Shown one piece after another: positions 1 to 64,000 of a DNA stretch of 64,000 nt (its first letter is position 1; each line of letters opens with the position of its first letter). The translations under genes and the position numbers were made by a program. This DNA is from Patagioenas fasciata (lineage: Eukaryota > Chordata > Aves > Columbiformes > Columbidae), in contig NC_092541.1 of assembly GCF_037038585.1 (NCBI RefSeq), positions 5,583,445-5,647,444 of the forward strand. Direction: 5' to 3'. The notes under the pieces are model-generated. The model was not told the DNA's origin. It made no database searches and saw only the letters and a program-made list of their open reading frames with translations.

Positions 1-300
1 TTTTGGTCACTGGTATGGAACAAATATGTGGATGGACTGGAAATACTCCAGAGAAGGCTCACAAAGATGATCAATGGAATAAGAATCTGCAGCATAAGGA
101 AAGGTTGAGAGAACTGGGGTTGTTCAGCTTGGAGAAGCATAGGGGAGACCTCAGCACTATGTTCCAGGATTATAAGAGTGCCTGGAAAGAAGATGCAGAC
201 TCCCTTTTTTCAAGTAATCACATGGAAAAGACAAGGTGCAATAGGTGCAAGCTACTCCTGGGAGGTATCTGATTGAACCCCTGAGCAAAACTACTCTATT
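1..300 (+). mobile_element. CR1 LINE 3' fragment (cut by window edge)
   Basis: It has the CR1 3' consensus order: 'aaggctcacaaagatgatca', then 'gagaactggggttgttcagc', then a gggcaatagg-like block. It is closely matched by 10.93-11.2 kb and 21.48-21.75 kb. About 150 bp of the CR1 3' tail present in B is missing here. Confidence 0.7.
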
Positions 301-714
301 CTATTGTATGATCTGGATGCAGATCAGTGTCTGGAGAGCAACTGGGCCCTGCCAGATGCTGAAGGACTGCATGAGGTTCCTCTGTCTCACTGTCTGTGCC
401 CATGTACGTTGACCATGCACAGCAGATCAGGTAATGGACAGGAAGGAATGAGAGAGATGAGTGTGTGGATTGTCCCCAGGAACTGCTGTTTTGAACCCCC
501 ACTCCTGCCACACTCTCGAACCCTTTACTCACTTAAGACCATTGCCTGTAGCATTATTCATTAATGTCTTGTTCAGCTCCAAAGGAAAGACCATAAAACA
601 ATCCAATGCAGGGAGTTCAACCCTCCCCTTCCTCCATGTTTTCCCTGAGCAGACTGGAACAGTTGCCTCAGAACAAAGGAGGACTCAGAGGCCCAGACTG
701 GGATGCAGCACAAG
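301..714. other. 3' flank of keratin, no gene seen
   Basis: This is non-coding 3' flank shared with 11.38-11.78 kb and 21.93-22.33 kb. The open frames in it are short and not conserved in frame. I see no promoter or RNA gene. Confidence 0.5.
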
Positions 715-720
715 TTTAAT
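715..720 (-). promoter_or_regulatory. Poly(A) signal ATTAAA of keratin 1006-1311
   Basis: On the minus strand the hexamer reads ATTAAA, about 290 nt past the stop codon. The same variant signal sits at the equivalent place in all eight keratin genes. Confidence 0.75.
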
Positions 721-1005
721 GAGATTCAAGAAGAAAAGGAGGTGGCTCAGAGGGAGCACCATGGACAGCCGTAAGATTGCAGTGAAACTCCTGTGGAGTG
801 TCAGTCTGCCTGCCCTGCAGATGGAGGGACAAAAACAGGTCCCTGCCACGCTGCCCTTGGGAGACAGAATCCGCAAAAGCATGAGAGAGAGACATGAGTC
901 GAAGAAGGAAACAAGAGTTCAAAGCTCTGAATGCAATGCTGCGAAGCTCTCTCTCCATGTTCCAAGGTCTTGAGAGGTTCTTGCCCAGGGATGTTGCCAG
1001 CAGCT

Positions 1006-1311
1006 TTAGCAGGGGCGACATCTGCTGCCACAGTAGCGGCTGGTAATGCAGGAGAGGTCAAAGCCCCCAGAGTTGATGGGCACTCCCTCACAGCTGAGGA
1101 TGCTGCCAACAGCAGCAGAGGTGGAGGAGCCCACAACAGTGTTCTGAGGGAAGGAGCTGAGGATGGGGCCGGGCAGGGTCACAATCACTGAGGAGGGCTG
1201 GATGGCGATGGTGGAGCTCTGGCACTGCCTGCAACAGGGCTCATTGCAGCTGTTGGCCAGTGGGGTTGGGCCACAGGGCTGGCAGGGCACGCATGGGTTG
1301 CAGCAAGACAT
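1006..1311 (-). CDS. Feather beta-keratin (unit A, minus strand)
   Basis: The product is a 101-residue feather corneous beta-protein, the structural subunit of feather filaments in cornifying barb and rachis cells. It has a Cys-rich N-terminus (Cys 3, 4, 7, 10, 13, 22, 26, 27, 30), the filament core around residues 33-63 including [14 protein letters not shown], a Ser/Gly linker, and a C-terminus ending CGSRCRPC. The total is 14 Cys. The start is the ATG at 1311, where the MSCCNPC N-terminus is universal in the family. The upstream in-frame extension is the 5' UTR and intron. Exon 2 begins at 1331 after a pyrimidine-rich CAG. The intron is 1332-1620 (289 bp), with a GTGAGT donor. Non-coding exon 1 starts at 1621 and is roughly 35-40 nt. 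The TATA is at 1681-1687. It differs from the unit B copy mainly at residues 35-43. Confidence 0.95.
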
Positions 1312-1680
1312 GTCTCTGGACAGAGGCTCACCTGAGAAGACAGGAAGAAACAGAGCATGACATGCACCTGAGAAGCAGCACTGCACCCAAAAACAGAGGA
1401 CACAAGGCACTTCTTGGCCCAGCATACACTGCCCACCTCATATCCCAGGAGCCACCTCCACTAAGTCCCTGCCTCTCTCAGCGGAAGACTTTCTCTCCCC
1501 TACCCTCTCCCATGAGAAGCAGCTCTCACCCCAGGGTAAAGACAGACCCTATCAGCTGAGACACGCATTGAAAAAAGATACCGGATCCTGAAGCAGGAGG
1601 ACAAGAGGCTTCACACTCACCTGACTACCAAGGAGAATGAAGCGAGAGAAGTGGATGAGAGAGCAGGGAGTTGGGCGGTC

Positions 1681-1905
1681 ATTTATAGGAGTCCTGCACT
1701 GCCTCAGGCTCAGGCACCCTTTGTGGAAACAATAATTTTCTGACAAGCTCATGATGAATGTAAAACACATAGGCTAATGGCATGGGTTGTGTCCTGATTT
1801 CGTGCACTGCCGCCTTTTCATTTCCTGTTTTCTGCCATGTGCTTTCCCATATGAAGGCTTTTTCTGTAAGTGCCAGGATGAAAGGCCTGAGGATTTCCAG
1901 CGTAG
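1681..1905 (-). promoter_or_regulatory. Keratin promoter: TATA box plus conserved upstream module
   Basis: On the minus strand a TATAAAT lies about 25-30 bp before the inferred start of exon 1. Upstream (1690-1905) is the block found at every keratin in the window. Recognisable parts are 'aataattttctgacaagctc', a 'ccttttcatttcc' core and 'gatgaaaggcc' near the far end. The function as a shared enhancer or promoter is inferred from conservation among paralogues. Confidence 0.75.
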
Positions 1906-3629
1906 ACAAACGTCAGCGTGAGCAGAAGACTCAGGCTAATTGCTGGTGACATCCTGTGCAGGTAGGTGATTTTTCACTTGGGTCATTGCAGCTGTGGGCT
2001 CCTTTGTGGCAAAGTTGTCCGGAAAAGGGCAACGCTGTAATGTTTCCCATCCGCTGACCAAGGACTGACATTTGGGACAACATGCCATATCCTTTTCTCT
2101 TCTTTCCTCCACCTCTCTGATGGTCGCTCATTGCTGGACTCAGGTGGGCTTCTGCTAGGGGTGTCTGATACTATTACGACACTAACAGTGCTCTCAGGAT
2201 GATTTTGCTGGGCTCATTTGCCTCATGTCCTCTCCTTGCACTCTCTGCAGGTCCTCAGGAAATGCCAGGAGATTGTTTGAGGCCTGGCTTTCCCTTTGGA
2301 ACCTGAAACCTTTTCTAGCACAGTGGTCCCCAGGATCTCCTCCTGGCTCCCATCAGGCAACTGTGGGGAAAGTGCTCTTCTGTTGTGAGATTTGGGGTCC
2401 ACTGAGACATGCCAGTCCACACTTGCTGATGGTTTTCTGACTTTCTGTGAGCATACAGATTGTTGCATGGTTTGATGCAGACCTGCACGAGCACACTTGT
2501 GTCCCTCTGTACCTCTGTGACCCTCATCATGAAGACACATGCATGTCGTAGCAGGGGACTCTTCCCTGGTGTGTCCAAGAGCACCGTAGAGGAGCAGGTT
2601 GCCTTTCCCAAAAGGAGCCCATCTGAAGTTGAATGGTGGTGCTTCTGTCCTGGCAGAGATGTTCTCAGAGAGCTGAAATGCAATCTCTGCCTCCTACACC
2701 CTCCCGTTCTTAATTTAAGAACAGGGAGAAAGTCCAAGAAACCCTACCTGTCAGTGCAGGACATTGTCCCTGGGGTGATACTCTGCTGGTGCAGTGTTGC
2801 TGGTGACTGGGGTGGGACACAGGTTCCTCATGTCCATGACAATGCTATATGTATTTCTGCAACTGGTCAGCCTGGTGCTGAGTGAGGCAGTGACTGACAG
2901 CTCTCATCAAATGTGTATTAGACCGGGGTCCAGGTGTAGCTCTGCTGTGAGATGGAGGACTAAATCTCTGGGAGCATTAGGGAGATCCCAACAGTTTTCA
3001 GTCAAACTCCTTTTCCTTTCAAGCACCGGTGTTGGAACGATAAAGGACTCATCACTCCAATTCAATGTGAATCACCTGTCCCATAAATTAAACAGACAGT
3101 AGCCAGGTGGGTGCGTGCCTGGAAGCCCGCCAAGGTCTTCTTGGATTTGCAACAGTTATGGCAGTTAAAAGTGACCAGGAGTGTCTGTCATTTCCATGCT
3201 TTATTTCTGCTTTCTGTCTGTACTATCACAACCAGCCTCTTTCTCCTGCTCTTACCATGCTGTGGGGTTGATCAGCGATAATGTCAACTGATATTTGTGC
3301 TTGTGTACCCGGGACATACGATCCCTTTGCATGCCATGTTCCCTCGTTCTAGAGATGCTGGGAAGCTCAAGATGAGCCTCTCTGGCCAAAACGATTTCTC
3401 CTACAATCTTCTCCTTACATCCATGCAGCCATCTTCTGTGTCTGAGCCTCCTTCCCAAGACCACCTCCATACAGACCAAGAGGAATGGCCTCGAGTGCTT
3501 ATGATGCTGCTGTCATCCCGGGGTCTCCTGAAGCACTGGGGTCTTCCCATGGACACAGTATGAGTCGGGATCACCATGCTTAAGGCATGCTCAGAGGCCA
3601 ACAGGAATATTTTTGAGCAGAGATACAGC
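1906..3629. other. Intergenic; no gene recognised
   Basis: No protein family was recognised. About 2330-2425 is the left arm of an inverted repeat with 4720-4815. About 2035-2610 is present only in this unit. The part from 2610 to 3010 is shared with 13.1-13.5 kb, and 3110-3629 with 13.97-14.51 kb. Small open frames are not conserved in frame. Confidence 0.5.
2330..2425 (+). repeat. Inverted repeat, left arm
   Basis: The reverse complement of about 85-95 bp here reappears at 4720-4815. Shared words include 'tggaccccaaatc' and 'agaagagcactttccccaca' on the other strand. It lies inside the segment that unit B lacks. A direct third copy of the right arm is at about 15.60-15.69 kb. Confidence 0.7.
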
Positions 3630-4150
3630 AAGAGAAAGGCTGAAACCCCACCAAAAAGACCCTGGGCACCTGATGGAATGGGAGGTGGATGCTGTGCAGC
3701 AGGGAGCAAGGGTTGATTTTCCTGAGGCCAGGGATCCTCCTGCATGGCCTGTAGCCACAAAGCCACCTCAGCCCAACCTCAACCCCTCTCCATGACAAAC
3801 CAACTCTCCTCTGCTCTCTCCCATAATCACGATCTCACAGCACTAACATGGGACCAAGGGAAAGGTATCATGTGAGTTGTCCTTGAAGGCTGGACCCCTT
3901 CCTATAAGAGGAGGGCAAGGAGACAAAGGAATTCTCATTCACTTGGTTCCTAAAGTGAAGGAGGTGACTGAACTGTTTGAGGGAGTGACCAGTTGAACTA
4001 GTATTTCTTTTGTCTTCACATGGCCTCTGGCCAAAAGGCACACACTGCATAAGCTACAATTTTCCTGCATCCTCCTAAAGAATGGTAATTTTGCAGGTAA
4101 TGACATCACACGTGCTGCTGTTTCTCTTCATGCTGCCTTTGATTTCCCGC
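3630..4150 (-). pseudogene. Feather keratin relic: 5' half only (unit A)
   Basis: It matches the intron, exon 1 and upstream region of the keratin at 22.63-23.4 kb. There is an 'accccaccaaaaag...gcacctgatgg' intron block at 3640, a degraded exon 1 at about 3950-3990 ('gaaggaggtgactgaactgt') and the upstream '...ggtaatgacat' block at 4085-4120. No keratin coding exon follows on the minus strand. The TATA position reads as a non-TATA sequence, so the promoter is probably dead. It is a host pseudogene relic, not a shadow of an intact gene. Confidence 0.7.
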
Positions 4151-4412
4151 CCCGAGTGCCCCATCAAGGGTGCTTGGCTAAGAAGTGAGAGTAGCTCTGG
4201 AGAGACATTTTGGACAGGGCTGGGCTGCAGCGGTGTCTCCTGAAGGGGTGATCGCAAGAGCTTTGCTGGACTTCAGCAGAGGCCTGGGGAGGTAATGGCC
4301 AGAAGACCATTGCAGTTGATGGGGGGCAATTCAATTCAGGGTCCCTGTGTGTTGACCTGGAGAGAAACCTGAATTTCCTGGTATTGCTGCTGCACCTTGT
4401 GCTCTGCATTTC

Positions 4413-4620
4413 ACAGAATCATGGAACTGTTGAGGTTGGAAGGAATCTCTGCAGACGATCTCGTCAAATTCCTCTGCTACAATAGGGTCAGCTAGAGCAC
4501 ATTGGCTAAGGGCTTTATCAAGACGGGATTGGAGTATCTTCACAGCTAAGACTCCACAACCTCTTTGAACTACTTCTGCCAGTGTTTCAGCACCTCCATA
4601 GTGAAAAAGCTTTTATTTGG
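4413..4620 (-). mobile_element. CR1 LINE 3' end, minus orientation
   Basis: It reads 'tcacagaatcatggaactgt', 'tgaggttggaaggaatctct' and 'ctccacaacctctttgaac', which is the reverse complement of the CR1 3' tail. The matching copy is at 15.31-15.52 kb. Confidence 0.8.
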
Positions 4621-4719
4621 ACCTGCGGATGGACAACTGGTATGGTAAGGGTTCTTCAAGATAGGCAGCGCCCCCATGCGGCTTTACACCACATGTCACT
4701 CACTGCAGAGTTCCCAACT

Positions 4720-4815
4720 CACACGCATGTCTCAGTGGACCCCAAATCCCACAACAGAAGAGCACTTTCCCCACAGTCGCCTGATGGGAGGCAGCTGTGG
4801 AGCAGTGCACAGTCA
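4720..4815 (-). repeat. Inverted repeat, right arm
   Basis: It is the reverse complement of 2330-2425. It lies between two oppositely oriented CR1 fragments. The unit B equivalent (about 15.60-15.69 kb) has no partner arm in its own unit. Confidence 0.7.
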
Positions 4816-5004
4816 AGACCCTCAACCCAGTCCCTCCAGAGGTGCCCTCCTCTGTCTACTGCTGAGAGTCGTCTTATACAGGGGATGCGCCATCTCCCAG
4901 AACACTTTGAGGACCCTGAGGAGGGTCTTTCTCTCTATCATTTGGGGAGGAGGAAAGGCACTGTGGTGTGGACCAGAATGCCTGCGTTTAAGGAAAAGCA
5001 TCTA

Positions 5005-5498
5005 GTTCTAGACCTCTGGTTTAAGCATGACAAGGAATTACTGGATGGAGTCCGGTGGCAGGTTAGGGAAGACAATCAGAGCCTACAGCATCTTTCTGAA
5101 GAGGAGAGACTGAGATAGCTGTGTCAGTTCAGCCTGGAGAAGAGAAGGCTGAGAGGTGATCTTATCAATGTTTACAAGTATCTGACAAGTGGATGTCAAA
5201 AGGATGGTACCATAATCCTTTCAGGGGTGACCAGTGATAGGATGATAGGCAACGGGCACAGGCTGAAGCACAGGAGCTTCCATCTGAACACGAGGAGTAA
5301 CTTCTTCTAGGGTGACAGAGCACAGGAACAGGCTGTCCAGAGAGGTTCTGTAGTCTCCTTCTCTGGAGGAATAAAACCCACCTGGACATCTCCCTGTGAA
5401 CTCTCCTATCGGTGTACTTGCTTAAGAAGGTGGGTTGGACTAGATGACATACTGAGGTCCCTTCCTACTCTGAGCATTATGTGATTCTATGATTCTGT
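5005..5498 (+). mobile_element. CR1 LINE 3' end, plus orientation
   Basis: It has the CR1 consensus words 'ttcagcctggagaagagaag', 'gatcttatcaatgtttacaa' and 'ggttggactagatgac', ending in the family's ATTCTATGATTCTG tail. The matching copy is at 15.9-16.36 kb. Confidence 0.85.
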
Positions 5499-6097
5499 GC
5501 AAATCTTTTCAGAGGAGAACCAGTGGCTGCCTTCCCCTCTGTGCTGATGTTAGCTTGTGCTTGAGTTCCACAATCCTTCCCCAAGCCATAGAGCCCAGAA
5601 ACTGCATCTCCTGCATCTCAGCCATGGACAAACGGTTTGGAGTCAGTGTCTCATTAGAGGCTTGGAAAGAGATCTTACAGCCCGGCTGGACTTATCTAGT
5701 ATTGCTAGCACCTGAGATCCTTGGCCCTGTACATTGTTGGTGTTCTCGACTGGTGCCATTGAATATACGCCTCATGTTCACCATTCCTCCTTTCAGCCTC
5801 CCCAGGCTCTCATTCATTTTCCCATAGCTCCTGCCTCTGGATAAGTGTCAGTCATTTATCCAGCTGAATCCTGTAACGTAAAGCTTTTACAGGAGTCAGG
5901 AGCAAAGACCCTGGGAAACAGATCAACCCTTTGAAGTTGCTTGGAGCCAAGATAAAATGAGTTGTCCAGGGTTGGGCTTTCTCCTCACTGAGACCAGAGT
6001 GCTGTATCCCAGTGCGAGCCCTCTGACACGAGGGACTGAGTCTGTTGTAAGGCCTGGCACTGACACAGATGGGTGTCAACGTGGGACTTGGAACGAT
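5499..6097. other. Upstream spacer; no gene seen
   Basis: Highly similar to 16.36-16.98 kb. No open frame of a recognised family. Confidence 0.45.
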
Positions 6098-6360
6098 CAG
6101 GCACAACTATGTACACACACACATATGCACTAAACACGTATCCAACATGCTCGCATGTGCACCAGGATTTACAGAAATGCACAGACACAAGCAAATGTGC
6201 GAGAGGCCAGAGATGCACAAAGAGTTGTACAGGTAAATAGAAACACAGTTTCACCAGAGGTACACAGGTGTATGCACAGCCAGACAGACAAGCACATGGA
6301 TGTGCATGCAGAGAATCACACAGACTGATACGCAATCGCACTAGCAGGCGCATTACTGCA
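6098..6360. repeat. CA-rich degenerate simple repeat (unit A)
   Basis: A run rich in 'cacaca', 'tgcaca' and 'agacaca' steps, imperfect and without a clean period. It is nearly identical to 16978-17235. Similar TG/CA-rich DNA lies upstream of other keratins at about 33.0, 33.95-34.46, 54.17 and 60.35 kb. Confidence 0.7.
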
Positions 6361-6924
6361 GATGAGCACATAGCAATGGATCTGACAGAGGAGCTGCCAG
6401 GGACCTCCCCTCCAGAGCAGGGACGAGGCATTCTAAGCAGAACAGATGCACTGGCAGCGCTGCTTGAGGAGTCTCAGTGGTCTATGAACTGCCAGAGAGT
6501 TTAGAAGGTCAAAGACATTGCAATTTCCTCCTCAGGCGAGATTAGAGTGAAAGCGAGATGGAAAGTTGAAGTGGAGGCCATCCACTCAGGAATACGACAG
6601 CCCCATATGACTTGAGGAGGGAGCCAATAGAAAATGAGAGAGATCATTCCACACTGTCACAGGAGCCCTTGGGGACAAGTCAAGGACAGCAGTGCTGGGA
6701 GCAGCTGATGCCCCTGTTGTCAGTAAGATCATACAAAATAGCCCACCAGAACTCCCCAGGCTGACTTCCCCTACCTTCAGTGGACCCTTCTGCTCTTAGT
6801 CCCTGTCCTCTGAACACAATGATTCATCCTTGCCCCAGAAATCCCGGGATTTCTCATCCAGCCTCCTAAACAAGCGTCCGTGACAGAATGGACATGAATT
6901 AAAAAGAAATACATAGTGACGTGT

Positions 6925-7149
6925 CCAATCGGGAAATCCTCAGGCCTCTAATCCCGACATTTACAGAAGAAGCCTTCATACAAGAAAGGATGAGGCAGAT
7001 ATCAGGAAATGGAAAGGCAGCAGTGCAGGAAACCAGGACACAGCCCATGCCATTAGTTGGAATGTTTTGCATTCACCATGAACTTGTCAGAAAATTATTA
7101 CTTCCACAAAGAGTGCCTGGGCCTGAGGCAGTGCAGGACTCCTATAAAA
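6925..7149 (+). promoter_or_regulatory. Keratin promoter: TATA box plus upstream module
   Basis: TATAAAA is at 7143-7149, within CCTATAAAAGGC. The block from 6925 is the same upstream module as at the minus-strand keratins, here in the opposite orientation ('cttgtcagaaaattattact' at about 7085). Confidence 0.8.
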
Positions 7150-7523
7150 GGCAGCCCAACTCTCTCCTCTCTCATCCACTTCTTTCACCTCCTTCTCCTT
7201 GGGAATCAGGTGAGTGTGAATTCTCTACTCCTGCTTCTGGATCAGGTGTCTTTCCTCAACGTGTTTCCCAGATGAAATTTTCTGTCCTGACCCTGGGGTG
7301 GGAGTTATTTCCCATGGGAGAGGGAAGGTGGGACAAGGTCTTCTGCAGAGAGAGGTTGAGTCGTAGTGGAAGTGCCTCCTGGGACTTGAGGTGGGCAGTG
7401 TATGCTGGGTCAGAAGGTGTCTTGGCTCCATGGTGTTTTGGTGCAGTCTTGTTTCTCAAGGGCAACGCCTCATACTCTATTTCCTCCTGCCCTCTCTCTC
7501 AGGTGAGCCTCTGTCCCAGAGAC

Positions 7524-7829
7524 ATGTCCTGCTGCAACCCATGTCTGCCCTGCCAGCCCTGTGGCCCGACCCCACTGGCCAACAGCTGCAATGAGCCCTG
7601 TGTCAGACAGTGCCAGAGCTCCACCATCGCCATCCAGCCCTCCCCTGTGGTGGTGACCCTGCCTGGCCCCATCCTCAGCTCCTTCCCTCAGAACACCGTT
7701 GTGGGCTCCTCCACCTCTGCTGCTGTTGGCAGCATCCTCAGCTGTGAGGGAGTGCCCATCAACTCTGGGGGCTTTGATCTTTCCTGCATTACCAGCCGCT
7801 ACTGTGGCAACAGATGTCGCCCCTGCTAA
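7524..7829 (+). CDS. Feather beta-keratin (unit A, plus strand)
   Basis: A 101-residue feather corneous beta-protein. The N-terminus is [10 protein letters not shown], the core contains [17 protein letters not shown], and the C-terminus ends CGNRCRPC. There are 13 Cys, with Val rather than Cys at residue 27. Non-coding exon 1 ends at 7209 with CAG|GTGAGT and is about 37 nt long if transcription starts near 7172. The intron is 7210-7502 (293 bp), with acceptor CTCTCTCAG. The ATG at 7524 lies 21 nt into exon 2. A longer in-frame frame upstream runs back through intron and promoter and is not coding. It shares residues 34-40 (TIAIQPS) with the minus-strand keratin of the same unit rather than with its tandem copy, which hints at gene conversion within the unit. 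Confidence 0.95.
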
Positions 7830-8101
7830 AACTGATGGCAACTACTTTGGGAAGAACCTGCTAAGATCTTGAAATATGGACCTTGAAAGGATATAGAGAT
7901 CCATGGCGTTACATTCTGATCTTCAAACTATAGTTTCCTTCTTCCACTTGTGCCTCTCTGCCTTTCCTCTGCCGATTCTGTCTCCGAGGCCAGCCTAGCA
8001 GTGACCTGTTGGTATACCTTCCTGCAGCAGTTTCACCAAATCCTTGGGTGGGGCTGCCTGTGGTGCTCCCTCTGAGACACCTCCTTTCCTTTTTGAGACT
8101 C

Positions 8102-8107
8102 ATTAAA
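8102..8107 (+). promoter_or_regulatory. Poly(A) signal ATTAAA of keratin 7524-7829
   Basis: ATTAAA lies 273 nt past the stop, in the context GACTCATTAAAGTTGTG, which is shared with 19073. Confidence 0.75.
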
Positions 8108-8795
8108 GTTGTGCTGCATCCAAACTTGGGCCTCCAAGTCCTCTTTTGCTCTTCTGCATCTCTTCCCGTCTTCTGAGGGAAAAAGGTGAATTAAGGGGAG
8201 AGTGGGACTCCTTAAAGTGGATTTTGTCACTTTACAACACAGTAAATCAATTCCATGTTTTCATAAAGAAATGGAGTGGAGTTGCTCATGAGGGACAGTC
8301 AACTTAGTGGGTGTCTCACCCTTGCTTTGCTCCCTTGGGCAAACACATTGGCATTTCTTAACCAACGTTTTCTGTTCTTCCCAGTCACACCTGATGTAAT
8401 CTCCAACCATGGTCTACATGAAACCTGATAGGCACTTTGGTCATTTAAAGTAAACAATTAAGAATGAGGCAATTAAGAAATCAATGCACCCAGGAACTGT
8501 CACACATGCAATTACGTGCAACGGGAATCCACCATTTCATGACAATGGTGAGTTCCAGCAGAGATGCAATGTTGGTCAAATCTCTGCCAGGTTCTTTCTG
8601 CTCTAGTCCATCTCCACACCTGAGCCCTGATACAGTCAGATCTTTATTTGGGGTAAGTGGTTTCTCTCAGTCAGAAACAAAGGGGGTTTGTCCTTCTGAA
8701 AGGAATTAAAATAGTAGATTTAACACACCATGGCTTTGCTCCTTCCCTCTTGTCTGGACAGCTGATTCCTTCTGGTAATGTACTGGGCCGTGGCA
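8108..8795. other. Spacer between keratin and OR relic
   Basis: Shared with 19.08-19.61 kb and, more weakly, with 58.14-58.69 kb, where it also precedes an OR relic. Nothing coding was recognised. Confidence 0.5.
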
Positions 8796-9310
8796 ATGGA
8801 CAACAAGACACCTGTAATTGATCTCATTCTCCTGGGCCTTCCACCCCTCCCAGGGTGGGCACAAGGCCTCATGTGCCATTATCTTCTCCATGTATCTTCG
8901 AATCCTGGAAGAGAATGACCTTCATTCTTCTTCCTCCTCATATTTCCTTGGTGGAGACCTACTAGACCACCACTGTTGTGTCAAAAATGATGGAGACTTT
9001 CCTTGCCTTGAGGAAAATCATGTATATTGTCTGCTTCCAGGCACAGTCATTATGATGTTTTCCCATCTTCCTGACTGTCACTGAGTTCATGATCCTCTCG
9101 CTCATGTCCTTGAATTGTAATGTCACCATATGCAAATTTTTTCATTGCAGCACTCCCATGAGAGAGAAAACATCTTTCCTGCAATCCTTGCTAGCAATGC
9201 CATTGGGATTGTGGTCACGTTCACACCGTTGCCACTTCTGCTGACTGGCCCTTCTGCATCAAGAAGGGATCCAAGTCCATGACTCAGCCTTCCCTGATCC
9301 TGATCTGACA
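8796..9310 (+). pseudogene. Olfactory receptor pseudogene (unit A)
   Basis: An ATG at 8796 opens MDNKTPVIDLILLGLP, a typical OR N-terminus with an NKT glycosylation site and the LLGLP motif before TM1. The TM1-TM2 part is then deleted or scrambled and the frame is broken by stops. In another frame near 8962-9230 the TM2-TM4 region reads TTVVSKMMETF, then TVTEFMILSLMSLNCNVTIC (equivalent to the MAYDRYxAIC motif), then HCSTPMREKTSFLQSLLA. Nothing from TM5 to TM7 remains before CR1 sequence begins. The family resembles the intact OR at 48.7 kb (OR6/OR11-like), but assignment is rough. Confidence 0.75.
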
Positions 9311-9329
9311 GCCACCACCACTCTTGTGT

Positions 9330-9765
9330 ATGCGTCTAATCGGATCAAAGGGCTGGACAAACTGTCTTCTGAGGGAAGGCTGAAGGAGATAAGTTTTCTG
9401 CTGGATGAACAGAAGGCTTGGGCAGACCTCCTCAACATATTCTAGTACTTAAATAATATCTCCAAAGAAGTTGGCAACTCTCTTACTCAAAGGAGCCACA
9501 TGGAGAAGACAAGTGTCAATGAGTCCAAGGGTCACTGGGAGAGGTTTCAGTTTGACATAAGAAATACCTTTGCTACAGTAAGACCAATCCATCACTGGAG
9601 TGACCTCCCAGGGATGTGGTAGAGTTCCCATCACCACAAGTTTCCACAATGTGATTGGACAGGGTGGTAGCTAATCTCATCTTGTCTCTCTCTCCCATTA
9701 AAGGTTGGACCAGGTGATCATTCAAGGTCACTTCCAGTATTCAATATTCTACGATTCCCTGTCCC
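9330..9765 (+). mobile_element. Old CR1 LINE fragment
   Basis: A diverged CR1 3' region: 'agggctggacaaactgtctt', 'atgagtccaagg', 'ctcccagggatgtggtagag', ending '...gtattcaatattctacgat'. The matching copy is at 20.0-20.43 kb. Confidence 0.7.
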
Positions 9766-10619
9766 TCCCTGTGATACCCTTCAGTCGTGATGTGACAATA
9801 TGCCATCCACTCTACTGCACCACTGTCGTCACAAAGACAATCCTCATTCCAAAAGAGTTTATTGCAATTGAGATTCACTTTTTTTCAGAGAAAATAGATT
9901 AGTGCATGGTTATTGTCCTCTTCATTTCCAAGACTTCTTCACTGAAAGAGAGATACTCTGCAGGCAGGGAATAGCAAAGAGGGACAGGAACCTTCGATCT
10001 TCTGTTCTAGAAGAACAATAATGGTCAAGAGAAATGAGAACCCTCAAAGCTGTGTCAGCTGTTATATAAGAGACTTCCATCTAGACTAGCAGATGCATGT
10101 ACCTAGAAGACTCTATAGATTACCTAGTTCTTGTAAGTGACAGCTCTCTTGTACGTGGAGATGCTCCATACTGGGGTCCATTGCCTGGGCCCCATTGCAA
10201 AGCAGGTCCCTGGCACCATGTCAGGGGGCTTGTATACCTGGGTTGAGGACCAGTACTTTTCCTCCCAGTATAACCGCCAAGACTGGTGCTGTTTACTGAA
10301 GAGCTTGGTGGGGGGAGAGGTGTCCTATCATGAGACCACAGCCAAGCACTTTGGTGTGCCCATGGGGTTGCCAGGGGTGTGCAGGGTCTCTTGCAGGACA
10401 GCTCTCCAACGACCAGGGACTGCACTGCTGGGAAGACCCTGGCATGCAAGCCATCTGCCCAGTCACCCTCTGTGCAATCATAACAGGATAATGGCCAGAA
10501 AATGCCTCTTTGAACACTCAGTGCTGTCGGGGGGTTGCGGTGAACCTTAGGGTCATTAGGTTCACAGCAAGAGGGGTCTCCATTATGTGGCCTGACTTGG
10601 GCTCATAGCAATCCTTACT
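9766..10619. other. Spacer at unit boundary; no gene recognised
   Basis: Shared with 20.43-21.18 kb. Parts (10.5-10.6 kb) also resemble 30.5-30.6 kb, next to another minus-strand keratin. An open frame of 137 codons here is not conserved in B, which has lost about 120 bp. Confidence 0.5.
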
Positions 10620-11385
10620 TGGGAATTATCTCAGCCAAGTGTAAGGTGCTGCACATGGGAAAACATAATCCAAGCACAGGCTGGGACCTAGCTGGCTGGG
10701 GAGCAGCTCTGTGGAAAGGGGGGACCTGGGGGTCCTGGTGGACAAGCAGCTCGATAGGAGTGAACAATGTCCTGCTGCAGCAAAGAAGGCCAACAGGATG
10801 CCCGGTTGCATTAGCAAGGGCATCACCAGGGGAGACAAAAGAAGTAATTATCACACTCTACTCAGAGCTTGTCAGGACAAATCTCAAATATTGCGTTCAA
10901 TTTTGATCACTACTATACAAAAAAAGAGCTGTGGACAGACTAGAAATACTCCAGAGAAGGCTCACAAAGATGATCAATGGAATAAGAATCTGCAGCATAA
11001 GGAAAGGCTGAGAGAACTGGGGTTGTTCAGATTGGGGAAACATAGGGGAGACCTCAGCACTATGCTCCAGGATTTAATGGGAGCCTAGACAGAAAATGGA
11101 GACTCCCTTTTTGCCAGCAGTCACATGAAAAAGATGAGGGGCAATAGGTACAAACTACTGCTGGGAGGTATCTGACTGAACACCAGAGCAAAATTATTCA
11201 GGATGACAACAAGGACACGCTGGATTAATCTCCCCAGGGAAGTGGTGGATTCTGAAACATTGGACGCGTACAACATGCAGTTAAACAATGTACTGGACAA
11301 TTTTACCTAGCCTGCGCTTTTGAAAAGAAAGGTTGGTCCAGGTCATCCTTGTGGTCCCTTTTATTCTGGTATTGTATGATCAAGA
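10620..11385 (+). mobile_element. CR1 LINE 3' end
   Basis: It holds the CR1 words 'gtgctgcacatggga', 'gacctgggggtcctggtgga', 'cctccccagggaagtggtgg' and the terminal '...tggtattgtatgat'. Repeated at 21178-21935. Confidence 0.85.
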
Positions 11386-11777
11386 TGCACACCCATGTCT
11401 GGATCTGGGCACTGCAATGAGCTGAAGGACTGCATGAGGTTCCTCTGTTTCACCTGGCTGTGCCCATGTGTGTTGATCATGCACACCAGATCAGGTAATG
11501 GAGGGGAACGAATGACAGAGATGAGTGTGTGGATTGTCCCCAGGAACTGCTGTTTTGCAGCCCCACTCCTGCCACACTCTGGAACCCTTTACTCACTTAA
11601 GACCATTGCCTGTAGCATGGCCATGAATGTCTTGTTCAGCTCCAAAGGAAAGACCATAAAACAATCCACTGCAGGGAGTCCAACCCTCCCCTTCCTCCAA
11701 GTTTTCCCTGAGCAGACTGGAACAGTTGCCTCAGAACAAAGGAGGACTCAGAGGCCCAGACTGGGATGCAGCACAAG
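11386..11777. other. 3' flank of keratin, no gene seen
   Basis: Close copy of 301-714. Non-coding. Confidence 0.5.
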
Positions 11778-11783
11778 TTTAAT
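11778..11783 (-). promoter_or_regulatory. Poly(A) signal ATTAAA of keratin 12077-12382
   Basis: ATTAAA on the minus strand, in the same position and context as 715-720. Confidence 0.75.
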
Positions 11784-12076
11784 GAGATTCAAGAAGAAAA
11801 GGAGGTGGCTCAGAGGGAGCACCATGGACAGCCATAAGATTGCAGTGAAACTCCTGCGGAGTGTCAGTCTGCCTGCCCGGCAGAGGGAGGGACAAAAACA
11901 GGTCCCTGCCACACTGTCCTTGGGAGACAGAATCCACAAAAGCAAGAGAGAAAGACATGAGTCGAAGAAGGACACAAGAGTTCAAAGCTCTGAATGCAAT
12001 GCTGTGAAGCTCGCTCTCCTTTCAAGGACCATGTTCCAAGGTCTTGAGTTCTTGCCCAAGGACGTTGCCAGCATCT

Positions 12077-12382
12077 TTAGCAGGGTCGGCACCTGCTGCC
12101 ACAGTAGCGGCTGGTAATGCAGGAGAGGTCAAAGCCCCCAGAGTTGATGGGCACTCCCTCACAGCTGAGGATGCTGCCAACAGCAGCAGAGGTGGAGGAG
12201 CCCACAACGGTGTTCTGAGGGAAGGAGCTAAGGATGGGGCCAGGCAGGGTCACCACCACGGGGGAGGGCTCAATGACAACGGTGGAGCTCTGGCACTGCC
12301 TGCAACAGGGCTCATTGCAGCTGTTGGCCAGTGGGGTTGGGCCACAGGGCTGGCAGGGCACGCATGGGTTACAGCAAGACAT
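12077..12382 (-). CDS. Feather beta-keratin (unit B, minus strand)
   Basis: A 101-residue feather corneous beta-protein with 14 Cys, ending CGSRCRPC. It differs from the unit A copy only in a patch at residues 35-43 ([11 protein letters not shown] here). The ATG is at 12382. Exon 2 starts at 12403, the intron is 12404-12692 (289 bp), and non-coding exon 1 starts at 12693 with a CAG|GTGAGTG donor. The TATA is at 12753-12759. The intron, promoter and 3' UTR are nearly identical to unit A, so it should share regulation. Expected expression is in feather keratinocytes, as known for the family. Confidence 0.95.
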
Positions 12383-12752
12383 GTCTCTGGGACAGAGGCT
12401 CACCTGAGAAGACAGGAAGAAACAGAGCATGACATGCACCTGAGAAGCAGCACTGCACCCAAAAACAGAGGACACAAGGCACTTCTTGGCCCAGCATACG
12501 CTGCCCATCTCAAATCCCAGGAGCCACCTCCACTAAGTCCCTGCCTCTCTCAGCGGAAGACCTTCTCTCCCCTTCCCTCTCCCATGAGAAGCAGCTCTCA
12601 CCCCAGGGCAAGGACAGACCCTATCAGCTGAGACACACATTGAAAAAAGACCCCAGATTCTGAAGGAGGAGGACAAGAGGCTTCACACTCACCTGACTAC
12701 CAAGGAGAATGAAGCGAGAGAAGTGGATGAGAGAGCAGGGAGTTGGGCGGTC

Positions 12753-12977
12753 ATTTATAGGAGTCCTGCACTGCCTCAGGCTCAGGCACCCTTTGTGGAA
12801 ACAATAATTTTCTGACAAGCTCATGATGAATGTAAAACACATAGGCTAATGGCATGGGCTGTGTCCTGATTTCGTGCACTGCCGCCTTTTCATTTCCTGT
12901 TTTCTGCCATGTGCTTTCCCATATGAAGGCTTTTTCTGTAAGTGCCAGGATGAAAGGCCTGAGGATTTCCAGCGTAG
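12753..12977 (-). promoter_or_regulatory. Keratin promoter: TATA box plus upstream module
   Basis: TATAAAT on the minus strand, with the shared upstream block running to about 12977. Near-identical to 1681-1905. Confidence 0.75.
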
Positions 12978-14514
12978 ACAAACGTCAGCGTGAGCAGAAG
13001 ACTCAGGCTAATTGCTGGTGACATCCTGTGCAGGTAGGTGATTTTTCACTTGGGTCATTGCAGCTGTGGGCTCCTTTGTGGCAAAGTTGTCCGGAAAAGG
13101 GACCCATTTGCAGCTGAATGGTGGGGCCTTAGTCCTGGCAGAGAGGTTCTCAGAGAGCTGAAATGCAATCTCTGCCTCCTACACCCTCCCGTTCTTAATT
13201 TAAGAACAGGGAGAAAGTCCAAGAAACCCTACCTGTCAGTGCAGGACATTGTCCCTGGGGTGATACTCTGCTGGTGCAGTGTTGCTGGTGACTGGGGTGG
13301 GACACAGGTTCCTCATGTCCATGACAATGCTATATGTATTTCTGCAACTGGTCAGCCTGGTGCTGAGTGAGGCAGTGGCTGACAGCTCTCATCAAATGTG
13401 TATTAGACCGGGGTCCAGGTGTAGCTCTGCTGTGAGATGGAGGACAAAATCTCTGGGCGCATTAAGAGTAGTCAAGCATTTTTCAGTCAAACTTTTTTGC
13501 TTTTCAAGCACCAGGGCTTCCAGGTCTCCAATAAAACACGTGGGTCTGAGGGGCCATCAGCTTTGTTTGGAAATGCACGGACTTGTGGATTATGGAAAGA
13601 CACTAAAACTCTGATGGTTTTCACAGGTGGGTCAGTCAAAGTCTGAGTTTGATCAGAAAAGGACTGTTGTGTATTGACCATAACCCCCTATCCTACGTCC
13701 CATTGTATTGTGTAAGTGTGAATCAAATAGAGAAGCCTGCAATGACGTAGGGAAATGAATCTTTTAAAAAGAGTTAAGGAATGCAGGGGTATTCTTAAGG
13801 CTATTTTGGATGTTTTTCACTATTCTACCGCATGTCTTTCTGTTAATAATATAAATAATTCTTCACCAAGCCACACCTATTTTGCCCCTAATGATCATTG
13901 GTGAGTAGTACTCCTGTCTTTACCTGGACCCACGACAGTTTCCACCTTATGTTTACCTCCTGTCCCATAGAGGAAGTAGAGAGTATCCAGGTGGGTGGGT
14001 GCTTGGAAGTCATGCAAGTTCTTCTCGAATTTGCAACAGTTAATGGCAGTTAGAAGTGCCAAGAGCATCTGTCATTTCCATGCTTTATTTTTGCTTTCTA
14101 TCTGTGTTATCTCAACGAGTCTATTTCTCCTGCTCTTGCCATGCTGCGGGGTTGATGGGCAATAATGTCAACTGATATTTGTGCTCGTGTACCCAGGGCA
14201 TACGATCCCTTTGCATGCCATGCTCCCTCGTTCTAGAGATGCTGGGAAGCTCAAGATTAATCTCTCTGGCCAAAACGATTTCTCCTACAATCTTCTCCTT
14301 ACATCCATGCAACCATCTTCTGTGTCTGAGCCTCCTGCCCAAGACCACCTCCATACAGACCAAGAGGAATGGCCTTGAGTGCTTATGATGCTGCTGTCAT
14401 CCCGGGGTCTCCTGAAGCACTGGGGTCCTCCCATGGATACAGCACAAGTTGGGATCACCATGCTTAAGGCATGCTCAGAGGCCAAGGGGAATATTTCTGA
14501 GCAGACATATAGGA
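12978..14514. other. Intergenic; no gene recognised
   Basis: Matches 1906-3629 in two blocks but lacks the 2035-2610 part of A. It holds about 450 extra bp (13515-13965) with no counterpart in A. No coding family was recognised in the extra part. Confidence 0.5.
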
Positions 14515-15005
14515 AGGGAAAGGCTGAAACCCCACCAAAAAGACCCTGAGCACCTGATGGGATGGGAGGTGGATGCTGTGCAGCAGGGAGCAAGGGTTGA
14601 TTTTCCTGAGGCCAGGGATCCTCCTGCATGGCCTGTAGCCACAAAGCCACCTCAGCCCAGCCTCAACCCCTCTCCATGACAAACCAACTCTCCTCTGCTC
14701 TCTCCCATAATCACGATCTCAGAGCACTAACATGAGACCAACGGACTGGTATCAAGTGAGTTGTCCTTGAAGGCTGGACCCCTTCCTATAAGAGGAAGGC
14801 AAGGAGACAAAAGAGTTCTCATTCACTTGATTCCTAAAGTGAAGGAGGTGACTGAACTGTTTGAGGGAGTGACCAGCTAACTGGTTTTTCTTCTGTCTTC
14901 ACATGGCCTCAGGCCAAAAGGCTCACACTGCATAAACTACAATTTTCCTGCATACTTCTAATAAATGGTAACATCGCAGGTAATGACATGGCACGTGTTA
15001 CTGTT
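14515..15005 (-). pseudogene. Feather keratin relic: 5' half only (unit B)
   Basis: Same remnant as 3630-4150: intron-like block, degraded exon 1 near 14830-14870, upstream block to about 15005, TATA lost, no coding exon. Because both A and B carry it, the loss predates their duplication. Confidence 0.7.
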
Positions 15006-15309
15006 TCCCTTTATGCTGCCTTTGATTTCTCACTTTATGACAGGGTCTCACAGTGCCCCAAGTGCCCCATCAAGGGTGCTTGGCTAAGAAGTGAGAGTAG
15101 CTCTGGAGAGACATTTTGGACAGGGCTGCAGCCGTGTCTCCTGAAGGTGTGGATGCAAGAGTTTTGCTGGACTTCAGCATAGGCCTGGGGAGGATTTGGA
15201 CAGAAGAGTATTGCAGTGACGGGGGGCAATTCAATTCCGGGTCCCTCTGTGTTGACCCGGAGAGAAACCTGAATTTCCTGGTGTTGCTGCTGCATTTTGT
15301 GCTCTGCAT

Positions 15310-15520
15310 TTCACAGATTCATGGAATTGTTGAGGTTGGAAGGCATCTCTGCAGATGACCTCGCCCAATACCTCTGCTAGAGTAGGGTCAGCTAGAGCAC
15401 ATTGGCTAAGAGCTCTATCAAGACAGGATTGGAGTATCTCCACAGCTAGAACTCCACAACCTCTTTGAACTACTTCTTCCAGTGTTTGAGCACCTCCACA
15501 GTGAAAAAGCTTTGATTTGG
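15310..15520 (-). mobile_element. CR1 LINE 3' end, minus orientation
   Basis: Copy of 4413-4620, starting 'tcacagattcatggaattgt'. Confidence 0.8.
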
Positions 15521-15904
15521 AGCACAAGTGGGTGGGAAGTGTTCTTCAAGGCAGGCAGAGCCCCTATGTCCCTTTCCACTCACTGCACAGTTCCCAACTC
15601 ACTGGCATGTCTCAGTGGACCCCAAATCCCATAAGGGAAGGGCACTTTCTCCACAGTTGCCTGATGGGAGGCAGGTGTGAAGCAGTGCTCAGTCAGGACC
15701 CCCAGCCCAGCCAGTCCAGAGGTGCCCTCTTCTGTCTACTGCTGGGAGTTGTCTTATGCAGGGGATGCACCATCTCCCAGAACACTGTGAGGTTCCTGAG
15801 GAGAATTTTTCTCTCCATCATTTGGGGAAGAGGAGAGGCACTGTGGTGTGATCCAGAATGCCTGCATTTAAGGAAAAGCATCCAGTTCTCGTCCCCCAGT
15901 TTAA

Positions 15905-16360
15905 AAAGGACAAGAAATCAGTGGGTGTAGTCTAGTTACATGCTACAAAGATGTGCAGGGCCTAGAGCATCTTTCTTAATAGGAGAAGCTGAGAGAGCTG
16001 TGTCAGTTCAGCCTTGAGAAGAGAAGGCTGAGAGGCGATCTTTTCAATGTTTACAAGTATCTGAAGAGTGGATGTCAAGATGATGGTACCAGTCCTTCCA
16101 TTGGTGCCCAATGATAGGATGATATGCAACAGGCACAGACAGAAGAACAAAAGCTTCCATCTGAACATGCAGAAAACATTTTATTCTAGGTTTACAGAGT
16201 GCGGGAACAGGTTGCCCAGAGAAGTTGTGGAGTTTCCTTCTGGACACATTCCTGCTCAATCTGCTATAGGTATACTTGCTTAAGAAGGTGGGTTGGACTA
16301 GATGACCTATAGAGGACCCTTACAACTTCAAGCAATATGTGATTCTATGATTTGATTCTG
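15905..16360 (+). mobile_element. CR1 LINE 3' end, plus orientation
   Basis: Copy of 5005-5498, with 'gagaagagaaggctgagagg' and 'ggttggactagatgac', ending '...gattctatgatttg'. Confidence 0.85.
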
Positions 16361-16977
16361 TGCAAATCTTTTCAGAGGAGAGTCAGCGGCTGCCTTACAT
16401 GTGTGGTGATGTTGATGCTTGAGTTCCATGCTCCTTCTCCAGGTTATAGACCCCAGAAGCTACATCTACTGCATCTCAGCCATGGCCAAATGGTTTGTAA
16501 GAACTTTTTGGAGTCAGTGTCTCACTAGAAGCTTGGAAAGAGACCTTATGGCACTGCTGGAATTATCTAGTGTTGCCGGCACTTGGGATCCTTGGCCCTG
16601 TACAGAGTTGGTGCTCTTGACTGGTGCCATTGACTATACGCCTCGTGTTCACCATCTTCTTCTCAGCCTCCCCAGGCTCTCATTCATTCTCCCATAGCTC
16701 CTGCCTCTGGATAAGTGTCAGTCATTTATCCAGCTGAATCCTGTAACCTCAAAGCTTTTACAGGAGTCAGGAGCAAAGACCCTGGGAAACAGATCAACCC
16801 TTTGAAGTTGCCTGGAGCCAAGATAAAATGAGTTGTCCAGGGTTGGGCTTTCTCCTCACTGAGACCAGAGTGCTGTATCCCAGTGCGAGCCCTCTGACAC
16901 GAGGGGCTGAGTCTGTTGTAAGGCCTGGCACTGACACAGATGGGTGTCAACGTGGGACTTGGAACGATCAGGCACAA
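16361..16977. other. Upstream spacer; no gene seen
   Basis: Copy of 5499-6097. Confidence 0.45.
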
Positions 16978-17235
16978 CTATGTACACACACACATATGCA
17001 CTAAACACGTATCCAACACGCTCACATGTGCACCAGGATTTACAGAAATGCACCGACACAAGCAAATGTGCAAGAGGCCAAAGATGCGCAAAGAATTGTA
17101 CAGGTAAATAGAAACACAGTTTCACCAGAGGTACACAGGTGTGTGCACAGCCAGACAGATGAGCACATGGATGTGCATGCAGAGAATCACACAGACTGAT
17201 ACACAATCTCGCTAACAGGCACACTACTGCAGATG
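16978..17235. repeat. CA-rich degenerate simple repeat (unit B)
   Basis: Copy of 6098-6360 with a few substitutions and no obvious expansion. Confidence 0.7.
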
Positions 17236-17793
17236 AGCACATAGCAATGGATCTGACAGAGGAGCTGCCAGGGACCTCCCCTCCAGGGCAGGGACAGGGT
17301 ATTCTAAGCAGGGTAGATGCACTGGTAGCACTGCTTGAGGAGTCTCAGGGTTCCATGAACTCCCAGACAGTGTAGAATGCCAAAGACATTGCAATTTCCT
17401 CCTGAGGGCAGCTTAGAGTGAAAGAGAGATGGTAACATGAAGTGGAGCCCATCTGCCCAGTAATATGACAGCCAGTGACTGCTGGAGGGAGCCAGGAGAG
17501 AATGACAGAGGTCATTGCACACAGTCAGAGGAGCCCTTGGGGACAAGTCAGGGACTGCAGTGCTGGGAGCAGCTGGGGCCCTTGCTGTCAGTAAGATCAT
17601 ATAAAACAACCCAGCAGAGTTACCCAGGCTGACACCACCTGCCTCCACTTGACCCTTCTGCTCTTAATCCCTGTCTTCTGAACACAATGACGCATCCTTG
17701 CCCGGAAATCCTGGAATTTCTCATCCAGCCTTCTACAGAAGCATCCGTGACGAAATGGGCATGAACTAAAAATAAATACATAGTGACGTGTCC

Positions 17794-18017
17794 AACTGGG
17801 AAATCCTCAGGCCTCTAATCCCGGTACTTACAGAAGAAGCCTTCATACAGGAAAATATGTGGCAGACACCGGGACATGGAAAGGTGGTAGTGCAGGAAAC
17901 CAGGACACAGTCCATACCATTAGCTGGAATGTTTCGCATTCACCATGAACTTGTCAGAAATTTATTACTTCCACAAAGGGTTCCTGGACCTGAGGCAGAG
18001 CAGGACTCCTTTAAAAA
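17794..18017 (+). promoter_or_regulatory. Keratin promoter with altered TATA box
   Basis: The upstream module is present, but the TATA reads TTTAAAA (18010-18016) where the unit A copy has TATAAAA. Confidence 0.7.
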
Positions 18018-18497
18018 GCAGCACAACTTTCTGCTATATCATCCACTTCTCTCTCCTCTTTTCCTTGGGAAACAGGTGAGTCTGAAGCCTCTTCTTCTCC
18101 TGCTTCTGGATCAAGTGTCTTTCCCCAATGTGTGACTGAGCCAAAAAGGGTCTCTCCTGACCTTGGGATGGGAACTTTTTACCATGGGAGAGGGAAGGGG
18201 AGAGAAGGTCTTCTGCAGAGAGAGTTTAGGGCTTAGTGGAGGTGGTTTCTGGGATTTGACGTGGGCAACGTATGCTGGGCCAGGAATCAAAGCAGCTACT
18301 CCTCTCCTCTCAAGAAAAAAACTTGATGAATTCTCAACGCCAAAGCCAGAACTGTACACAGACAGCACATAACTCTTCTCTTGGTTCTTTAGTGCTTTGG
18401 TCCCACTGTGTTTTGGTGCAGTGCTGTTTCTTAAGAATAACCCCTCACGCTCTATTGCTCCTGCCCTCTCTCTCAGGTGAACCTCTAGCCCAGAGAC

Positions 18498-18803
18498 ATG
18501 TCCTACTGCAACCCATGCGTCCCCTGCCAGCCCTGTGGCCCGACCCCGCTGGCCAACAGCTGCAATGAGCCCTGTTGCAGGCAGTGCCAGAGCTCCACCA
18601 TTGTCATTGAGCCCTCCTCTGTGGTGGTGACCCTGCCTGGCCCCATCCTCAGCTCCTTCCCTCAGAACACCGTTGTGGGCTCCTCCACCTCCGCTGCTGT
18701 TGGCAGCATCCTCAGCTCTGAGGGAGTGGCCATTAACTCTGGGGGCTTTGACCTCTCCTGCATTACCAGCCGCTACTGTGGCAGCAGATGTCGCCCCTGC
18801 TAA
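18498..18803 (+). CDS. Feather beta-keratin (unit B, plus strand)
   Basis: A 101-residue feather corneous beta-protein with an intact frame. It starts [10 protein letters not shown], so Cys3 is replaced by Tyr. Cys74 is replaced by Ser (ILSSEG), and it has VAIN for the usual VPIN, leaving 12 Cys. Exon 1 ends at 18075 (CAG|GTGAGT). The intron is 18076-18476 (401 bp), 108 bp longer than its unit A counterpart because of an insertion around 18285-18400. The TATA is changed to TTTAAAA. The reading frame, splice sites and poly(A) signal are kept. With lost cysteines and a weaker TATA it may be drifting or specialised; that is inference. Confidence 0.92.
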
Positions 18804-19072
18804 AGCTGCTGGCAACTACTTTGGGCAAGAACCTGCTAAGACTTTGGAACATGGCCCTTGAAAGGAGAGAGAGCTTCGCAGCATTGCATTCAGACCTTTG
18901 AACCATTGTTTCCTTCTACCACTTGTGTCTCTGTCTTTTTCCTTTGCCGATTCTATCTCCAAGGCCAGCCTAGCAGTGACCTGTTTCTCTCTTGCCCTTC
19001 AGGAGTTTCGCCACATCCTTGGGGCTGCCTATAGTGCTCCCTCTGAGCCACCTCCTTTCCTTCTTGAGACTC

Positions 19073-19078
19073 ATTAAA
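19073..19078 (+). promoter_or_regulatory. Poly(A) signal ATTAAA of keratin 18498-18803
   Basis: ATTAAA lies 270 nt past the stop, in the same context as 8102. Confidence 0.75.
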
Positions 19079-19611
19079 GTTGTGATGCATCCAAGCCTGG
19101 GCCTCCGAGTCCTCTTTTTCTCTTTGGCAACTCTTCCAGTCTTCTCAGGGAAAAAGGTGGATGAAGGGGAGGGTGGGACTCCTTGCTATAGATTTTGTCA
19201 CTTTGCAACACAGTAATTCCGTTTCATGTTTTCATAAATAAACTGAGTGGAGTTGCTTGCAAGGGACAGTCAACTTAGTGGATGTCTCACCCTTACTTTG
19301 CTCCCTTGGGCAAACACATTGGCATTTCTTACCCAACATTTTCTGTTCTTCCCAGTCACACCTGATGTAATCTCCAACCATGGTCTACATGAAACCTGAT
19401 AGGCACTTTGGTCATTTGAAGTAAACAATTAAGAATGAGGTAATTAAGAAATCAATGCACCCAGGAACTCTCACACATGCAATTACGTGCAACGGGAATC
19501 CACCATTTCATGGCAATGGTGAGTTCCAGCAGAGCTGCAATGTTGCTCAAATCTCTGCCAGGTTCTTTCTGCTCTAGTCCATCTCCACACCTGAGCTCTG
19601 ATACGGTCAGA
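19079..19611. other. Spacer between keratin and OR relic
   Basis: Copy of 8108-8640. The following 320 bp of unit A, including the OR start codon, are deleted here. Confidence 0.5.
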
Positions 19612-19972
19612 CTGGATAAACTACCACTGTTGTGTCAAAAATGATCGAGACTTTCCTTGGCTTGAGTAAAATCATCTATGTTGCCTGCTTCTGGGCGCAG
19701 TCATTATGATGTATTCCAGTCTTCCTGGCTATCACTGAGTTCATGATCCTCTTGCTCATGTCCTTGAATTGTAGCGTCACCATATGCAGTTTTCTTCATT
19801 GCAATACTCCCATGAGAGAGAAAACATCTTTCCTGCAAGCCTTGGTAGCAATGGCATTGGGATTGTGGTCATGTTCACACCGTTGCCACTTCTGCTGACT
19901 GGCCCTTCTGCATCAAGAAAGCCACTGCTGGGATCCAAGTCCATGACTCAGCCTTCCCTGATCCTGATCTGA
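19612..19972 (+). pseudogene. Olfactory receptor pseudogene (unit B, shorter)
   Basis: Same relic as 8796-9310, but the N-terminal part is deleted at about 19611. The TM2-TM4 region is readable: TTVVSKMIETF, then a stop, then ITEFMILLLMSLNCSVTIC, then NTPMREKTSFLQALVAMAL. No TM5-TM7 remains. CR1 sequence follows directly. Confidence 0.7.
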
Positions 19973-19999
19973 CAGCCACCACCACTCTTGTGTATGTAT

Positions 20000-20430
20000 C
20001 TAATTGGACCAAAAGGTTGGACAAACTGTCTTCTGAGGGAATGTTGAAGATGATAGGTCTTTTTCTGCTGGATAAACAGAAGGCTTGGGTAGACCTCCTC
20101 AACATATTCTAGTACTGAAATAATATCTACAAAGAGGATGGCAGCTCTCTCATTCAAAGGAGCCACATGGAGAAGACAAGCACCAACGAGTTCAAGCATC
20201 ACTGGGAGAGGTTTCAGTTTGACATGAGAAATACCTTTTCTACACTAAGACCAGTCCTTCATGGGAATGACCTCCCAGGGTTCTGGCAGAGCTCCCATCA
20301 CCACAAGTTTCACGATGTAATTGGACAGGGTGGTAGCTAATCTCATCTTGTCTCTCTCTCCCATGAAATATTGGACCAGGTGATCTTTCAAGGTCACTTC
20401 CAGTATTCAATATTCTACGATTCCCTGTCC
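20000..20430 (+). mobile_element. Old CR1 LINE fragment
   Basis: Copy of 9330-9765. Ends 'gtattcaatattctacgatt'. Confidence 0.7.
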
Positions 20431-21177
20431 CTCCCTGTGATACTCGTCAGTCGTGATGTTACAATGTGCCATCCACTCTACTGCACCACCATCATCACAA
20501 AGAAAATCCTCATTCCAAAGGAGTTTATTGCAATTGAGATTCACTTTTTTTTTTTTTCAGAGAAAATTGGATAGTGCATGGCTATTGTCCTCTTCATTAT
20601 CAAGAAACCTTCACTGTAAAAGACATACTCTGCAGGCAGGGAATAGCAAAGAGGGACATGAACCTTTGTTCTTCTTTTATAGAAGGACAGTCACAATCAA
20701 GAGAAATGAGAACCCCAAAATGTGAGTCAGCAGGCCCATATGAGACTTCCATCTAGAGTGGCAGATGCATGTATCCAGAGGACTGTCTTGATTGCCTAGG
20801 TATTCTAGGTGACAGTTCTTTTGCAGGTGGAGATGCTCCATGCTGCGGGTCCATTGCCACAGCTTGGTGGGGGGAGAGGTGTTCTACCATGAGGGCACAG
20901 CCCTGCACTTTGGTGTGCCCATGGGCTTCCCAGGGCTGTGCTGGGTCTCTTGCAGGACAGCTCTCCAACGACCAGGGACTGCACTGCTGGGAAGACCCTG
21001 GCATGCAAGCCATCTGCCCAGTCACCCTCTGTGCAATCATAACAGGATAATGGTCAGAAAATGCCTCTTTGAACACTCAGTGCTGTCCAAGGGCTGCGGT
21101 GGCCCTTATGATCATTGGGTTCACAGCAAGAGGGGTCTCCATTATGTGGCCTGACTTGGGCTCATATCAATCCTAAC
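20431..21177. other. Spacer at unit boundary; no gene recognised
   Basis: Copy of 9766-10619 lacking about 120 bp. A poly-T run of 14 lies near 20547. Confidence 0.5.
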
Positions 21178-21935
21178 TTGGGAATTATCTCAGCCAAGTG
21201 TAAGGTGCTGCACATGGGAAAACATAATCCAAGCACAGGCTGGGACCTAGCTGGCTGGGGAGCAGCTCTGTGGAAAGGGGGGACCTGGGGGTCCTGGTGG
21301 ACAAGCAGCTCGATAGGAGTGAACAATGTCCTGCTGCAGCAAACAGGATGCCCGGTTACATTAGCAAGGGCATCACCAGGGGAGACAAAGAAGTCATTCT
21401 CTATGCTCTACTCAGAGCTTGTCAGCACAAATCTCAAATATTGCGTTCAATTTTGATCACTACTATACAAAAAAAAAAAGATGTGGACAGACTAGAAATA
21501 CTCCAGAGAAGGCTCACAAAGATGATCAATGGAATAAGAATCTGCAGCATAAGGAAAGGCTGAGAGAACTGGGGTTGTTCAGAATGGAGAAGCATAGGGG
21601 AGACCTCAGCACTATGCTCCAGTATTTAACAGGAGCCTAGACAGAAAATGGGGACTCCCTTTTTGCCAGCAGTCACATGAAAATGACGAGGGGCAATAGG
21701 TACAAGCTACTGCTGGGAGGTATCTGATTGAACACCAGAGCCAAATTATTCAGGATGACAACAAGGACACGCTTGATTAATCTCCCCAGGGAAGTGGTGG
21801 ATTCTGAAACATTGGACACGTACAACATGCAGTTAAACAATGTGCTGGACCATTTTGCCTAGCCTGCGCTTTTGAAACGAAAGGTTGGTCCAGGTCATCC
21901 TTGTGGTCCCTTTTATTCTCGTATTGTATGATTAA
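21178..21935 (+). mobile_element. CR1 LINE 3' end
   Basis: Near-identical to 10620-11385, with an A-run expansion at about 21469-21478. Confidence 0.85.
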
Positions 21936-22328
21936 GATGCAGACCCATGTCTGGATCTGGGCACTGCAATGAGCTGAAGGACTGCATGAGGTTCCTCTGT
22001 TTCACCTGTCTGTGCCCATGTCTGTTGACCATGCACACCAGATCAGGTAATGGAGGGGAATGAATGAGAGAGATGAGTGTGTGGATTGTCCCCAGGAACT
22101 GCTGTTTTGCAGCCCCACTCCTGCCACACTCTGGAACCCTTTACTCACTTAAGACCATTGCCTGTAGCATAGCCATGAATGTCTTGTTCAGCTCCAAAGG
22201 AAAGACCATAAAACAATCCACTGCAAGGAGTGCAACCCTCCCCTTCCTGCATGTTCTCCCTGAGCAGACTGGAACAGTTGCCTCAGACCAAAGGAGGACT
22301 CGAGACCCAGACTGGGATGCAGCACAAG

Positions 22329-22334
22329 TTTAAT
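22329..22334 (-). promoter_or_regulatory. Poly(A) signal ATTAAA of keratin 22631-22936
   Basis: ATTAAA on the minus strand, in the same context as 715 and 11778. Confidence 0.75.
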
Positions 22335-22630
22335 GAGATTCAAGAAGAAAAGGAGGTGGCTCAGCGGGAGCACCATGGACAGCCATAAGATTGCAGTGAA
22401 ACTCCTGTGGAGTGTCAGTCTGCCTGCCCGGCAGAGGGAGGGACAAAAACAGGTCCCTGCCACACTGCCCTTGGGAGACAGAATTGGCAAAAGCGAGAGA
22501 GAGAGACATGAGTTGAAGAAGGAAACAAGAGTTCAAAGCTCTGAATGCAATGCTGCGAAGCTCTATCTGCTTTCAAGGACCATGCTCCAGGGTCTTGAGA
22601 GGTTCTTGCCCAAGGACGTTGCCAGCATCT

Positions 22631-22936
22631 TTAGCAGGGTCGGCATCTGCTGCCACAGTAGCGGCTGGTAATGCAGGAGAGGTCAAAGCCCCCAGAGTTG
22701 ATGGGAACTCCCTCGCAGCTGAGGATGCTGCCAACAGCAGCAGAGGTGGAGGAGCCCACAACGGTGTTCTGTGGGAAGGAGCTGAGGATGGGTCCAGGAA
22801 GAATCACCACCACAGAAGAGGGCTCAATGATGACACTGGAGCTCTGGCACTGCCTGCAACAGGGCTCATTGCAGCTGTTGGCCAGCGGGGTCGGACCACA
22901 GGGCTGGCAGGGCACGCATGGATTGCAGCAGGACAT
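22631..22936 (-). CDS. Feather beta-keratin (unit C), chimeric gene
   Basis: A 101-residue feather corneous beta-protein with 14 Cys, ending CGSRCRPC. The 3' flank and most of the coding exon match the unit A/B minus-strand keratins. Residues 34-45 ([12 protein letters not shown]) and the nucleotide stretch near 22790-22830 match the keratin at 31734. The 5' UTR and acceptor (exon 2 start 22957) also resemble the 31.7 kb gene. The intron (22958-23328, 371 bp) and exon 1 (from 23329) match the orphaned 5' relics of A and B. The gene thus joins one paralogue's body to another's promoter. The splice sites (CAG|GTGAGT donor, CTCCCAG acceptor), TATA (23389-23395) and frame are intact, so it should be expressed under the second promoter. 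Confidence 0.93.
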
Positions 22937-23388
22937 GTTGTGGGGCTGGTAGTTATCCTGGGAGAGATGTCAGGGAGGAAGGAAAGCACAGAAACACCTT
23001 AGGAACCACTTGAAATCCCACCAAAAGGAAGCCAGGGCACCTGCTGGGTAGGGAGGTGGCAGCTTTGCTGTGGGGAACAAGAGCTCAGCAGAATCCCTTG
23101 GATAGAAGCCAAACTCGGGGATCCTTCTGCCTGGCCTGTGTCAAACAGAGACCTCAGCCCAGTCTCAGAATCTCTCTGTAACAGTCTGTCTCTCTTCAGC
23201 CCTGTCCCACAACCACAATCTCAGAGGACTAACATAAGACCACAGAGCTGGTATCAGCTCAGCTGTTATTGATGACTGGACCCTCACCTATGGGAGGAGG
23301 GGGAGTAGAAAAGGGAGTTCCAACTCACCTGGTTCCCAAGCAGAAGGAGGTGACTGAAGTGTTTGAGAGAGCGACAAGTTGATCTGGC

Positions 23389-23610
23389 TTTTATATTATA
23401 TTCACAAGGCCTCGGGCCCTAGGCAGTCACTGTGTAAGCCACAATTTTCCTCGTAATGAATGGAAACATCCCAGGTAATGACATGGCATGTGCTGCTGTT
23501 ACCCTCTATGCTGCCTGTGTATTTCCTGGATTATGTCATGCCCATTCCCTCACAGATGCCTCTTTTGAGTACTGGGATGAGAAGTCCCAGCATTTCTGGG
23601 GCAAGGATGC
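23389..23610 (-). promoter_or_regulatory. Keratin promoter: TATA box plus diverged upstream module
   Basis: TATAAAA on the minus strand. The upstream block is recognisable ('ggtaatgacatgg', 'tgtcatgcccattcc') but is more diverged than at the other genes. It is the live version of the 3.63-4.15 kb relic promoter. Confidence 0.7.
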
Positions 23611-23949
23611 GACAATTCTGCCAGAAAAGATAGACCAGAGGGGTCCAGTGGAGGCAGGTGATGTCAGCTGGGGCAACCTTTTTTTTTATCATGTTGTTGA
23701 CAGGAAAGGCCCCAGCTGCTCCCAGCCCTGCACACTTGCTTCGTCTGCTTTGACCTGATACTCTTTCCTTTTGAGAGCTTATGGGCAGAAATTCAACACT
23801 AAGGCTCTACACTTGTGTTTGCTTTGTTGTTTGGTTTGGTTTGGTAATATCTGCAAGTTCCTCTTGATGTATTGTACTTACATAGATGTTTAAAAGAAGA
23901 AAGAAAGAGAGACTATATAGTCCTTCTCTTCCAGAATTATTTTAAAAAT
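23611..23949. other. Spacer, no gene seen
   Basis: Non-coding, with short poly-T and TTTGG runs. Nothing recognised. Confidence 0.4.
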
Positions 23950-24085
23950 AAAGTCAGGTTGGATGAGGCTTTGAACGACTCATCCAATGAAAGACATCAC
24001 TGCTTGTGGGAGAGGGGTTGGATAAAGTGATCTTTAAAGTTCCTTTCCAACCCAAACCATTATACAAGTCTATCATTCTGAAAAA
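23950..24085 (+). mobile_element. CR1 LINE 3' tail
   Basis: 'caggttggatgaggctttga' followed by 'tcctttccaacccaaaccat' and a degraded terminal ATTCTG. Confidence 0.65.
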
Positions 24086-25814
24086 GTGAGGTCTACATCC
24101 GTAGAAATGGATAAAGTCCTTGAAGCCACAGAAAGAATGCTAGTTCAATGCTAGAAGAGACGAAATGTTCAAGTACTAGACATGGGTAGGTTGTGTGGCA
24201 TGAATTATGCAAGAAATATTTGTTAGAAGCTCAAGCAGAATGAGAAGTAACAAAGATTAGATCTCCTCCTTCTGAACAAGAAACTGACTGTTACTACAGC
24301 TCATTAGGTAATACAGAAAAAACTTGATTGATTCAAACCCTTGTGAGAGACTGTGGAAAGCAGTATGCACTGCCAGATTTGAGTATCAGGATTTACATGA
24401 TCCTGAGGTATACGATTGTACAGATACATGGATCAGCATGTTTTAGATTATAGAAAGTGACATGGACAAAGCTGAATGAATGAGCTGATAAAGTGACGCA
24501 TAGCTGGATACACAATCTTACAGCATAAAAATGAGGTTTTGACTGCACAGTTCAAGCGCAGGAGGTCTCTGTGCTGCAATTCCCACCAGAAACACCCATT
24601 CAAATGGAACACTGCATAATGCTGAAATGTGATTTCTCTACCAGAAGGTCTTATTTCAATATCTTCTAATATGCTGTCAGTCCCCTAGGTAGCAAAGCCC
24701 ATATGACACAGATGTGAAACACATGACTCCCTGGCCAAATTCGGCCCTCCACCTTGTTTTATCCAGCCTGACACTTTGTTTCTACTCAGTGGCAGTGCCA
24801 AGCTCCTTATCCCCAGGCTCCTGCCAGCATCCCACGTGCAGCGTGTGTGACACGTGTTGCGCTGCAGGAGCAGGAGAAGGGCAGGAGCTGCGGTTGTAAC
24901 TACAGGAGAGTGGTGAGCCTGTGTAAGCAGAGTAACAGGTGAGACTGATGTGGGATACTAGTAACTGCCTTGGGGCATTGAAAAACAAGACAGACAAGAA
25001 TTATGGGGAGGGTGGAGGTGCTTAAAGGCATACTCTCAACTCTCATTTAATTTTTTAATAAATTAGCCAGATACATGAGCTATATCAACTACATGTTATT
25101 TTTAGAAGTACCTGTAAAAAGATATTTTGTAACTAGGAGCCAGGGTCCCACTCCTTAATTCTACATTGTTTTCCATGGATAAGACCATCCCTGTGGTCCA
25201 GCAGTCACGGCCGCACTTGCACAATGACATGCTGATGTCATTTAATAAAATGTCATTTAATAACAGGACAGCTCTGGGGCACAAGTAGTAGTTAGGCATA
25301 GTCCCACAGTCATGACCACTTGCTAAAGTTCATGCATCTGGCTAATTTATCAAATGAAATGTGACTGCCGAGGCGGGAATACCCCTTTAAGGAGGGATGC
25401 CTTGAGCGAATGGGGTAACAAGGAAAGTGCCTGCTAGGATTTGTAATGGTGAAATAAAGTAAATGTCTCTACTGGGAGGGTGTGAAATAAGGCGAATGCT
25501 CCTCATGGGGGAGGTGATAAAAGTAGAATATCAGTATGCATGTCCACCCCCAAAGGAACACTGTCCTTATTCCACCACGGAAGAATGAGGAAAATGTTCA
25601 TGCAGGGGAATGGCATTAAGGATAATGTTGCTGTCCAAGGAATTGCCAATGGGGGAATAAGCAGAATGTTATTGGGATAGACAGAGGGGGAGAAACTATA
25701 GAGAAAGCGTGACTGCTGTTTATGGGGATGGGGGTTTGAAGGAAAGGTGAGCCTGTGTGAGAGGGCCTGACTATTTTTTAACCTGCTCCTAAAGAACATC
25801 TTGGTCTTTTACTT
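24086..25814. other. Unannotated stretch
   Basis: No gene recognised on either strand. It is AT-rich in the first half and purine-rich with 'gggggaat'-like words at 25.4-25.8 kb. No open frame over 100 codons. Confidence 0.4.
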
Positions 25815-25816
25815 AG

Positions 25817-26245
25817 GTGGCACACCGTATCATCTCTGGTGGAACAATTTGAATCCCAAAACGTCCAGTAAGAGAAACATCATTGATGCAGAAGGAAGGC
25901 GATGTAATAATAGATAGGAAGGCAAATACATGTTTGTGTTCCAAGGAGAAAAAACAGTATGTCTTTTGTGTTATGAGACAGTGTTGGTGATAAAGGAGTA
26001 CAATGCACATAACCAAGGGGCAATCACAAGGCCTGCGCACCGAATTCTAAAATTACATTTGGACCTTTGAAGGCAACCATGAGGCTGATGCGAGCTCCAG
26101 TGAAAATGAGTTTGACTCCCCTGCCTAATAGTGCTACTGCAGGTGGATTCAGGGAGATTCTTCTCTGCACTGTCTGCAGAGGACTCCCTGATGCTTCTCT
26201 GTATGCAGGATGCCATGCTCCAAGATAACATTGGATCATTTGGCA
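25817..26245 (+). pseudogene. T-cell receptor alpha/delta-like V segment, pseudogene
   Basis: An acceptor-like TTTTACTTAG ends at 25816, and the exon opens GTGGCACACC in the same phase as the intact segment at 44160. The last third reads VDSGRFFSALSAEDS, then MQDAMLQDN, aligning with KDSGKFSSAMSVQ... and VRDAKLQDST of that segment. Upstream, 'cccctgcctaatagtgctac' matches its CDR2-adjacent region. The expected YYC end and the recombination signal are gone, and the interior is disrupted. Confidence 0.6.
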
Positions 26246-26264
26246 ATCATTAATGACATGGAAT

Positions 26265-27015
26265 TTGAAGAGACCAAATGCTGCATTCTGCACCTCTGAC
26301 AGATTAATACCGGACACAATATAGATTGTGAGAGGAGTGGCTAAAGAGCAGCCCTTCAGAAAGGAATCTGGCATTGCTGGTTGGCAGCAGCTCAGTAGGA
26401 GGCAGCAGTAAGCCCTGGTGTCCAAGATGGCAAACTCCACCTGGGCTGTATCAACACAGTACAACAAGCCAGTCAAGAGAGGTAATTATTCCACTTTTTG
26501 TGTAGCCTCACCTTGAATACTGTGTGCAGTTCTGGGCCTTGTAATTTAAGAAGGATTTTAAGACATTTGAATGTGTCCAGACGATGACAACAAAGCTGAT
26601 GAAAGGGCTGGAAGGAATGTCCTATGAGGAGCAGCTGAGAACTTTGATTTGTCTAGTTTGAAGAAAAGGAGGCTGAGGGGTGACTTAATTGGTCTCTACA
26701 ACTTCCTGAGGAGGAGAAGTAGAGGAGGAGGTGCTGATCTCTTCACTCTGGGTAGGACACATAGGAACGGTTCAAAGGTGTATCAGGGTAGGTTCAGTCT
26801 CGACATTATGAAGCATTTCTTTCCGAAAGGGTGTCAAACACTGAAACAGGCTTCCTAGAGAGGTGTTTGATGCCTCATACCTATCAGTGTTTAAGAGTCA
26901 TTTGGACGACACCATTAATAACATGCTTTAACTTTTCTTGAGCCCTGAAGTGGTCAGGCAGTGGGACTAGATGATCATTATAGGTCCCTTCCAAATGAAA
27001 ATTTCTATTCCATTC
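26265..27015 (+). mobile_element. CR1 LINE fragment
   Basis: It has 'tgctgcattctgcacct', 'acaaagctgatgaaagggct', 'gaggctgaggggtgacttaa', 'atgatcattataggtccctt' and a terminal 'tctattccattctatt'. It abuts the V pseudogene. Confidence 0.8.
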
Positions 27016-28199
27016 TATTTTTCTGACAGTGTGCCTTCTGACACCCTGTACTTCACCAGCATTGGCAGGGTAGACAGGATGCTGCCCACTTTATCCATGT
27101 AAGGTATGACTCAAGTCACACTACCATTGATGGAGGGAAGGGGTTGTGGGACTCTTACATTCAAAAGATATTTGTGTGATTTGCTGTTGCTGTCAGATGA
27201 CCAGTACATTCAGTGTCTCTGACAGTCTGCCAGAGCCATTGCATTGCTTATGTGTTTGCTATTTGTGATCAGTGAGTCACCATATAGACATGTTGTTGCT
27301 TATCTTTCTTATTGCCTCAATAAAATTAGGTTTACATGGTTGTCAGACTTCATTGCCATTTGGACCACACTTTCTCTTAAAGATATGGTAGATTCTCTTA
27401 AAGAATATTATAGTAGGGCTATGGACACCCTACTCATGACTTTTGAGAACCCAGGATTCATCACTGCATGGGTCAGGCTGTCCCATCACCCATTCTTGTC
27501 TCTAGATTTTTTTATAATTTATAACCATTAGTCCAATACCTTATTTCTTCTTCCTTATCCTCTACTATATTCAATATCACTGCTCTGGACTTTGAGCAGT
27601 CATGGAGAAGTGCAGGCAGACGGCATGAAATAACCTGTTTACTTAATATGATCACCATTTCTTTGTTTCTTTGACCACAGTTGGGGTTGGAGAACTGGAT
27701 GCACTCTGTGGCTGCAGGGAAGAGTCCTTCACGTGCTCATCAGTATGACTTCTAGCACAGCTTTATGCCATGAATTGCTTACCTTGCTGAGACCTTACCT
27801 CGGGTCAGGAGAGAAAATTGCTGGCTGCTTGTCACCTTTGTCCCAGTCCTCAAAGAAAGGGGGAGACTGCTCACCGTGGGATCTCCCTCCAAAAGCCTGA
27901 GTCATGAGCAAACATTTCCTCTGGACATAGACAGCTTTCAACTTCTTCACATAACTTGAACTGTGCTGTAGGAACCTGGGAAGGCAGGAGATGGCTGGTG
28001 GCCAGTGGCTGAAGGTGAGTAACCAGTGTGCCCTTATGGTACAGCAGACATACTGCACTTTGAGATGTCTTAGCTTAAGTGTAGCCAGCAGACCCAAGGA
28101 AGTGATCCTTCTCTGTTTGTCACTCACAAGACCATGCCTAGGGTCCTGTGGTCAGTGTGGGCTCCTTGGTATGTAGAAAAGATATTGACATGTCAGGGC
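27016..28199. other. Unannotated stretch
   Basis: No recognised gene. Short open frames (95 and 110 codons) show no family features. Confidence 0.4.
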
Positions 28200-28617
28200 C
28201 CTTGAGGACATGAGGCACTAAAGGAGCCTGAAGGAACTGTACCTTAGGAAAAGAAGGCTCAAGGGACACCAGGGTGTCTGTGACTGTACCCTGAGGATGT
28301 GGAAAAGATGGATCCAGACTCTTCTCAAAGAGCACAGTGGAATAACAAGAAGCAATGGACACAATTTGGAACCTGAGAAACTCTATTTAGATATTAGAAA
28401 CTTATTTTGTCATTCTTGTTGGTTTTTTGCATTTTGTTTGTTTGTTTGACCTTGAAAATTCTCAAATACTAGAAAAGGTTTTCTAGAGATGCTCTCGTCT
28501 TGGAAATTTTCAGGTCTTGGGCACAGCCCTGACCAGCCTGATCTAATGAGACCTGCTCTGAGTAGGGACTTGGAATAGGTGTTCTCCAGAGGTCCTGTCC
28601 AACCCAAATTATTCTAC
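28200..28617 (+). mobile_element. Old CR1 LINE fragment
   Basis: 'gaaaagaaggctcaagggac', 'ggatccagactcttctcaaa', 'agcctgatctaatgagacct' and 'tccaacccaaattattctac'. Interrupted by T-rich DNA near 28420. Confidence 0.7.
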
Positions 28618-28869
28618 AGAAAAAGTAAAAGTACTTTGGTTTATTTTTTTCTTAAAGGATAGAAGTAAGGAGAAGATAAATGCAGATCAAATTTGTTTTG
28701 AATAAGCTGAGAATGGAAGGGTTATTACAAAGTGGAAAGGCTGGTCTGGTTTTGGTTTGGTTTATTGTTTGTTTTTCGTTTTTTGTTTTTTTTTTTTTTT
28801 TTCAGTGAGCTTTTAAGAAACTGATTTATAAAATTGAATGGCATGGTGTGGCAGGAAACTTCATTTATT
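28618..28869. other. Spacer with poly-T tract
   Basis: GTTTGG/GTTTT-rich run ending in an uninterrupted T-run of about 18 at 28785-28802. Otherwise featureless. Confidence 0.5.
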
Positions 28870-29145
28870 GACTTCTGAGATATCTCCTTTTGGACACAAT
28901 GAGAAAAGTCCACAGTACCAGAGAAGCTGAGTGGGACAGTTGGTATCAGCAGGATTTGGTGGTGTTGACCATGATGTTTGTGAGAGTTGCAGCCTTAGGG
29001 TGTGCTGACAGGAGCCTGGGGCTAGACACCATGCAGGAGCCAAGAGAGGCCAATCAGTCAAGGGCTTGAGGCTGATGAGAGAGGAGACACAGGCATCAAG
29101 GAAATAGAGATTCCAAAGATGTTGCACAGGAGCATGTGTCACAGA
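28870..29145 (-). pseudogene. Possible olfactory receptor relic
   Basis: On the minus strand one frame reads LWNLYFLDACVSSLISLK followed by PLTDWPLLA. This resembles the OR TM2/loop consensus (NLSFLDxCYSSVxxPKMLxDLL). The following residues do not continue into a clean TM3, so assignment is weak. It sits between a V pseudogene and a minus-strand keratin, the place where OR sequence occurs elsewhere in the window. Confidence 0.35.
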
Positions 29146-29734
29146 GGTTGGTCTATCCTTTTTCTTTACTCCTCACTTTAGTGAGGCAGAAGTCTTACTC
29201 TTTCTGCATTAGTTTTTCCTCTGTTATATAGCCTAGGAAGAGAGTGTTATGTCCCCTTCCTGTCCAGCTTGGGTGCATAGAAAGAAAAGCCACAGTCAGC
29301 TCTGTGGTAATAGACTCCCAGAAGACTTACAGGAGTCTGACCAAGCTGATTTCTACATCAATCTGTGAGTTGCCGTAGCCCTGAAAATCTATGCAGCTGC
29401 TGGGCTGTGCAGGGAACTGTTTTGCAGGTGGAGGGTTTATAGGTGTGTCACCCTTTACTGCAGGGTGACAATAAACCGTAGCAGATGCTCTCTGTTAACC
29501 CCGCACCCTCCCCACTAAGGAATTGTAATAGGAGGAAAAAGGAGAGAGACTTGCAAGTTGGAAAAAATGTCTTACTAATGCTACTAACAAATACAGAAAA
29601 CAATACAAAATATACAAAACCAATCTTGAATTTCGCAGAGCAGTGTAGCGTTGCCCACAGCAGAGTGGATGTTGCTCCGGCAGCTGCAGGGTAGGTACCT
29701 GGAAGTCCTGGGCTGGACTCCACAGTAAACCTCT
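29146..29734. other. Unannotated stretch
   Basis: AT-rich, with a 'tgacaataaa' word at 29464. It could belong to an old interspersed repeat I cannot name. No gene seen. Confidence 0.4.
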
Positions 29735-30125
29735 CCTCTCTAGGGTAACCAGTTCCAGTTCTCTCAGCTATGCCTCATAAGTGAGAAGGTCCAGCCCCTT
29801 AATTTTTTTTGTGACCCTTCATTGGACTCTTCACACTGCTTTCATATCTCCCTTGTACCAAGGAGCCCAGAACTGAAACCAGTACTCCAAGTGTCACCTC
29901 ACTAATGCTGAGGGAAAGAATGACCTGCTTCTACCTGCTAGTAAAACTCCTTTTAATGTAGCCTGGGTCACTGTTAGCCTTCTTTGAACAAAGGGCACAT
30001 TTCTGCCTCATGATAAATTTGTTGTCTACCAGGATGACACAGATAATTTTCTACAAAGCTTTCCAGGTGACCAGTTCCCAGCACAGAGAAATGACCCTAT
30101 CCTCCATCCTGGTCCTGTGGTTCTG
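29735..30125 (-). mobile_element. CR1 LINE fragment, minus orientation
   Basis: It reads 'cattggactcttcacactgc', 'aaggagcccagaactgaaac', 'tccaagtgtcacctcactaa' and 'gtctaccaggatgacacaga', the reverse complement of the CR1 3' region. Confidence 0.75.
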
Positions 30126-30607
30126 GTGATGTGTGGTGTCTGTGTGAGGGCAAATCCACTGCACCACAGGGCCCAGGGTTCTAAATAAGTGGGAAGGCCT
30201 TGGCCTGTGTAGGTGGAGCAGTGATGCCTCATGGAGCACAAGGGTCACTTCAGCCTCAAGGATCTGGGAATGATGGAGGAGCTTGGTGCCTGGGGGAGGA
30301 CACTCCAATGTGTGCCCTGTGTTCGGGCTGGTGCGTGCCCTGTGCCTTTCAGGGCCAGATCATAGATCCTGCTGAGCACAGAATCAGATTTCATTGTCAC
30401 TGTCATGTCTCCACATAGGGGTACCTGGTCTCTCACACTTGTGGAACTGTAGAGCTCCTGGGCCTGAGAAAAGCTACTTTGTACTTGGAGAAGACAGGGC
30501 AGCACAGAGCAATGTTGTATATTTGGGGGTCAGTCACTGACCTGAGGCTGCCTTCACCCAAGGGTTGTTGGGTTCACAGGGCCAGGGCACTCTAATATAT
30601 GGCCTGC

Positions 30608-30735
30608 TGTAGAATTATAGAATCATAGAATAATTTTGGTTGTAAAAGACCGTTAAGACTATCAAGTCCACCCATCGACCTAACACTGACAAGTCCACCT
30701 CTAAACTTTGTCCCTAAGAACCTCATCTACACATA
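30608..30735 (-). mobile_element. CR1 LINE 3' tail, minus orientation
   Basis: 'tatagaatcatagaataatt' and 'caagtccacccatcgaccta' match the reverse complement of a CR1 3' end. Confidence 0.75.
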
Positions 30736-31318
30736 ACCTATTGGTAACTGATATCAATACTGACTTGTGAACACCTCAGCCCTTCATGTGTAGTCAACAG
30801 ATGGGCCATGCCAGATACTGTGCTAAAGGGTCATACGACTGCATGGGGAGGTTTTCCCTGTTACCCATGTCCAGCTGTTCTGACCACAGCCCCTGACTGA
30901 TTGATGGACAGGAGGGCAGGCAGACTTGAGACTGTGTGCCATCCCCAGGACTACTTACCCATTCCCAATTCCAGGGATTCTTTGGCAATTTCTTCTACTG
31001 ACCCACCTTCCCCAGCACAGCTCCACCCAAAACAAGAAGAGTGCTCTTTCCCAAGAACTTGTGGGGTGGTTGACCCCCTTGGGGCCACCACATATCCACA
31101 ATTCCTCTCTGGAAAACAGCAGTTATCAGCATTCCTGTTCAGATGACATGCTCCAGGGCCAAGGGGTTTATATCTGAGTAATCCAATGATTCCAGGGGTG
31201 ATGAAGGGTTATCCTGTGCCCCGATCTATTTTCCCTCCAGAGCAACGTCTTTCTCCCTTGGCAGGCAATATGCAGATGGGAAGAAAACAAAAGGGCACAG
31301 GCAGGGTTGCATGAATTT
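30736..31318. other. 3' flank of keratin 31734-32039
   Basis: No gene seen. The part near 30.95-31.3 kb is equivalent to 36.85-37.05 kb before the next keratin. Confidence 0.45.
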
Positions 31319-31324
31319 TTTAAT
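31319..31324 (-). promoter_or_regulatory. Poly(A) signal ATTAAA of keratin 31734-32039
   Basis: ATTAAA on the minus strand, 410 nt past the stop, so the 3' UTR is longer than in units A-C. Confidence 0.65.
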
Positions 31325-31733
31325 GATTCTAAAGAGGGAAATAAGGTCACTACAAGTGGAGGCCCATGATGATGGAAGGCACAGGAACTGCCAAAAATCT
31401 ATTCTCCATTTCCTCTGGAAGAGTTCCCACAGGACATGTGTTAACCTGCTCCACAAAAGGAGACAGGCTAGCAGGTCACTCCAGGCAGATTTCTGGGGTC
31501 CCCACAGCAGGCTTTCAGGGAAGCATAAGACAACAGAGAAGAAGAGTGAGAGGAAGAGAGGTATACATTGGCTGTGTCTTCAAAAAGCCCAGGCTGACAT
31601 CTTTCAGCCCACCCTTGAAGGGCAAAACAGAGATGGTCAGCTGGTCTTAAAACAACAGCAGAAAGTTTGATTCTCTGTCCAGCACCACGCTCTGAGTTCT
31701 TGGGGTCCTTGTCTGAGGCTGTTGCCAGCACCA

Positions 31734-32039
31734 TTAGCAGGGTTGGCATCTGCTGCCACAGTAGCGGCTGGTAATGCAGGAGAGGTCAAAGCCCCCGGAG
31801 TTGATGGGGACCCCATCACAGCTGAGGATGCTGCCAACAGCAGCAGAGGTGGAGGAGCCCACAACGGTGTTCTGTGGGAAGGAGCTGAGGATGGGTCCAG
31901 GAAGAATCACCACCACAGAAGAGGGCTCAATGACAACATTAGAGCTCTGGCACTGCCTGACACAGGGCTCATTGCAGCTGTTGGCCAGTGGGGTTGGGCC
32001 ACAGGGCTGGCAGGGCAGGCACGGGTTGTAGCAGGACAT
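31734..32039 (-). CDS. Feather beta-keratin
   Basis: A 101-residue feather corneous beta-protein. It starts [10 protein letters not shown] and has Val at residue 27, [12 protein letters not shown] in the first core strand, CDGVPIN at 74-80 and a C-terminus ending CGSRCQPC, with 12 Cys. The ATG is at 32039. Exon 2 starts at 32060 after CTCTCTCAG. The intron is 32061-32435 (375 bp), and exon 1 starts at 32436 (CAG|GTGAGT donor). The TATA is a GATAAAA variant at 32496-32501. It shares Ile45 and much nucleotide sequence with the unit C keratin, and its N-terminus with the 37.4 kb gene. It is structurally complete. Confidence 0.95.
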
Positions 32040-32495
32040 GTCGTGGGCCTGATAGTTCACCTGAGAGAGAGGACAGGGAAGAAGCAAAACATGGCAATGC
32101 GTGAGAAGCAGCCTGTGACCACACTATGAGGGAGTCAAAGAACATACAGGGCCAGAAGGTGGAGTCTGTGCAGAGATGTACGAGAGCTTTTTGGCCTCAT
32201 ACTGCCTTAGTCTCAAAAAAGCCACCCAAAAGAGCTACTGCCTCACTTATAGCCCAGAAGCCACCTCAGTACATTTACAGACTCAATCTATGCTCAACCT
32301 TCTCCCCACTTCTCTCTCTTGTGACAAGCAGCTCCAAGATCCAGCATAAAAGAAAGCTGGTATCAGCTGAGAAGTCCATTGAGGTGAGACCTCCTTTTAG
32401 AGAAAGCAGAAAAAGAGAAGAGGCTTCAGACTCACCTGACTCCCAAGGAGAAGGAGACAAGAGAAGTGGATGGGAGAGTGAGGAGCTGGGCTGGC

Positions 32496-32725
32496 TTTTA
32501 TCATGAACCTTTACTGCCCCAGGCTGACAGAGGCATCCCTTGTAGAGGTGACAATTTAGTGACAAACTCATCTTGAATGCAAAACATCCCAGCTAATGCT
32601 ATGGGCTGTGTTTTGGCTTCCTCAACTGCCGTCTTTTCATTTCCTGCTTAATGTCAAGCACATTCCCCAGTGAAGGCATCTTTTGCATTACAGGATGAGA
32701 GACCCTAGCATTTCCAGAACAAAAC
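32496..32725 (-). promoter_or_regulatory. Keratin promoter: GATAAAA box plus upstream module
   Basis: The TATA position reads GATAAAA on the minus strand. The shared block continues to 32725 ('ctcatcttgaatgcaaaaca', 'gtcttttcatttcctg'). Confidence 0.7.
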
Positions 32726-33949
32726 ACATAAATGTGGGCAGACAACTCGGCTCCCATGCTGGAGGTGTTCAATAAAGGCAAATTATGTTGGTCTGAGGAT
32801 CTTTGTGGCTCTGTTGGCTAGAAGTTTATTGGCTCCTGAGTTTAAAGTTATCCTGTCCAGAAATGATCGCAGGAATATTCTACTGCCCTGTTTTACCTCC
32901 TCCTTTTCTTCACTAAGGAGAGGCGTGTGGGCCTCATATCTGGGGCCTTGTCCTTCCCCAGAATGCTCTGTCCCTGTTGTGGTTGTCCCCAGATGTCCTC
33001 AGCAGAGTCCATAGTCAGTTGTGTTCCTACATGTGTTTTTGTCTTGTGTGCACTTGTGTGCAGCTGAGTCTGTGTGGATGCATGTGCGTGCAAACATTTG
33101 TCCATGATTATGCACTGATGTGCACAAGAACGTGTGTGTGTGGCCCTCTTCATGAGGGATTTTTCTGCTCATGGCAGCAGCACTGTCCACTGTTCTGTCA
33201 ATGAGGTACACAGAGCAGCCAGAATCAGAAGCTTGTTTGCAGCTGAACAACAACAGAACCAACTTAGCAGAGAATTGTCCTCAGCATAGGCGTTGAAATA
33301 CCATTTCTGTATCTTCAGTTCTCCCTTACCTGTTCCTACAAAGCTCATGCTCTGCTGCTGCTGTTGATTCCAGGGCCCAACAAGGATTGTTTCACACCAG
33401 GATGAAGAGGCAGATGAAACATCCTGTAGGCATCTGGGAGAACTCTCATGATTGCTAGTCCTTCTTCTTGTGGGGGTTTCGACTTACCAGACATCTGCTG
33501 GAAATACAACACAGCAGAGAAGAAACAGTCTAGGAGGCTCCTGGAGTGTGTGGAAGATAACTTCCTGACAGAGTTCATCGGTGAGCCAACTAGGGAAGGC
33601 GCCTGCCGGACCTGTTGTTTGCAAACAGAGGAGGACTCATGGGTAATCAGATGATCAGAGGTCATCTTGGGGATACAAATCATTAAATGATCAAGTTTTA
33701 TATTCTTGGAGAAGTAAGGAGAGCAGTCAGCAGAACTGCTACCTTGGACTTCCAAAAGACAGACTTTGGTCTGTTTAGGAGGCTGTTTGGCAGAGCCTTC
33801 GTAGGCAGCCCTGAAGGACAAAACAGTCCAGGAAAGCTGGTAGGATGCCTGTGACAGATCACTGTTTCAATAAATTCCCAGTTTGCCCCTCGATGTCATA
33901 ATGAGATCATTCATGATATCTGAAGTGATTGAAGTGCACACCCACCCAC
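32726..33949. other. Upstream region of keratin; no gene seen
   Basis: The part at 32.92-33.06 kb ('cccttccccagaat'-like, then 'tcctacatgtgtt') is paralogous to regions upstream of the 37.4 kb gene and the 59.7 kb relic. TG-rich DNA lies at 33.03-33.16 kb. No coding family recognised. Confidence 0.5.
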
Positions 33950-34465
33950 ATAGACTCATGCAAAAAGATGCATATGTGCACCCCCTCGTGGGCACACACA
34001 CACGCACACCTGTACGCACACAGAGGTATGCACAGTCACAGGCATGCACACACACATGGGCACAAACACAAGAGTTTGCATGCACCCAAAGATCAACTTA
34101 TATGTGTGAACACACAGATGTATGTATACATGCTTCAAAAGGAGTCCATGTGCAGACACATGCATAGCCACCCATCATGCCAATGTGTATGCATAGATGC
34201 TCAAACACACATGCTTACACATATATATGTACACTTCTGTACACAAATGATAATACCTAAAAACACACATTCACACACCTATGCCCAGACACTTACATGT
34301 GTGCAGATCAATGTCACACATGTCCATACTCACCTGTATGAAGGTACATACAGGTGCACCCGAACACACACACACACTATTTGTACACAGTCATGCTTGC
34401 ATGTGCATTACCCCAGGCACACACATGTGAATGTGAATGCACACATTAGTACAGCCAAACAAACA
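33950..34465. repeat. CA/TG-rich degenerate simple repeat
   Basis: About 500 bp dominated by 'cacaca', 'acatgc' and 'gcacac' steps with no clean period. Long open frames here (up to 181 codons, Thr/His-rich) come from base composition and are not genes. Confidence 0.75.
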
Positions 34466-35379
34466 TTCGTGTAATCATGAACATACAGAACACTGAGAAC
34501 CAGGGCATCAGACACCAGCTCTTAGCCTTTGGGATGACTCTAGCAAGACTTTCAGACCATATAGTTGAGGTAAGAAATCAGTTACTGGCAAGCCCCATCA
34601 GCTTAGTGACCTCAAGGACCTGACAGTGTTTTGGTCAAATGTTTACCCACTGATAGAGAGAAATTACAGCAAGAGTCCAAGCTGTCATGGCCTTTGCAGA
34701 CATAGAATCTATCCGAGTCCCAAGTTTGTGTGTGAAAGATTATGTAAAAGGTACAGAACATCCTTATTGCCGTAGCCCCACCTCCATCCCCCCTCCCCAC
34801 CCTGCAAGTGCCATTTTAGAAGCAACAAAAAAATTATAAGATCTTACATGCTTAGAAGTTCCCCACGTGTCCTACTGATCTTCTCAAGGGTCTGAGACCA
34901 GCCCTCACCCTTGCAAAAGGAGCAGCAGTGATACAACTGTGTGGCATGAGAGGGTTGTGTGCCTGGGACAAGTCAAACTTCCCTTGAGCTACAGACATTG
35001 AGTCTGGGACATCAGAAGTGATTTGTAGTAGTGAACTTGTCTCTAGACCCACTTTAGGTTAAAAACTTTCTCTTCAAGTAGCAGAGAAATGCAGGAGCAA
35101 AATTAATTTACAGAACAGCTGAAAAAATTATTTGGCTGCCCTGAGCATGTTCTTGTGTTCTTTATTGATGTTGTTTCTCTGGCTTTGGTTATTGTGCGAG
35201 TCCTTTTTTCTCTTGTGTTTTGCATGCAGGTGCAGGTGGTGTAGTTGCCTTCAGGAAGTGGGAGCTGCCTGCAGCCTTCTCTGTTCCCTCTAACCTGCTG
35301 AGTTTAACATGCGGTCAAAGTTCTTATATACAAAACAGTTTCTGCACATCATATCATAAGAATAAAGACAGTGTATTGT
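34466..35379. other. Unannotated stretch
   Basis: Nothing recognised on either strand. No open frame beyond 112 codons. Confidence 0.4.
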
Positions 35380-36180
35380 GTTTATGTGTCACGGTTTTCA
35401 TTATGGGGAGCCTGCAGGAATGGCTTCTGGGAGAAGACACCAGAAGCTGCACCCACATCAGACAGACCCACTTCCAGCTGACTCCAAGATTGACTCATTG
35501 CTGGTCAAAGCTGAGCCAATCAGCGAAGCTGGTGGCATCTCTAGGAAAATGCATTTAAGAAAGGGTAAAAAGCGCTGTACAGCAGCTGTGAGAGGAGTTA
35601 GAAAATGTGAGAGAAAAAACTATGCAGATACTCAGGATCAATTAAGATGGAGGAGAATGAGGTCCTCCAGTTGCCAGAACAGAGATTCCTTGCAGCCTGT
35701 GTTGAAGACCATGATGATGCAATTTGTCTCCCTGCAGACAGGATAGATTAGCCTTCCACACTGCAGCACGTGGAGGATCCTATGATGGAGCAGGCAGACA
35801 TGTCCTGAAGGAAGCCATAATCCATGGAGAGCGCTCACTGAAGCAGGCTCCTGGTGGGACCTTTGACCCCTCAGGGACCTTCGCTGGAGCAATCTGTTCC
35901 TGAAGGACTGTAGTACATGGCAACAGTCTTGAACAAATGCAGTCAGTTGGAAGGACACACACTGGAGAAGTTTGTGAAGGATTGCATCCTGTGGTTGGGA
36001 CTCAATGCTAAAGCAGAGGAAGAGCATAAAGAGGAAAAAGCAGCAGAGAAGAAGCATTATGAATGTGTTATGAATCTCTATGTCCTTACCTTCACCCACA
36101 AGCTTTTCATCGTATTTTCTCCCTGTATCTTGTTGATGAAAGGGGAGTGATAAAACGGCTTGATGAATACCTGGCAACCA
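35380..36180 (+). mobile_element. Probable fossil of an avian LTR-type interspersed repeat
   Basis: It contains imperfect tandem 'ctggagca...cctgaaggac' and 'ggaggatcc' units, preceded by an 'aaaatgcatttaagaaaggg' stretch, a pattern I associate with a common avian LTR-derived family. No gene parts are recognisable. It looks broken and old. Family assignment is tentative. Confidence 0.35.
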
Positions 36181-37054
36181 ATCAAGGTCAGCCTACCACA
36201 GGCAGTTTAAACAAACATTAGTTCATGTAGAACAGCAGTGGTTCTGAGATATGATTCGTGAGTCACAATTCCCTCTTGGTATAGGACATGGGTGTGGGGA
36301 TTTCTGTTCTTCCACTTGTGCACTTTTGTCAAGACAGCTGGATCTTCATGCGGGAAATAAGACATGGGACTGTAGTGGGTGCCAAAAAGCATTTTCACAA
36401 GTCAGGAGTGATGAGATTTCCATGTAAAAAAATTATTTCCCTCTAGAATGGCAGCCAATTCCTGAGCACAAATTCTCTAAAGGGATCAATGAACCAGGAG
36501 CCTGTCTCCAGCTCTCTTGGGATGTGCACCCAGTACCCTCATGCTTGCTGATCTTCACATTCTCCTACATGCTCTGTGTCAGAGCAATTAGATATCCCTC
36601 AGAAATGCACCATTTCACTGTTCCCATTTCTGTACTGACTGCCTCGATGCCTCGATGCATTCAACAGCTACTCCTTATAGTAGCATATCCCTGCTACTCC
36701 TGACCATGGCCTCTAGATTGCATGATGAAGAGGAGAGGAAGATGGAATAGCAGATATAGGACATCTCAAGGGCTGTTCCCTGCATTATGACTCCTGTAAT
36801 TCTGCAAAACAAATCACCTTCCAGAGCTGCTCACACACCCTCACCACCCTAGTGCATCTCCAATCATAGCAAGAGGAACACCCTTCCTCGAGAGCTCATG
36901 GGGCTCCTGAATCTTCAGGGTCTTCTGCCTTTCTGGGCATTTCTGAGCAGAGACAAAGCTGGCAGCCCAGACTAACATCCTTCTCCTTTGGCAGCTTGGG
37001 GAGTGTCCATAAAGGGAAGGACCACATGGAGGCCAGGTTTGAATGCAGCAGAAC
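36181..37054. other. 3' flank of keratin 37392-37694
   Basis: Non-coding. The last 200 bp resemble 31.1-31.3 kb. No gene seen. Confidence 0.45.
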
Positions 37055-37060
37055 TTTAAT
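37055..37060 (-). promoter_or_regulatory. Poly(A) signal ATTAAA of keratin 37392-37694
   Basis: ATTAAA on the minus strand, 332 nt past the stop. The context (aactttaatga on the plus strand) is shared with 52493. Confidence 0.75.
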
Positions 37061-37391
37061 GACTTAAAAGAGGGAAAGAAAGTCATTGCAAATGGAGGTC
37101 AGCAGTGCCCAGGGAGCACTGGGGACAGAACAGAGTCTGCACTTCTTGGCTGTGAAGACATTCCTGTATAATGTTTGTCTGCCTGTCCCACAGTGAGGGA
37201 CAAACCATATAGTCCCCACCAGGCTGGCCTTGGGGACATATTGCAACCCAGGGGAATCAAAGCATACAAAGAAAATGGGAAAACAAATGCATTCATCTAT
37301 CCTGAAAACAATGTCCAAAAGATCGATCATCTACTCAGCACCATGTTCTGAGTCCTCAATGTGTCTCCCTGGGGCTTTCCCAGAATCTTCA

Positions 37392-37694
37392 TCAACGGAG
37401 GTACCTTCTGCCATAATAGCGACTGGTAATGCCAGAGAGGTCACAGCACCCAGAGTTGATGGGCACTCCATCACAACTGAGGATTCTGCCAACAGCAGCA
37501 GAGGTGGAGGAGCCCACAACTGTGTTCTGAGGGAAGGAGCTGAGGATGGGGCCGGGTAGCGTCACCACCACAGGAGAGGGCTCAATGACAATGGTGGAGC
37601 TCTGGCACTGCCTGACACAGGGCTCATTGCAGCTGTTGGCCAGCGGAGTCGGTCCGCAGGGCTGGCAGGGCAGGCACGGGTTGTAGCAGGACAT
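37392..37694 (-). CDS. Feather beta-keratin, altered C-terminus subtype
   Basis: A 100-residue feather corneous beta-protein. The N-terminus ([10 protein letters not shown]) and core are ordinary. The end is changed: [20 protein letters not shown], with new Cys 83-84 but no Cys in the last 16 residues, where sisters have Cys 88, 94, 98 and 101. There are 10 Cys in all. The stop TGA follows directly, and the same ending occurs at 52833, so it is not a sequencing error. The ATG is at 37694 and exon 2 starts at 37715. The intron is 37716-38078 (363 bp) with a GTGAGT donor. The TATA is at 38138-38144. It may cross-link differently in the feather matrix, which is inference. Confidence 0.94.
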
Positions 37695-38137
37695 GTTGTG
37701 GGCCTGATAGTTCACCTGAGAGAGAGGGTAGAAAGGAAACAGCACAGGTCTGGGTTAGAAGTAGCCTGGTTACTCTGATAACCCAGGTTCACAAAGGAAA
37801 CAAGGGTACCACTGAGTGGAAAGCTGGAAGGTGAGCCAGATGAGCCACTGTCTTGCCTGGCCAGGGCCCTACAAAGAGCAGCCTGTTCCAAGGAATCTCC
37901 AAAACCAAAAACCCACACAGCCACATCCCAGCCTCTCTCTAAGCAGACTTTCTTCCCACTCCTCTTTGTCATGAAAGGCACTCCAAGCCTCAACATATGA
38001 CAGAGCCAACATCAGATGAGACGTCCATCGAGTAGAGATCTCAATTTGGAAGAGAAGGATAAGAGGCTTCAGACTCACCCAGTTCCAGGCAGAAAGAGAC
38101 AAGAGAAGTGGATGAGAAAGTAGGGACTTGGGCTGCC

Positions 38138-38365
38138 TTTTATATCTGCCCTTCATTGATGCAGGACCACAGACACCCTTGGCAGAGGTAATAATTTTCT
38201 GACAAGCTCATCTTGAATGCAAACCATCACAGCTAATGATAAGGCTACTGTTTTGGTTTCCATCACTGCTACCTTTTCATTTCCAGGTTTGTGTCATGCC
38301 CATTCTCCAATGAAGGCTTCTTCTGATCCATGGGATGAAAGGCTCCAGGATTTCTCAGGCAGAAA
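38138..38365 (-). promoter_or_regulatory. Keratin promoter: TATA box plus upstream module
   Basis: TATAAAA on the minus strand. The shared block runs to 38365 and includes 'aataattttctgacaagctc', 'ccttttcatttccaggtttg' and 'gggatgaaaggc'. Confidence 0.8.
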
Positions 38366-38782
38366 TGCATCAATGTTGCCAGAAGACTCATCTCAAGTTC
38401 TAGATGGGTCCAGAGCAGGCAAATTATGTCAGCCTGGGTCATTCCAGTGAGGCTGTTTGAAGTGTCGTTGTCAGGAAGAATTCGCCTGGATGCCCAAGGA
38501 CACTTGTGCATGAGAATGTACCCTATACTTCTCTTTCCCTCCCAATGGTCATTTCTTGTTGCCTCTGATGTATGTGCATCATGCTGCTGGTTTTGCCCCC
38601 ATCCTGCCTAACACTGCCTTCAAGAAAAATTATTGGCCTTTTTTGACTTGTCCTCCCTATGCAATCTGTGAGTACACAACCAATGCCATGGGCTTGCTTC
38701 GGCTTGTCGTTCCCCAGAATGTCCTATCCCTGCCACAGTTTGTCCATGGCATAGTCCAAAGCTGTTTGTGTTCCTACAACCT
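38366..38782. other. Distal upstream region of keratin
   Basis: Paralogous to 53.8-54.2 kb and 59.9-60.3 kb: 'gctgctggttttg' and 'taacactgcc' words. The similarity is cut off by a CR1 insertion at 38.78 kb. Confidence 0.5.
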
Positions 38783-39475
38783 TGACCTTGACAGGCTAGA
38801 GGGGTGGCCTTATGTGAACGTTATGGAGGTTCACAAGACTAAATGCAAGGTCCCGCATCTGAGCTGATGCAATCCCAAACATGGATACAGTCTGTGTGAT
38901 AAGTGATTGAGAGGAGCCCTGTGGAAAAGGACTTGGGCATCCTGGTGGATGAAAAACTGAATATGTCGTGATTATGTGCACTTGCAGCCCGGAAGGCAAA
39001 TCATATCCTGGGCAGCATCAAAAGAAGTGTGCCCAGCAGACAAAGAGAGGTGATTCTCCCCCTCTACTCTTCTCTCCCCTTCTCTCTGCTGGAGTCCCAA
39101 GCATAAGAAAGACATGGACCTGCTCAAGGAGGTGCAGAGGAGGACCACAAAGAGGATTAGGAGGTTGGAGTACCTCCCCTATGAGGACAAGCTGAGAGAA
39201 ATTGAGTTGTTTAGCCTGAAGAAGGGAAGGCTCCGTAAGACCTTACAGTGGACTTTCACTACTTTAAGGGAGCCTACAGGAAAGACAGGGAGGGACTCTG
39301 TATCAGGGACTGTAGTGATAGGATGATGAGTAATGGTTTTAAGTCAAAATAGGGTAGATTTAGACTAGATATTAGGAAGAAATCATTTACTTTGAGAGTC
39401 ATGAGACATGAACAGGTTGCCCAGAGAAGTTGCAGATATCCCCTCCCTGGAAGTGTTTCAGGTCAGGTGGGATGG
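38783..39475 (+). mobile_element. CR1 LINE 3' half
   Basis: 'ccttgaccttgacaggctag', 'agaggaggaccacaaagagg', 'atttagactagatattagga' and 'acaggttgcccagagaagtt'. It lacks the terminal tail. Confidence 0.8.
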
Positions 39476-39764
39476 CAGCAACTGCCCCTGGGAAGGAAAG
39501 GACATTGGATTTGAGGCCACACCATGCAATCCCTGCTGCTATCGCACAGGAATGTCCAGAACAGATCCTCTTCCTGTCAAAGTCAGTGCACTGAGTCCAT
39601 CTTCCTGTCTGAATGTTTGTCTGCCTTGGTTCAGGTCCCGCTTGGAGTGAGCACAATGGTCTCTCCCTTCCCTTCAGCGACCTTGATGTGAACACTGCCA
39701 GGGAGCTCCTCTGGAAGAGCTCAGCCAGGGGAGATTCCCCTCTACATGGAGCTGCTGTTTCTGA

Positions 39765-40500
39765 GCTGAGGCTTCAGTGCAGGCAAGGACCAACCTCATT
39801 GCTTTCTAAGGAAGTAGCAGACATTGTGGACAAGGGAATGCAGGGCATATGCGTACCTAGAGTTTAGCAACACCCTTGACACCTTCTTCCATACTTGCTT
39901 TATGACCAAACTGGAGATGAATGAATGCAGCTAGAGGATGATAAGGTGGGTGGAAAATTGGCTGGACTACCAGGCATGAAGAGTTATGACCATGAAGGAA
40001 TGGGCTGTCAGAAATGCCATGAAGGTCAAAAACAACAAGGCAAGGTTTTGAGTCTGGGGAAGGAACTAGTCCATGCAGTCCTGCAGGCTGGATGCTTGCT
40101 GTGTAGGAAGTAGATCTGCACAAAATAATGTGGGGTTTTAGAAGACACACAGCTGAACATGAGACTACAGTGTGTCCTTGCAGAAAAGTCCAAATGTATC
40201 CTGAGATGAGTTAGTCACTGTGGTACCAGCAGGTTCAGGAAAGCCTCCCTGCCCCTCTGTCCCATTTCAGACCACTTGCTTCCAAGTGCTGCTTCCAGGT
40301 TGGAGGCCCCCAGTCCAGGAGGGACATTGGCATACTGAAGTGAGTCCAACAAAGCCCACCAAGTTGATTAGGGTGCTGGCAAACATGACACACAAGGAGA
40401 GGCTGAGAGAACTGGGACTGCTCATCTTGGAGATGTCTCAGGAGATATCTTGCTTTCTACAACTACTTGTTCAGAGGAGACAGAGAATAGCTATGCTAGC
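39765..40500 (+). mobile_element. Old CR1 LINE fragment (shared by keratin units)
   Basis: 'gtacctagagtttagcaaca', 'ggaaaattggctggactacc', 'aggctgagagaactgggact'. Paralogous to 55.04-56.08 and 61.26-62.2 kb, where it lies in the same place relative to a minus-strand keratin, so it was duplicated with the unit. Confidence 0.75.
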
Positions 40501-40929
40501 ATGTGGCACAGCCCCAGGGTAGTGCTGGTGGCAATAGGCAATGGCAGAAGAGAGGACATGCTGGTGCCAGAGCAGACAGCCCTGGCTGGCAATGGGCAGT
40601 GAGATGTGGTCAACAGAGGGTGGGATGAGCAGGGCTGCTGAGGCTGGCTTCAGTGCTACTGGGTGTTCAGGGTGGGCATGAGCTGTTGGGTGGCCATGGC
40701 TGTGCTCATTCTGCAAGGCATTTCTCCTGCCTCTCTTCCACCTCACTTCAATCTTTCTCAGCTCTGAGTCCTGCTCAGTATTCTTGTCTCCATCAAGTCT
40801 ATTGGTATGAGTTTGCTTGCATGCATGGATGTCTTTCAAGTATACCAACTCTTTCACTTGTTCATTCAGCACTTATTGCCCTGAATGTAGCCAACTGTAC
40901 TTCACTATGACACTCACTCTCCCTGCCAG

Positions 40930-41345
40930 TTTTCCTCTCTCTCTTCATCATCCATCCATTCATCTAATCATCCCTCTGTCTTTTGACTAATCTCTCCACG
41001 CATCTACCGTCTTTTTCTACTCTCTGAGAGCCCTCTCTGATCTTTCCCTCTACCTTCTTCATATCTATAAGCACAAGTTTGCTTTCCTGCACCTTACAAT
41101 GATTCCATTCATCCATGCATCCCCTTCTACATTCAGCATTCATTCTTATTCCGAATTAAGCCTTCTCTCCTACACTATAATACTCATAACTCTCCTGTCT
41201 ACTCTTCATCTCTTCATCCATCCAGCTGTCCATCCATCTGACATTCATGCCAGCTCTCCATGCATCTATTTCAAATTCCTTCCCAGTCATTGCCTCTCAC
41301 TCCTCAAAACCACACCTGAATCAATCTCTGTCCCCGTCCCTATGT
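40930..41345. repeat. Pyrimidine-rich, degenerate CCAT-type repeat
   Basis: C/T-rich with scattered 'catccatccat' words. It lies upstream of the V pseudogene, as the CTTT tract at 56.84 kb does before the intact V segment. Confidence 0.6.
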
Positions 41346-41350
41346 GTCGC

Positions 41351-41640
41351 TGTTGAGACAGACAAACCACACAGACAAAGTTCTTTTTAAATGCAAACAG
41401 CAATCTAACTTTATTACAGCAGACTTTTTCTTACATACTCTTTATCAGCACATGTGTCTTTTTGCTATTGGTTACGGACTGCAATAATAACATATCATTG
41501 GTTAATTTTGCTTCTGTCACCATACCCTCAGTCAGGGGATCTGCAGACCTGCCATAGTGTCCCACATCTATGGGCACACCCCCATCCATTTCAGTCCAGC
41601 TCTGTCTCACTGCTACTTTTCCTGACCATTTCTCATTCAT
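41351..41640 (-). mobile_element. Possible solo LTR fossil
   Basis: It begins TGTTGAGACAGACAA. Read on the minus strand it would end ...CAACA after an AATAAA, typical of an LTR 3' end. The right boundary is unclear. No internal genes. Old and broken; family unknown. Confidence 0.35.
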
Positions 41641-41695
41641 CAGACCTGGGTGATCTTTGGTGATTTTTTGATCTTTCCTTCTCCTTTCTTGGCAG

Positions 41696-41994
41696 TAGCT
41701 GCTAGCAGAGCCCAGGTGCAGCAGGAGCTATTGGCAGAGACCATGGAGGGCTCGGGCATCAGCATCAACTGCTCACAACCCAATCACAATATACTAAGTT
41801 CACCCACTGGTACCCTCTGCTCCCTGCCTGACATCATATGTTTCTCGTGAGCGATCTAAAAGGTTCCAAAGTGCTGCTGGACTCACTGGAATGGCTGTCA
41901 GTGGCGGAACTGGCCCTGACATGGGGAAGTGATGGTATTTTACTGCACCCCAGGACACAGAGGGAGGGGAGCACGCACTGTTGCAGACAGCGCT
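41696..41994 (+). pseudogene. T-cell receptor alpha/delta-like V segment, pseudogene
   Basis: Acceptor CTTTCTTGGCAG ends at 41695. The start (RAQVQQELLAETMEGSG, then ISINC) is very close to the intact V segment at 57259. The frame is then lost: a stop after DIICFS, no clean framework-2 Trp, and a shift before the VFYCT end near 41940. CACAGAG at 41956-41962 is a near-consensus heptamer directly after the Cys, with a weak nonamer near 41986. The sequence after it, 'gggggcgctgctgct', matches the 3' side of the 57.26 kb segment. Confidence 0.8.
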
Positions 41995-44159
41995 GGGTGT
42001 GTGGCAGAGCGGAGTGGGGTCAGGGGACAGTTCCAGCCAAGACCACCTGGGGGCGCTGCTGCTCTGTCTACCATGGCCTCGACTGAACAACAGGATCCTG
42101 AAGGCCTTGCGTGAGCAGAGTTGGGAATGGGAGCTGCTGTGCTAATAACCAGTTTTCTGCGGTCCCTGCCAACTGAGTGAGCAAAGGGCCCTGGGTGAGA
42201 AGAGGCAATGGAGCCCTACTCCAGGCATCAGACATCAGAATATATTAAAATCAAGTAGCCCTTTTGCTTGCCTGGGTATTCGGGTTTTGGGGGTCAGAGT
42301 GGGACAAGTGCCTGAAGGTTGTGAGTAATGTGGGGAGGTGAAGGGACACAGAAGCATTGCCTGTACAACAGAGAGTGTGTTGCCATGTCCTCCCCCTGCC
42401 AGGATAAGGTTTCTCTTCATATGACCAGAGGAGTATGGAGGGAGTGTGTGAGACCTGTGTCCAGGCATTTCAGTGTGTGTCTGGTTCTCCCTCCATCCAT
42501 ATAGACCCTGGGACAGGGTGGGCATGAGTGGGTGCAGGGGTGCCTTCTCCATCTCCTGCAGAGCTGGGTACAGACCTGTGCAACTACCTAGGTGGTTGAT
42601 GTCAGGAGAAGTTCACCAGGGATGCCTGTCCCTCTGATAGATGGTACCTCATCCATGAGTCTGTTATCTCTCTGGGGAGTCTTCTTGTGGTAGAGGTAGG
42701 GGGACAGACCCAAAGAGGCTGACTGAAGCAGCAGGGAGAGAATTTTGCTCCACCCTCTGGGCTGTGGTTTGGAGGCCTCTTTGATCTGTCAGAGGCAGAA
42801 GAGCTCAAGTTGCAAGAATCTGGTCCCAATGCTGGTAGGTCCCTGGGCATCCCATGAAGGAAGCGCATGACATGGTCCTGATTTTCCTGGCAGCCCTGGT
42901 AGAACTGGTAGATTTTGGTGAGACGTGACTTTCAGGCTGGGTAGAATGAATTAAGAGTTTGTGCTGCTGGTGCTGAAAGGGAGAAGGACATGAGTCCTGA
43001 TTCCCCAGGGGATGTGGGAGTGTTTCTGTAGGGAGAGCAGGGGCTGCAGATGGGTGTGGCAAATAATCTGGGAGATGTTGTGGTGTAATAAGCATCAAAG
43101 GAGGAACAACAACTCACTATAAATTTTCAAGTACTGAGCATTCATGGCTGTGCTATTAAAATATATGAAGTCTGAAAGAGGGAAAGATGCTATTGTGTGT
43201 GAGCTGACATGGTCAGGTTGCAGGAACAACCACAAACTATGGATGAAATGCAAAGAGTGAATTTATTTTCCTTACCTCACTAACCAGGGGATCCCCAAAA
43301 ATGTACCTGAGTAGAGGTACACAAGTGGGAGCGCAGGCACTGCAGAGCTCAGTCTCTGCTGGAAGATCAACGAATGTTCTGTTTCCACCTGTATTTCAAG
43401 GCTTCAGGCTGGCATAGTTTTTTGCTGTATTGTGATCCTCTCAAGAGTTATCTCAAGCATGTTGGACGAGTTACTTCTAGGTCTTTCACAGGCCTATGTT
43501 ATGTAAACACAGAGGTTTTACTTGTCAAGCACACAAGGCTAAATAACATCTACTGTGATTTATTGTATGTGGTTTTCTACATCACAGCCGCAGTTGCTTG
43601 AGTGTATTTACAATTCTTCTTGCCAATCTTCCTTTATATTCCCACACTAGAGAATGGATTGATGCAGCTTATAGAAGCTTCTATCCTAATGTATTGAACA
43701 AAATGCTGCCAGTCTCTGCAGGGATGGTCATAAACCTTGGGGGAAAAACAGAGAAGGCAAACTCAGTTGAAGAAAAGCTGAAATGCCATACACGGCAGGG
43801 CATGGGCAGAGGCTGTGTTGTGTTATATGAAGACATGGTTATAGCAAGAAGATATGGTCAGAGGTGAGAGAGGAAAAGCTCATGTCTTCTGCTGCTGAAA
43901 GAGAACCATCAGCTAACATAGCTCAGAGGCAGATATGGAGAGAATCAGTGGACTAGAAGATCAGTCACTATGGCTGAAAAGCAGGATGACCTGGGGGTGT
44001 AAGATGTGGCAAGAAATTGAAGAAAGAAATGTACAGGGACAAAGAGGCTCAGCATTTCAGAGTTTAGGGAAAGTGAGATGGAATGTGAGGACAGTGAGCA
44101 AGCAATAGACTGATGGTTACACAGCCAAGCAAAGCTGAGATCCCTTTCTGGCTTTACAG
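41995..44159. other. Unannotated stretch before V segment
   Basis: No gene recognised. I looked for a leader exon for the V segment at 44160 and found no convincing one. Several short open frames, none family-like. Confidence 0.4.
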
Positions 44160-44453
44160 GTCATGCCCAAAAAGACTCTATGCTCCAGTTCCCAGTAGAA
44201 ATGACCATCCAGGTGGGACACAGCACAGCTCTGCACTGCAATTTCTCCACTGGCGATTCCAATCCCTACATCTACTGGTACCAGCAGCGCCAGATCCAGT
44301 CCCCTCAGATGCTACTGTGGGTGAGCAAGTACAGAGCTCACAAAGATTCAGGGAAATTCTCCTCTGCAATGTCTGTGCAGACCTCCCAGGTGATTCTGCA
44401 TGTGCGGGATGCCAAGCTCCAGGACAGCACTGCCTATTTCTGTGCACTGGGCC
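44160..44453 (+). CDS. T-cell receptor alpha/delta-like V gene segment, intact V exon
   Basis: It encodes an Ig-V domain for antigen recognition by a TCR chain after V(D)J joining. The exon begins after GGCTTTACAG (44159) with a split codon and is open to the recombination signal, about 97 codons. The canonical residues are present: first Cys in ALHCNFS, framework-2 Trp in YIYWYQQR, DSGKFSSA in framework 3, and second Cys in DSTAYFCALG. The signal (44454-44492) follows directly. The family is called from these motifs and the 23-bp signal. TRAV versus TRDV cannot be separated without the locus. No leader exon was identified, so function is not certain. The V pseudogene at 25.8 kb is its closest relative here. 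Confidence 0.82.
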
Positions 44454-44492
44454 CACACTGGTGCTCACAATTTATAGCACAGCACAGAAATA
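44454..44492 (+). promoter_or_regulatory. V(D)J recombination signal, 23-bp spacer
   Basis: Heptamer CACACTG (consensus CACAGTG, one mismatch) at 44454-44460, exactly 23 bp of spacer, then nonamer ACAGAAATA at 44484-44492 (6 of 9 to ACAAAAACC). Orientation and spacing are those of a TCR V segment. Confidence 0.75.
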
Positions 44493-45214
44493 TGGTGGAT
44501 GTTCTGACAGTGATTCCCTCCCTGCCACTGCTTGCTTGTAGCTCTGAGCTCAGCCTGCCTAGAGCTGGCACCTGGGGGCTGTGGCGAGGCTGAGTCTCTG
44601 CCTTCCCAGCCTCTGCTGCTGTGAAGCACACACCAGCATGACTTGACAGCTGTGTCTAGACCCAGGATCTTTGATGATGAAAAGAGTCCAAGAAACTTGA
44701 CTTGTGACAGACCCATTGAAGGCTACACCATAAACGAGCCAAACCTGGTTTGTAAATGCCCTTTGCTTGAAACGACTCACTGGAGTATAGGAAAGTGACT
44801 TATCAGTTTGTCTTCTTATTCCCTCTCCTTGTGCCTCCACTGATGGTCATGGCTGGAGAATGAAGCTTATGGAAGGAGGTACAACTGGTCTTATGCTTTT
44901 GTCATGTGTCCATAGTATCCCAAGGACTGAATAGCCCTTCCTTGCCCTGCATCTGGGCATCAGCAAGTAAAAAAGACCCATCAGCCAGATGTTGGATGAG
45001 ATTCTCTCTTCAAACCCTTCCCTGCATTCATACAGTGCTGAAAAGTAGTACCGCTCTTTTTCACATCTCTCCTCCTTCTCAGAGAAATCACCAGTGCTTG
45101 GCTGTGAGGAACCTCAGTGTCCCTGAGTCCATGATAATTTTCTGTCCAACAGCTGGTAACCACAACTTGTTTCCTCCCATAGGCAACAGGGGTGGTTCTG
45201 GGGACCCAGATGGA
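44493..45214. other. Unannotated stretch
   Basis: Nothing recognised. No J segment motif (FGxG) with a 12-bp signal was noticed. Confidence 0.4.
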
Positions 45215-46978
45215 AGACAGGGAGCAGAATGAAGCCCCGGTAATCCAAGGGGAAATGGTTAGCAATCTGTTACACCACTTAGACATGTACAAGTCTATGG
45301 GGCCAGATGGGATCCACCCAAGGTACTGAAGGAACTGGCGGAAGTTCCACCAAGCCACTTTCCGTCATTTATCAGCAGTCTTGGCTAACCAGGGAGATCC
45401 CAGTTGGCAAATGTAAAGCCCATCTACAAGAGGGGTTGGAAGAAGGTTTGGGGAAATTACAGGTCTCTAAGTCCAGCTTCAGTGCCAGCGAAGATTATGG
45501 ATCAGATCTTCCTAGTGCCATCATATAGCATGTACAAGAAAAACAAGTGATCAGGCTCAGTCAGCATGGGTTTATGAAAGGCAGGTCCTGCTTGACCAAC
45601 CTGATCTCCTTCTATGACAAGGTAATCCACCTAGTGGATGAGGGAAAGACTGTGCATGCTGTCTACCTGGACTTCAGTAAAACCTTTAACACTGTTTCCC
45701 AAAGCATTCTCCTGCAGAAACAGGCTGCTCATGCCTAGACCAAAGGGTGGTGGAGCACTGGAACAAGCTCCCCAGGAAGGTGTCATGGCCCCAAGCCTGA
45801 CAGTATTCAAGAAGAGAGACTGGTGACTCTCAGACACATGATGTGAACTGTAGAGTTGTCATATGCAGGGACAGGAGTTGGACTTGATGATCCTTGTGGG
45901 TCCCTTCCAACTCAGGACATTCTATGATTCTATGATTCTACTCTTTGCTGGGTAAATAACTGGTTGGATAGCCAGGCCCAAAGAGTTCTCGAGAACAGAG
46001 TCAAATCCAGTTGGTGACCAGTGACAAGTGATATTCCCCAGGGCTCAGTATTGGGGCCATTTCTGTTTAATCTCTTTATCAATGATGTGGATGAGAGGAT
46101 TGAGTGCACCCTTAGTTTGCAGATTACACCAAATTGGGAGTGAGTGTTGAAGGGTGGGATGGCCATACAGAGGGATTTGGACTGGCTGGATCATTGGGCT
46201 GAGACCAGTTGTATGAGGTTTAACAAAGCCAAGTGCTGCATCCTTCACTTGGGTCACAACAGTCCCATGAACACTACAGTCTCAGGGAAAAGCGGCTGGG
46301 AAGCTGCCTGGTGGAAAAGGACCTGGAGGTGTTGATCAGCAGCAGCTGAATATGAGCCAGTGGGTGTGCCCAGGTGGCCAAGAAGGCCAACAGCATCCTG
46401 GCTTGTATCAGGAATAGTGTGGCAAGCAGGACAAGGGCAGTGACCATCCCCTGGACTGGGTACTGCTGAGGCCACATCTCAAATTCTGGGGCTAGTTTTG
46501 GGCCCCTCATGACAAGAAAGAACTTGAGGTGATGGAGCGAGTTCAGAGAAGGGCAACAAAGCTGGTGAAGGGGCTGGAGCACAAGTGTGATGGGGAGCAG
46601 CTGAGGGACTTGGGGCTGTTTAGCCTGGAGAAAAGGAAGCTCAAAGGAGATCTTTTCATTCTCCACAAACACCTGAAAGGAGGTTATAGCAAGATGGGTG
46701 TTGGTCTCTTCTCCCAAGTAATAAACAACAGCAGAAATGTCCTCAAGATGTGCCAGGGGAGGTTTAGATTGGATATTAGCAAAAATTTATTCACAGAAAG
46801 GGTTATGAAGCATTAGAACAGGCTGCCCAGGAAGTGGCTGAGTCACATATAGATATGCTGCATAGGGACATTGTTTAGTGATGGACTTGGCAGTGCAAAG
46901 ATAATGGTTGGACTTGATAATCTTAAAGGTCTTTTCCAATGTAAAACATTTAATGATTCTAAGATTCTGTGATGCTGT
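45215..46978 (+). mobile_element. CR1 LINE, long copy split by another CR1
   Basis: This is the longest CR1 in the window and includes part of the reverse transcriptase ORF. HGFMKGRSCLTNL and YLDFSKTFNTVS (RT motif, consensus YLDFSKAFDTV) are readable at 45547-45737. Continuation at 45941 ('gctgggtaaataactggttg') is exactly what should follow in CR1. The 3' tail '...aatgattctaagattctgtg' is at 46945-46970. Many stops and shifts; dead. Confidence 0.88.
45738..45940 (+). mobile_element. CR1 LINE 3' end nested inside the larger CR1
   Basis: A separate CR1 subfamily tail: 'agcactggaacaagctcccc', 'gacttgatgatccttgtggg', ending in three ATTCTATG-type repeats. It interrupts the RT ORF of the outer element, so it inserted later. 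Confidence 0.85.
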
Positions 46979-48670
46979 CCTCCAGCAATCCCACCCCAGC
47001 ACTGCATGTCAAAGCTCAGCTGGAGGGTGCTGACTTTCCAGCTGAATACCACCCGGTGAATCATGCACTTCACCTGAGAAAGCTGAAGGTACTTGGTTGT
47101 TATCCTACTGCTGTTCCAGGGTGGCCTGCCTTTCCCAGTTGATGTGGGTTTGCTCTAAGGCCCTACTGGAGGCTTTGCACGCTCCTATTTATCTCAGAGC
47201 CCTATAGACGGGGTCAATGGGGAATTGACAGCAGTCCCCAGTTTCCTGCAGTCTGCTGTGTCTAGGGTCCCTTGGACATCAGGCCCTGATTTTGATTGTT
47301 CTCCAGGGCTGCAGAGGGATTCAGCACTCCACAGACACAGTTCTCCATCAAAATCAACATCATCCCTAAGCAACACTGAACAGCAGTGATAGCTACCTGA
47401 GGACAGATCCAGGCTCAGGCTCTTTCTTCAGCCTCACTGGGCTGTCCCAGGAATTTTCCCAAATGCCACTGAGAAAGAGAGCACAGCTGACAAGGGTGGG
47501 CATCAGCCTGTCCTTGGGCACTGGTTCCTGGGCCTGGCTGCAGAACTAAGAGCCAAGTCCCTAGGACTGGTGGACACAGGAGAATTGCCCCCAGAGGCAC
47601 CACTGCTTCCAGAAGAGAGGAGTAGATATTCAGTCCAGACTCAATCATCTCACTTGGAGAGCTCTACACTGAGGTGAAATCAGTCCCACACTGCTCATAA
47701 AGATGTATCTGCTGTATTGATGCCTCCTTATGAAGTGGTGACATGGACTCCCTTCACTGTCAGTATGTAGAAAGAAGAGCTTTGAGAACACGATTCATCT
47801 GTTCTGAAATGAAAATCAGGAGGGAAAAAGCAAGTGCCCTTTGGAAGTGCTAATGTCCTGCCAGTGAGTGTAAAGAGAGACTTGCTGCCAGCCAGCCTTC
47901 CACAGCTCTGCAGTTTGGGGACTTTGCCAATCACATGAAAGTGTTTTCACAACAAAGCCCAAAACGGGTGAAATGATGAACTGTTGAAAACTGATGTGGG
48001 GTTTTAGATGTGGAAATGCCCTGACACATCTAGCATGAAGCATAGTGATTTACATATTTTTAATTAAAACTTAAAAAATACATCCAGATACTGGACAGGG
48101 GGAAGGACCGTCTTCTGCAACGAATGATGGCTGTAGGTAGGCATACCAGACATTGCCAAATTTTCTCTTGAAGCAGAGCATGATTCTGTGAAACAGCCAC
48201 AAGAATGGGGCTCAGATGCATCCAGAAAATGTCAGATTAAACATGTCGATTTCCTAAAGCAGCAAGCCAGGTAGTGGGACTTTTTAGGGACTCATATGAG
48301 TCCCTGATAAAATGAAGCACCCAAAAAACTGGAATAAAAACCTGTTGGAGGACCACCCCTGCAGTGTTCCATTGGAGAATTGTTACCAGTTGGGGTTTGC
48401 GACCCCTTCCAAGTGCTCGTCCAGGGCACAGTGAGGTATTCTGGGTTTACCCAGGAGCGAACAGAGGGAGGTAGAAGCGTTAGGATCTAGGCTCAGCCCA
48501 GCCTAAGGTGGCTGTAAGGTGAGATGAGCTCACTGGGGAAATGGTGGCTTCTCACTGCTTGTGATGTCCAGGGGTACTTACACTTTGGTGAGGAACTTCT
48601 GCAGGATAGAAGTCATAGAAGAGAGGGGGTGAATCTGTTTGCTCCCACTGAGACCCTTTGAAAAGCCACT
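46979..48670. other. Unannotated stretch downstream of OR gene
   Basis: No gene recognised. A long AT-rich patch lies near 48.05 kb. This stretch would include the OR 3' UTR, but I cannot place its poly(A) site. Confidence 0.4.
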
Positions 48671-49645
48671 TCACTTTTTCTGGAAAGCCCACTCCAGAGC
48701 TTTCTTCACTTCCTTGTTCCTGAGTGTGTAAATGAAAGGGTTCAACAAAGGAGTTACAATTGTATTAAAGGTATTTACGAGTTTGTTCAGATCCAGGGAG
48801 TTCTGGGCTGATGGCTTGACATACAGGAAGATGGTAGAGCCATACCAGATCGTGACGACACTGAGATGGGCAGAACAAGTAGAAAAGGCCTTTTTTCGGC
48901 CATGGACTGACTGGATTCTCAGGATGGAAGAGATGATGTACATGTAGGAGACCAGGGTTACCACACAGGAGGCCAGCACAACAATAATGGAGACAAGGAA
49001 GGTTGCTAGCTCTACAGACCGCGTGTCACTGCAGGAGAGGGCAAGGCAGGAATCTATATCACAGAGGAAATGATTGATGATATCTGGCCCACAGAACATC
49101 AGCCTTGATGTCAGAAAGGCCAGCAGAGAGATGGCCAGAAAACCTCCCAGCCAGGAGCTGAGCACCAGCTGAGCAGAGAGGACACTGTTCATGAGGGAGC
49201 TGTATCTCAGGGGGCAGCATATGGCTATATACCGATCATAGGCCATGACAGACAGAAGAAAACACTCAGTGGAGCCTAGGGAGAGAAGAAAGAACAACTG
49301 GAGGATGCAAGCACTGAAGGAGATGGTTTGGCTAGTCCCCATCATGACTCCTACGGCTTTGGGAACAGCACCAGTAGTGTACCAGATCTCCAGAAAGGAG
49401 AGATTACAGAGGAAAAAATACATTGGGGTATGGAGGTTCCTGCTCATCCACACGAGGGCTATGATGGATGCATTGCCTATTACTGCCAGGGAGTACATCA
49501 GTGCAAATACCACCGCTAGTGACACCCGGAAATGCCAAGTGCCTGGGAAGCCAAGAAGGATGAATTCTTCCACACTTGTCCCATTTGCCGTGTCCTCCCA
49601 AGTATTAATGTCCTTCTGCAAAGACAGGAAAGTTTCTGTGAGCAT
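48671..49645 (-). CDS. Olfactory receptor, class II, intact
   Basis: A 324-residue odorant GPCR, expected in the plasma membrane or cilia of olfactory neurons and coupling to Golf. Visible: NGT glycosylation site at 21-23, EFILLGFPG before TM1, GN at 57-58, LHTPMYFFL (71-79), LSFLEIWYTT in TM2, MAYDRYIAICCPLRY (134-148) at the TM3 end, four loop-2 Cys (185, 195, 200, 205), SYMYI in TM5, KAFSTCSAHL (252-261) at TM6 and NPFIYTLRN (302-310) in TM7. FLEIWYTT and SLGSTECFLL point to the OR6/OR11 group. The only Met before TM1 is residue 1. A strong acceptor (TTTGCAG) lies 11 codons inside, so an alternative spliced 5' exon is possible. Intact and likely functional. Confidence 0.95.
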   Translation of the reverse strand: MLTETFLSLQKDINTWEDTANGTSVEEFILLGFPGTWHFRVSLAVVFALMYSLAVIGNASIIALVWMSRNLHTPMYFFLCNLSFLEIWYTTGAVPKAVGVMMGTSQTISFSACILQLFFLLSLGSTECFLLSVMAYDRYIAICCPLRYSSLMNSVLSAQLVLSSWLGGFLAISLLAFLTSRLMFCGPDIINHFLCDIDSCLALSCSDTRSVELATFLVSIIVVLASCVVTLVSYMYIISSILRIQSVHGRKKAFSTCSAHLSVVTIWYGSTIFLYVKPSAQNSLDLNKLVNTFNTIVTPLLNPFIYTLRNKEVKKALEWAFQKK

Positions 49646-51609
49646 TTGAATGCCTGTGCTGGTCCTTCAAATGTTACTAGTAGTGAAACTAAACAATAAT
49701 CCCTGACAAAGTCATTGGTGCATAGCATGGGAAAACAGCAGCTACCCTAAGTTAAATCATCAGAGAAATCATGTGCTGCAGGAACAGGTTTGGACGGTTA
49801 GATCTGACCCTGAAAGTCAGGCCTCAACCATCAAGTGAACACAGAGAATTATTTATCAGATAAAGTACAGGCACTCCTTTAGAACATGGGGATTGCATTC
49901 ACTTCTGTGAGACAAAAATCTCATTTAGAAAACTGTGGACAGCAGACTGAGGTTTTCCAGCTATGTGAAAGGCTGTTGCAGTGAGGAAAGGGAATTACAT
50001 AACTGCACTCTTCATGGCAGGCAGCGCTGAGTTGTGATTTCAGCAAATGGGACTGAGGGAACAGAAAAACGCTGTGATAATGTGGCTCTGGAAGATATTC
50101 TCTCACCTCTTCTAGTCAGTTTATCACAATGGCTTTTGACTGAGATGGCACTGACACAGACTGACAGCATGTCAGTATGTCTCAAGGACTCATGAGCTTG
50201 TATATTTGCTTTCTTCCAAGCCTCAGCAGAGGAAGCTTTTGCAAATACCTCCATTACCTCCACTGACACTTGCTTCTCAGCACAGCTACTGGGGAGAAGA
50301 CTCACCTCTCCGTAATTTTGCCATCTCAGTGTCAGGGGAAGGACTTCTGATGACCAAGTGGAAAGACCTTCAATGAAATATTCCTATCTCAGCTTCTCAG
50401 CTTACCCTCCTTCTTTGTCAGTGGACAGACAATAGGCAGGAAGGAGAGATGACTCATCTTACTTTATATACATTGCTAAAAGCCAATATAAAGAAGTGCC
50501 AGGTTGTCTCTGAGGACTAAGGCAGGAGTCTAGTGAGAGGCTCAGATGAATAGGTCAGACATCTCAACTTGGGCAGTAACTGAATTAGTAACTGAAGGCA
50601 AAATCCTGTGAGTTGAATCCCATTCAGCGTAGCTCTGCTGAGCCAGCTGAAATGCAAGGTATAATCTGTGCTCTCCTTGAAGACAAAGGAGAATTCTTGA
50701 TCTGTTCTCCAGGGAGAACAGATTTCATCCTCAGGTGGGTGTCTCAGATGGAGCTGAACCATCACCTGAAGGATCTCTTTCTCTCCTTTCTTACTCCTTA
50801 GGAATTTACATACCACAAATTGCATGTCACTAAAGAGCAGAGAAATCTTTCTTAATGTGTCTCTACTTAAACATGCGAAGCATTGGAGGTCTGTGCTATG
50901 TATCTTGGGCAGGCTTCACTCACCAGCTCAGCCAATGCAAATGATCCAAACGTGTCTTCATGCACCATCCTCCAGATGAAGACTTAGTCTCCTTGGCCAA
51001 GGGAGAACATTGGAAGGAGATTGATTTGTTGGAGGAGCTGTGGATGCAGTGATGTCAGGAGAACCGTGGGTGAACAGCTCTCACCTTGCTGACTCACTTC
51101 AAGCTGTACACAACTGCCTGACGTCGTTTCATCTCCATCCACCTAGCAGGTATTGACAGCCTGTGCTCCCCATTTTCTTTCCCCTCACAGCTATCACTGT
51201 GCTTTCATAAAGTGGGCCCTTATGTGTAACACTGTGACACAGTGTAAAGTCTCTGCAGTTTATCTGATTATGGGGAAAGCACACATCAGAGAGTCACCAG
51301 CATCATTAGGACAAGAACATCATCACTCTCACCTCATTACCACACTGAAGTTCCAGCTAGCCACACTGGGGAGTTTTTCTGTTTTCCCTCTGCATACCAC
51401 AGGGAGTTTGATCTCTGAGGAATCTCATAGAACAGCTGCAGACAAATAAAGCTCTCTCTTCACAGAGGTCAATTAAAGAACAGCAATGTAATCCTCAAAA
51501 GTGGTTGTCAGGTTGTGTGTTTGTCTCCTGCCTGCAGCTGTGGTATGTGAACACTGTGAGAAACTCAGTGCTGTCTTGTGGAGCCATTTGCAGGCACACA
51601 GGAGATGTG
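49646..51609. other. Unannotated stretch upstream of OR gene
   Basis: No coding family recognised. It would contain the OR promoter and any 5' non-coding exon, but no clear TATA was found. Confidence 0.4.
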
Positions 51610-52403
51610 GGAAATACTCTTGTTCAACAAGGTCAAGTGCAAGGTCCTCCCCCTGGGTTGGGGAAACACCTGGTATCAATACAGGCTAGAGGATGAAGGG
51701 AATGAGATCAGCCCTGCCAAGAAGGACTTGATACTAGTAGAAGAAAGACAGGACACAAGCCAGTAATGTGTGCTTGCAACCTGGAAGGCAAATTGTATCT
51801 TAGGCTGCATCAAAACAAGTGTGGCCAGCAGGTTGAGGGAGATGATTCTGTCCCTCTACTGTACTCTCATGAGATACCCCCTGCAGCACTGCGTCCAGCT
51901 CCAGAGCCCTCAGTACAGGAAAGACATGGACCTGTGGGAGAGGGTCCAGAGAGGGCCACTAAGATGATCACGAGGGATGGAACACCTCTCCTGTGAGGAC
52001 AGGCTGAGGGAGTTGGGGTTGCTCAGCCTGCAGAAGAGAAGGCCCTGGGAAGACCTTATTACAGCCTTTCAGTACCTAAAAGAGACCAAAAAGAAAGGTG
52101 GACACAGACTTTTTAGAAGGGCCTGATACAACAGAATGATTTTAAACTAAAAGAGGGGAGATTCAAACTAGACACGAGGAAGAAATTTTTTACAATGTGG
52201 GTGGTAAAATGCTATAACAGGTTGCCCAGAGAGATAGTCCATGCCTCATCCCTGGAAACATTCAAGGCCAGGCTGGACAAGGCTCTGAGCAACCTGATGC
52301 AGCTGAAGATGTGCCTGCTCATTCCAGAGGGGTTGGACAAGAAGAACTTTGAACGTCCCTTCCAACCCAAACTATTTTATGACACTATGATTCTATGATT
52401 CTG
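51610..52403 (+). mobile_element. CR1 LINE 3' half
   Basis: 'ttcaacaaggtcaagtgcaa', 'gaggacaggctgagggagtt', 'acaggttgcccagagagata' and a terminal '...actatgattctatgattctg'. It ends only about 90 bp beyond the poly(A) signal of the next keratin. Confidence 0.88.
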
Positions 52404-52492
52404 CCCTCACCCCCTTCCACCTCAGAGCAAAACCCTTCTCCCTCTTCAGAGAGGGAAGGACCACACAAGCCCAAGCTTGAATGCAGCAGAAC

Positions 52493-52498
52493 TTTAAT
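52493..52498 (-). promoter_or_regulatory. Poly(A) signal ATTAAA of keratin 52833-53135
   Basis: ATTAAA on the minus strand, 335 nt past the stop. Confidence 0.75.
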
Positions 52499-52832
52499 GA
52501 GTCAAAAGAGGGAAACAAAGTCACTGCAAGTGGAGGACAGCAGTGCAGGAATCCCCAGAGGAATCCAAAAGTCTGCAATCCATGGTTGTGAAGAAGTTCA
52601 TACATAATGTTCATCTGCCTGCCCCATAGAGGGAGAGGAAATAGATGCTCCCCACCAGACTGGCCCTGAGGGAACCTCATTGCCAAGGGGAACTGAAGCA
52701 ATCAAAGAAAAAGGAAAGACAGGCAAAGCCATTCAGTTATACTTGAAAACAAATCCAAAATCTTGATCCTTTGCTCAGCACCATGTTTTGAGTTCCTCAA
52801 GATGTCTCCCTGGGCCTTTCGCAGCATCTTCA

Positions 52833-53135
52833 TCAGCGCAGGTACCTTCTGCCAAAGTAGCGGCTGGAAATGCCAGAGAGGTCACAGCAGCCAGAGTTGA
52901 TGGGCACTCCATCACAGCTGAGGATTCTGCCAATAGCAGCAGAGGTGGAGGAGCCCACAACGGTGTTCTGTGGGAAGGAGCTGAGGATGGGGCCAGGCAG
53001 GGTCACCACCACAGCAGGGGGTTCGATGACAACTCTGGAGTCCTGGCACTGCCTGACACAGGGCTCATTGCAGCTGTTGGCCAGTGGGATTGGGCCACAG
53101 GGCCGGCAGGGCAGGCACTGTTTGTAGCAGGACAT
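52833..53135 (-). CDS. Feather beta-keratin, altered C-terminus subtype
   Basis: A 100-residue feather corneous beta-protein, sister of 37392-37694. It has the same ending type ([20 protein letters not shown]) with Cys 83-84 and no Cys beyond. It is the most diverged N-terminus and core in the window: [19 protein letters not shown] at the start, [14 protein letters not shown] at 31-44, AIGR at 67-70. There are 10 Cys. The ATG is at 53135. The 5' UTR differs from its sisters, with an acceptor at about 53157 (CTCTCCAAG). The intron is about 53157-53505 (349 bp), the donor is CAG|GTGAGT at 53505, and the TATA is at 53566-53572. The longer in-frame N-terminal extension is UTR and intron. Confidence 0.94.
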
Positions 53136-53565
53136 GTTTTGAGAGTGGAGGTGAAACTTGGAGAGAAGCAGAGCACAAGAGAGGGTGAGGAGCAGCCTGG
53201 TTAACCTGCAAAAAGGAACCAAGACCATTACTGAGTGGGGAGCCAGAAGCTGTACCAGGAGCAATGTGGTCTTCATCACCCTACAAGGAGTGGCCTGGAA
53301 CTGGGAGACTGTCTCCTAATGTGTAAACCGAAATCCCCCTCTGCCATGTCCCAGCACTCCTCTAAGCAGCAGACCTTCTCCCTGCCTCCCTCTCCCATGA
53401 CAAGAAGATGCAAACCCCAGGACAGGACGTATCAAATATGAGCATAGATGTCCATTGATAAGAGACGACAAGTTTAATAAGGAGGAGAAGGGGGTTCAGA
53501 CTCACCTGGTTCCCAAGCAGAAAGAGGCAAGAGAAGTGGATGAGACAGAATGGACTTTAGCTGCC

Positions 53566-53790
53566 TTTTATATCTGCCCTTCTCCACCATAGGACCAGAG
53601 GCATCCTTGGCAGAGGTAACAATTTTTGGACAAGCTCATCTTGAATGCAAACCATCACAGCTAATGATATGGGCTGTGCTTTACTTTCCAACACTGCTGC
53701 CTTTTCATTTCCAGGTTTGTGCCGTGCCCATTCTCCAATGAAAGCTTCTTCTGATCCGTGGGATGAAAGGCCCCAGGATTTCTAGGGCAG
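53566..53790 (-). promoter_or_regulatory. Keratin promoter: TATA box plus upstream module
   Basis: TATAAAA on the minus strand. The shared block runs to 53790 and is very close to 38138-38365. Confidence 0.8.
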
Positions 53791-55039
53791 GAAGTCAGCA
53801 GTACAGCAGAAGACTTCACTCAAGTACTGAATGTGTCTACAACAGGCACAAGAAGTCAGCCTGGGACACCCTCTTGGGACTCTTTGAAATGCCATTGTCA
53901 AGAAGAAGTTCTAACCATCCTCATTTGGATGCCCAGGGCTCCTGCATATGAGGAGGTGTCAAGTTCTTGTCTTTCCTGCCCTCCTCAGCTCGCCCTTGTG
54001 GTCCTGTTTTTTTTTCCTTCCCAGGTGTGAGTGTTGTGCTGCTTGGTATCTGACCCCATCCTACCCAACACTGCTCAGTCCATATGGGTCCTCAGCAGAC
54101 TCCATGAACTTCTCCAGGAACATGGTTTATGGTGTTGCTATGGATGCTCTTTTCCTGTGTATACTTGTAAGCAGACAGGTTTGTGCTGATGCATGTGGGA
54201 GCATAAATTTGTGTATAACTCCTTGCTAGTGTGCATGAGCCTGCATGTGTGTCCTTGTGTGTTATACACCATGAGGGAATGTGCTGCTCATGGACAGGAC
54301 ACTCCACTGCTCTGTCCATGAGCAGCGCAGAGCAGCAGGTTCCCAGGGTCAGAAAGAGGTCGAGTGCAGCTGAGTGGTGATGGCACCAGCCTGCTGGAGA
54401 TCTGTCCAGGGAAGAGGCTCTGAAATGCAGCCCCTCTCTCCTGAGCCATCATTTTCCTGCCTTTTCAAAGGTCTCGATCTGCTGCTGCTGATATCAGGCT
54501 AAACAGGGATGATTTCACTGTAGTTTGTATCCTTGGTTTAATTCAGTGTAACATCATTGGGAGTATCTCAGCATGGCTGGCAGTCTCCCCTCCCTGCATC
54601 TTCCAGGACAGGAAGCAGCTGCTCTCCCCAGTGCTGGAGATCAAAAGGATGGAGTTAACTCTGTGGGCAAGGACTAAGGCCAGATTCCTGTCTACCTTGT
54701 GCTGACCATCCCTGAGTGGATCTGCTTCCAGTGCACTCTTGAGTGTGTCTGGAATGGAACACGGCCCATGACACTGGATTAGGGAATGAATCCCCAAAAG
54801 CCAGCTGCTGTCCTTTCTGAAAAGGTTTGTGCTTGATGGGTAGCTTTTTTAAGCCTCCCCTCCTGAATGACTCTCATTTGGAGCTCAAATCCAACTTGCA
54901 GGCAGTGCAGGTGAGGGCTTTCCTCCTTCCATTTAGTGACCTCATTGAGATCAATGCCAGCGAGCTCTCCTAAAAGAGCTCAGCCAGGGCTGATTCCCCT
55001 CTCCATGATGCTGCTTTGAGCTGAGGCTTGAGTGCATCT
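53791..55039. other. Distal upstream region of keratin
   Basis: Collinear with 59.9-61.25 kb over about 1.2 kb ('gctgctgctgat', 'tctgcttccagtgcactc' versus 'tctgcatccaatgcagtg'). A TG-rich patch lies at 54.16-54.27 kb. No gene. Confidence 0.55.
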
Positions 55040-56080
55040 GAGGGACAAACCCATTGCTTTCTCACAAAGTAACAGGCACTGTGGACAATGGAAAGGGTGG
55101 GGGATTTGTGTACTTAAGCCTAGCAAGACCTTTAGCATCCTCTCCTGTAGTTTCTTCATGACCAAATATGAGATGAATGGGTTCAGTGGAAGGATGATAA
55201 GTCGGGTAAAAAATTGCCTGGACTACCAGGCTCAGACAGTTGTGATCGCAGTGGCCTGGCCGCCCCAAACGTATTAGTGGGGTCAAGTTGTTGGGGTCAG
55301 TCATAGGAGCAATACTGTTTGATGTTTTCATGAATGCCATGAGTCATGGGAAGTGGGGAACAGACTGTAACTGTCAAATACACCTGCTGTCTAAAAAGAA
55401 CTGGACAGGCTGGAGAAACTGGCTTACTGGAGCAACATGAATGCCAAAAAGAGCAAGGACAAGGCTTTGCATATGAGGAAAAAAACAGTTTTTTCATACA
55501 GGCTGGGACTGGCTACCTGAGAAGCAGATCCATGGAACATGATGTGGGGTTTTAAGAGAGACTCAGATGAAGATGAAACAGCAGTGTGCCCTAGCAGCAA
55601 ACAGGACCAACTTCATCCTGAAATGTGTTACTCAAATTCTTGAGAGCAGGTCCAGGAAAATGATCCTGCCCCATTGGCAGATGTACGATCACATCTGGAG
55701 TACTGCATCCAGGGAGTGGTCCCTGGTCCAAGAATGATATCACCAAACTGAACTGAGTTCAACACAGACCACTGGTTAATTAGGAGGCTGATGAGCATGA
55801 CATGCAGGGAGAGACTAAGAGAACTGGTCCTGCCCATCTTGAATGAGAGAGGTGTCAGAGGAGAAATTCCTTCTTTCTGCGACTACTTTTTCAGGCAAAC
55901 AGAAGAAGATGGACCTAATCAATGAAAGTGCCCAAGAGTTTGTACAATTCCATCATGAGAAGTGCTAAAGAATGGATCGAATGTGACTGTGAGCAACATG
56001 ATCTAATAGGGTGTGTTCTGAGAAGAGGGGGTGATCCAGATGACCTTTGGAGGTCCTTTCTCACCTGCATTCTGACCTGG
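55040..56080 (+). mobile_element. Old CR1 LINE fragment (shared by keratin units)
   Basis: 'cctggactaccaggctcaga', 'gctggagaaactggcttact', 'ggcagatgtacgatcacatc', and a degraded end near 56075. Paralogous to 39.77 and 61.26 kb. Confidence 0.75.
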
Positions 56081-56840
56081 TGATTTACCCCCTTCCCTTC
56101 CCACCCTGACCCCTTCACATCCATGGACACAATAATACTCACATCCCCTCTGCCACAACACAACGTTCAGTTATTGTGCTGGGGCTACGCAGAGGCAACT
56201 GAAGGGAGGCTCTCAGGCTCCTCACTGCAAAGCACAGGAAATCAGTGGCTGCTGTTTCCAGCCCCTGAGCTCAGAGACAGCTCTGGGAAGCTGGTCCATC
56301 TCCTGGGTCAGGGCCTTGCAGTTGGTGCTGTGTGAGCTTCATCTTGCTGGAGGACAGACAGAGTCCATTTCCCAGAATCCAAAGTTGTGGCCCTGCAGAG
56401 TCCCAGAGTCCTGTGATCCTGGTGAGACCCCAAGTGGTGCCGGCGCAGGACTCAGCCCCGGGGTGGAGCTGGTGGTGAGAGGAGAGGGGAAAGGAGGGGA
56501 GGACAGAGGAGAGAGGAGAGGAGCAGTCAGAGCAGAAAGCCGGGCCTGGGAGGGGGTAGTGAGGCATGGGCAACAGAGCAGCGGGATGCGGCAGTGCCAG
56601 GGTGCAGGGCTGGCAGGACTGGCTGCAATGCTTCTGGGTGCGTGGGGGACGGGGCTGAGCCTGGGGTGTCCTCACAGATCCCTCTATGCTGTCTTCCCCT
56701 CTGGCTTCCTCATGGATCTCTGTCCTCCAAGTGTCCTCCCATCCTTCTTTTCCCATTCCGTATTCCATCAGAAAACTCTTATCTCTGTTATTCATCAAAT
56801 TCTTCCTTTCTTTTTGCCTGTGTCTTTCCATATAATTCAT
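56081..56840. other. Spacer before V segment; possible leader exon
   Basis: The start (56.1-56.2 kb) matches 62.2-62.33 kb. A GGAGA-rich patch lies at 56.47-56.53 kb. An ATG at 56587 opens a hydrophobic stretch with LAGLAAMLLGAWG, which could be the leader exon of the 57.26 kb V segment. The donor after it is not canonical, so this is only a suggestion. Confidence 0.35.
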
Positions 56841-57165
56841 GGAGCCATTCCATCCTCTGTTTGTCTTCTTTCTTCCTTTCTTTCTTCTTTTCTTTCTTCC
56901 TTTCTTTCTTCCTTTCTTTCTTTTTTCTTTCTTTCTCTCTTTCTTCTTTCTGTCTTCTTTCTTTGTTTCTTTCTTTCTTCCTTCCTTTCTCCCTTTCTTT
57001 TTTCTTTCTCTCTCTCTTTCCTCTTTCTGTCTTCTTCGTTTGTTTCTTTCTCTCTTTCTTTCTCTTTCTTCTCTTTCTCTCTTTTCTTTTTCCCCTTTCT
57101 TTCTTCCTTTCTTACTTTCTTCTTTGCTTTCCTCCCTCCCCACCATTACTTGTTCAAGATTTCCT
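56841..57165. repeat. CTTT/CTTTC pyrimidine tract
   Basis: About 325 bp almost wholly C and T on the plus strand, mostly 'ctttctttctt' and 'tctctctttc' units. It produces long spurious Lys/Glu/Arg-rich frames on the minus strand and Phe/Ser/Leu-rich ones on the plus. Confidence 0.92.
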
Positions 57166-57258
57166 CTCTCCTTCTGCAGGATTTGTTCTGGAAAACAGCA
57201 GGCAGGCCTGGGCAGAAACCAGGACTGAGGTAATTTTTGTTCTTTTTCTCCTCGGTAG

Positions 57259-57550
57259 TGACTGCAGGCAGAGCCCAGGTGTGGCAGGAGCTGTCAGCAG
57301 AGATCACCGAGGGCATCGGCATCAGCATTAACTGCTTACACCGAGACGTTCAGGGGACTGTGAATATTCAGTGGAACCGTCAGCTTTCAGACCAGGCTTC
57401 ACATCACATTTTAACAGGCTTCACTGGTAATAAACCCGTGTCGGACCCGACAGGTTGGCTGTCGGTGGCGGCAGACCGCCGGTCCAGCGCCCTGTGGCTC
57501 ACCCGGCCCCGGCGCGGGGACGCGGCGGTGTATTACTGCGCCGTGGGAGA
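57259..57550 (+). CDS. T-cell receptor alpha/delta-like V gene segment
   Basis: The exon follows a pyrimidine tract and CTCGGTAG at 57258, with the same split-codon phase as the 44160 segment. It is open to the recombination signal, about 97 codons. Start RAQVWQELSAEITEG, first Cys in ISINCLH, framework-2 Trp in IQWNRQL (Asn replaces the usual Tyr after Trp), WLSVAADRRSSALWLTRP in framework 3 and GDAAVYYCAVG at the end. It belongs to a different V family from 44160 and is the intact relative of the pseudogene at 41.7 kb. The 3' third is very GC-rich and CpG-rich. The open frame continues past the signal but is not coding there. Function depends on an unproven leader exon and a drifted signal. 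Confidence 0.8.
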
Positions 57551-57589
57551 CACGGGGAGAGGAGCCGGGGCTGCGGCCGGGCACGAACC
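57551..57589 (+). promoter_or_regulatory. V(D)J recombination signal, GC-drifted, 23-bp spacer
   Basis: Heptamer CACGGGG (5 of 7; the critical CAC is kept) at 57551-57557, 23 bp of spacer, nonamer GCACGAACC (6 of 9) at 57581-57589. The spacing is exact, but the sequences are weakened toward G/C. Confidence 0.55.
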
Positions 57590-58692
57590 GCCGCGGGCGG
57601 GGAGACAGTCCTGGTGTGCCCGCCAGGGGGCGCTACTGCTTAGACAGCCTCCTCGCCACCCCGGCCCCGCCCGAGCGGCAGCGGCAACTGCCTCAGTATC
57701 AACACCGGCACCGGCATCTCCGGGTCCTCCTTACAGTCGCTGTCTGGGCTCAGCACCTCTTCTCATCGACGGCTCCTGTGGCTCTGTGCTCCTGAAAGCA
57801 GCAAAGAGCTGCACTTGGACAGCACTACATGTGGAGACTGAGATGGTCTGTGCAAGACAGAGAGGGTCTCTTGCCTCCCCAGAAATGTCTCAGAACGTTC
57901 TGGGAAATGTGGTGTTCTCTGGCCTGTCTGTAAAGATCTGCAGCATTGTCTCAGAAATGCATCACAGCCCATCCAGCCCGTGGCAGCCTGGTCCTCCTGT
58001 TGCCTCCATTCTCCTCTCACCAAGGATGCTGAGCTCTTTCTGCCTTTTAGGAAGACAAAGTGACAGTGTAGGCCCTTCACATGAGGACAAGGCACAGGGA
58101 GTTCATGGTGTCACAAGCAAATTGATCCCAAATGCTCCAGAGGGTTGCTCAGTCTAGTGGGTGTCTCATCAGAGCTTATCTCCCTTGTGAAAGCACATCA
58201 GCACCCAGTGTTTTTTCCCCTCCCAAGGACACACACAAAGATCTCAACACAACATTGACACTAAAAGGTTCTGTGGTCATTCCAATTATACAATTATGAA
58301 TTATGCAATTATGAAACCAATGCCCTCAGGAGTTACCAGAGTTGCAATGGGAGTCAGCCCTTACATGGCAAAGGTCCATTCCAACAAACCAGAAATTATT
58401 GTCAGAGCTCCGCCATGTTCTCTTTACTGTGGTCTACCACCTACTCCACAGCCCTGGCAAGGCCAGACTTTCATCTGCGCTCAAGTGGTTACCTTGCCTT
58501 GCAGCCATGGTTACTTTTATTCCTCTGGCACCAACGGACACAACGGATTTACCCCAGCACACCTCTGGTTCCTCTCTCTAGCCTGGGTAGTTGATTCCTT
58601 CCAGACATGACAAAGCTGTTCCAAACAAAGCAGTACGTTGCCCTGAATGAAGCACAAACACATTTAAACAGGGCGACCTCGCCAAGTAGCAC
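57590..58692. other. Spacer; no gene seen
   Basis: 57.6 kb shares 'gggggcgctactgct' with the flank of the 41.7 kb V pseudogene. 58.14-58.69 kb resembles 8.28-8.76 kb, the DNA that precedes the unit A OR relic. Open frames here are not family-like. Confidence 0.5.
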
Positions 58693-58920
58693 ATGGCTCT
58701 GCTTGTCTTTGTCTTCTCCATGGGTCTCCTAACCATGGTGGGAATGGCCTCATGCTTGTCACTGTGGGGAGCAGCCCCTGATGATGCTGATGTAGTTCTT
58801 CCTTGGCAGACTTTCCTTCCCAGAGATCTGCAACACCACCCTTGTCCCCAAAATGCTGGAGACTTTTTATGGCATGAGGACTACCATTTCTGTAGTCAAG
58901 TGGTTTCTGTCAACCCACCA
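58693..58920 (+). pseudogene. Olfactory receptor relic (TM1-TM3)
   Basis: One frame gives LLVFVFSMGLLTMVG (OR TM1). A shifted frame at about 58811-58870 gives SFPEICNTTLVPKMLETF, the OR TM2-loop motif (compare SFLEIWYTTGAVPK in the intact gene). The rest is missing. It is flanked on the left by sequence shared with the unit A relic, so the two descend from the same ancestral position. Confidence 0.65.
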
Positions 58921-59500
58921 CACCTCTGCTGGGACAAGTGTTCCACAAGCAGAGCTGTAGCCTGGCCTGGCTCAGGGGTGCTGGAGGCGCTGGGCAGCTG
59001 GGTGCTGGTGGGAGATGTCCCAGCGTGTACTCTGTGGTTGGGCTGGTGTCTGCAGGTTCCACTGTATCCCCAGGGCAGGATTGGTGCTGTGCCCTGGGGT
59101 GCCTGTGGGGCAGGGAGAGAGTGGAGGACTCTGGGAGTCCCAGGCAGGGTGAGGAGCTGGATTGCCCAGGTACTGGCACTTCACCCCAGTGGTAGTGGTG
59201 CAAGTCTTGTGTGGGAGGAGGTGAGACCCTGATCTCTGGGCATGGTGAGACTGTGTCCTGTGGCCAAATAGATAAAGAGGGTCAATGGCTCTGCCCCAGG
59301 TCTCAAGTAGGAGGAATGTGCATGGAACTTTGCCTGGTTTGTTAGGCCCTGTGTGCCTGAGCCAGAATTTTGAGCTCTGCAGGCTGCAGGACCCTAGAGA
59401 GCCCAACTTTCTATAGGAACACCACCTGCAAACTGTGGACAGTTGGCTGAAAATTGGTAGTTTGGTTCAGGGATGTACAGAGGAAAGACATTTTGTGACA
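58921..59500. other. Spacer; no gene seen
   Basis: Weak similarity to 30.1-30.4 kb. Several open frames in both strands, none recognised. Confidence 0.4.
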
Positions 59501-59900
59501 CTTATGCTTGCATAGCTGGGCTTTCAGAGCCCTCATTCCTCATCCCTCTTCCATGGCAAGCAAAAGCAGAGGACAGAGGTGACATCATCTGAAAGATGCA
59601 CTGAGGAGAGGACTCACTTTGGAAGAGGAGGAGGAGAAGGGGCTTCAGGAGGAAAAAGCAAAGAATTCGGCTGGCTTTTATATCTGCCCTTCCTTGCCGC
59701 AGGACCAGAGGCACCTTAGCAGAGGTAACAATTTTCTGACAAGCTCATCTTGGATGCAAACCATCACAGCTAATTATATGGGCTGTGGTTTTGTTTCCAA
59801 CACTGCTGCCTTTTCATTTCCAGGTTTGTACCATGTCTGCTCCTCAATAAAAAATTCTTCTGATCCCTGGGATTAAAGGTCCCAGGATTTCTAGGGCAGG
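59501..59900 (-). pseudogene. Feather keratin promoter relic without coding exon
   Basis: The TATA (TATAAAA on the minus strand, 59676-59682) and the shared upstream module (to 59900) are as well kept as at live genes. Part of the intron is recognisable near 59530-59640. The exon 1 donor region is deleted, although a GTGAGT remains at about 59616. No keratin coding exon is found down to the OR relic at 58.9 kb, so this is an orphan promoter. Confidence 0.75.
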
Positions 59901-61254
59901 AATGAAACAGTGCAGGCAGACGACTCAGCTCTAGTGCTGAATGGGCCCAGAACTGGCAAGTGGTGTCAGCCTGGGACACTCAGTTGGGGCTGAAATGTCG
60001 CCTTCAGGAAGAAGCTCCAGGACATCCTCAGCTGGATTCCCAAAGAGTCCTGTGCGTGGGGACGTGTCATGTCCTTCTCTTTCCTTCCCTCCTCAGCTCA
60101 CCCCAATTGTCAGTTGTTGTTGCCTCCCCAGGTGTATGCATTGTGCTGCTGGTTTTGACCACATCTTGCGTAACACTACCCTCAGGAAAAACAATTGACC
60201 TATTTTGATTTGTCTCCTCTCTGTGCAGTCTGTCAGTACACATATAGTGCCATGGACTTGCCTGGGGCCTTGCCCTTCCCCAGAATAATCACCTGCTGTG
60301 GTTGTCCTGAAGTGTCCTCTGCAGAGCCCATGGTCAGTCATGCTCCTACATGTGTTCTTGCCTTGTGTGTATGAGCCTGCTAGAGATCCTTTCAGAAGTT
60401 CTGCCTCTGCCTCCTGAACCCTCCTTTTCCTGCTCCTCTAAAGGTCTTAGTCCTCTGCTGCTGATTTCAGGTCACAAGGATGGTTTCACTCAAGTTCAGA
60501 TCCTTTGTTCAATTAAATGTAATAGTATTGGAAGTGCCTTAGCATGGCATGCAGTCTCCATCTGCCTGCCTCTCCAGGCCATGACACAGCTGCTAGAGAG
60601 TTCAAAGGGATGGTGTTTGCAAGGAGAAAGTCTGAGGAATCCTGCGGACCTCATGCAGGCCATCCTTGAGTCGATCTGCATCCAATGCAGTGTACATGGT
60701 GTCTGGGATGGGACACAGGCATCTCCTGTGCACAAATGAATGTCAAATGTACTTTTGCAGCCCATGAATCAAGTACAGTGTCAGGCAGGGGCTGAGACAG
60801 GAATAAACAGGTACTGAATGAAAAGAACATGGAGTCTGACGTTGCTATGCTGTCAGTGGAAGGAAAGACCCTGTGACTTCCACAGGGGTAGCCAAAGAAC
60901 TGATGGCCAGCACCATCATGTCCCACACTGGAATCTCTGTCTGAGTGCCCAGCAACTGCTTCTGGAAGGGACATTGGTTTTGAGGTCGCATCCTCCAAAG
61001 CCTGATGTTGTCCTACAAGGATGTCAAGAAGAGACCCTCTTTCCAAGAAAGGTTCTAAATAGTGAATAAAGCTTCTGAGCCCATCTCCCCTTCTGAATAT
61101 TTGCCTGCCTGAGCTGAGGTCCAACTTGGAGACAGCATAGTTGAGAGCTTCCCTCCTTCCCTTTAATGACCACAGTGAAACCAGTGCCAAGGGAGCTCTG
61201 CTGGGAGCCATGGCTGATTCCCCTCTCTGTGGAACTGCTTCTGAGCTGAAGATC
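59901..61254. other. Distal upstream region of keratin relic
   Basis: Collinear with 53.8-55.04 kb and partly with 32.9-33.06 kb and 38.4-38.78 kb. No coding family recognised. Confidence 0.5.
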
Positions 61255-62200
61255 TAGTGTAACCAAGAGCCAACCTTATTGCTTTCTCATAAGGTAAGAG
61301 ACGCTGTGGAGAAGGGAAGAGCAGGGGAGGTGTGTACCTACAGTTTGAAAGAACCTTTGACACCCTCCTCTGTACTGGTTGATGATGAATGGCTTAATTA
61401 GGAGGCTGATAAGGTGAGTGGAAAATTGGCTGGACTACCAGGCTCAAAGAGTTGTTAACTTGAAGAAACAGGCTGACTGGTACCTCATGATGACCAAAAA
61501 GAGCAATGGCAAGGTTTTGTATCTGGGGTAGAAAACAGACCATGCAGTGACACAGGTTGGGGAGTTGCTGCTAGGAAGCCAGTTCACAGAAGGTGATTTG
61601 TGTTTTTAGGAGACACTTAGCTGAACACAAGACAGTAGAGTGACCTTGCAGCAAAGGCCAACCAGATCTGTGCTGTGATCGCCAGCAGGTACAGGAAAAT
61701 GTGCCTGCCCCTCTGTCTATTTGAGATCACATCTGGAGTACAGCTGCCAGGCTGGGGCTCCTTGGTCAAAGAATTATACCAACATACTGGAGAGTCCAAC
61801 AAGGGCCATCAAGGGGTACATTGTCAAACCTGACAAGTGAGGAGAAGCTGAGAGAACTGGGCCTGCTTATCTTTGAGATGTCTCAGAAAGACCTTCTTAT
61901 TCTCTACAACTACTTAATCAGAGGAGGGAGAGAAGATGGGCCAAGATTCTGGAAGTGCTCAGCAAGAGGAGTAGACTCCAGCAACTAAGACACGGATAAA
62001 TCTGACTAAGCAATAGACTAAAAGAAATAACAACTGGAGCAGGTTTCCCAGGGAGCTTGTGCAATTATTTATCCTGAGAGCTGTTCAAGGCTGGACTGAA
62101 TGTGATCTTGTGCAACCTGGTCTAATGGGATGTGCTCCAAGCAAGGGGTTAATCCATATGGCCTCTGGAGGTCCCTTTCCACTTACATTCTGACTATGCA
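61255..62200 (+). mobile_element. Old CR1 LINE fragment (shared by keratin units)
   Basis: 'ggaaaattggctggactacc', 'agaactgggcctgcttatct', 'gtgatcttgtgcaacctggt' and 'cctctggaggtccctttcca'. Third copy of the fragment at 39.77 and 55.04 kb. Confidence 0.75.
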
Positions 62201-64000
62201 ATTCCCACTTTACCCCTACTCTCCTTGACCCCTGCGTACCCATGGGCATATTTGTCCTCACAATGCCTTTGCCTCAGCAGAACTTTTACTCATTGTTCTC
62301 TGACTGTAGAGAGGGGCAGCTGAAGACAGAAAATCCTGACACCGGCTTGCTTTTTACACACAGGGTACACACTTCTTATGACTGCTGGCTAACAATGCCA
62401 GCAGCTGATTTAGGAATGCTGCATGCTCCTTCTGAGAATTCTAACATACCCATCTGGCTGGCGCCTTGCTTCCTGATGTTGCACTTGCAAAGCACAGCAA
62501 GGAGCTGGATGCCTTCCAAGGGAGGCAGCTCACAGTAGGAGGAGATCTGAATCAGAGGCTTTCAGGCCCTGGGCACATGCCAGCCCTGCTGGGGGACTCT
62601 CAGGCCACAAAGTTCGTCCTCCTGCTGTCTGTGCAGTGCTGGGAACACCCTCTTCCCACCACTCCTGTGGTTGTGGAGACTGCCTCAGTGCTAAAAGCAA
62701 TTGAGGAGATGGACATCTCCAGCAGTGGAGCTCCATGAGCTCTGATGAGTCATGTTAACTGAGAGACATAAGCGCTTGGCTCAGGCAGTGGAAATCCCCT
62801 CTTGATGCCACCCACTATTTAATATTTAGTCGTCTTTTGATGACATGGTATTTATCTTAAGGCATCTTCCTCTGGCCAGCTTCTTCTTTGCTGTCCCAGC
62901 CTCAGCATTTGCAGCTTCAGGGCACCTGGCTCAACCCAGACTTTTTGCTGCCGTGTAAGCATGTCAGGACAGAACCCCTCCCTGCTTTGAAGTTGGAACT
63001 GGTCCCAGACCTCCATGAACACCCTATGATGATCACCAGGGATGGGCTGGATCTTGTTAGAATTTCATATTACTTTGCCTTATTAGGTGCAGAACCCCTG
63101 GATCTGCAGCAATATGGATGTTCTCGAGCTTTGACTTTGTCTCTCATGCACACACTTGGCATGTGAACAGGCTAAATGCCCAAAAAAAAAAAAACTGCAG
63201 CTTGTACCCCAATACACTTTCTCTCTTTCCTGTAATAAGAACACAATCAAACTTCTGTCCAAGTCACAAAAGTCCTAAAGCCCTCTGCTGTCACTAAATC
63301 CACCAGGAATGGCTGGTGCCTGATTCACCTTCTTAGCACTGGGCTTTCAAGGACTCACCTAAATTAGTGCACTTTTTTGCAGGTGAGTAAGTGTGTGCAG
63401 TGTCAGTGCTTATGTACATGTGTGGGCACATGTGTGCAGATGCACATGGAGATGTCTGTGTTTGTACATGAGCTTCCATATGTATCAACATGCAGGTGTT
63501 AGCGTGCCATACCAGCCTCTTTCTCTCTGTTATCCTTCCCTCTGTCAACACTAAAGTGCTCAGTGAGCAAGGTATTGGTCTAGGGTGATCAAAGTAGAGC
63601 CAAAAGGGGATTCTTGACTGTTCACAGAATACATGGAGTGTGGGACACAGTGCTGTGGGCCCTTTCAAGCCACTGTTCCTGGCAAGTGAGGAAGGCTGCT
63701 CCAGACCAAGTGACTGGCCTTGCTTTGACTCTCCCTAGAAATGCTCTCTGGAGCATGTCCTGTGGTTGGGGAGCCTGAGCAGTGGTGTCCTTGAGTAAGC
63801 AGCCTGGGGACTGTCGCAGGCAGTGGGAGGCCTGTGCCTTCCTCCTGAGGACAGATCTTCCTCCTAGTCTGCATGGAGCTCTGCTGGGAGGTAGCTGGGC
63901 AGAAGATCACCTTGAAGGTCAGCACAAATTCCTGTGCAGAGGGTAGAGAGAAGCAGGAGAGAGGCACAGCAGGAAGAGAGGCTGAGGCTGCTGCTTAAAT
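62201..64000. other. Unannotated end of window
   Basis: 62.2-62.33 kb matches 56.1-56.25 kb. A TG/CA-rich patch lies at 63.38-63.5 kb and an A-run at 63181-63193. No V segment, keratin or OR was recognised before the window ends. Confidence 0.4.

Follow-up and report, generated by a model that had tools for sequence, protein, structure and literature searches.

Feather keratin genes and T cell receptor alpha V segments copied in composite blocks in Patagioenas fasciata

Feather keratin genes, T cell receptor (TCR) V segments and olfactory receptor (OR) sequences are found in mixed order along 64,000 nucleotides of Patagioenas fasciata DNA (hereafter the window). The question raised by this locus is whether the three were copied together as one piece or came to lie side by side independently. 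A sequence-only reading of the window had proposed the former. It was followed up here by homology searching and alignment in the window, in a longer joined sequence and in further copies on the same contig (C29).

Keratin, V and olfactory receptor sequences in the window

Feather keratins were recognized by keratin coding sequence match. On the minus strand, they were found at 1009-1317, 12080-12391, 22634-22945 and 31737-32042. The last two mark the border of the keratin array, and no TATAAA was found upstream of the gene at 31737-32042. Two plus-strand keratins, i.e., 7515-7826 in unit A and 18489-18800 in unit B, are located 5' of OR relics. Two more minus-strand genes, 37395-37697 (old unit 1) and 52836-53135 (old unit 2), each have a frame of 100 aa, with TATAAA 450 and 437 bp 5' of the ATG, respectively. 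In a profile search of the window, PF02422, i.e., feather keratin (corneous beta-protein), matched at 52833-53315 with an E of 5e-38; the genome-wide scan for this family gave at least 150 scored places. The genes have the form of single-exon keratins of ~100 aa behind an upstream promoter. Keratin coding sequence was present at all four minus-strand places named by the sequence-only reading (22.6, 31.7, 37.4 and 52.8 kb).

The V segments of the window are all on the plus strand. A V pseudogene had been read at 25.8 kb; a V relic is there, but it is split into two pieces, 24505-24672 (E 6e-6) and 26146-26241 (E 1.7e-4). Between them, 24707-26124 is an 82% copy, in opposite orientation, of C29:6225394-6226855. 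A TRAV1-like V pseudogene at 41707-41985 (E 2e-9) is colinear with the V of later units. The V segment at 44114-44593 (V-set, 52 bits, E 1.2e-13) has an RSS-like signal at 44454 and a related copy at C29:6227754-6228227. At 57234-57620, a TRAV1-like V segment with an open frame (V-set E 5.1e-6) has an RSS-like signal at 57551, and its best solved-structure match is the TCR alpha chain of 6lir (E 7.8e-26). The RSS-like signals sit where expected, with nonamers of 6-7 of 9 and weak heptamers of 5-6 of 7, and an equally good nonamer occurs at 1.6% of CAC sites. Upstream V frames were inspected for leader exons, and none was assigned.

One OR, at 48671-49666 on the minus strand, has an intact frame with a 7tm_4 domain (E 2.7e-48), and partial or full copies of it are located at C29 5663379, 6204733 and 6230837. 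The OR copies on the plus strand are broken relics. They were found at 58711-58890 (E 3.5e-25; 69% identical to the array OR relic), at 8928-9265 in unit A (match 9059-9256, E 1.7e-6) and at 19714-19928 in unit B (match 19719-19928, E 4.2e-6), the best match in the reversed window having an E of 0.13. A further possible OR relic, suggested at 28.9 kb, was not recovered, as the OR search gave nothing at E<=1 in 28-29.6 kb. The OR pieces probably go back to chemoreceptor genes that have long adjoined TRA, and most of them have since decayed.

A relic block on the plus strand with CR1-like sequence, so named from its motif, lies between keratin and V at 39476-40487 and 54863-56195. A block of the same kind at 60964-62314 has no V 3' of it inside the window. 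All three are near the places where an old CR1 copy had been noticed (39.8, 55.0 and 61.3 kb). A CR1 peptide probe matched the blocks at 39476-40487 and 60964-62314, the latter being the source of the probe, and did not match that at 54863-56195. Counting alignments of at least 150 columns, the relic block was found upstream of TRAV1-like segments in 17 of 17 tested. Rfam gave nothing at the gathering threshold within the window.

TCR alpha locus context and constraint

TRAC, recognized by its match to 6lir, and DAD1 are both located downstream on C29, and a putative Jalpha was recognized by its motif. The PF09291 profile, used as a TRAC probe, gave no match, and none in controls either. V, Jalpha and TRAC are all on one strand, and therefore V-to-J joining would proceed by deletion. 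Such deletion would excise the keratins in between, and alpha-beta T cells would hold fewer keratin copies than other cells.

It is unlikely that the interleaving is genuine but most copies are dead, with one family a passenger without use. The weak RSS heptamers and the two V pseudogenes (24.5 and 41.7 kb) would fit this, as would a stop codon in 2 of the 31 keratins that the family scan listed on the minus strand from 5.61 Mb onwards, and one core keratin frame broken after 25 aa. However, among the minus-strand keratins of the joined sequence from 22.6 kb on, a frame of 99-101 aa was kept in 14 of 16 and TATAAA at 422-459 bp upstream likewise in 14 of 16; the genes at 1009 and 12080, where a false ATG was picked, were excluded from both counts, and 119440, where no ATG was picked, was scored as a miss. 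Keratin dN/dS was 0.18 in 8 of 14 keratins, the six left out being four of one class and one other, in which the motif was missed, and one with a stop. No stop was present in 49 of 52 TRAV1-like matches among those listed. The array keratins look constrained and have retained TATA box and open frame, and most V frames are open. Passenger status could hold for one family, and it is compatible with co-duplication.

The dN/dS of the TRAV1-like segments was 0.59 (16/16 V used). Positive selection on the V complementarity regions was considered and rejected, dN/dS being 0.43 in CDR1+2 vs 0.60 in the framework.

Array architecture and copied units

Between 5.60 and 6.245 Mb, minus-strand keratins alternate with plus-strand V segments in a K-V-V pattern, the keratin and V genes being head to head and 3-6 kb apart. 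The window takes in no more than one edge of this array. The array holds at least 43 keratins and at least 73 V segments. The keratin counts are lower bounds because the family-scan list is without some window keratins (e.g., 1009, 18489 and 22634), and 5.84-6.20 Mb is known from scan matches alone, with counts there a minimum. The order of the 43 keratins and 73 V segments listed has 81 switches vs a mean of 54 (0/20,000 permutations); tandem copies lack independence in this test. V rows less than 400 bp apart were merged for this test and 12 of 40 marker-keratin rows were added, the others overlapping the family-scan list or lying outside the array.

The core of the array is built of 43-48 kb units, each containing 3 keratins, 6-7 V segments and a single OR relic. 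Among the long alignments listed (at least 2,500 columns), 24 of 29 connect units of 99.3-253.9 kb in the joined sequence, at 95.2-98.0% identity. A single alignment of 7,004 columns (96.2%; joined 191645-198642 vs 235043-242027) spans a TRAV1-like V, an OR relic and a keratin. The marker keratin is present in 10 copies, 93-100% identical among the matches listed. For 37.4-52.8 kb, the order keratin, V pseudogene, V, OR, keratin had been read from the sequence, and each part was matched. The same unit was found again, order kept, at C29:6220683-6240829, 600 kb off. The 7,004-column alignment and this repeated order bear out the proposal of a block copied as one piece. The composite module consists of a keratin, a CR1-like relic block, a TRAV1-like V and usually a second V, and the copying of whole blocks with keratin, V and OR sequence took place at two depths.

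The window units at 37.0-51.5 and 52.4-62.3 kb are the older copies. K2P distances are 1.4-2.8% among core units, about 15% for window vs array and 19-26% for window vs far-end copies, and copy ages are graded from these only as old vs recent. Keratin distances covary with those of the adjoining V (Mantel r 0.72, 1/20,000 permutations, 10 core modules; r 0.37, 205/20,000 permutations, all 16 modules). Within the window, nucleotide alignment (67-78%, at least 150 columns) ends shortly before it reaches the V segments and the OR. Versus the downstream (two subject ranges) and far-end copies, with a cut-off of at least 120 columns, V and OR are inside the paralogous blocks.

Other units are less complete. 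For the unit read at 52.8-59.7 kb, the V and the OR relic hold; the keratin relic claimed at 59.7 kb does not, since the alignment at 59648-60286 (minus strand) covers a keratin 5' flank with the coding part absent. The unit starting at 59.65 kb has no V, and the next V is at joined coordinate 75262. One-piece duplication is weaker for 22.6-31.7 kb, also taken as a repeat unit in that reading: keratin and V relic are in the order given, the OR relic and the CR1-like block are missing, and the unit aligns to later units only around the keratins, CR1-type pieces aside. Units A and B had been described as a plus-strand keratin followed by an OR relic, which agrees with what was found, and their OR-relic flank is homologous (61-66%) to the flank 3' of a V in the array.

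The whole is best explained by a keratin-V-OR block co-duplicated in two rounds, presumably by unequal crossing-over between repeats, to which we give a probability of about 0.85 for this one assembly of one bird. What remains of the old round is seen in the window units together with the 6.22-6.24 Mb copy; the recent round gave about ten units. Keratin and TCR V families appear to have expanded together as the mixed block was copied, both carried along because the block is common to both.

An assembly artefact, i.e., keratin and TRAV reads woven together or haplotypes laid in tandem, is improbable. Both arrays are repetitive, and C29 carries a nearly identical pair of OR loci at a distance of 1.4 Mb, whose alignment of 3,371 columns has 4 mismatches and 28 gap positions. 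The available text of PMC10972964 also describes chicken chromosome 27 TCR sequences as wrongly split between haplotypes in the reference. However, keratin, V and OR occur together at all three K2P levels, the window copies are old and therefore cannot be haplotypes, and the 256,556 bases of joined sequence contain 0 N. Repeated independent insertion or inversion between two adjoining arrays, with no composite unit copied, would suit the lone V relic at 5.327 Mb inside the keratin array and the absence of the full module in units A and B and at 22.6-31.7 kb, but it is very improbable, and disfavoured for joined 37-256 kb, given the unbroken alignments that take in a keratin, a V and the OR relic, the relic block common to modules and the covarying keratin-V distances.

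Known systems and possible consequences of a shared block

Each ingredient is already known on its own: homology units in TRA, keratin arrays on chromosome 27, and OR genes mixed with TRAV. No description of keratin-TRAV interleaving was found in the literature searched. The pigeon array has the make-up of a TCR V homology unit, i.e., a V and an unrelated gene in one duplicated block. Chicken Chr27, which carries TRA/D, has 47 feather-keratin coding sequences over about 578 kb in the portions available of two reports (PMC2894828, PMC4202321). The large tandem feather-keratin arrays of avian microchromosome 27 resemble the present one; however, they are described there as keratin only, 't-cell' being absent from both main texts and 'tcr' and 'immunoglobulin' from that of PMC4202321.

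Duck TCR loci are similar in structure, as far as the accessible part of PMC5278385 goes. The Valpha region arose by tandem duplication of a unit that combines one Valpha2 with one Valpha3, and in TCR beta a Vbeta1 segment shares its unit with PRSS2, a non-TCR gene. The duck passenger is trypsinogen, in TRB and in three copies, whereas here feather keratins are in TRA, in about ten units. In mammals, the 5' end of TRA/D contains olfactory receptors scattered among TRAV, and the 3' end has DAD1, but the 5' OR-TRAV synteny is not conserved in chicken and keratin is not reported in the sections available (PMC2275272). In a published TRAV1 account, as far as its main text extends, many TRAV1 RSSs are likewise low-scoring; the word 'keratin' is absent from that text, and its pairs have a spacing of about 2 kb, which is wider here.

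If co-duplication of the block is true, two bird gene families of variable copy number would share one duplicating block, and drift or selection on the V repertoire would shift feather-keratin dosage, and vice versa. Surveys of keratin and of TCR copy number on this chromosome may count one event, and the shared block offers a reason for the hard assembly of both arrays. For birds at large, the chances are about even that part of the chromosome-27 keratin array and TRAV form one composite array with linked copy number, and that alpha-beta T cells delete keratins on TRA rearrangement. Somatic keratin gene loss in T cells is predicted and measurable. The separation of thymocyte from feather keratinocyte expression programmes also becomes testable, in genes placed head to head at such short distance.

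Copying of keratin, V and OR sequence as one block

The window occupies C29:5583445-5647444. Joined coordinates refer to C29:5,583,445-5,840,000 of contig C29, i.e., the window and 20 further stretches read as a single sequence, which contains no N. Of the self-alignments of at least 2,500 columns, 24 of 29 join units in joined 99.3-253.9 kb, the core units, at 95.2-98.0% identity. A TRAV1-like V segment, an olfactory receptor (OR) relic and a keratin were found inside one alignment (7,004 columns, 96.2%, joined 191645-198642 and 235043-242027), and keratin and V inside another (10,734 columns, 97.9%, joined 164941-175645 and 212418-223105). The sequence-only reading had proposed that keratin, T cell receptor (TCR) V segment and OR were copied as one piece, and the continuous core alignment that holds all three bears this out.

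Each of the three whole units read, spaced at 43-48 kb, contained three keratins, six to seven V-like segments, part of which are partial matches only, and one plus-strand OR relic. Ten copies (93-100%) of a marker keratin that occurs once in each unit were found at C29 5.687-6.126 Mb, 42-65 kb apart, and the next match was 82% (40 of 217 candidates scored). The mean difference at equivalent places of different units was 0.029 for keratins and 0.018 for V segments, whereas at different places it was 0.087 and 0.131, respectively. Distances between keratins and between their neighbouring V segments were correlated in the ten core modules (Mantel r 0.72; 1 of 20,000 permutations) and in all sixteen modules (r 0.37; 205 of 20,000).

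Across the core units, 13 TRAV1-like V exons (L014-L028) showed no variable site among the 60 of codons 70-89 (framework 3), synonymous sites included, while earlier codons of the same copies vary. Such invariance could stem from gene conversion or from a constraint acting on the DNA as such.

The keratin and V region of C29

The genome scanned, one assembly of one bird, comprised 1,453,922,657 bases in 359 contigs, of which C29 makes up 9.48 Mb. The genome-wide family scans scored 150 of 344 keratin, 150 of 569 V-set and 138 of 2,342 OR candidates, and C29 5.84-6.20 Mb was covered by scans alone, with further stretches read beyond it. Among the matches listed, keratins in both orientations were placed at C29 5.02-5.60 Mb, a mixed keratin/V region extended up to 6.245 Mb, and V-set segments with no keratin were placed at 6.246-6.32 Mb. 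A Jalpha-like frame, recognized by motif only, was found at 6.4125 Mb, a TRAC exon at 6.418 Mb (match to 6lir, E 1.8e-40) and DAD1 on the minus strand at 6.428 Mb. We take 6lir to be a chicken TCR alpha chain; similarity to it, together with the feather keratins, marks the genome as probably that of a bird. PMC2275272 describes a conserved position of DAD1 at the 3' border of TRA/D, chicken included. One isolated TRAV1-like V relic (C29:5326807-5327082, 59% identity, one TGA) lies amid listed keratins, well before the mixed region begins. More keratin arrays with regular spacing were seen on C2, C16 (approximately 6.06 kb) and C37 (3.0-3.1 kb).

At least 43 keratins and at least 73 V segments were found in C29 5.60-6.245 Mb by family scans and probe matches combined, and the prevailing order was K-V-V. 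Among the matches listed for this region, V segments are plus-strand and keratins minus-strand. Keratin and V switched 81 times against a permutation mean of 54, a number reached in none of 20,000 permutations, and since tandem-unit copies are not independent this statistic describes the pattern and is no proof. The V at 57.3 kb gave 52 genome matches at E<=1e-6, every one on C29 and 49 of them stop-free. Because of the 6lir match and the two main alpha families of chicken, this V type and a second one are provisionally named TRAV1-like and TRAV2-like.

In the 14 modules read, a distance of 3.1-5.5 kb separates keratin from the next TRAV1-like V, the two being arranged head to head, and between them lies a relic block which we take to be CR1-like from its motif. 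The block lies 0.86-1.67 kb upstream of the TRAV1-like segment in all 17 tested. It starts 1.9-2.9 kb from the keratin's left end in 13 of the 14 modules, whereas in the remaining one only a 200 bp piece is present, starting at 4.4 kb. The CR1 copy noticed earlier in three window units was recovered as this block at 39476-40487, 54863-56195 and 60964-62314, and none was found in window 1-39 kb. An insertion shared at a single position favours descent from one ancestral module. For non-coding pieces, K2P was 0.19-0.26 between a window unit and a far-end unit (C29:6220683-6240829), and 0.014-0.028 among core units. The joining of keratin and V predates the last expansion by a long time, and copying of units that combine keratins, V segments and OR sequence took place at two depths.

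Older copies in the window and at the far end

Aligned within the window alone, 37.0-40.5, 52.4-55.9 and 59.65-61.9 kb match at 67-78%, but these alignments end before the V segments and OR. Outside the window the colinearity extends further. Window 36967-51496 is colinear in pieces with C29:6220683-6234389, and the aligned pieces hold keratin, V pseudogene, V and OR; C29:6238536-6240829 matches the keratin that follows in the window (52.45-54.77 kb). The same block, minus the V at 44.1 kb, also aligns with joined 69.9-82.7 kb. Window 52447-57602 is colinear in pieces with joined 69951-75588 from keratin to V (72-84%), and 57171-58890 aligns with joined 146307-148082 from V to OR relic (77.5%). 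Therefore, the units proposed at 37.4-52.8 and 52.8-59.7 kb are old copies of the block, which is also present 600 kb away, close to the opposite end of the array. Window 58894-62314 extends the alignment along the joined 146 kb unit; the keratin relic proposed at 59.7 kb lies in this stretch, but its keratin coding part is absent. For the unit proposed at 22.6-31.7 kb, the keratins and V relic stand, with no support beyond them.

With the array's OR relic as query, OR relics were found at 58711-58890 (E 3.5e-25) and, in units A and B, the window units with plus-strand keratin, at 9059-9256 (E 1.7e-6) and 19719-19928 (E 4.2e-6). The reversed window gave nothing below E 0.13. The relic suggested at 28.9 kb was not recovered with this query. 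The array's OR-relic flank aligns at 61-66% with DNA at 8.3-9.3 and 19.2-19.9 kb, so that the place of V in units A and B is taken by a plus-strand keratin, as proposed. Three more C29 matches (81-86%) to the window's minus-strand OR, at 5663379, 6204733 and 6230837, flank the core on both sides.

Window 43821-44974, 1.15 kb with the 44.1 kb V, is absent from the copy at joined 78806. The far-end unit does carry it; the V there is 73% identical, adjoins the V-only region and may correspond to TRAV3, of which chicken has a single one. Window 24707-26124 (approximately 1.4 kb) separates two pieces of a V relic, and an 82% copy in opposite orientation lies in the far-end unit at C29:6225394-6226855, a stretch missing from the corresponding window block at 42.67 kb; it is probably a mobile element. 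A TTCT-rich tandem repeat (56866-57131) lies immediately upstream of the 57.3 kb V. Over 3,371 aligned columns, the OR loci C29:7942697 (L006) and C29:6544688 (L007), 1.4 Mb apart, show 4 mismatches and 28 gap positions; they are either a recent duplication or an assembly duplicate, and C29 duplications need checking.

Known units and signs of function

Block copying may have proceeded by unequal crossing-over between repeats. V and J segments on the same strand join by deletion and, with this orientation, TRA rearrangement would remove those keratins that lie between the V and J selected. Feather-keratin arrays of microchromosome 27 are known (PMC2894828, PMC4202321). The chicken TRA/D locus, also on chromosome 27, has TRAV1/TRAV2 homology units (PMC10972964), Valpha units are described for duck along with a PRSS2-Vbeta1 unit (PMC5278385), and OR and TRAV are interspersed in mammals (PMC2275272). 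We read the C29 array as of a known kind, V homology units that carry a non-TCR passenger; the feather keratin passenger and the array scale differ and were unexpected. In the literature searched, which included few subscription papers, no title or abstract opening among the papers listed joined feather keratin to the TCR alpha locus, and the two terms 'feather keratin' and 'T cell receptor' co-occurred just in one paper, in separate rows of a table.

The TRAV1-like segments showed dN/dS of 0.59 (n=16), with no excess of amino-acid change in CDR1+2 (0.43 vs 0.60 in framework). RSS-like signals with a 23-base spacer were at the expected place, with nonamers of 6-7 of 9, equally good at 77 of the 4,802 CAC sites of the region, and weak heptamers (5 of 7 in both V types, 6 of 7 at 44.1 kb). 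Most chicken TRAV1 genes are classed as ORF, with low-scoring RSSs, or pseudogenes in PMC10972964. For keratins, dN/dS was 0.18 (8 of the 14 supplied used). A stop codon was found in 2 of 31 minus-strand keratins among the matches listed from 5.61 Mb on, and 14 of 16 minus-strand keratins from 22.6 kb on have a frame of 99-101 aa, as 14 of 16 have TATAAA 422-459 bp upstream of ATG.
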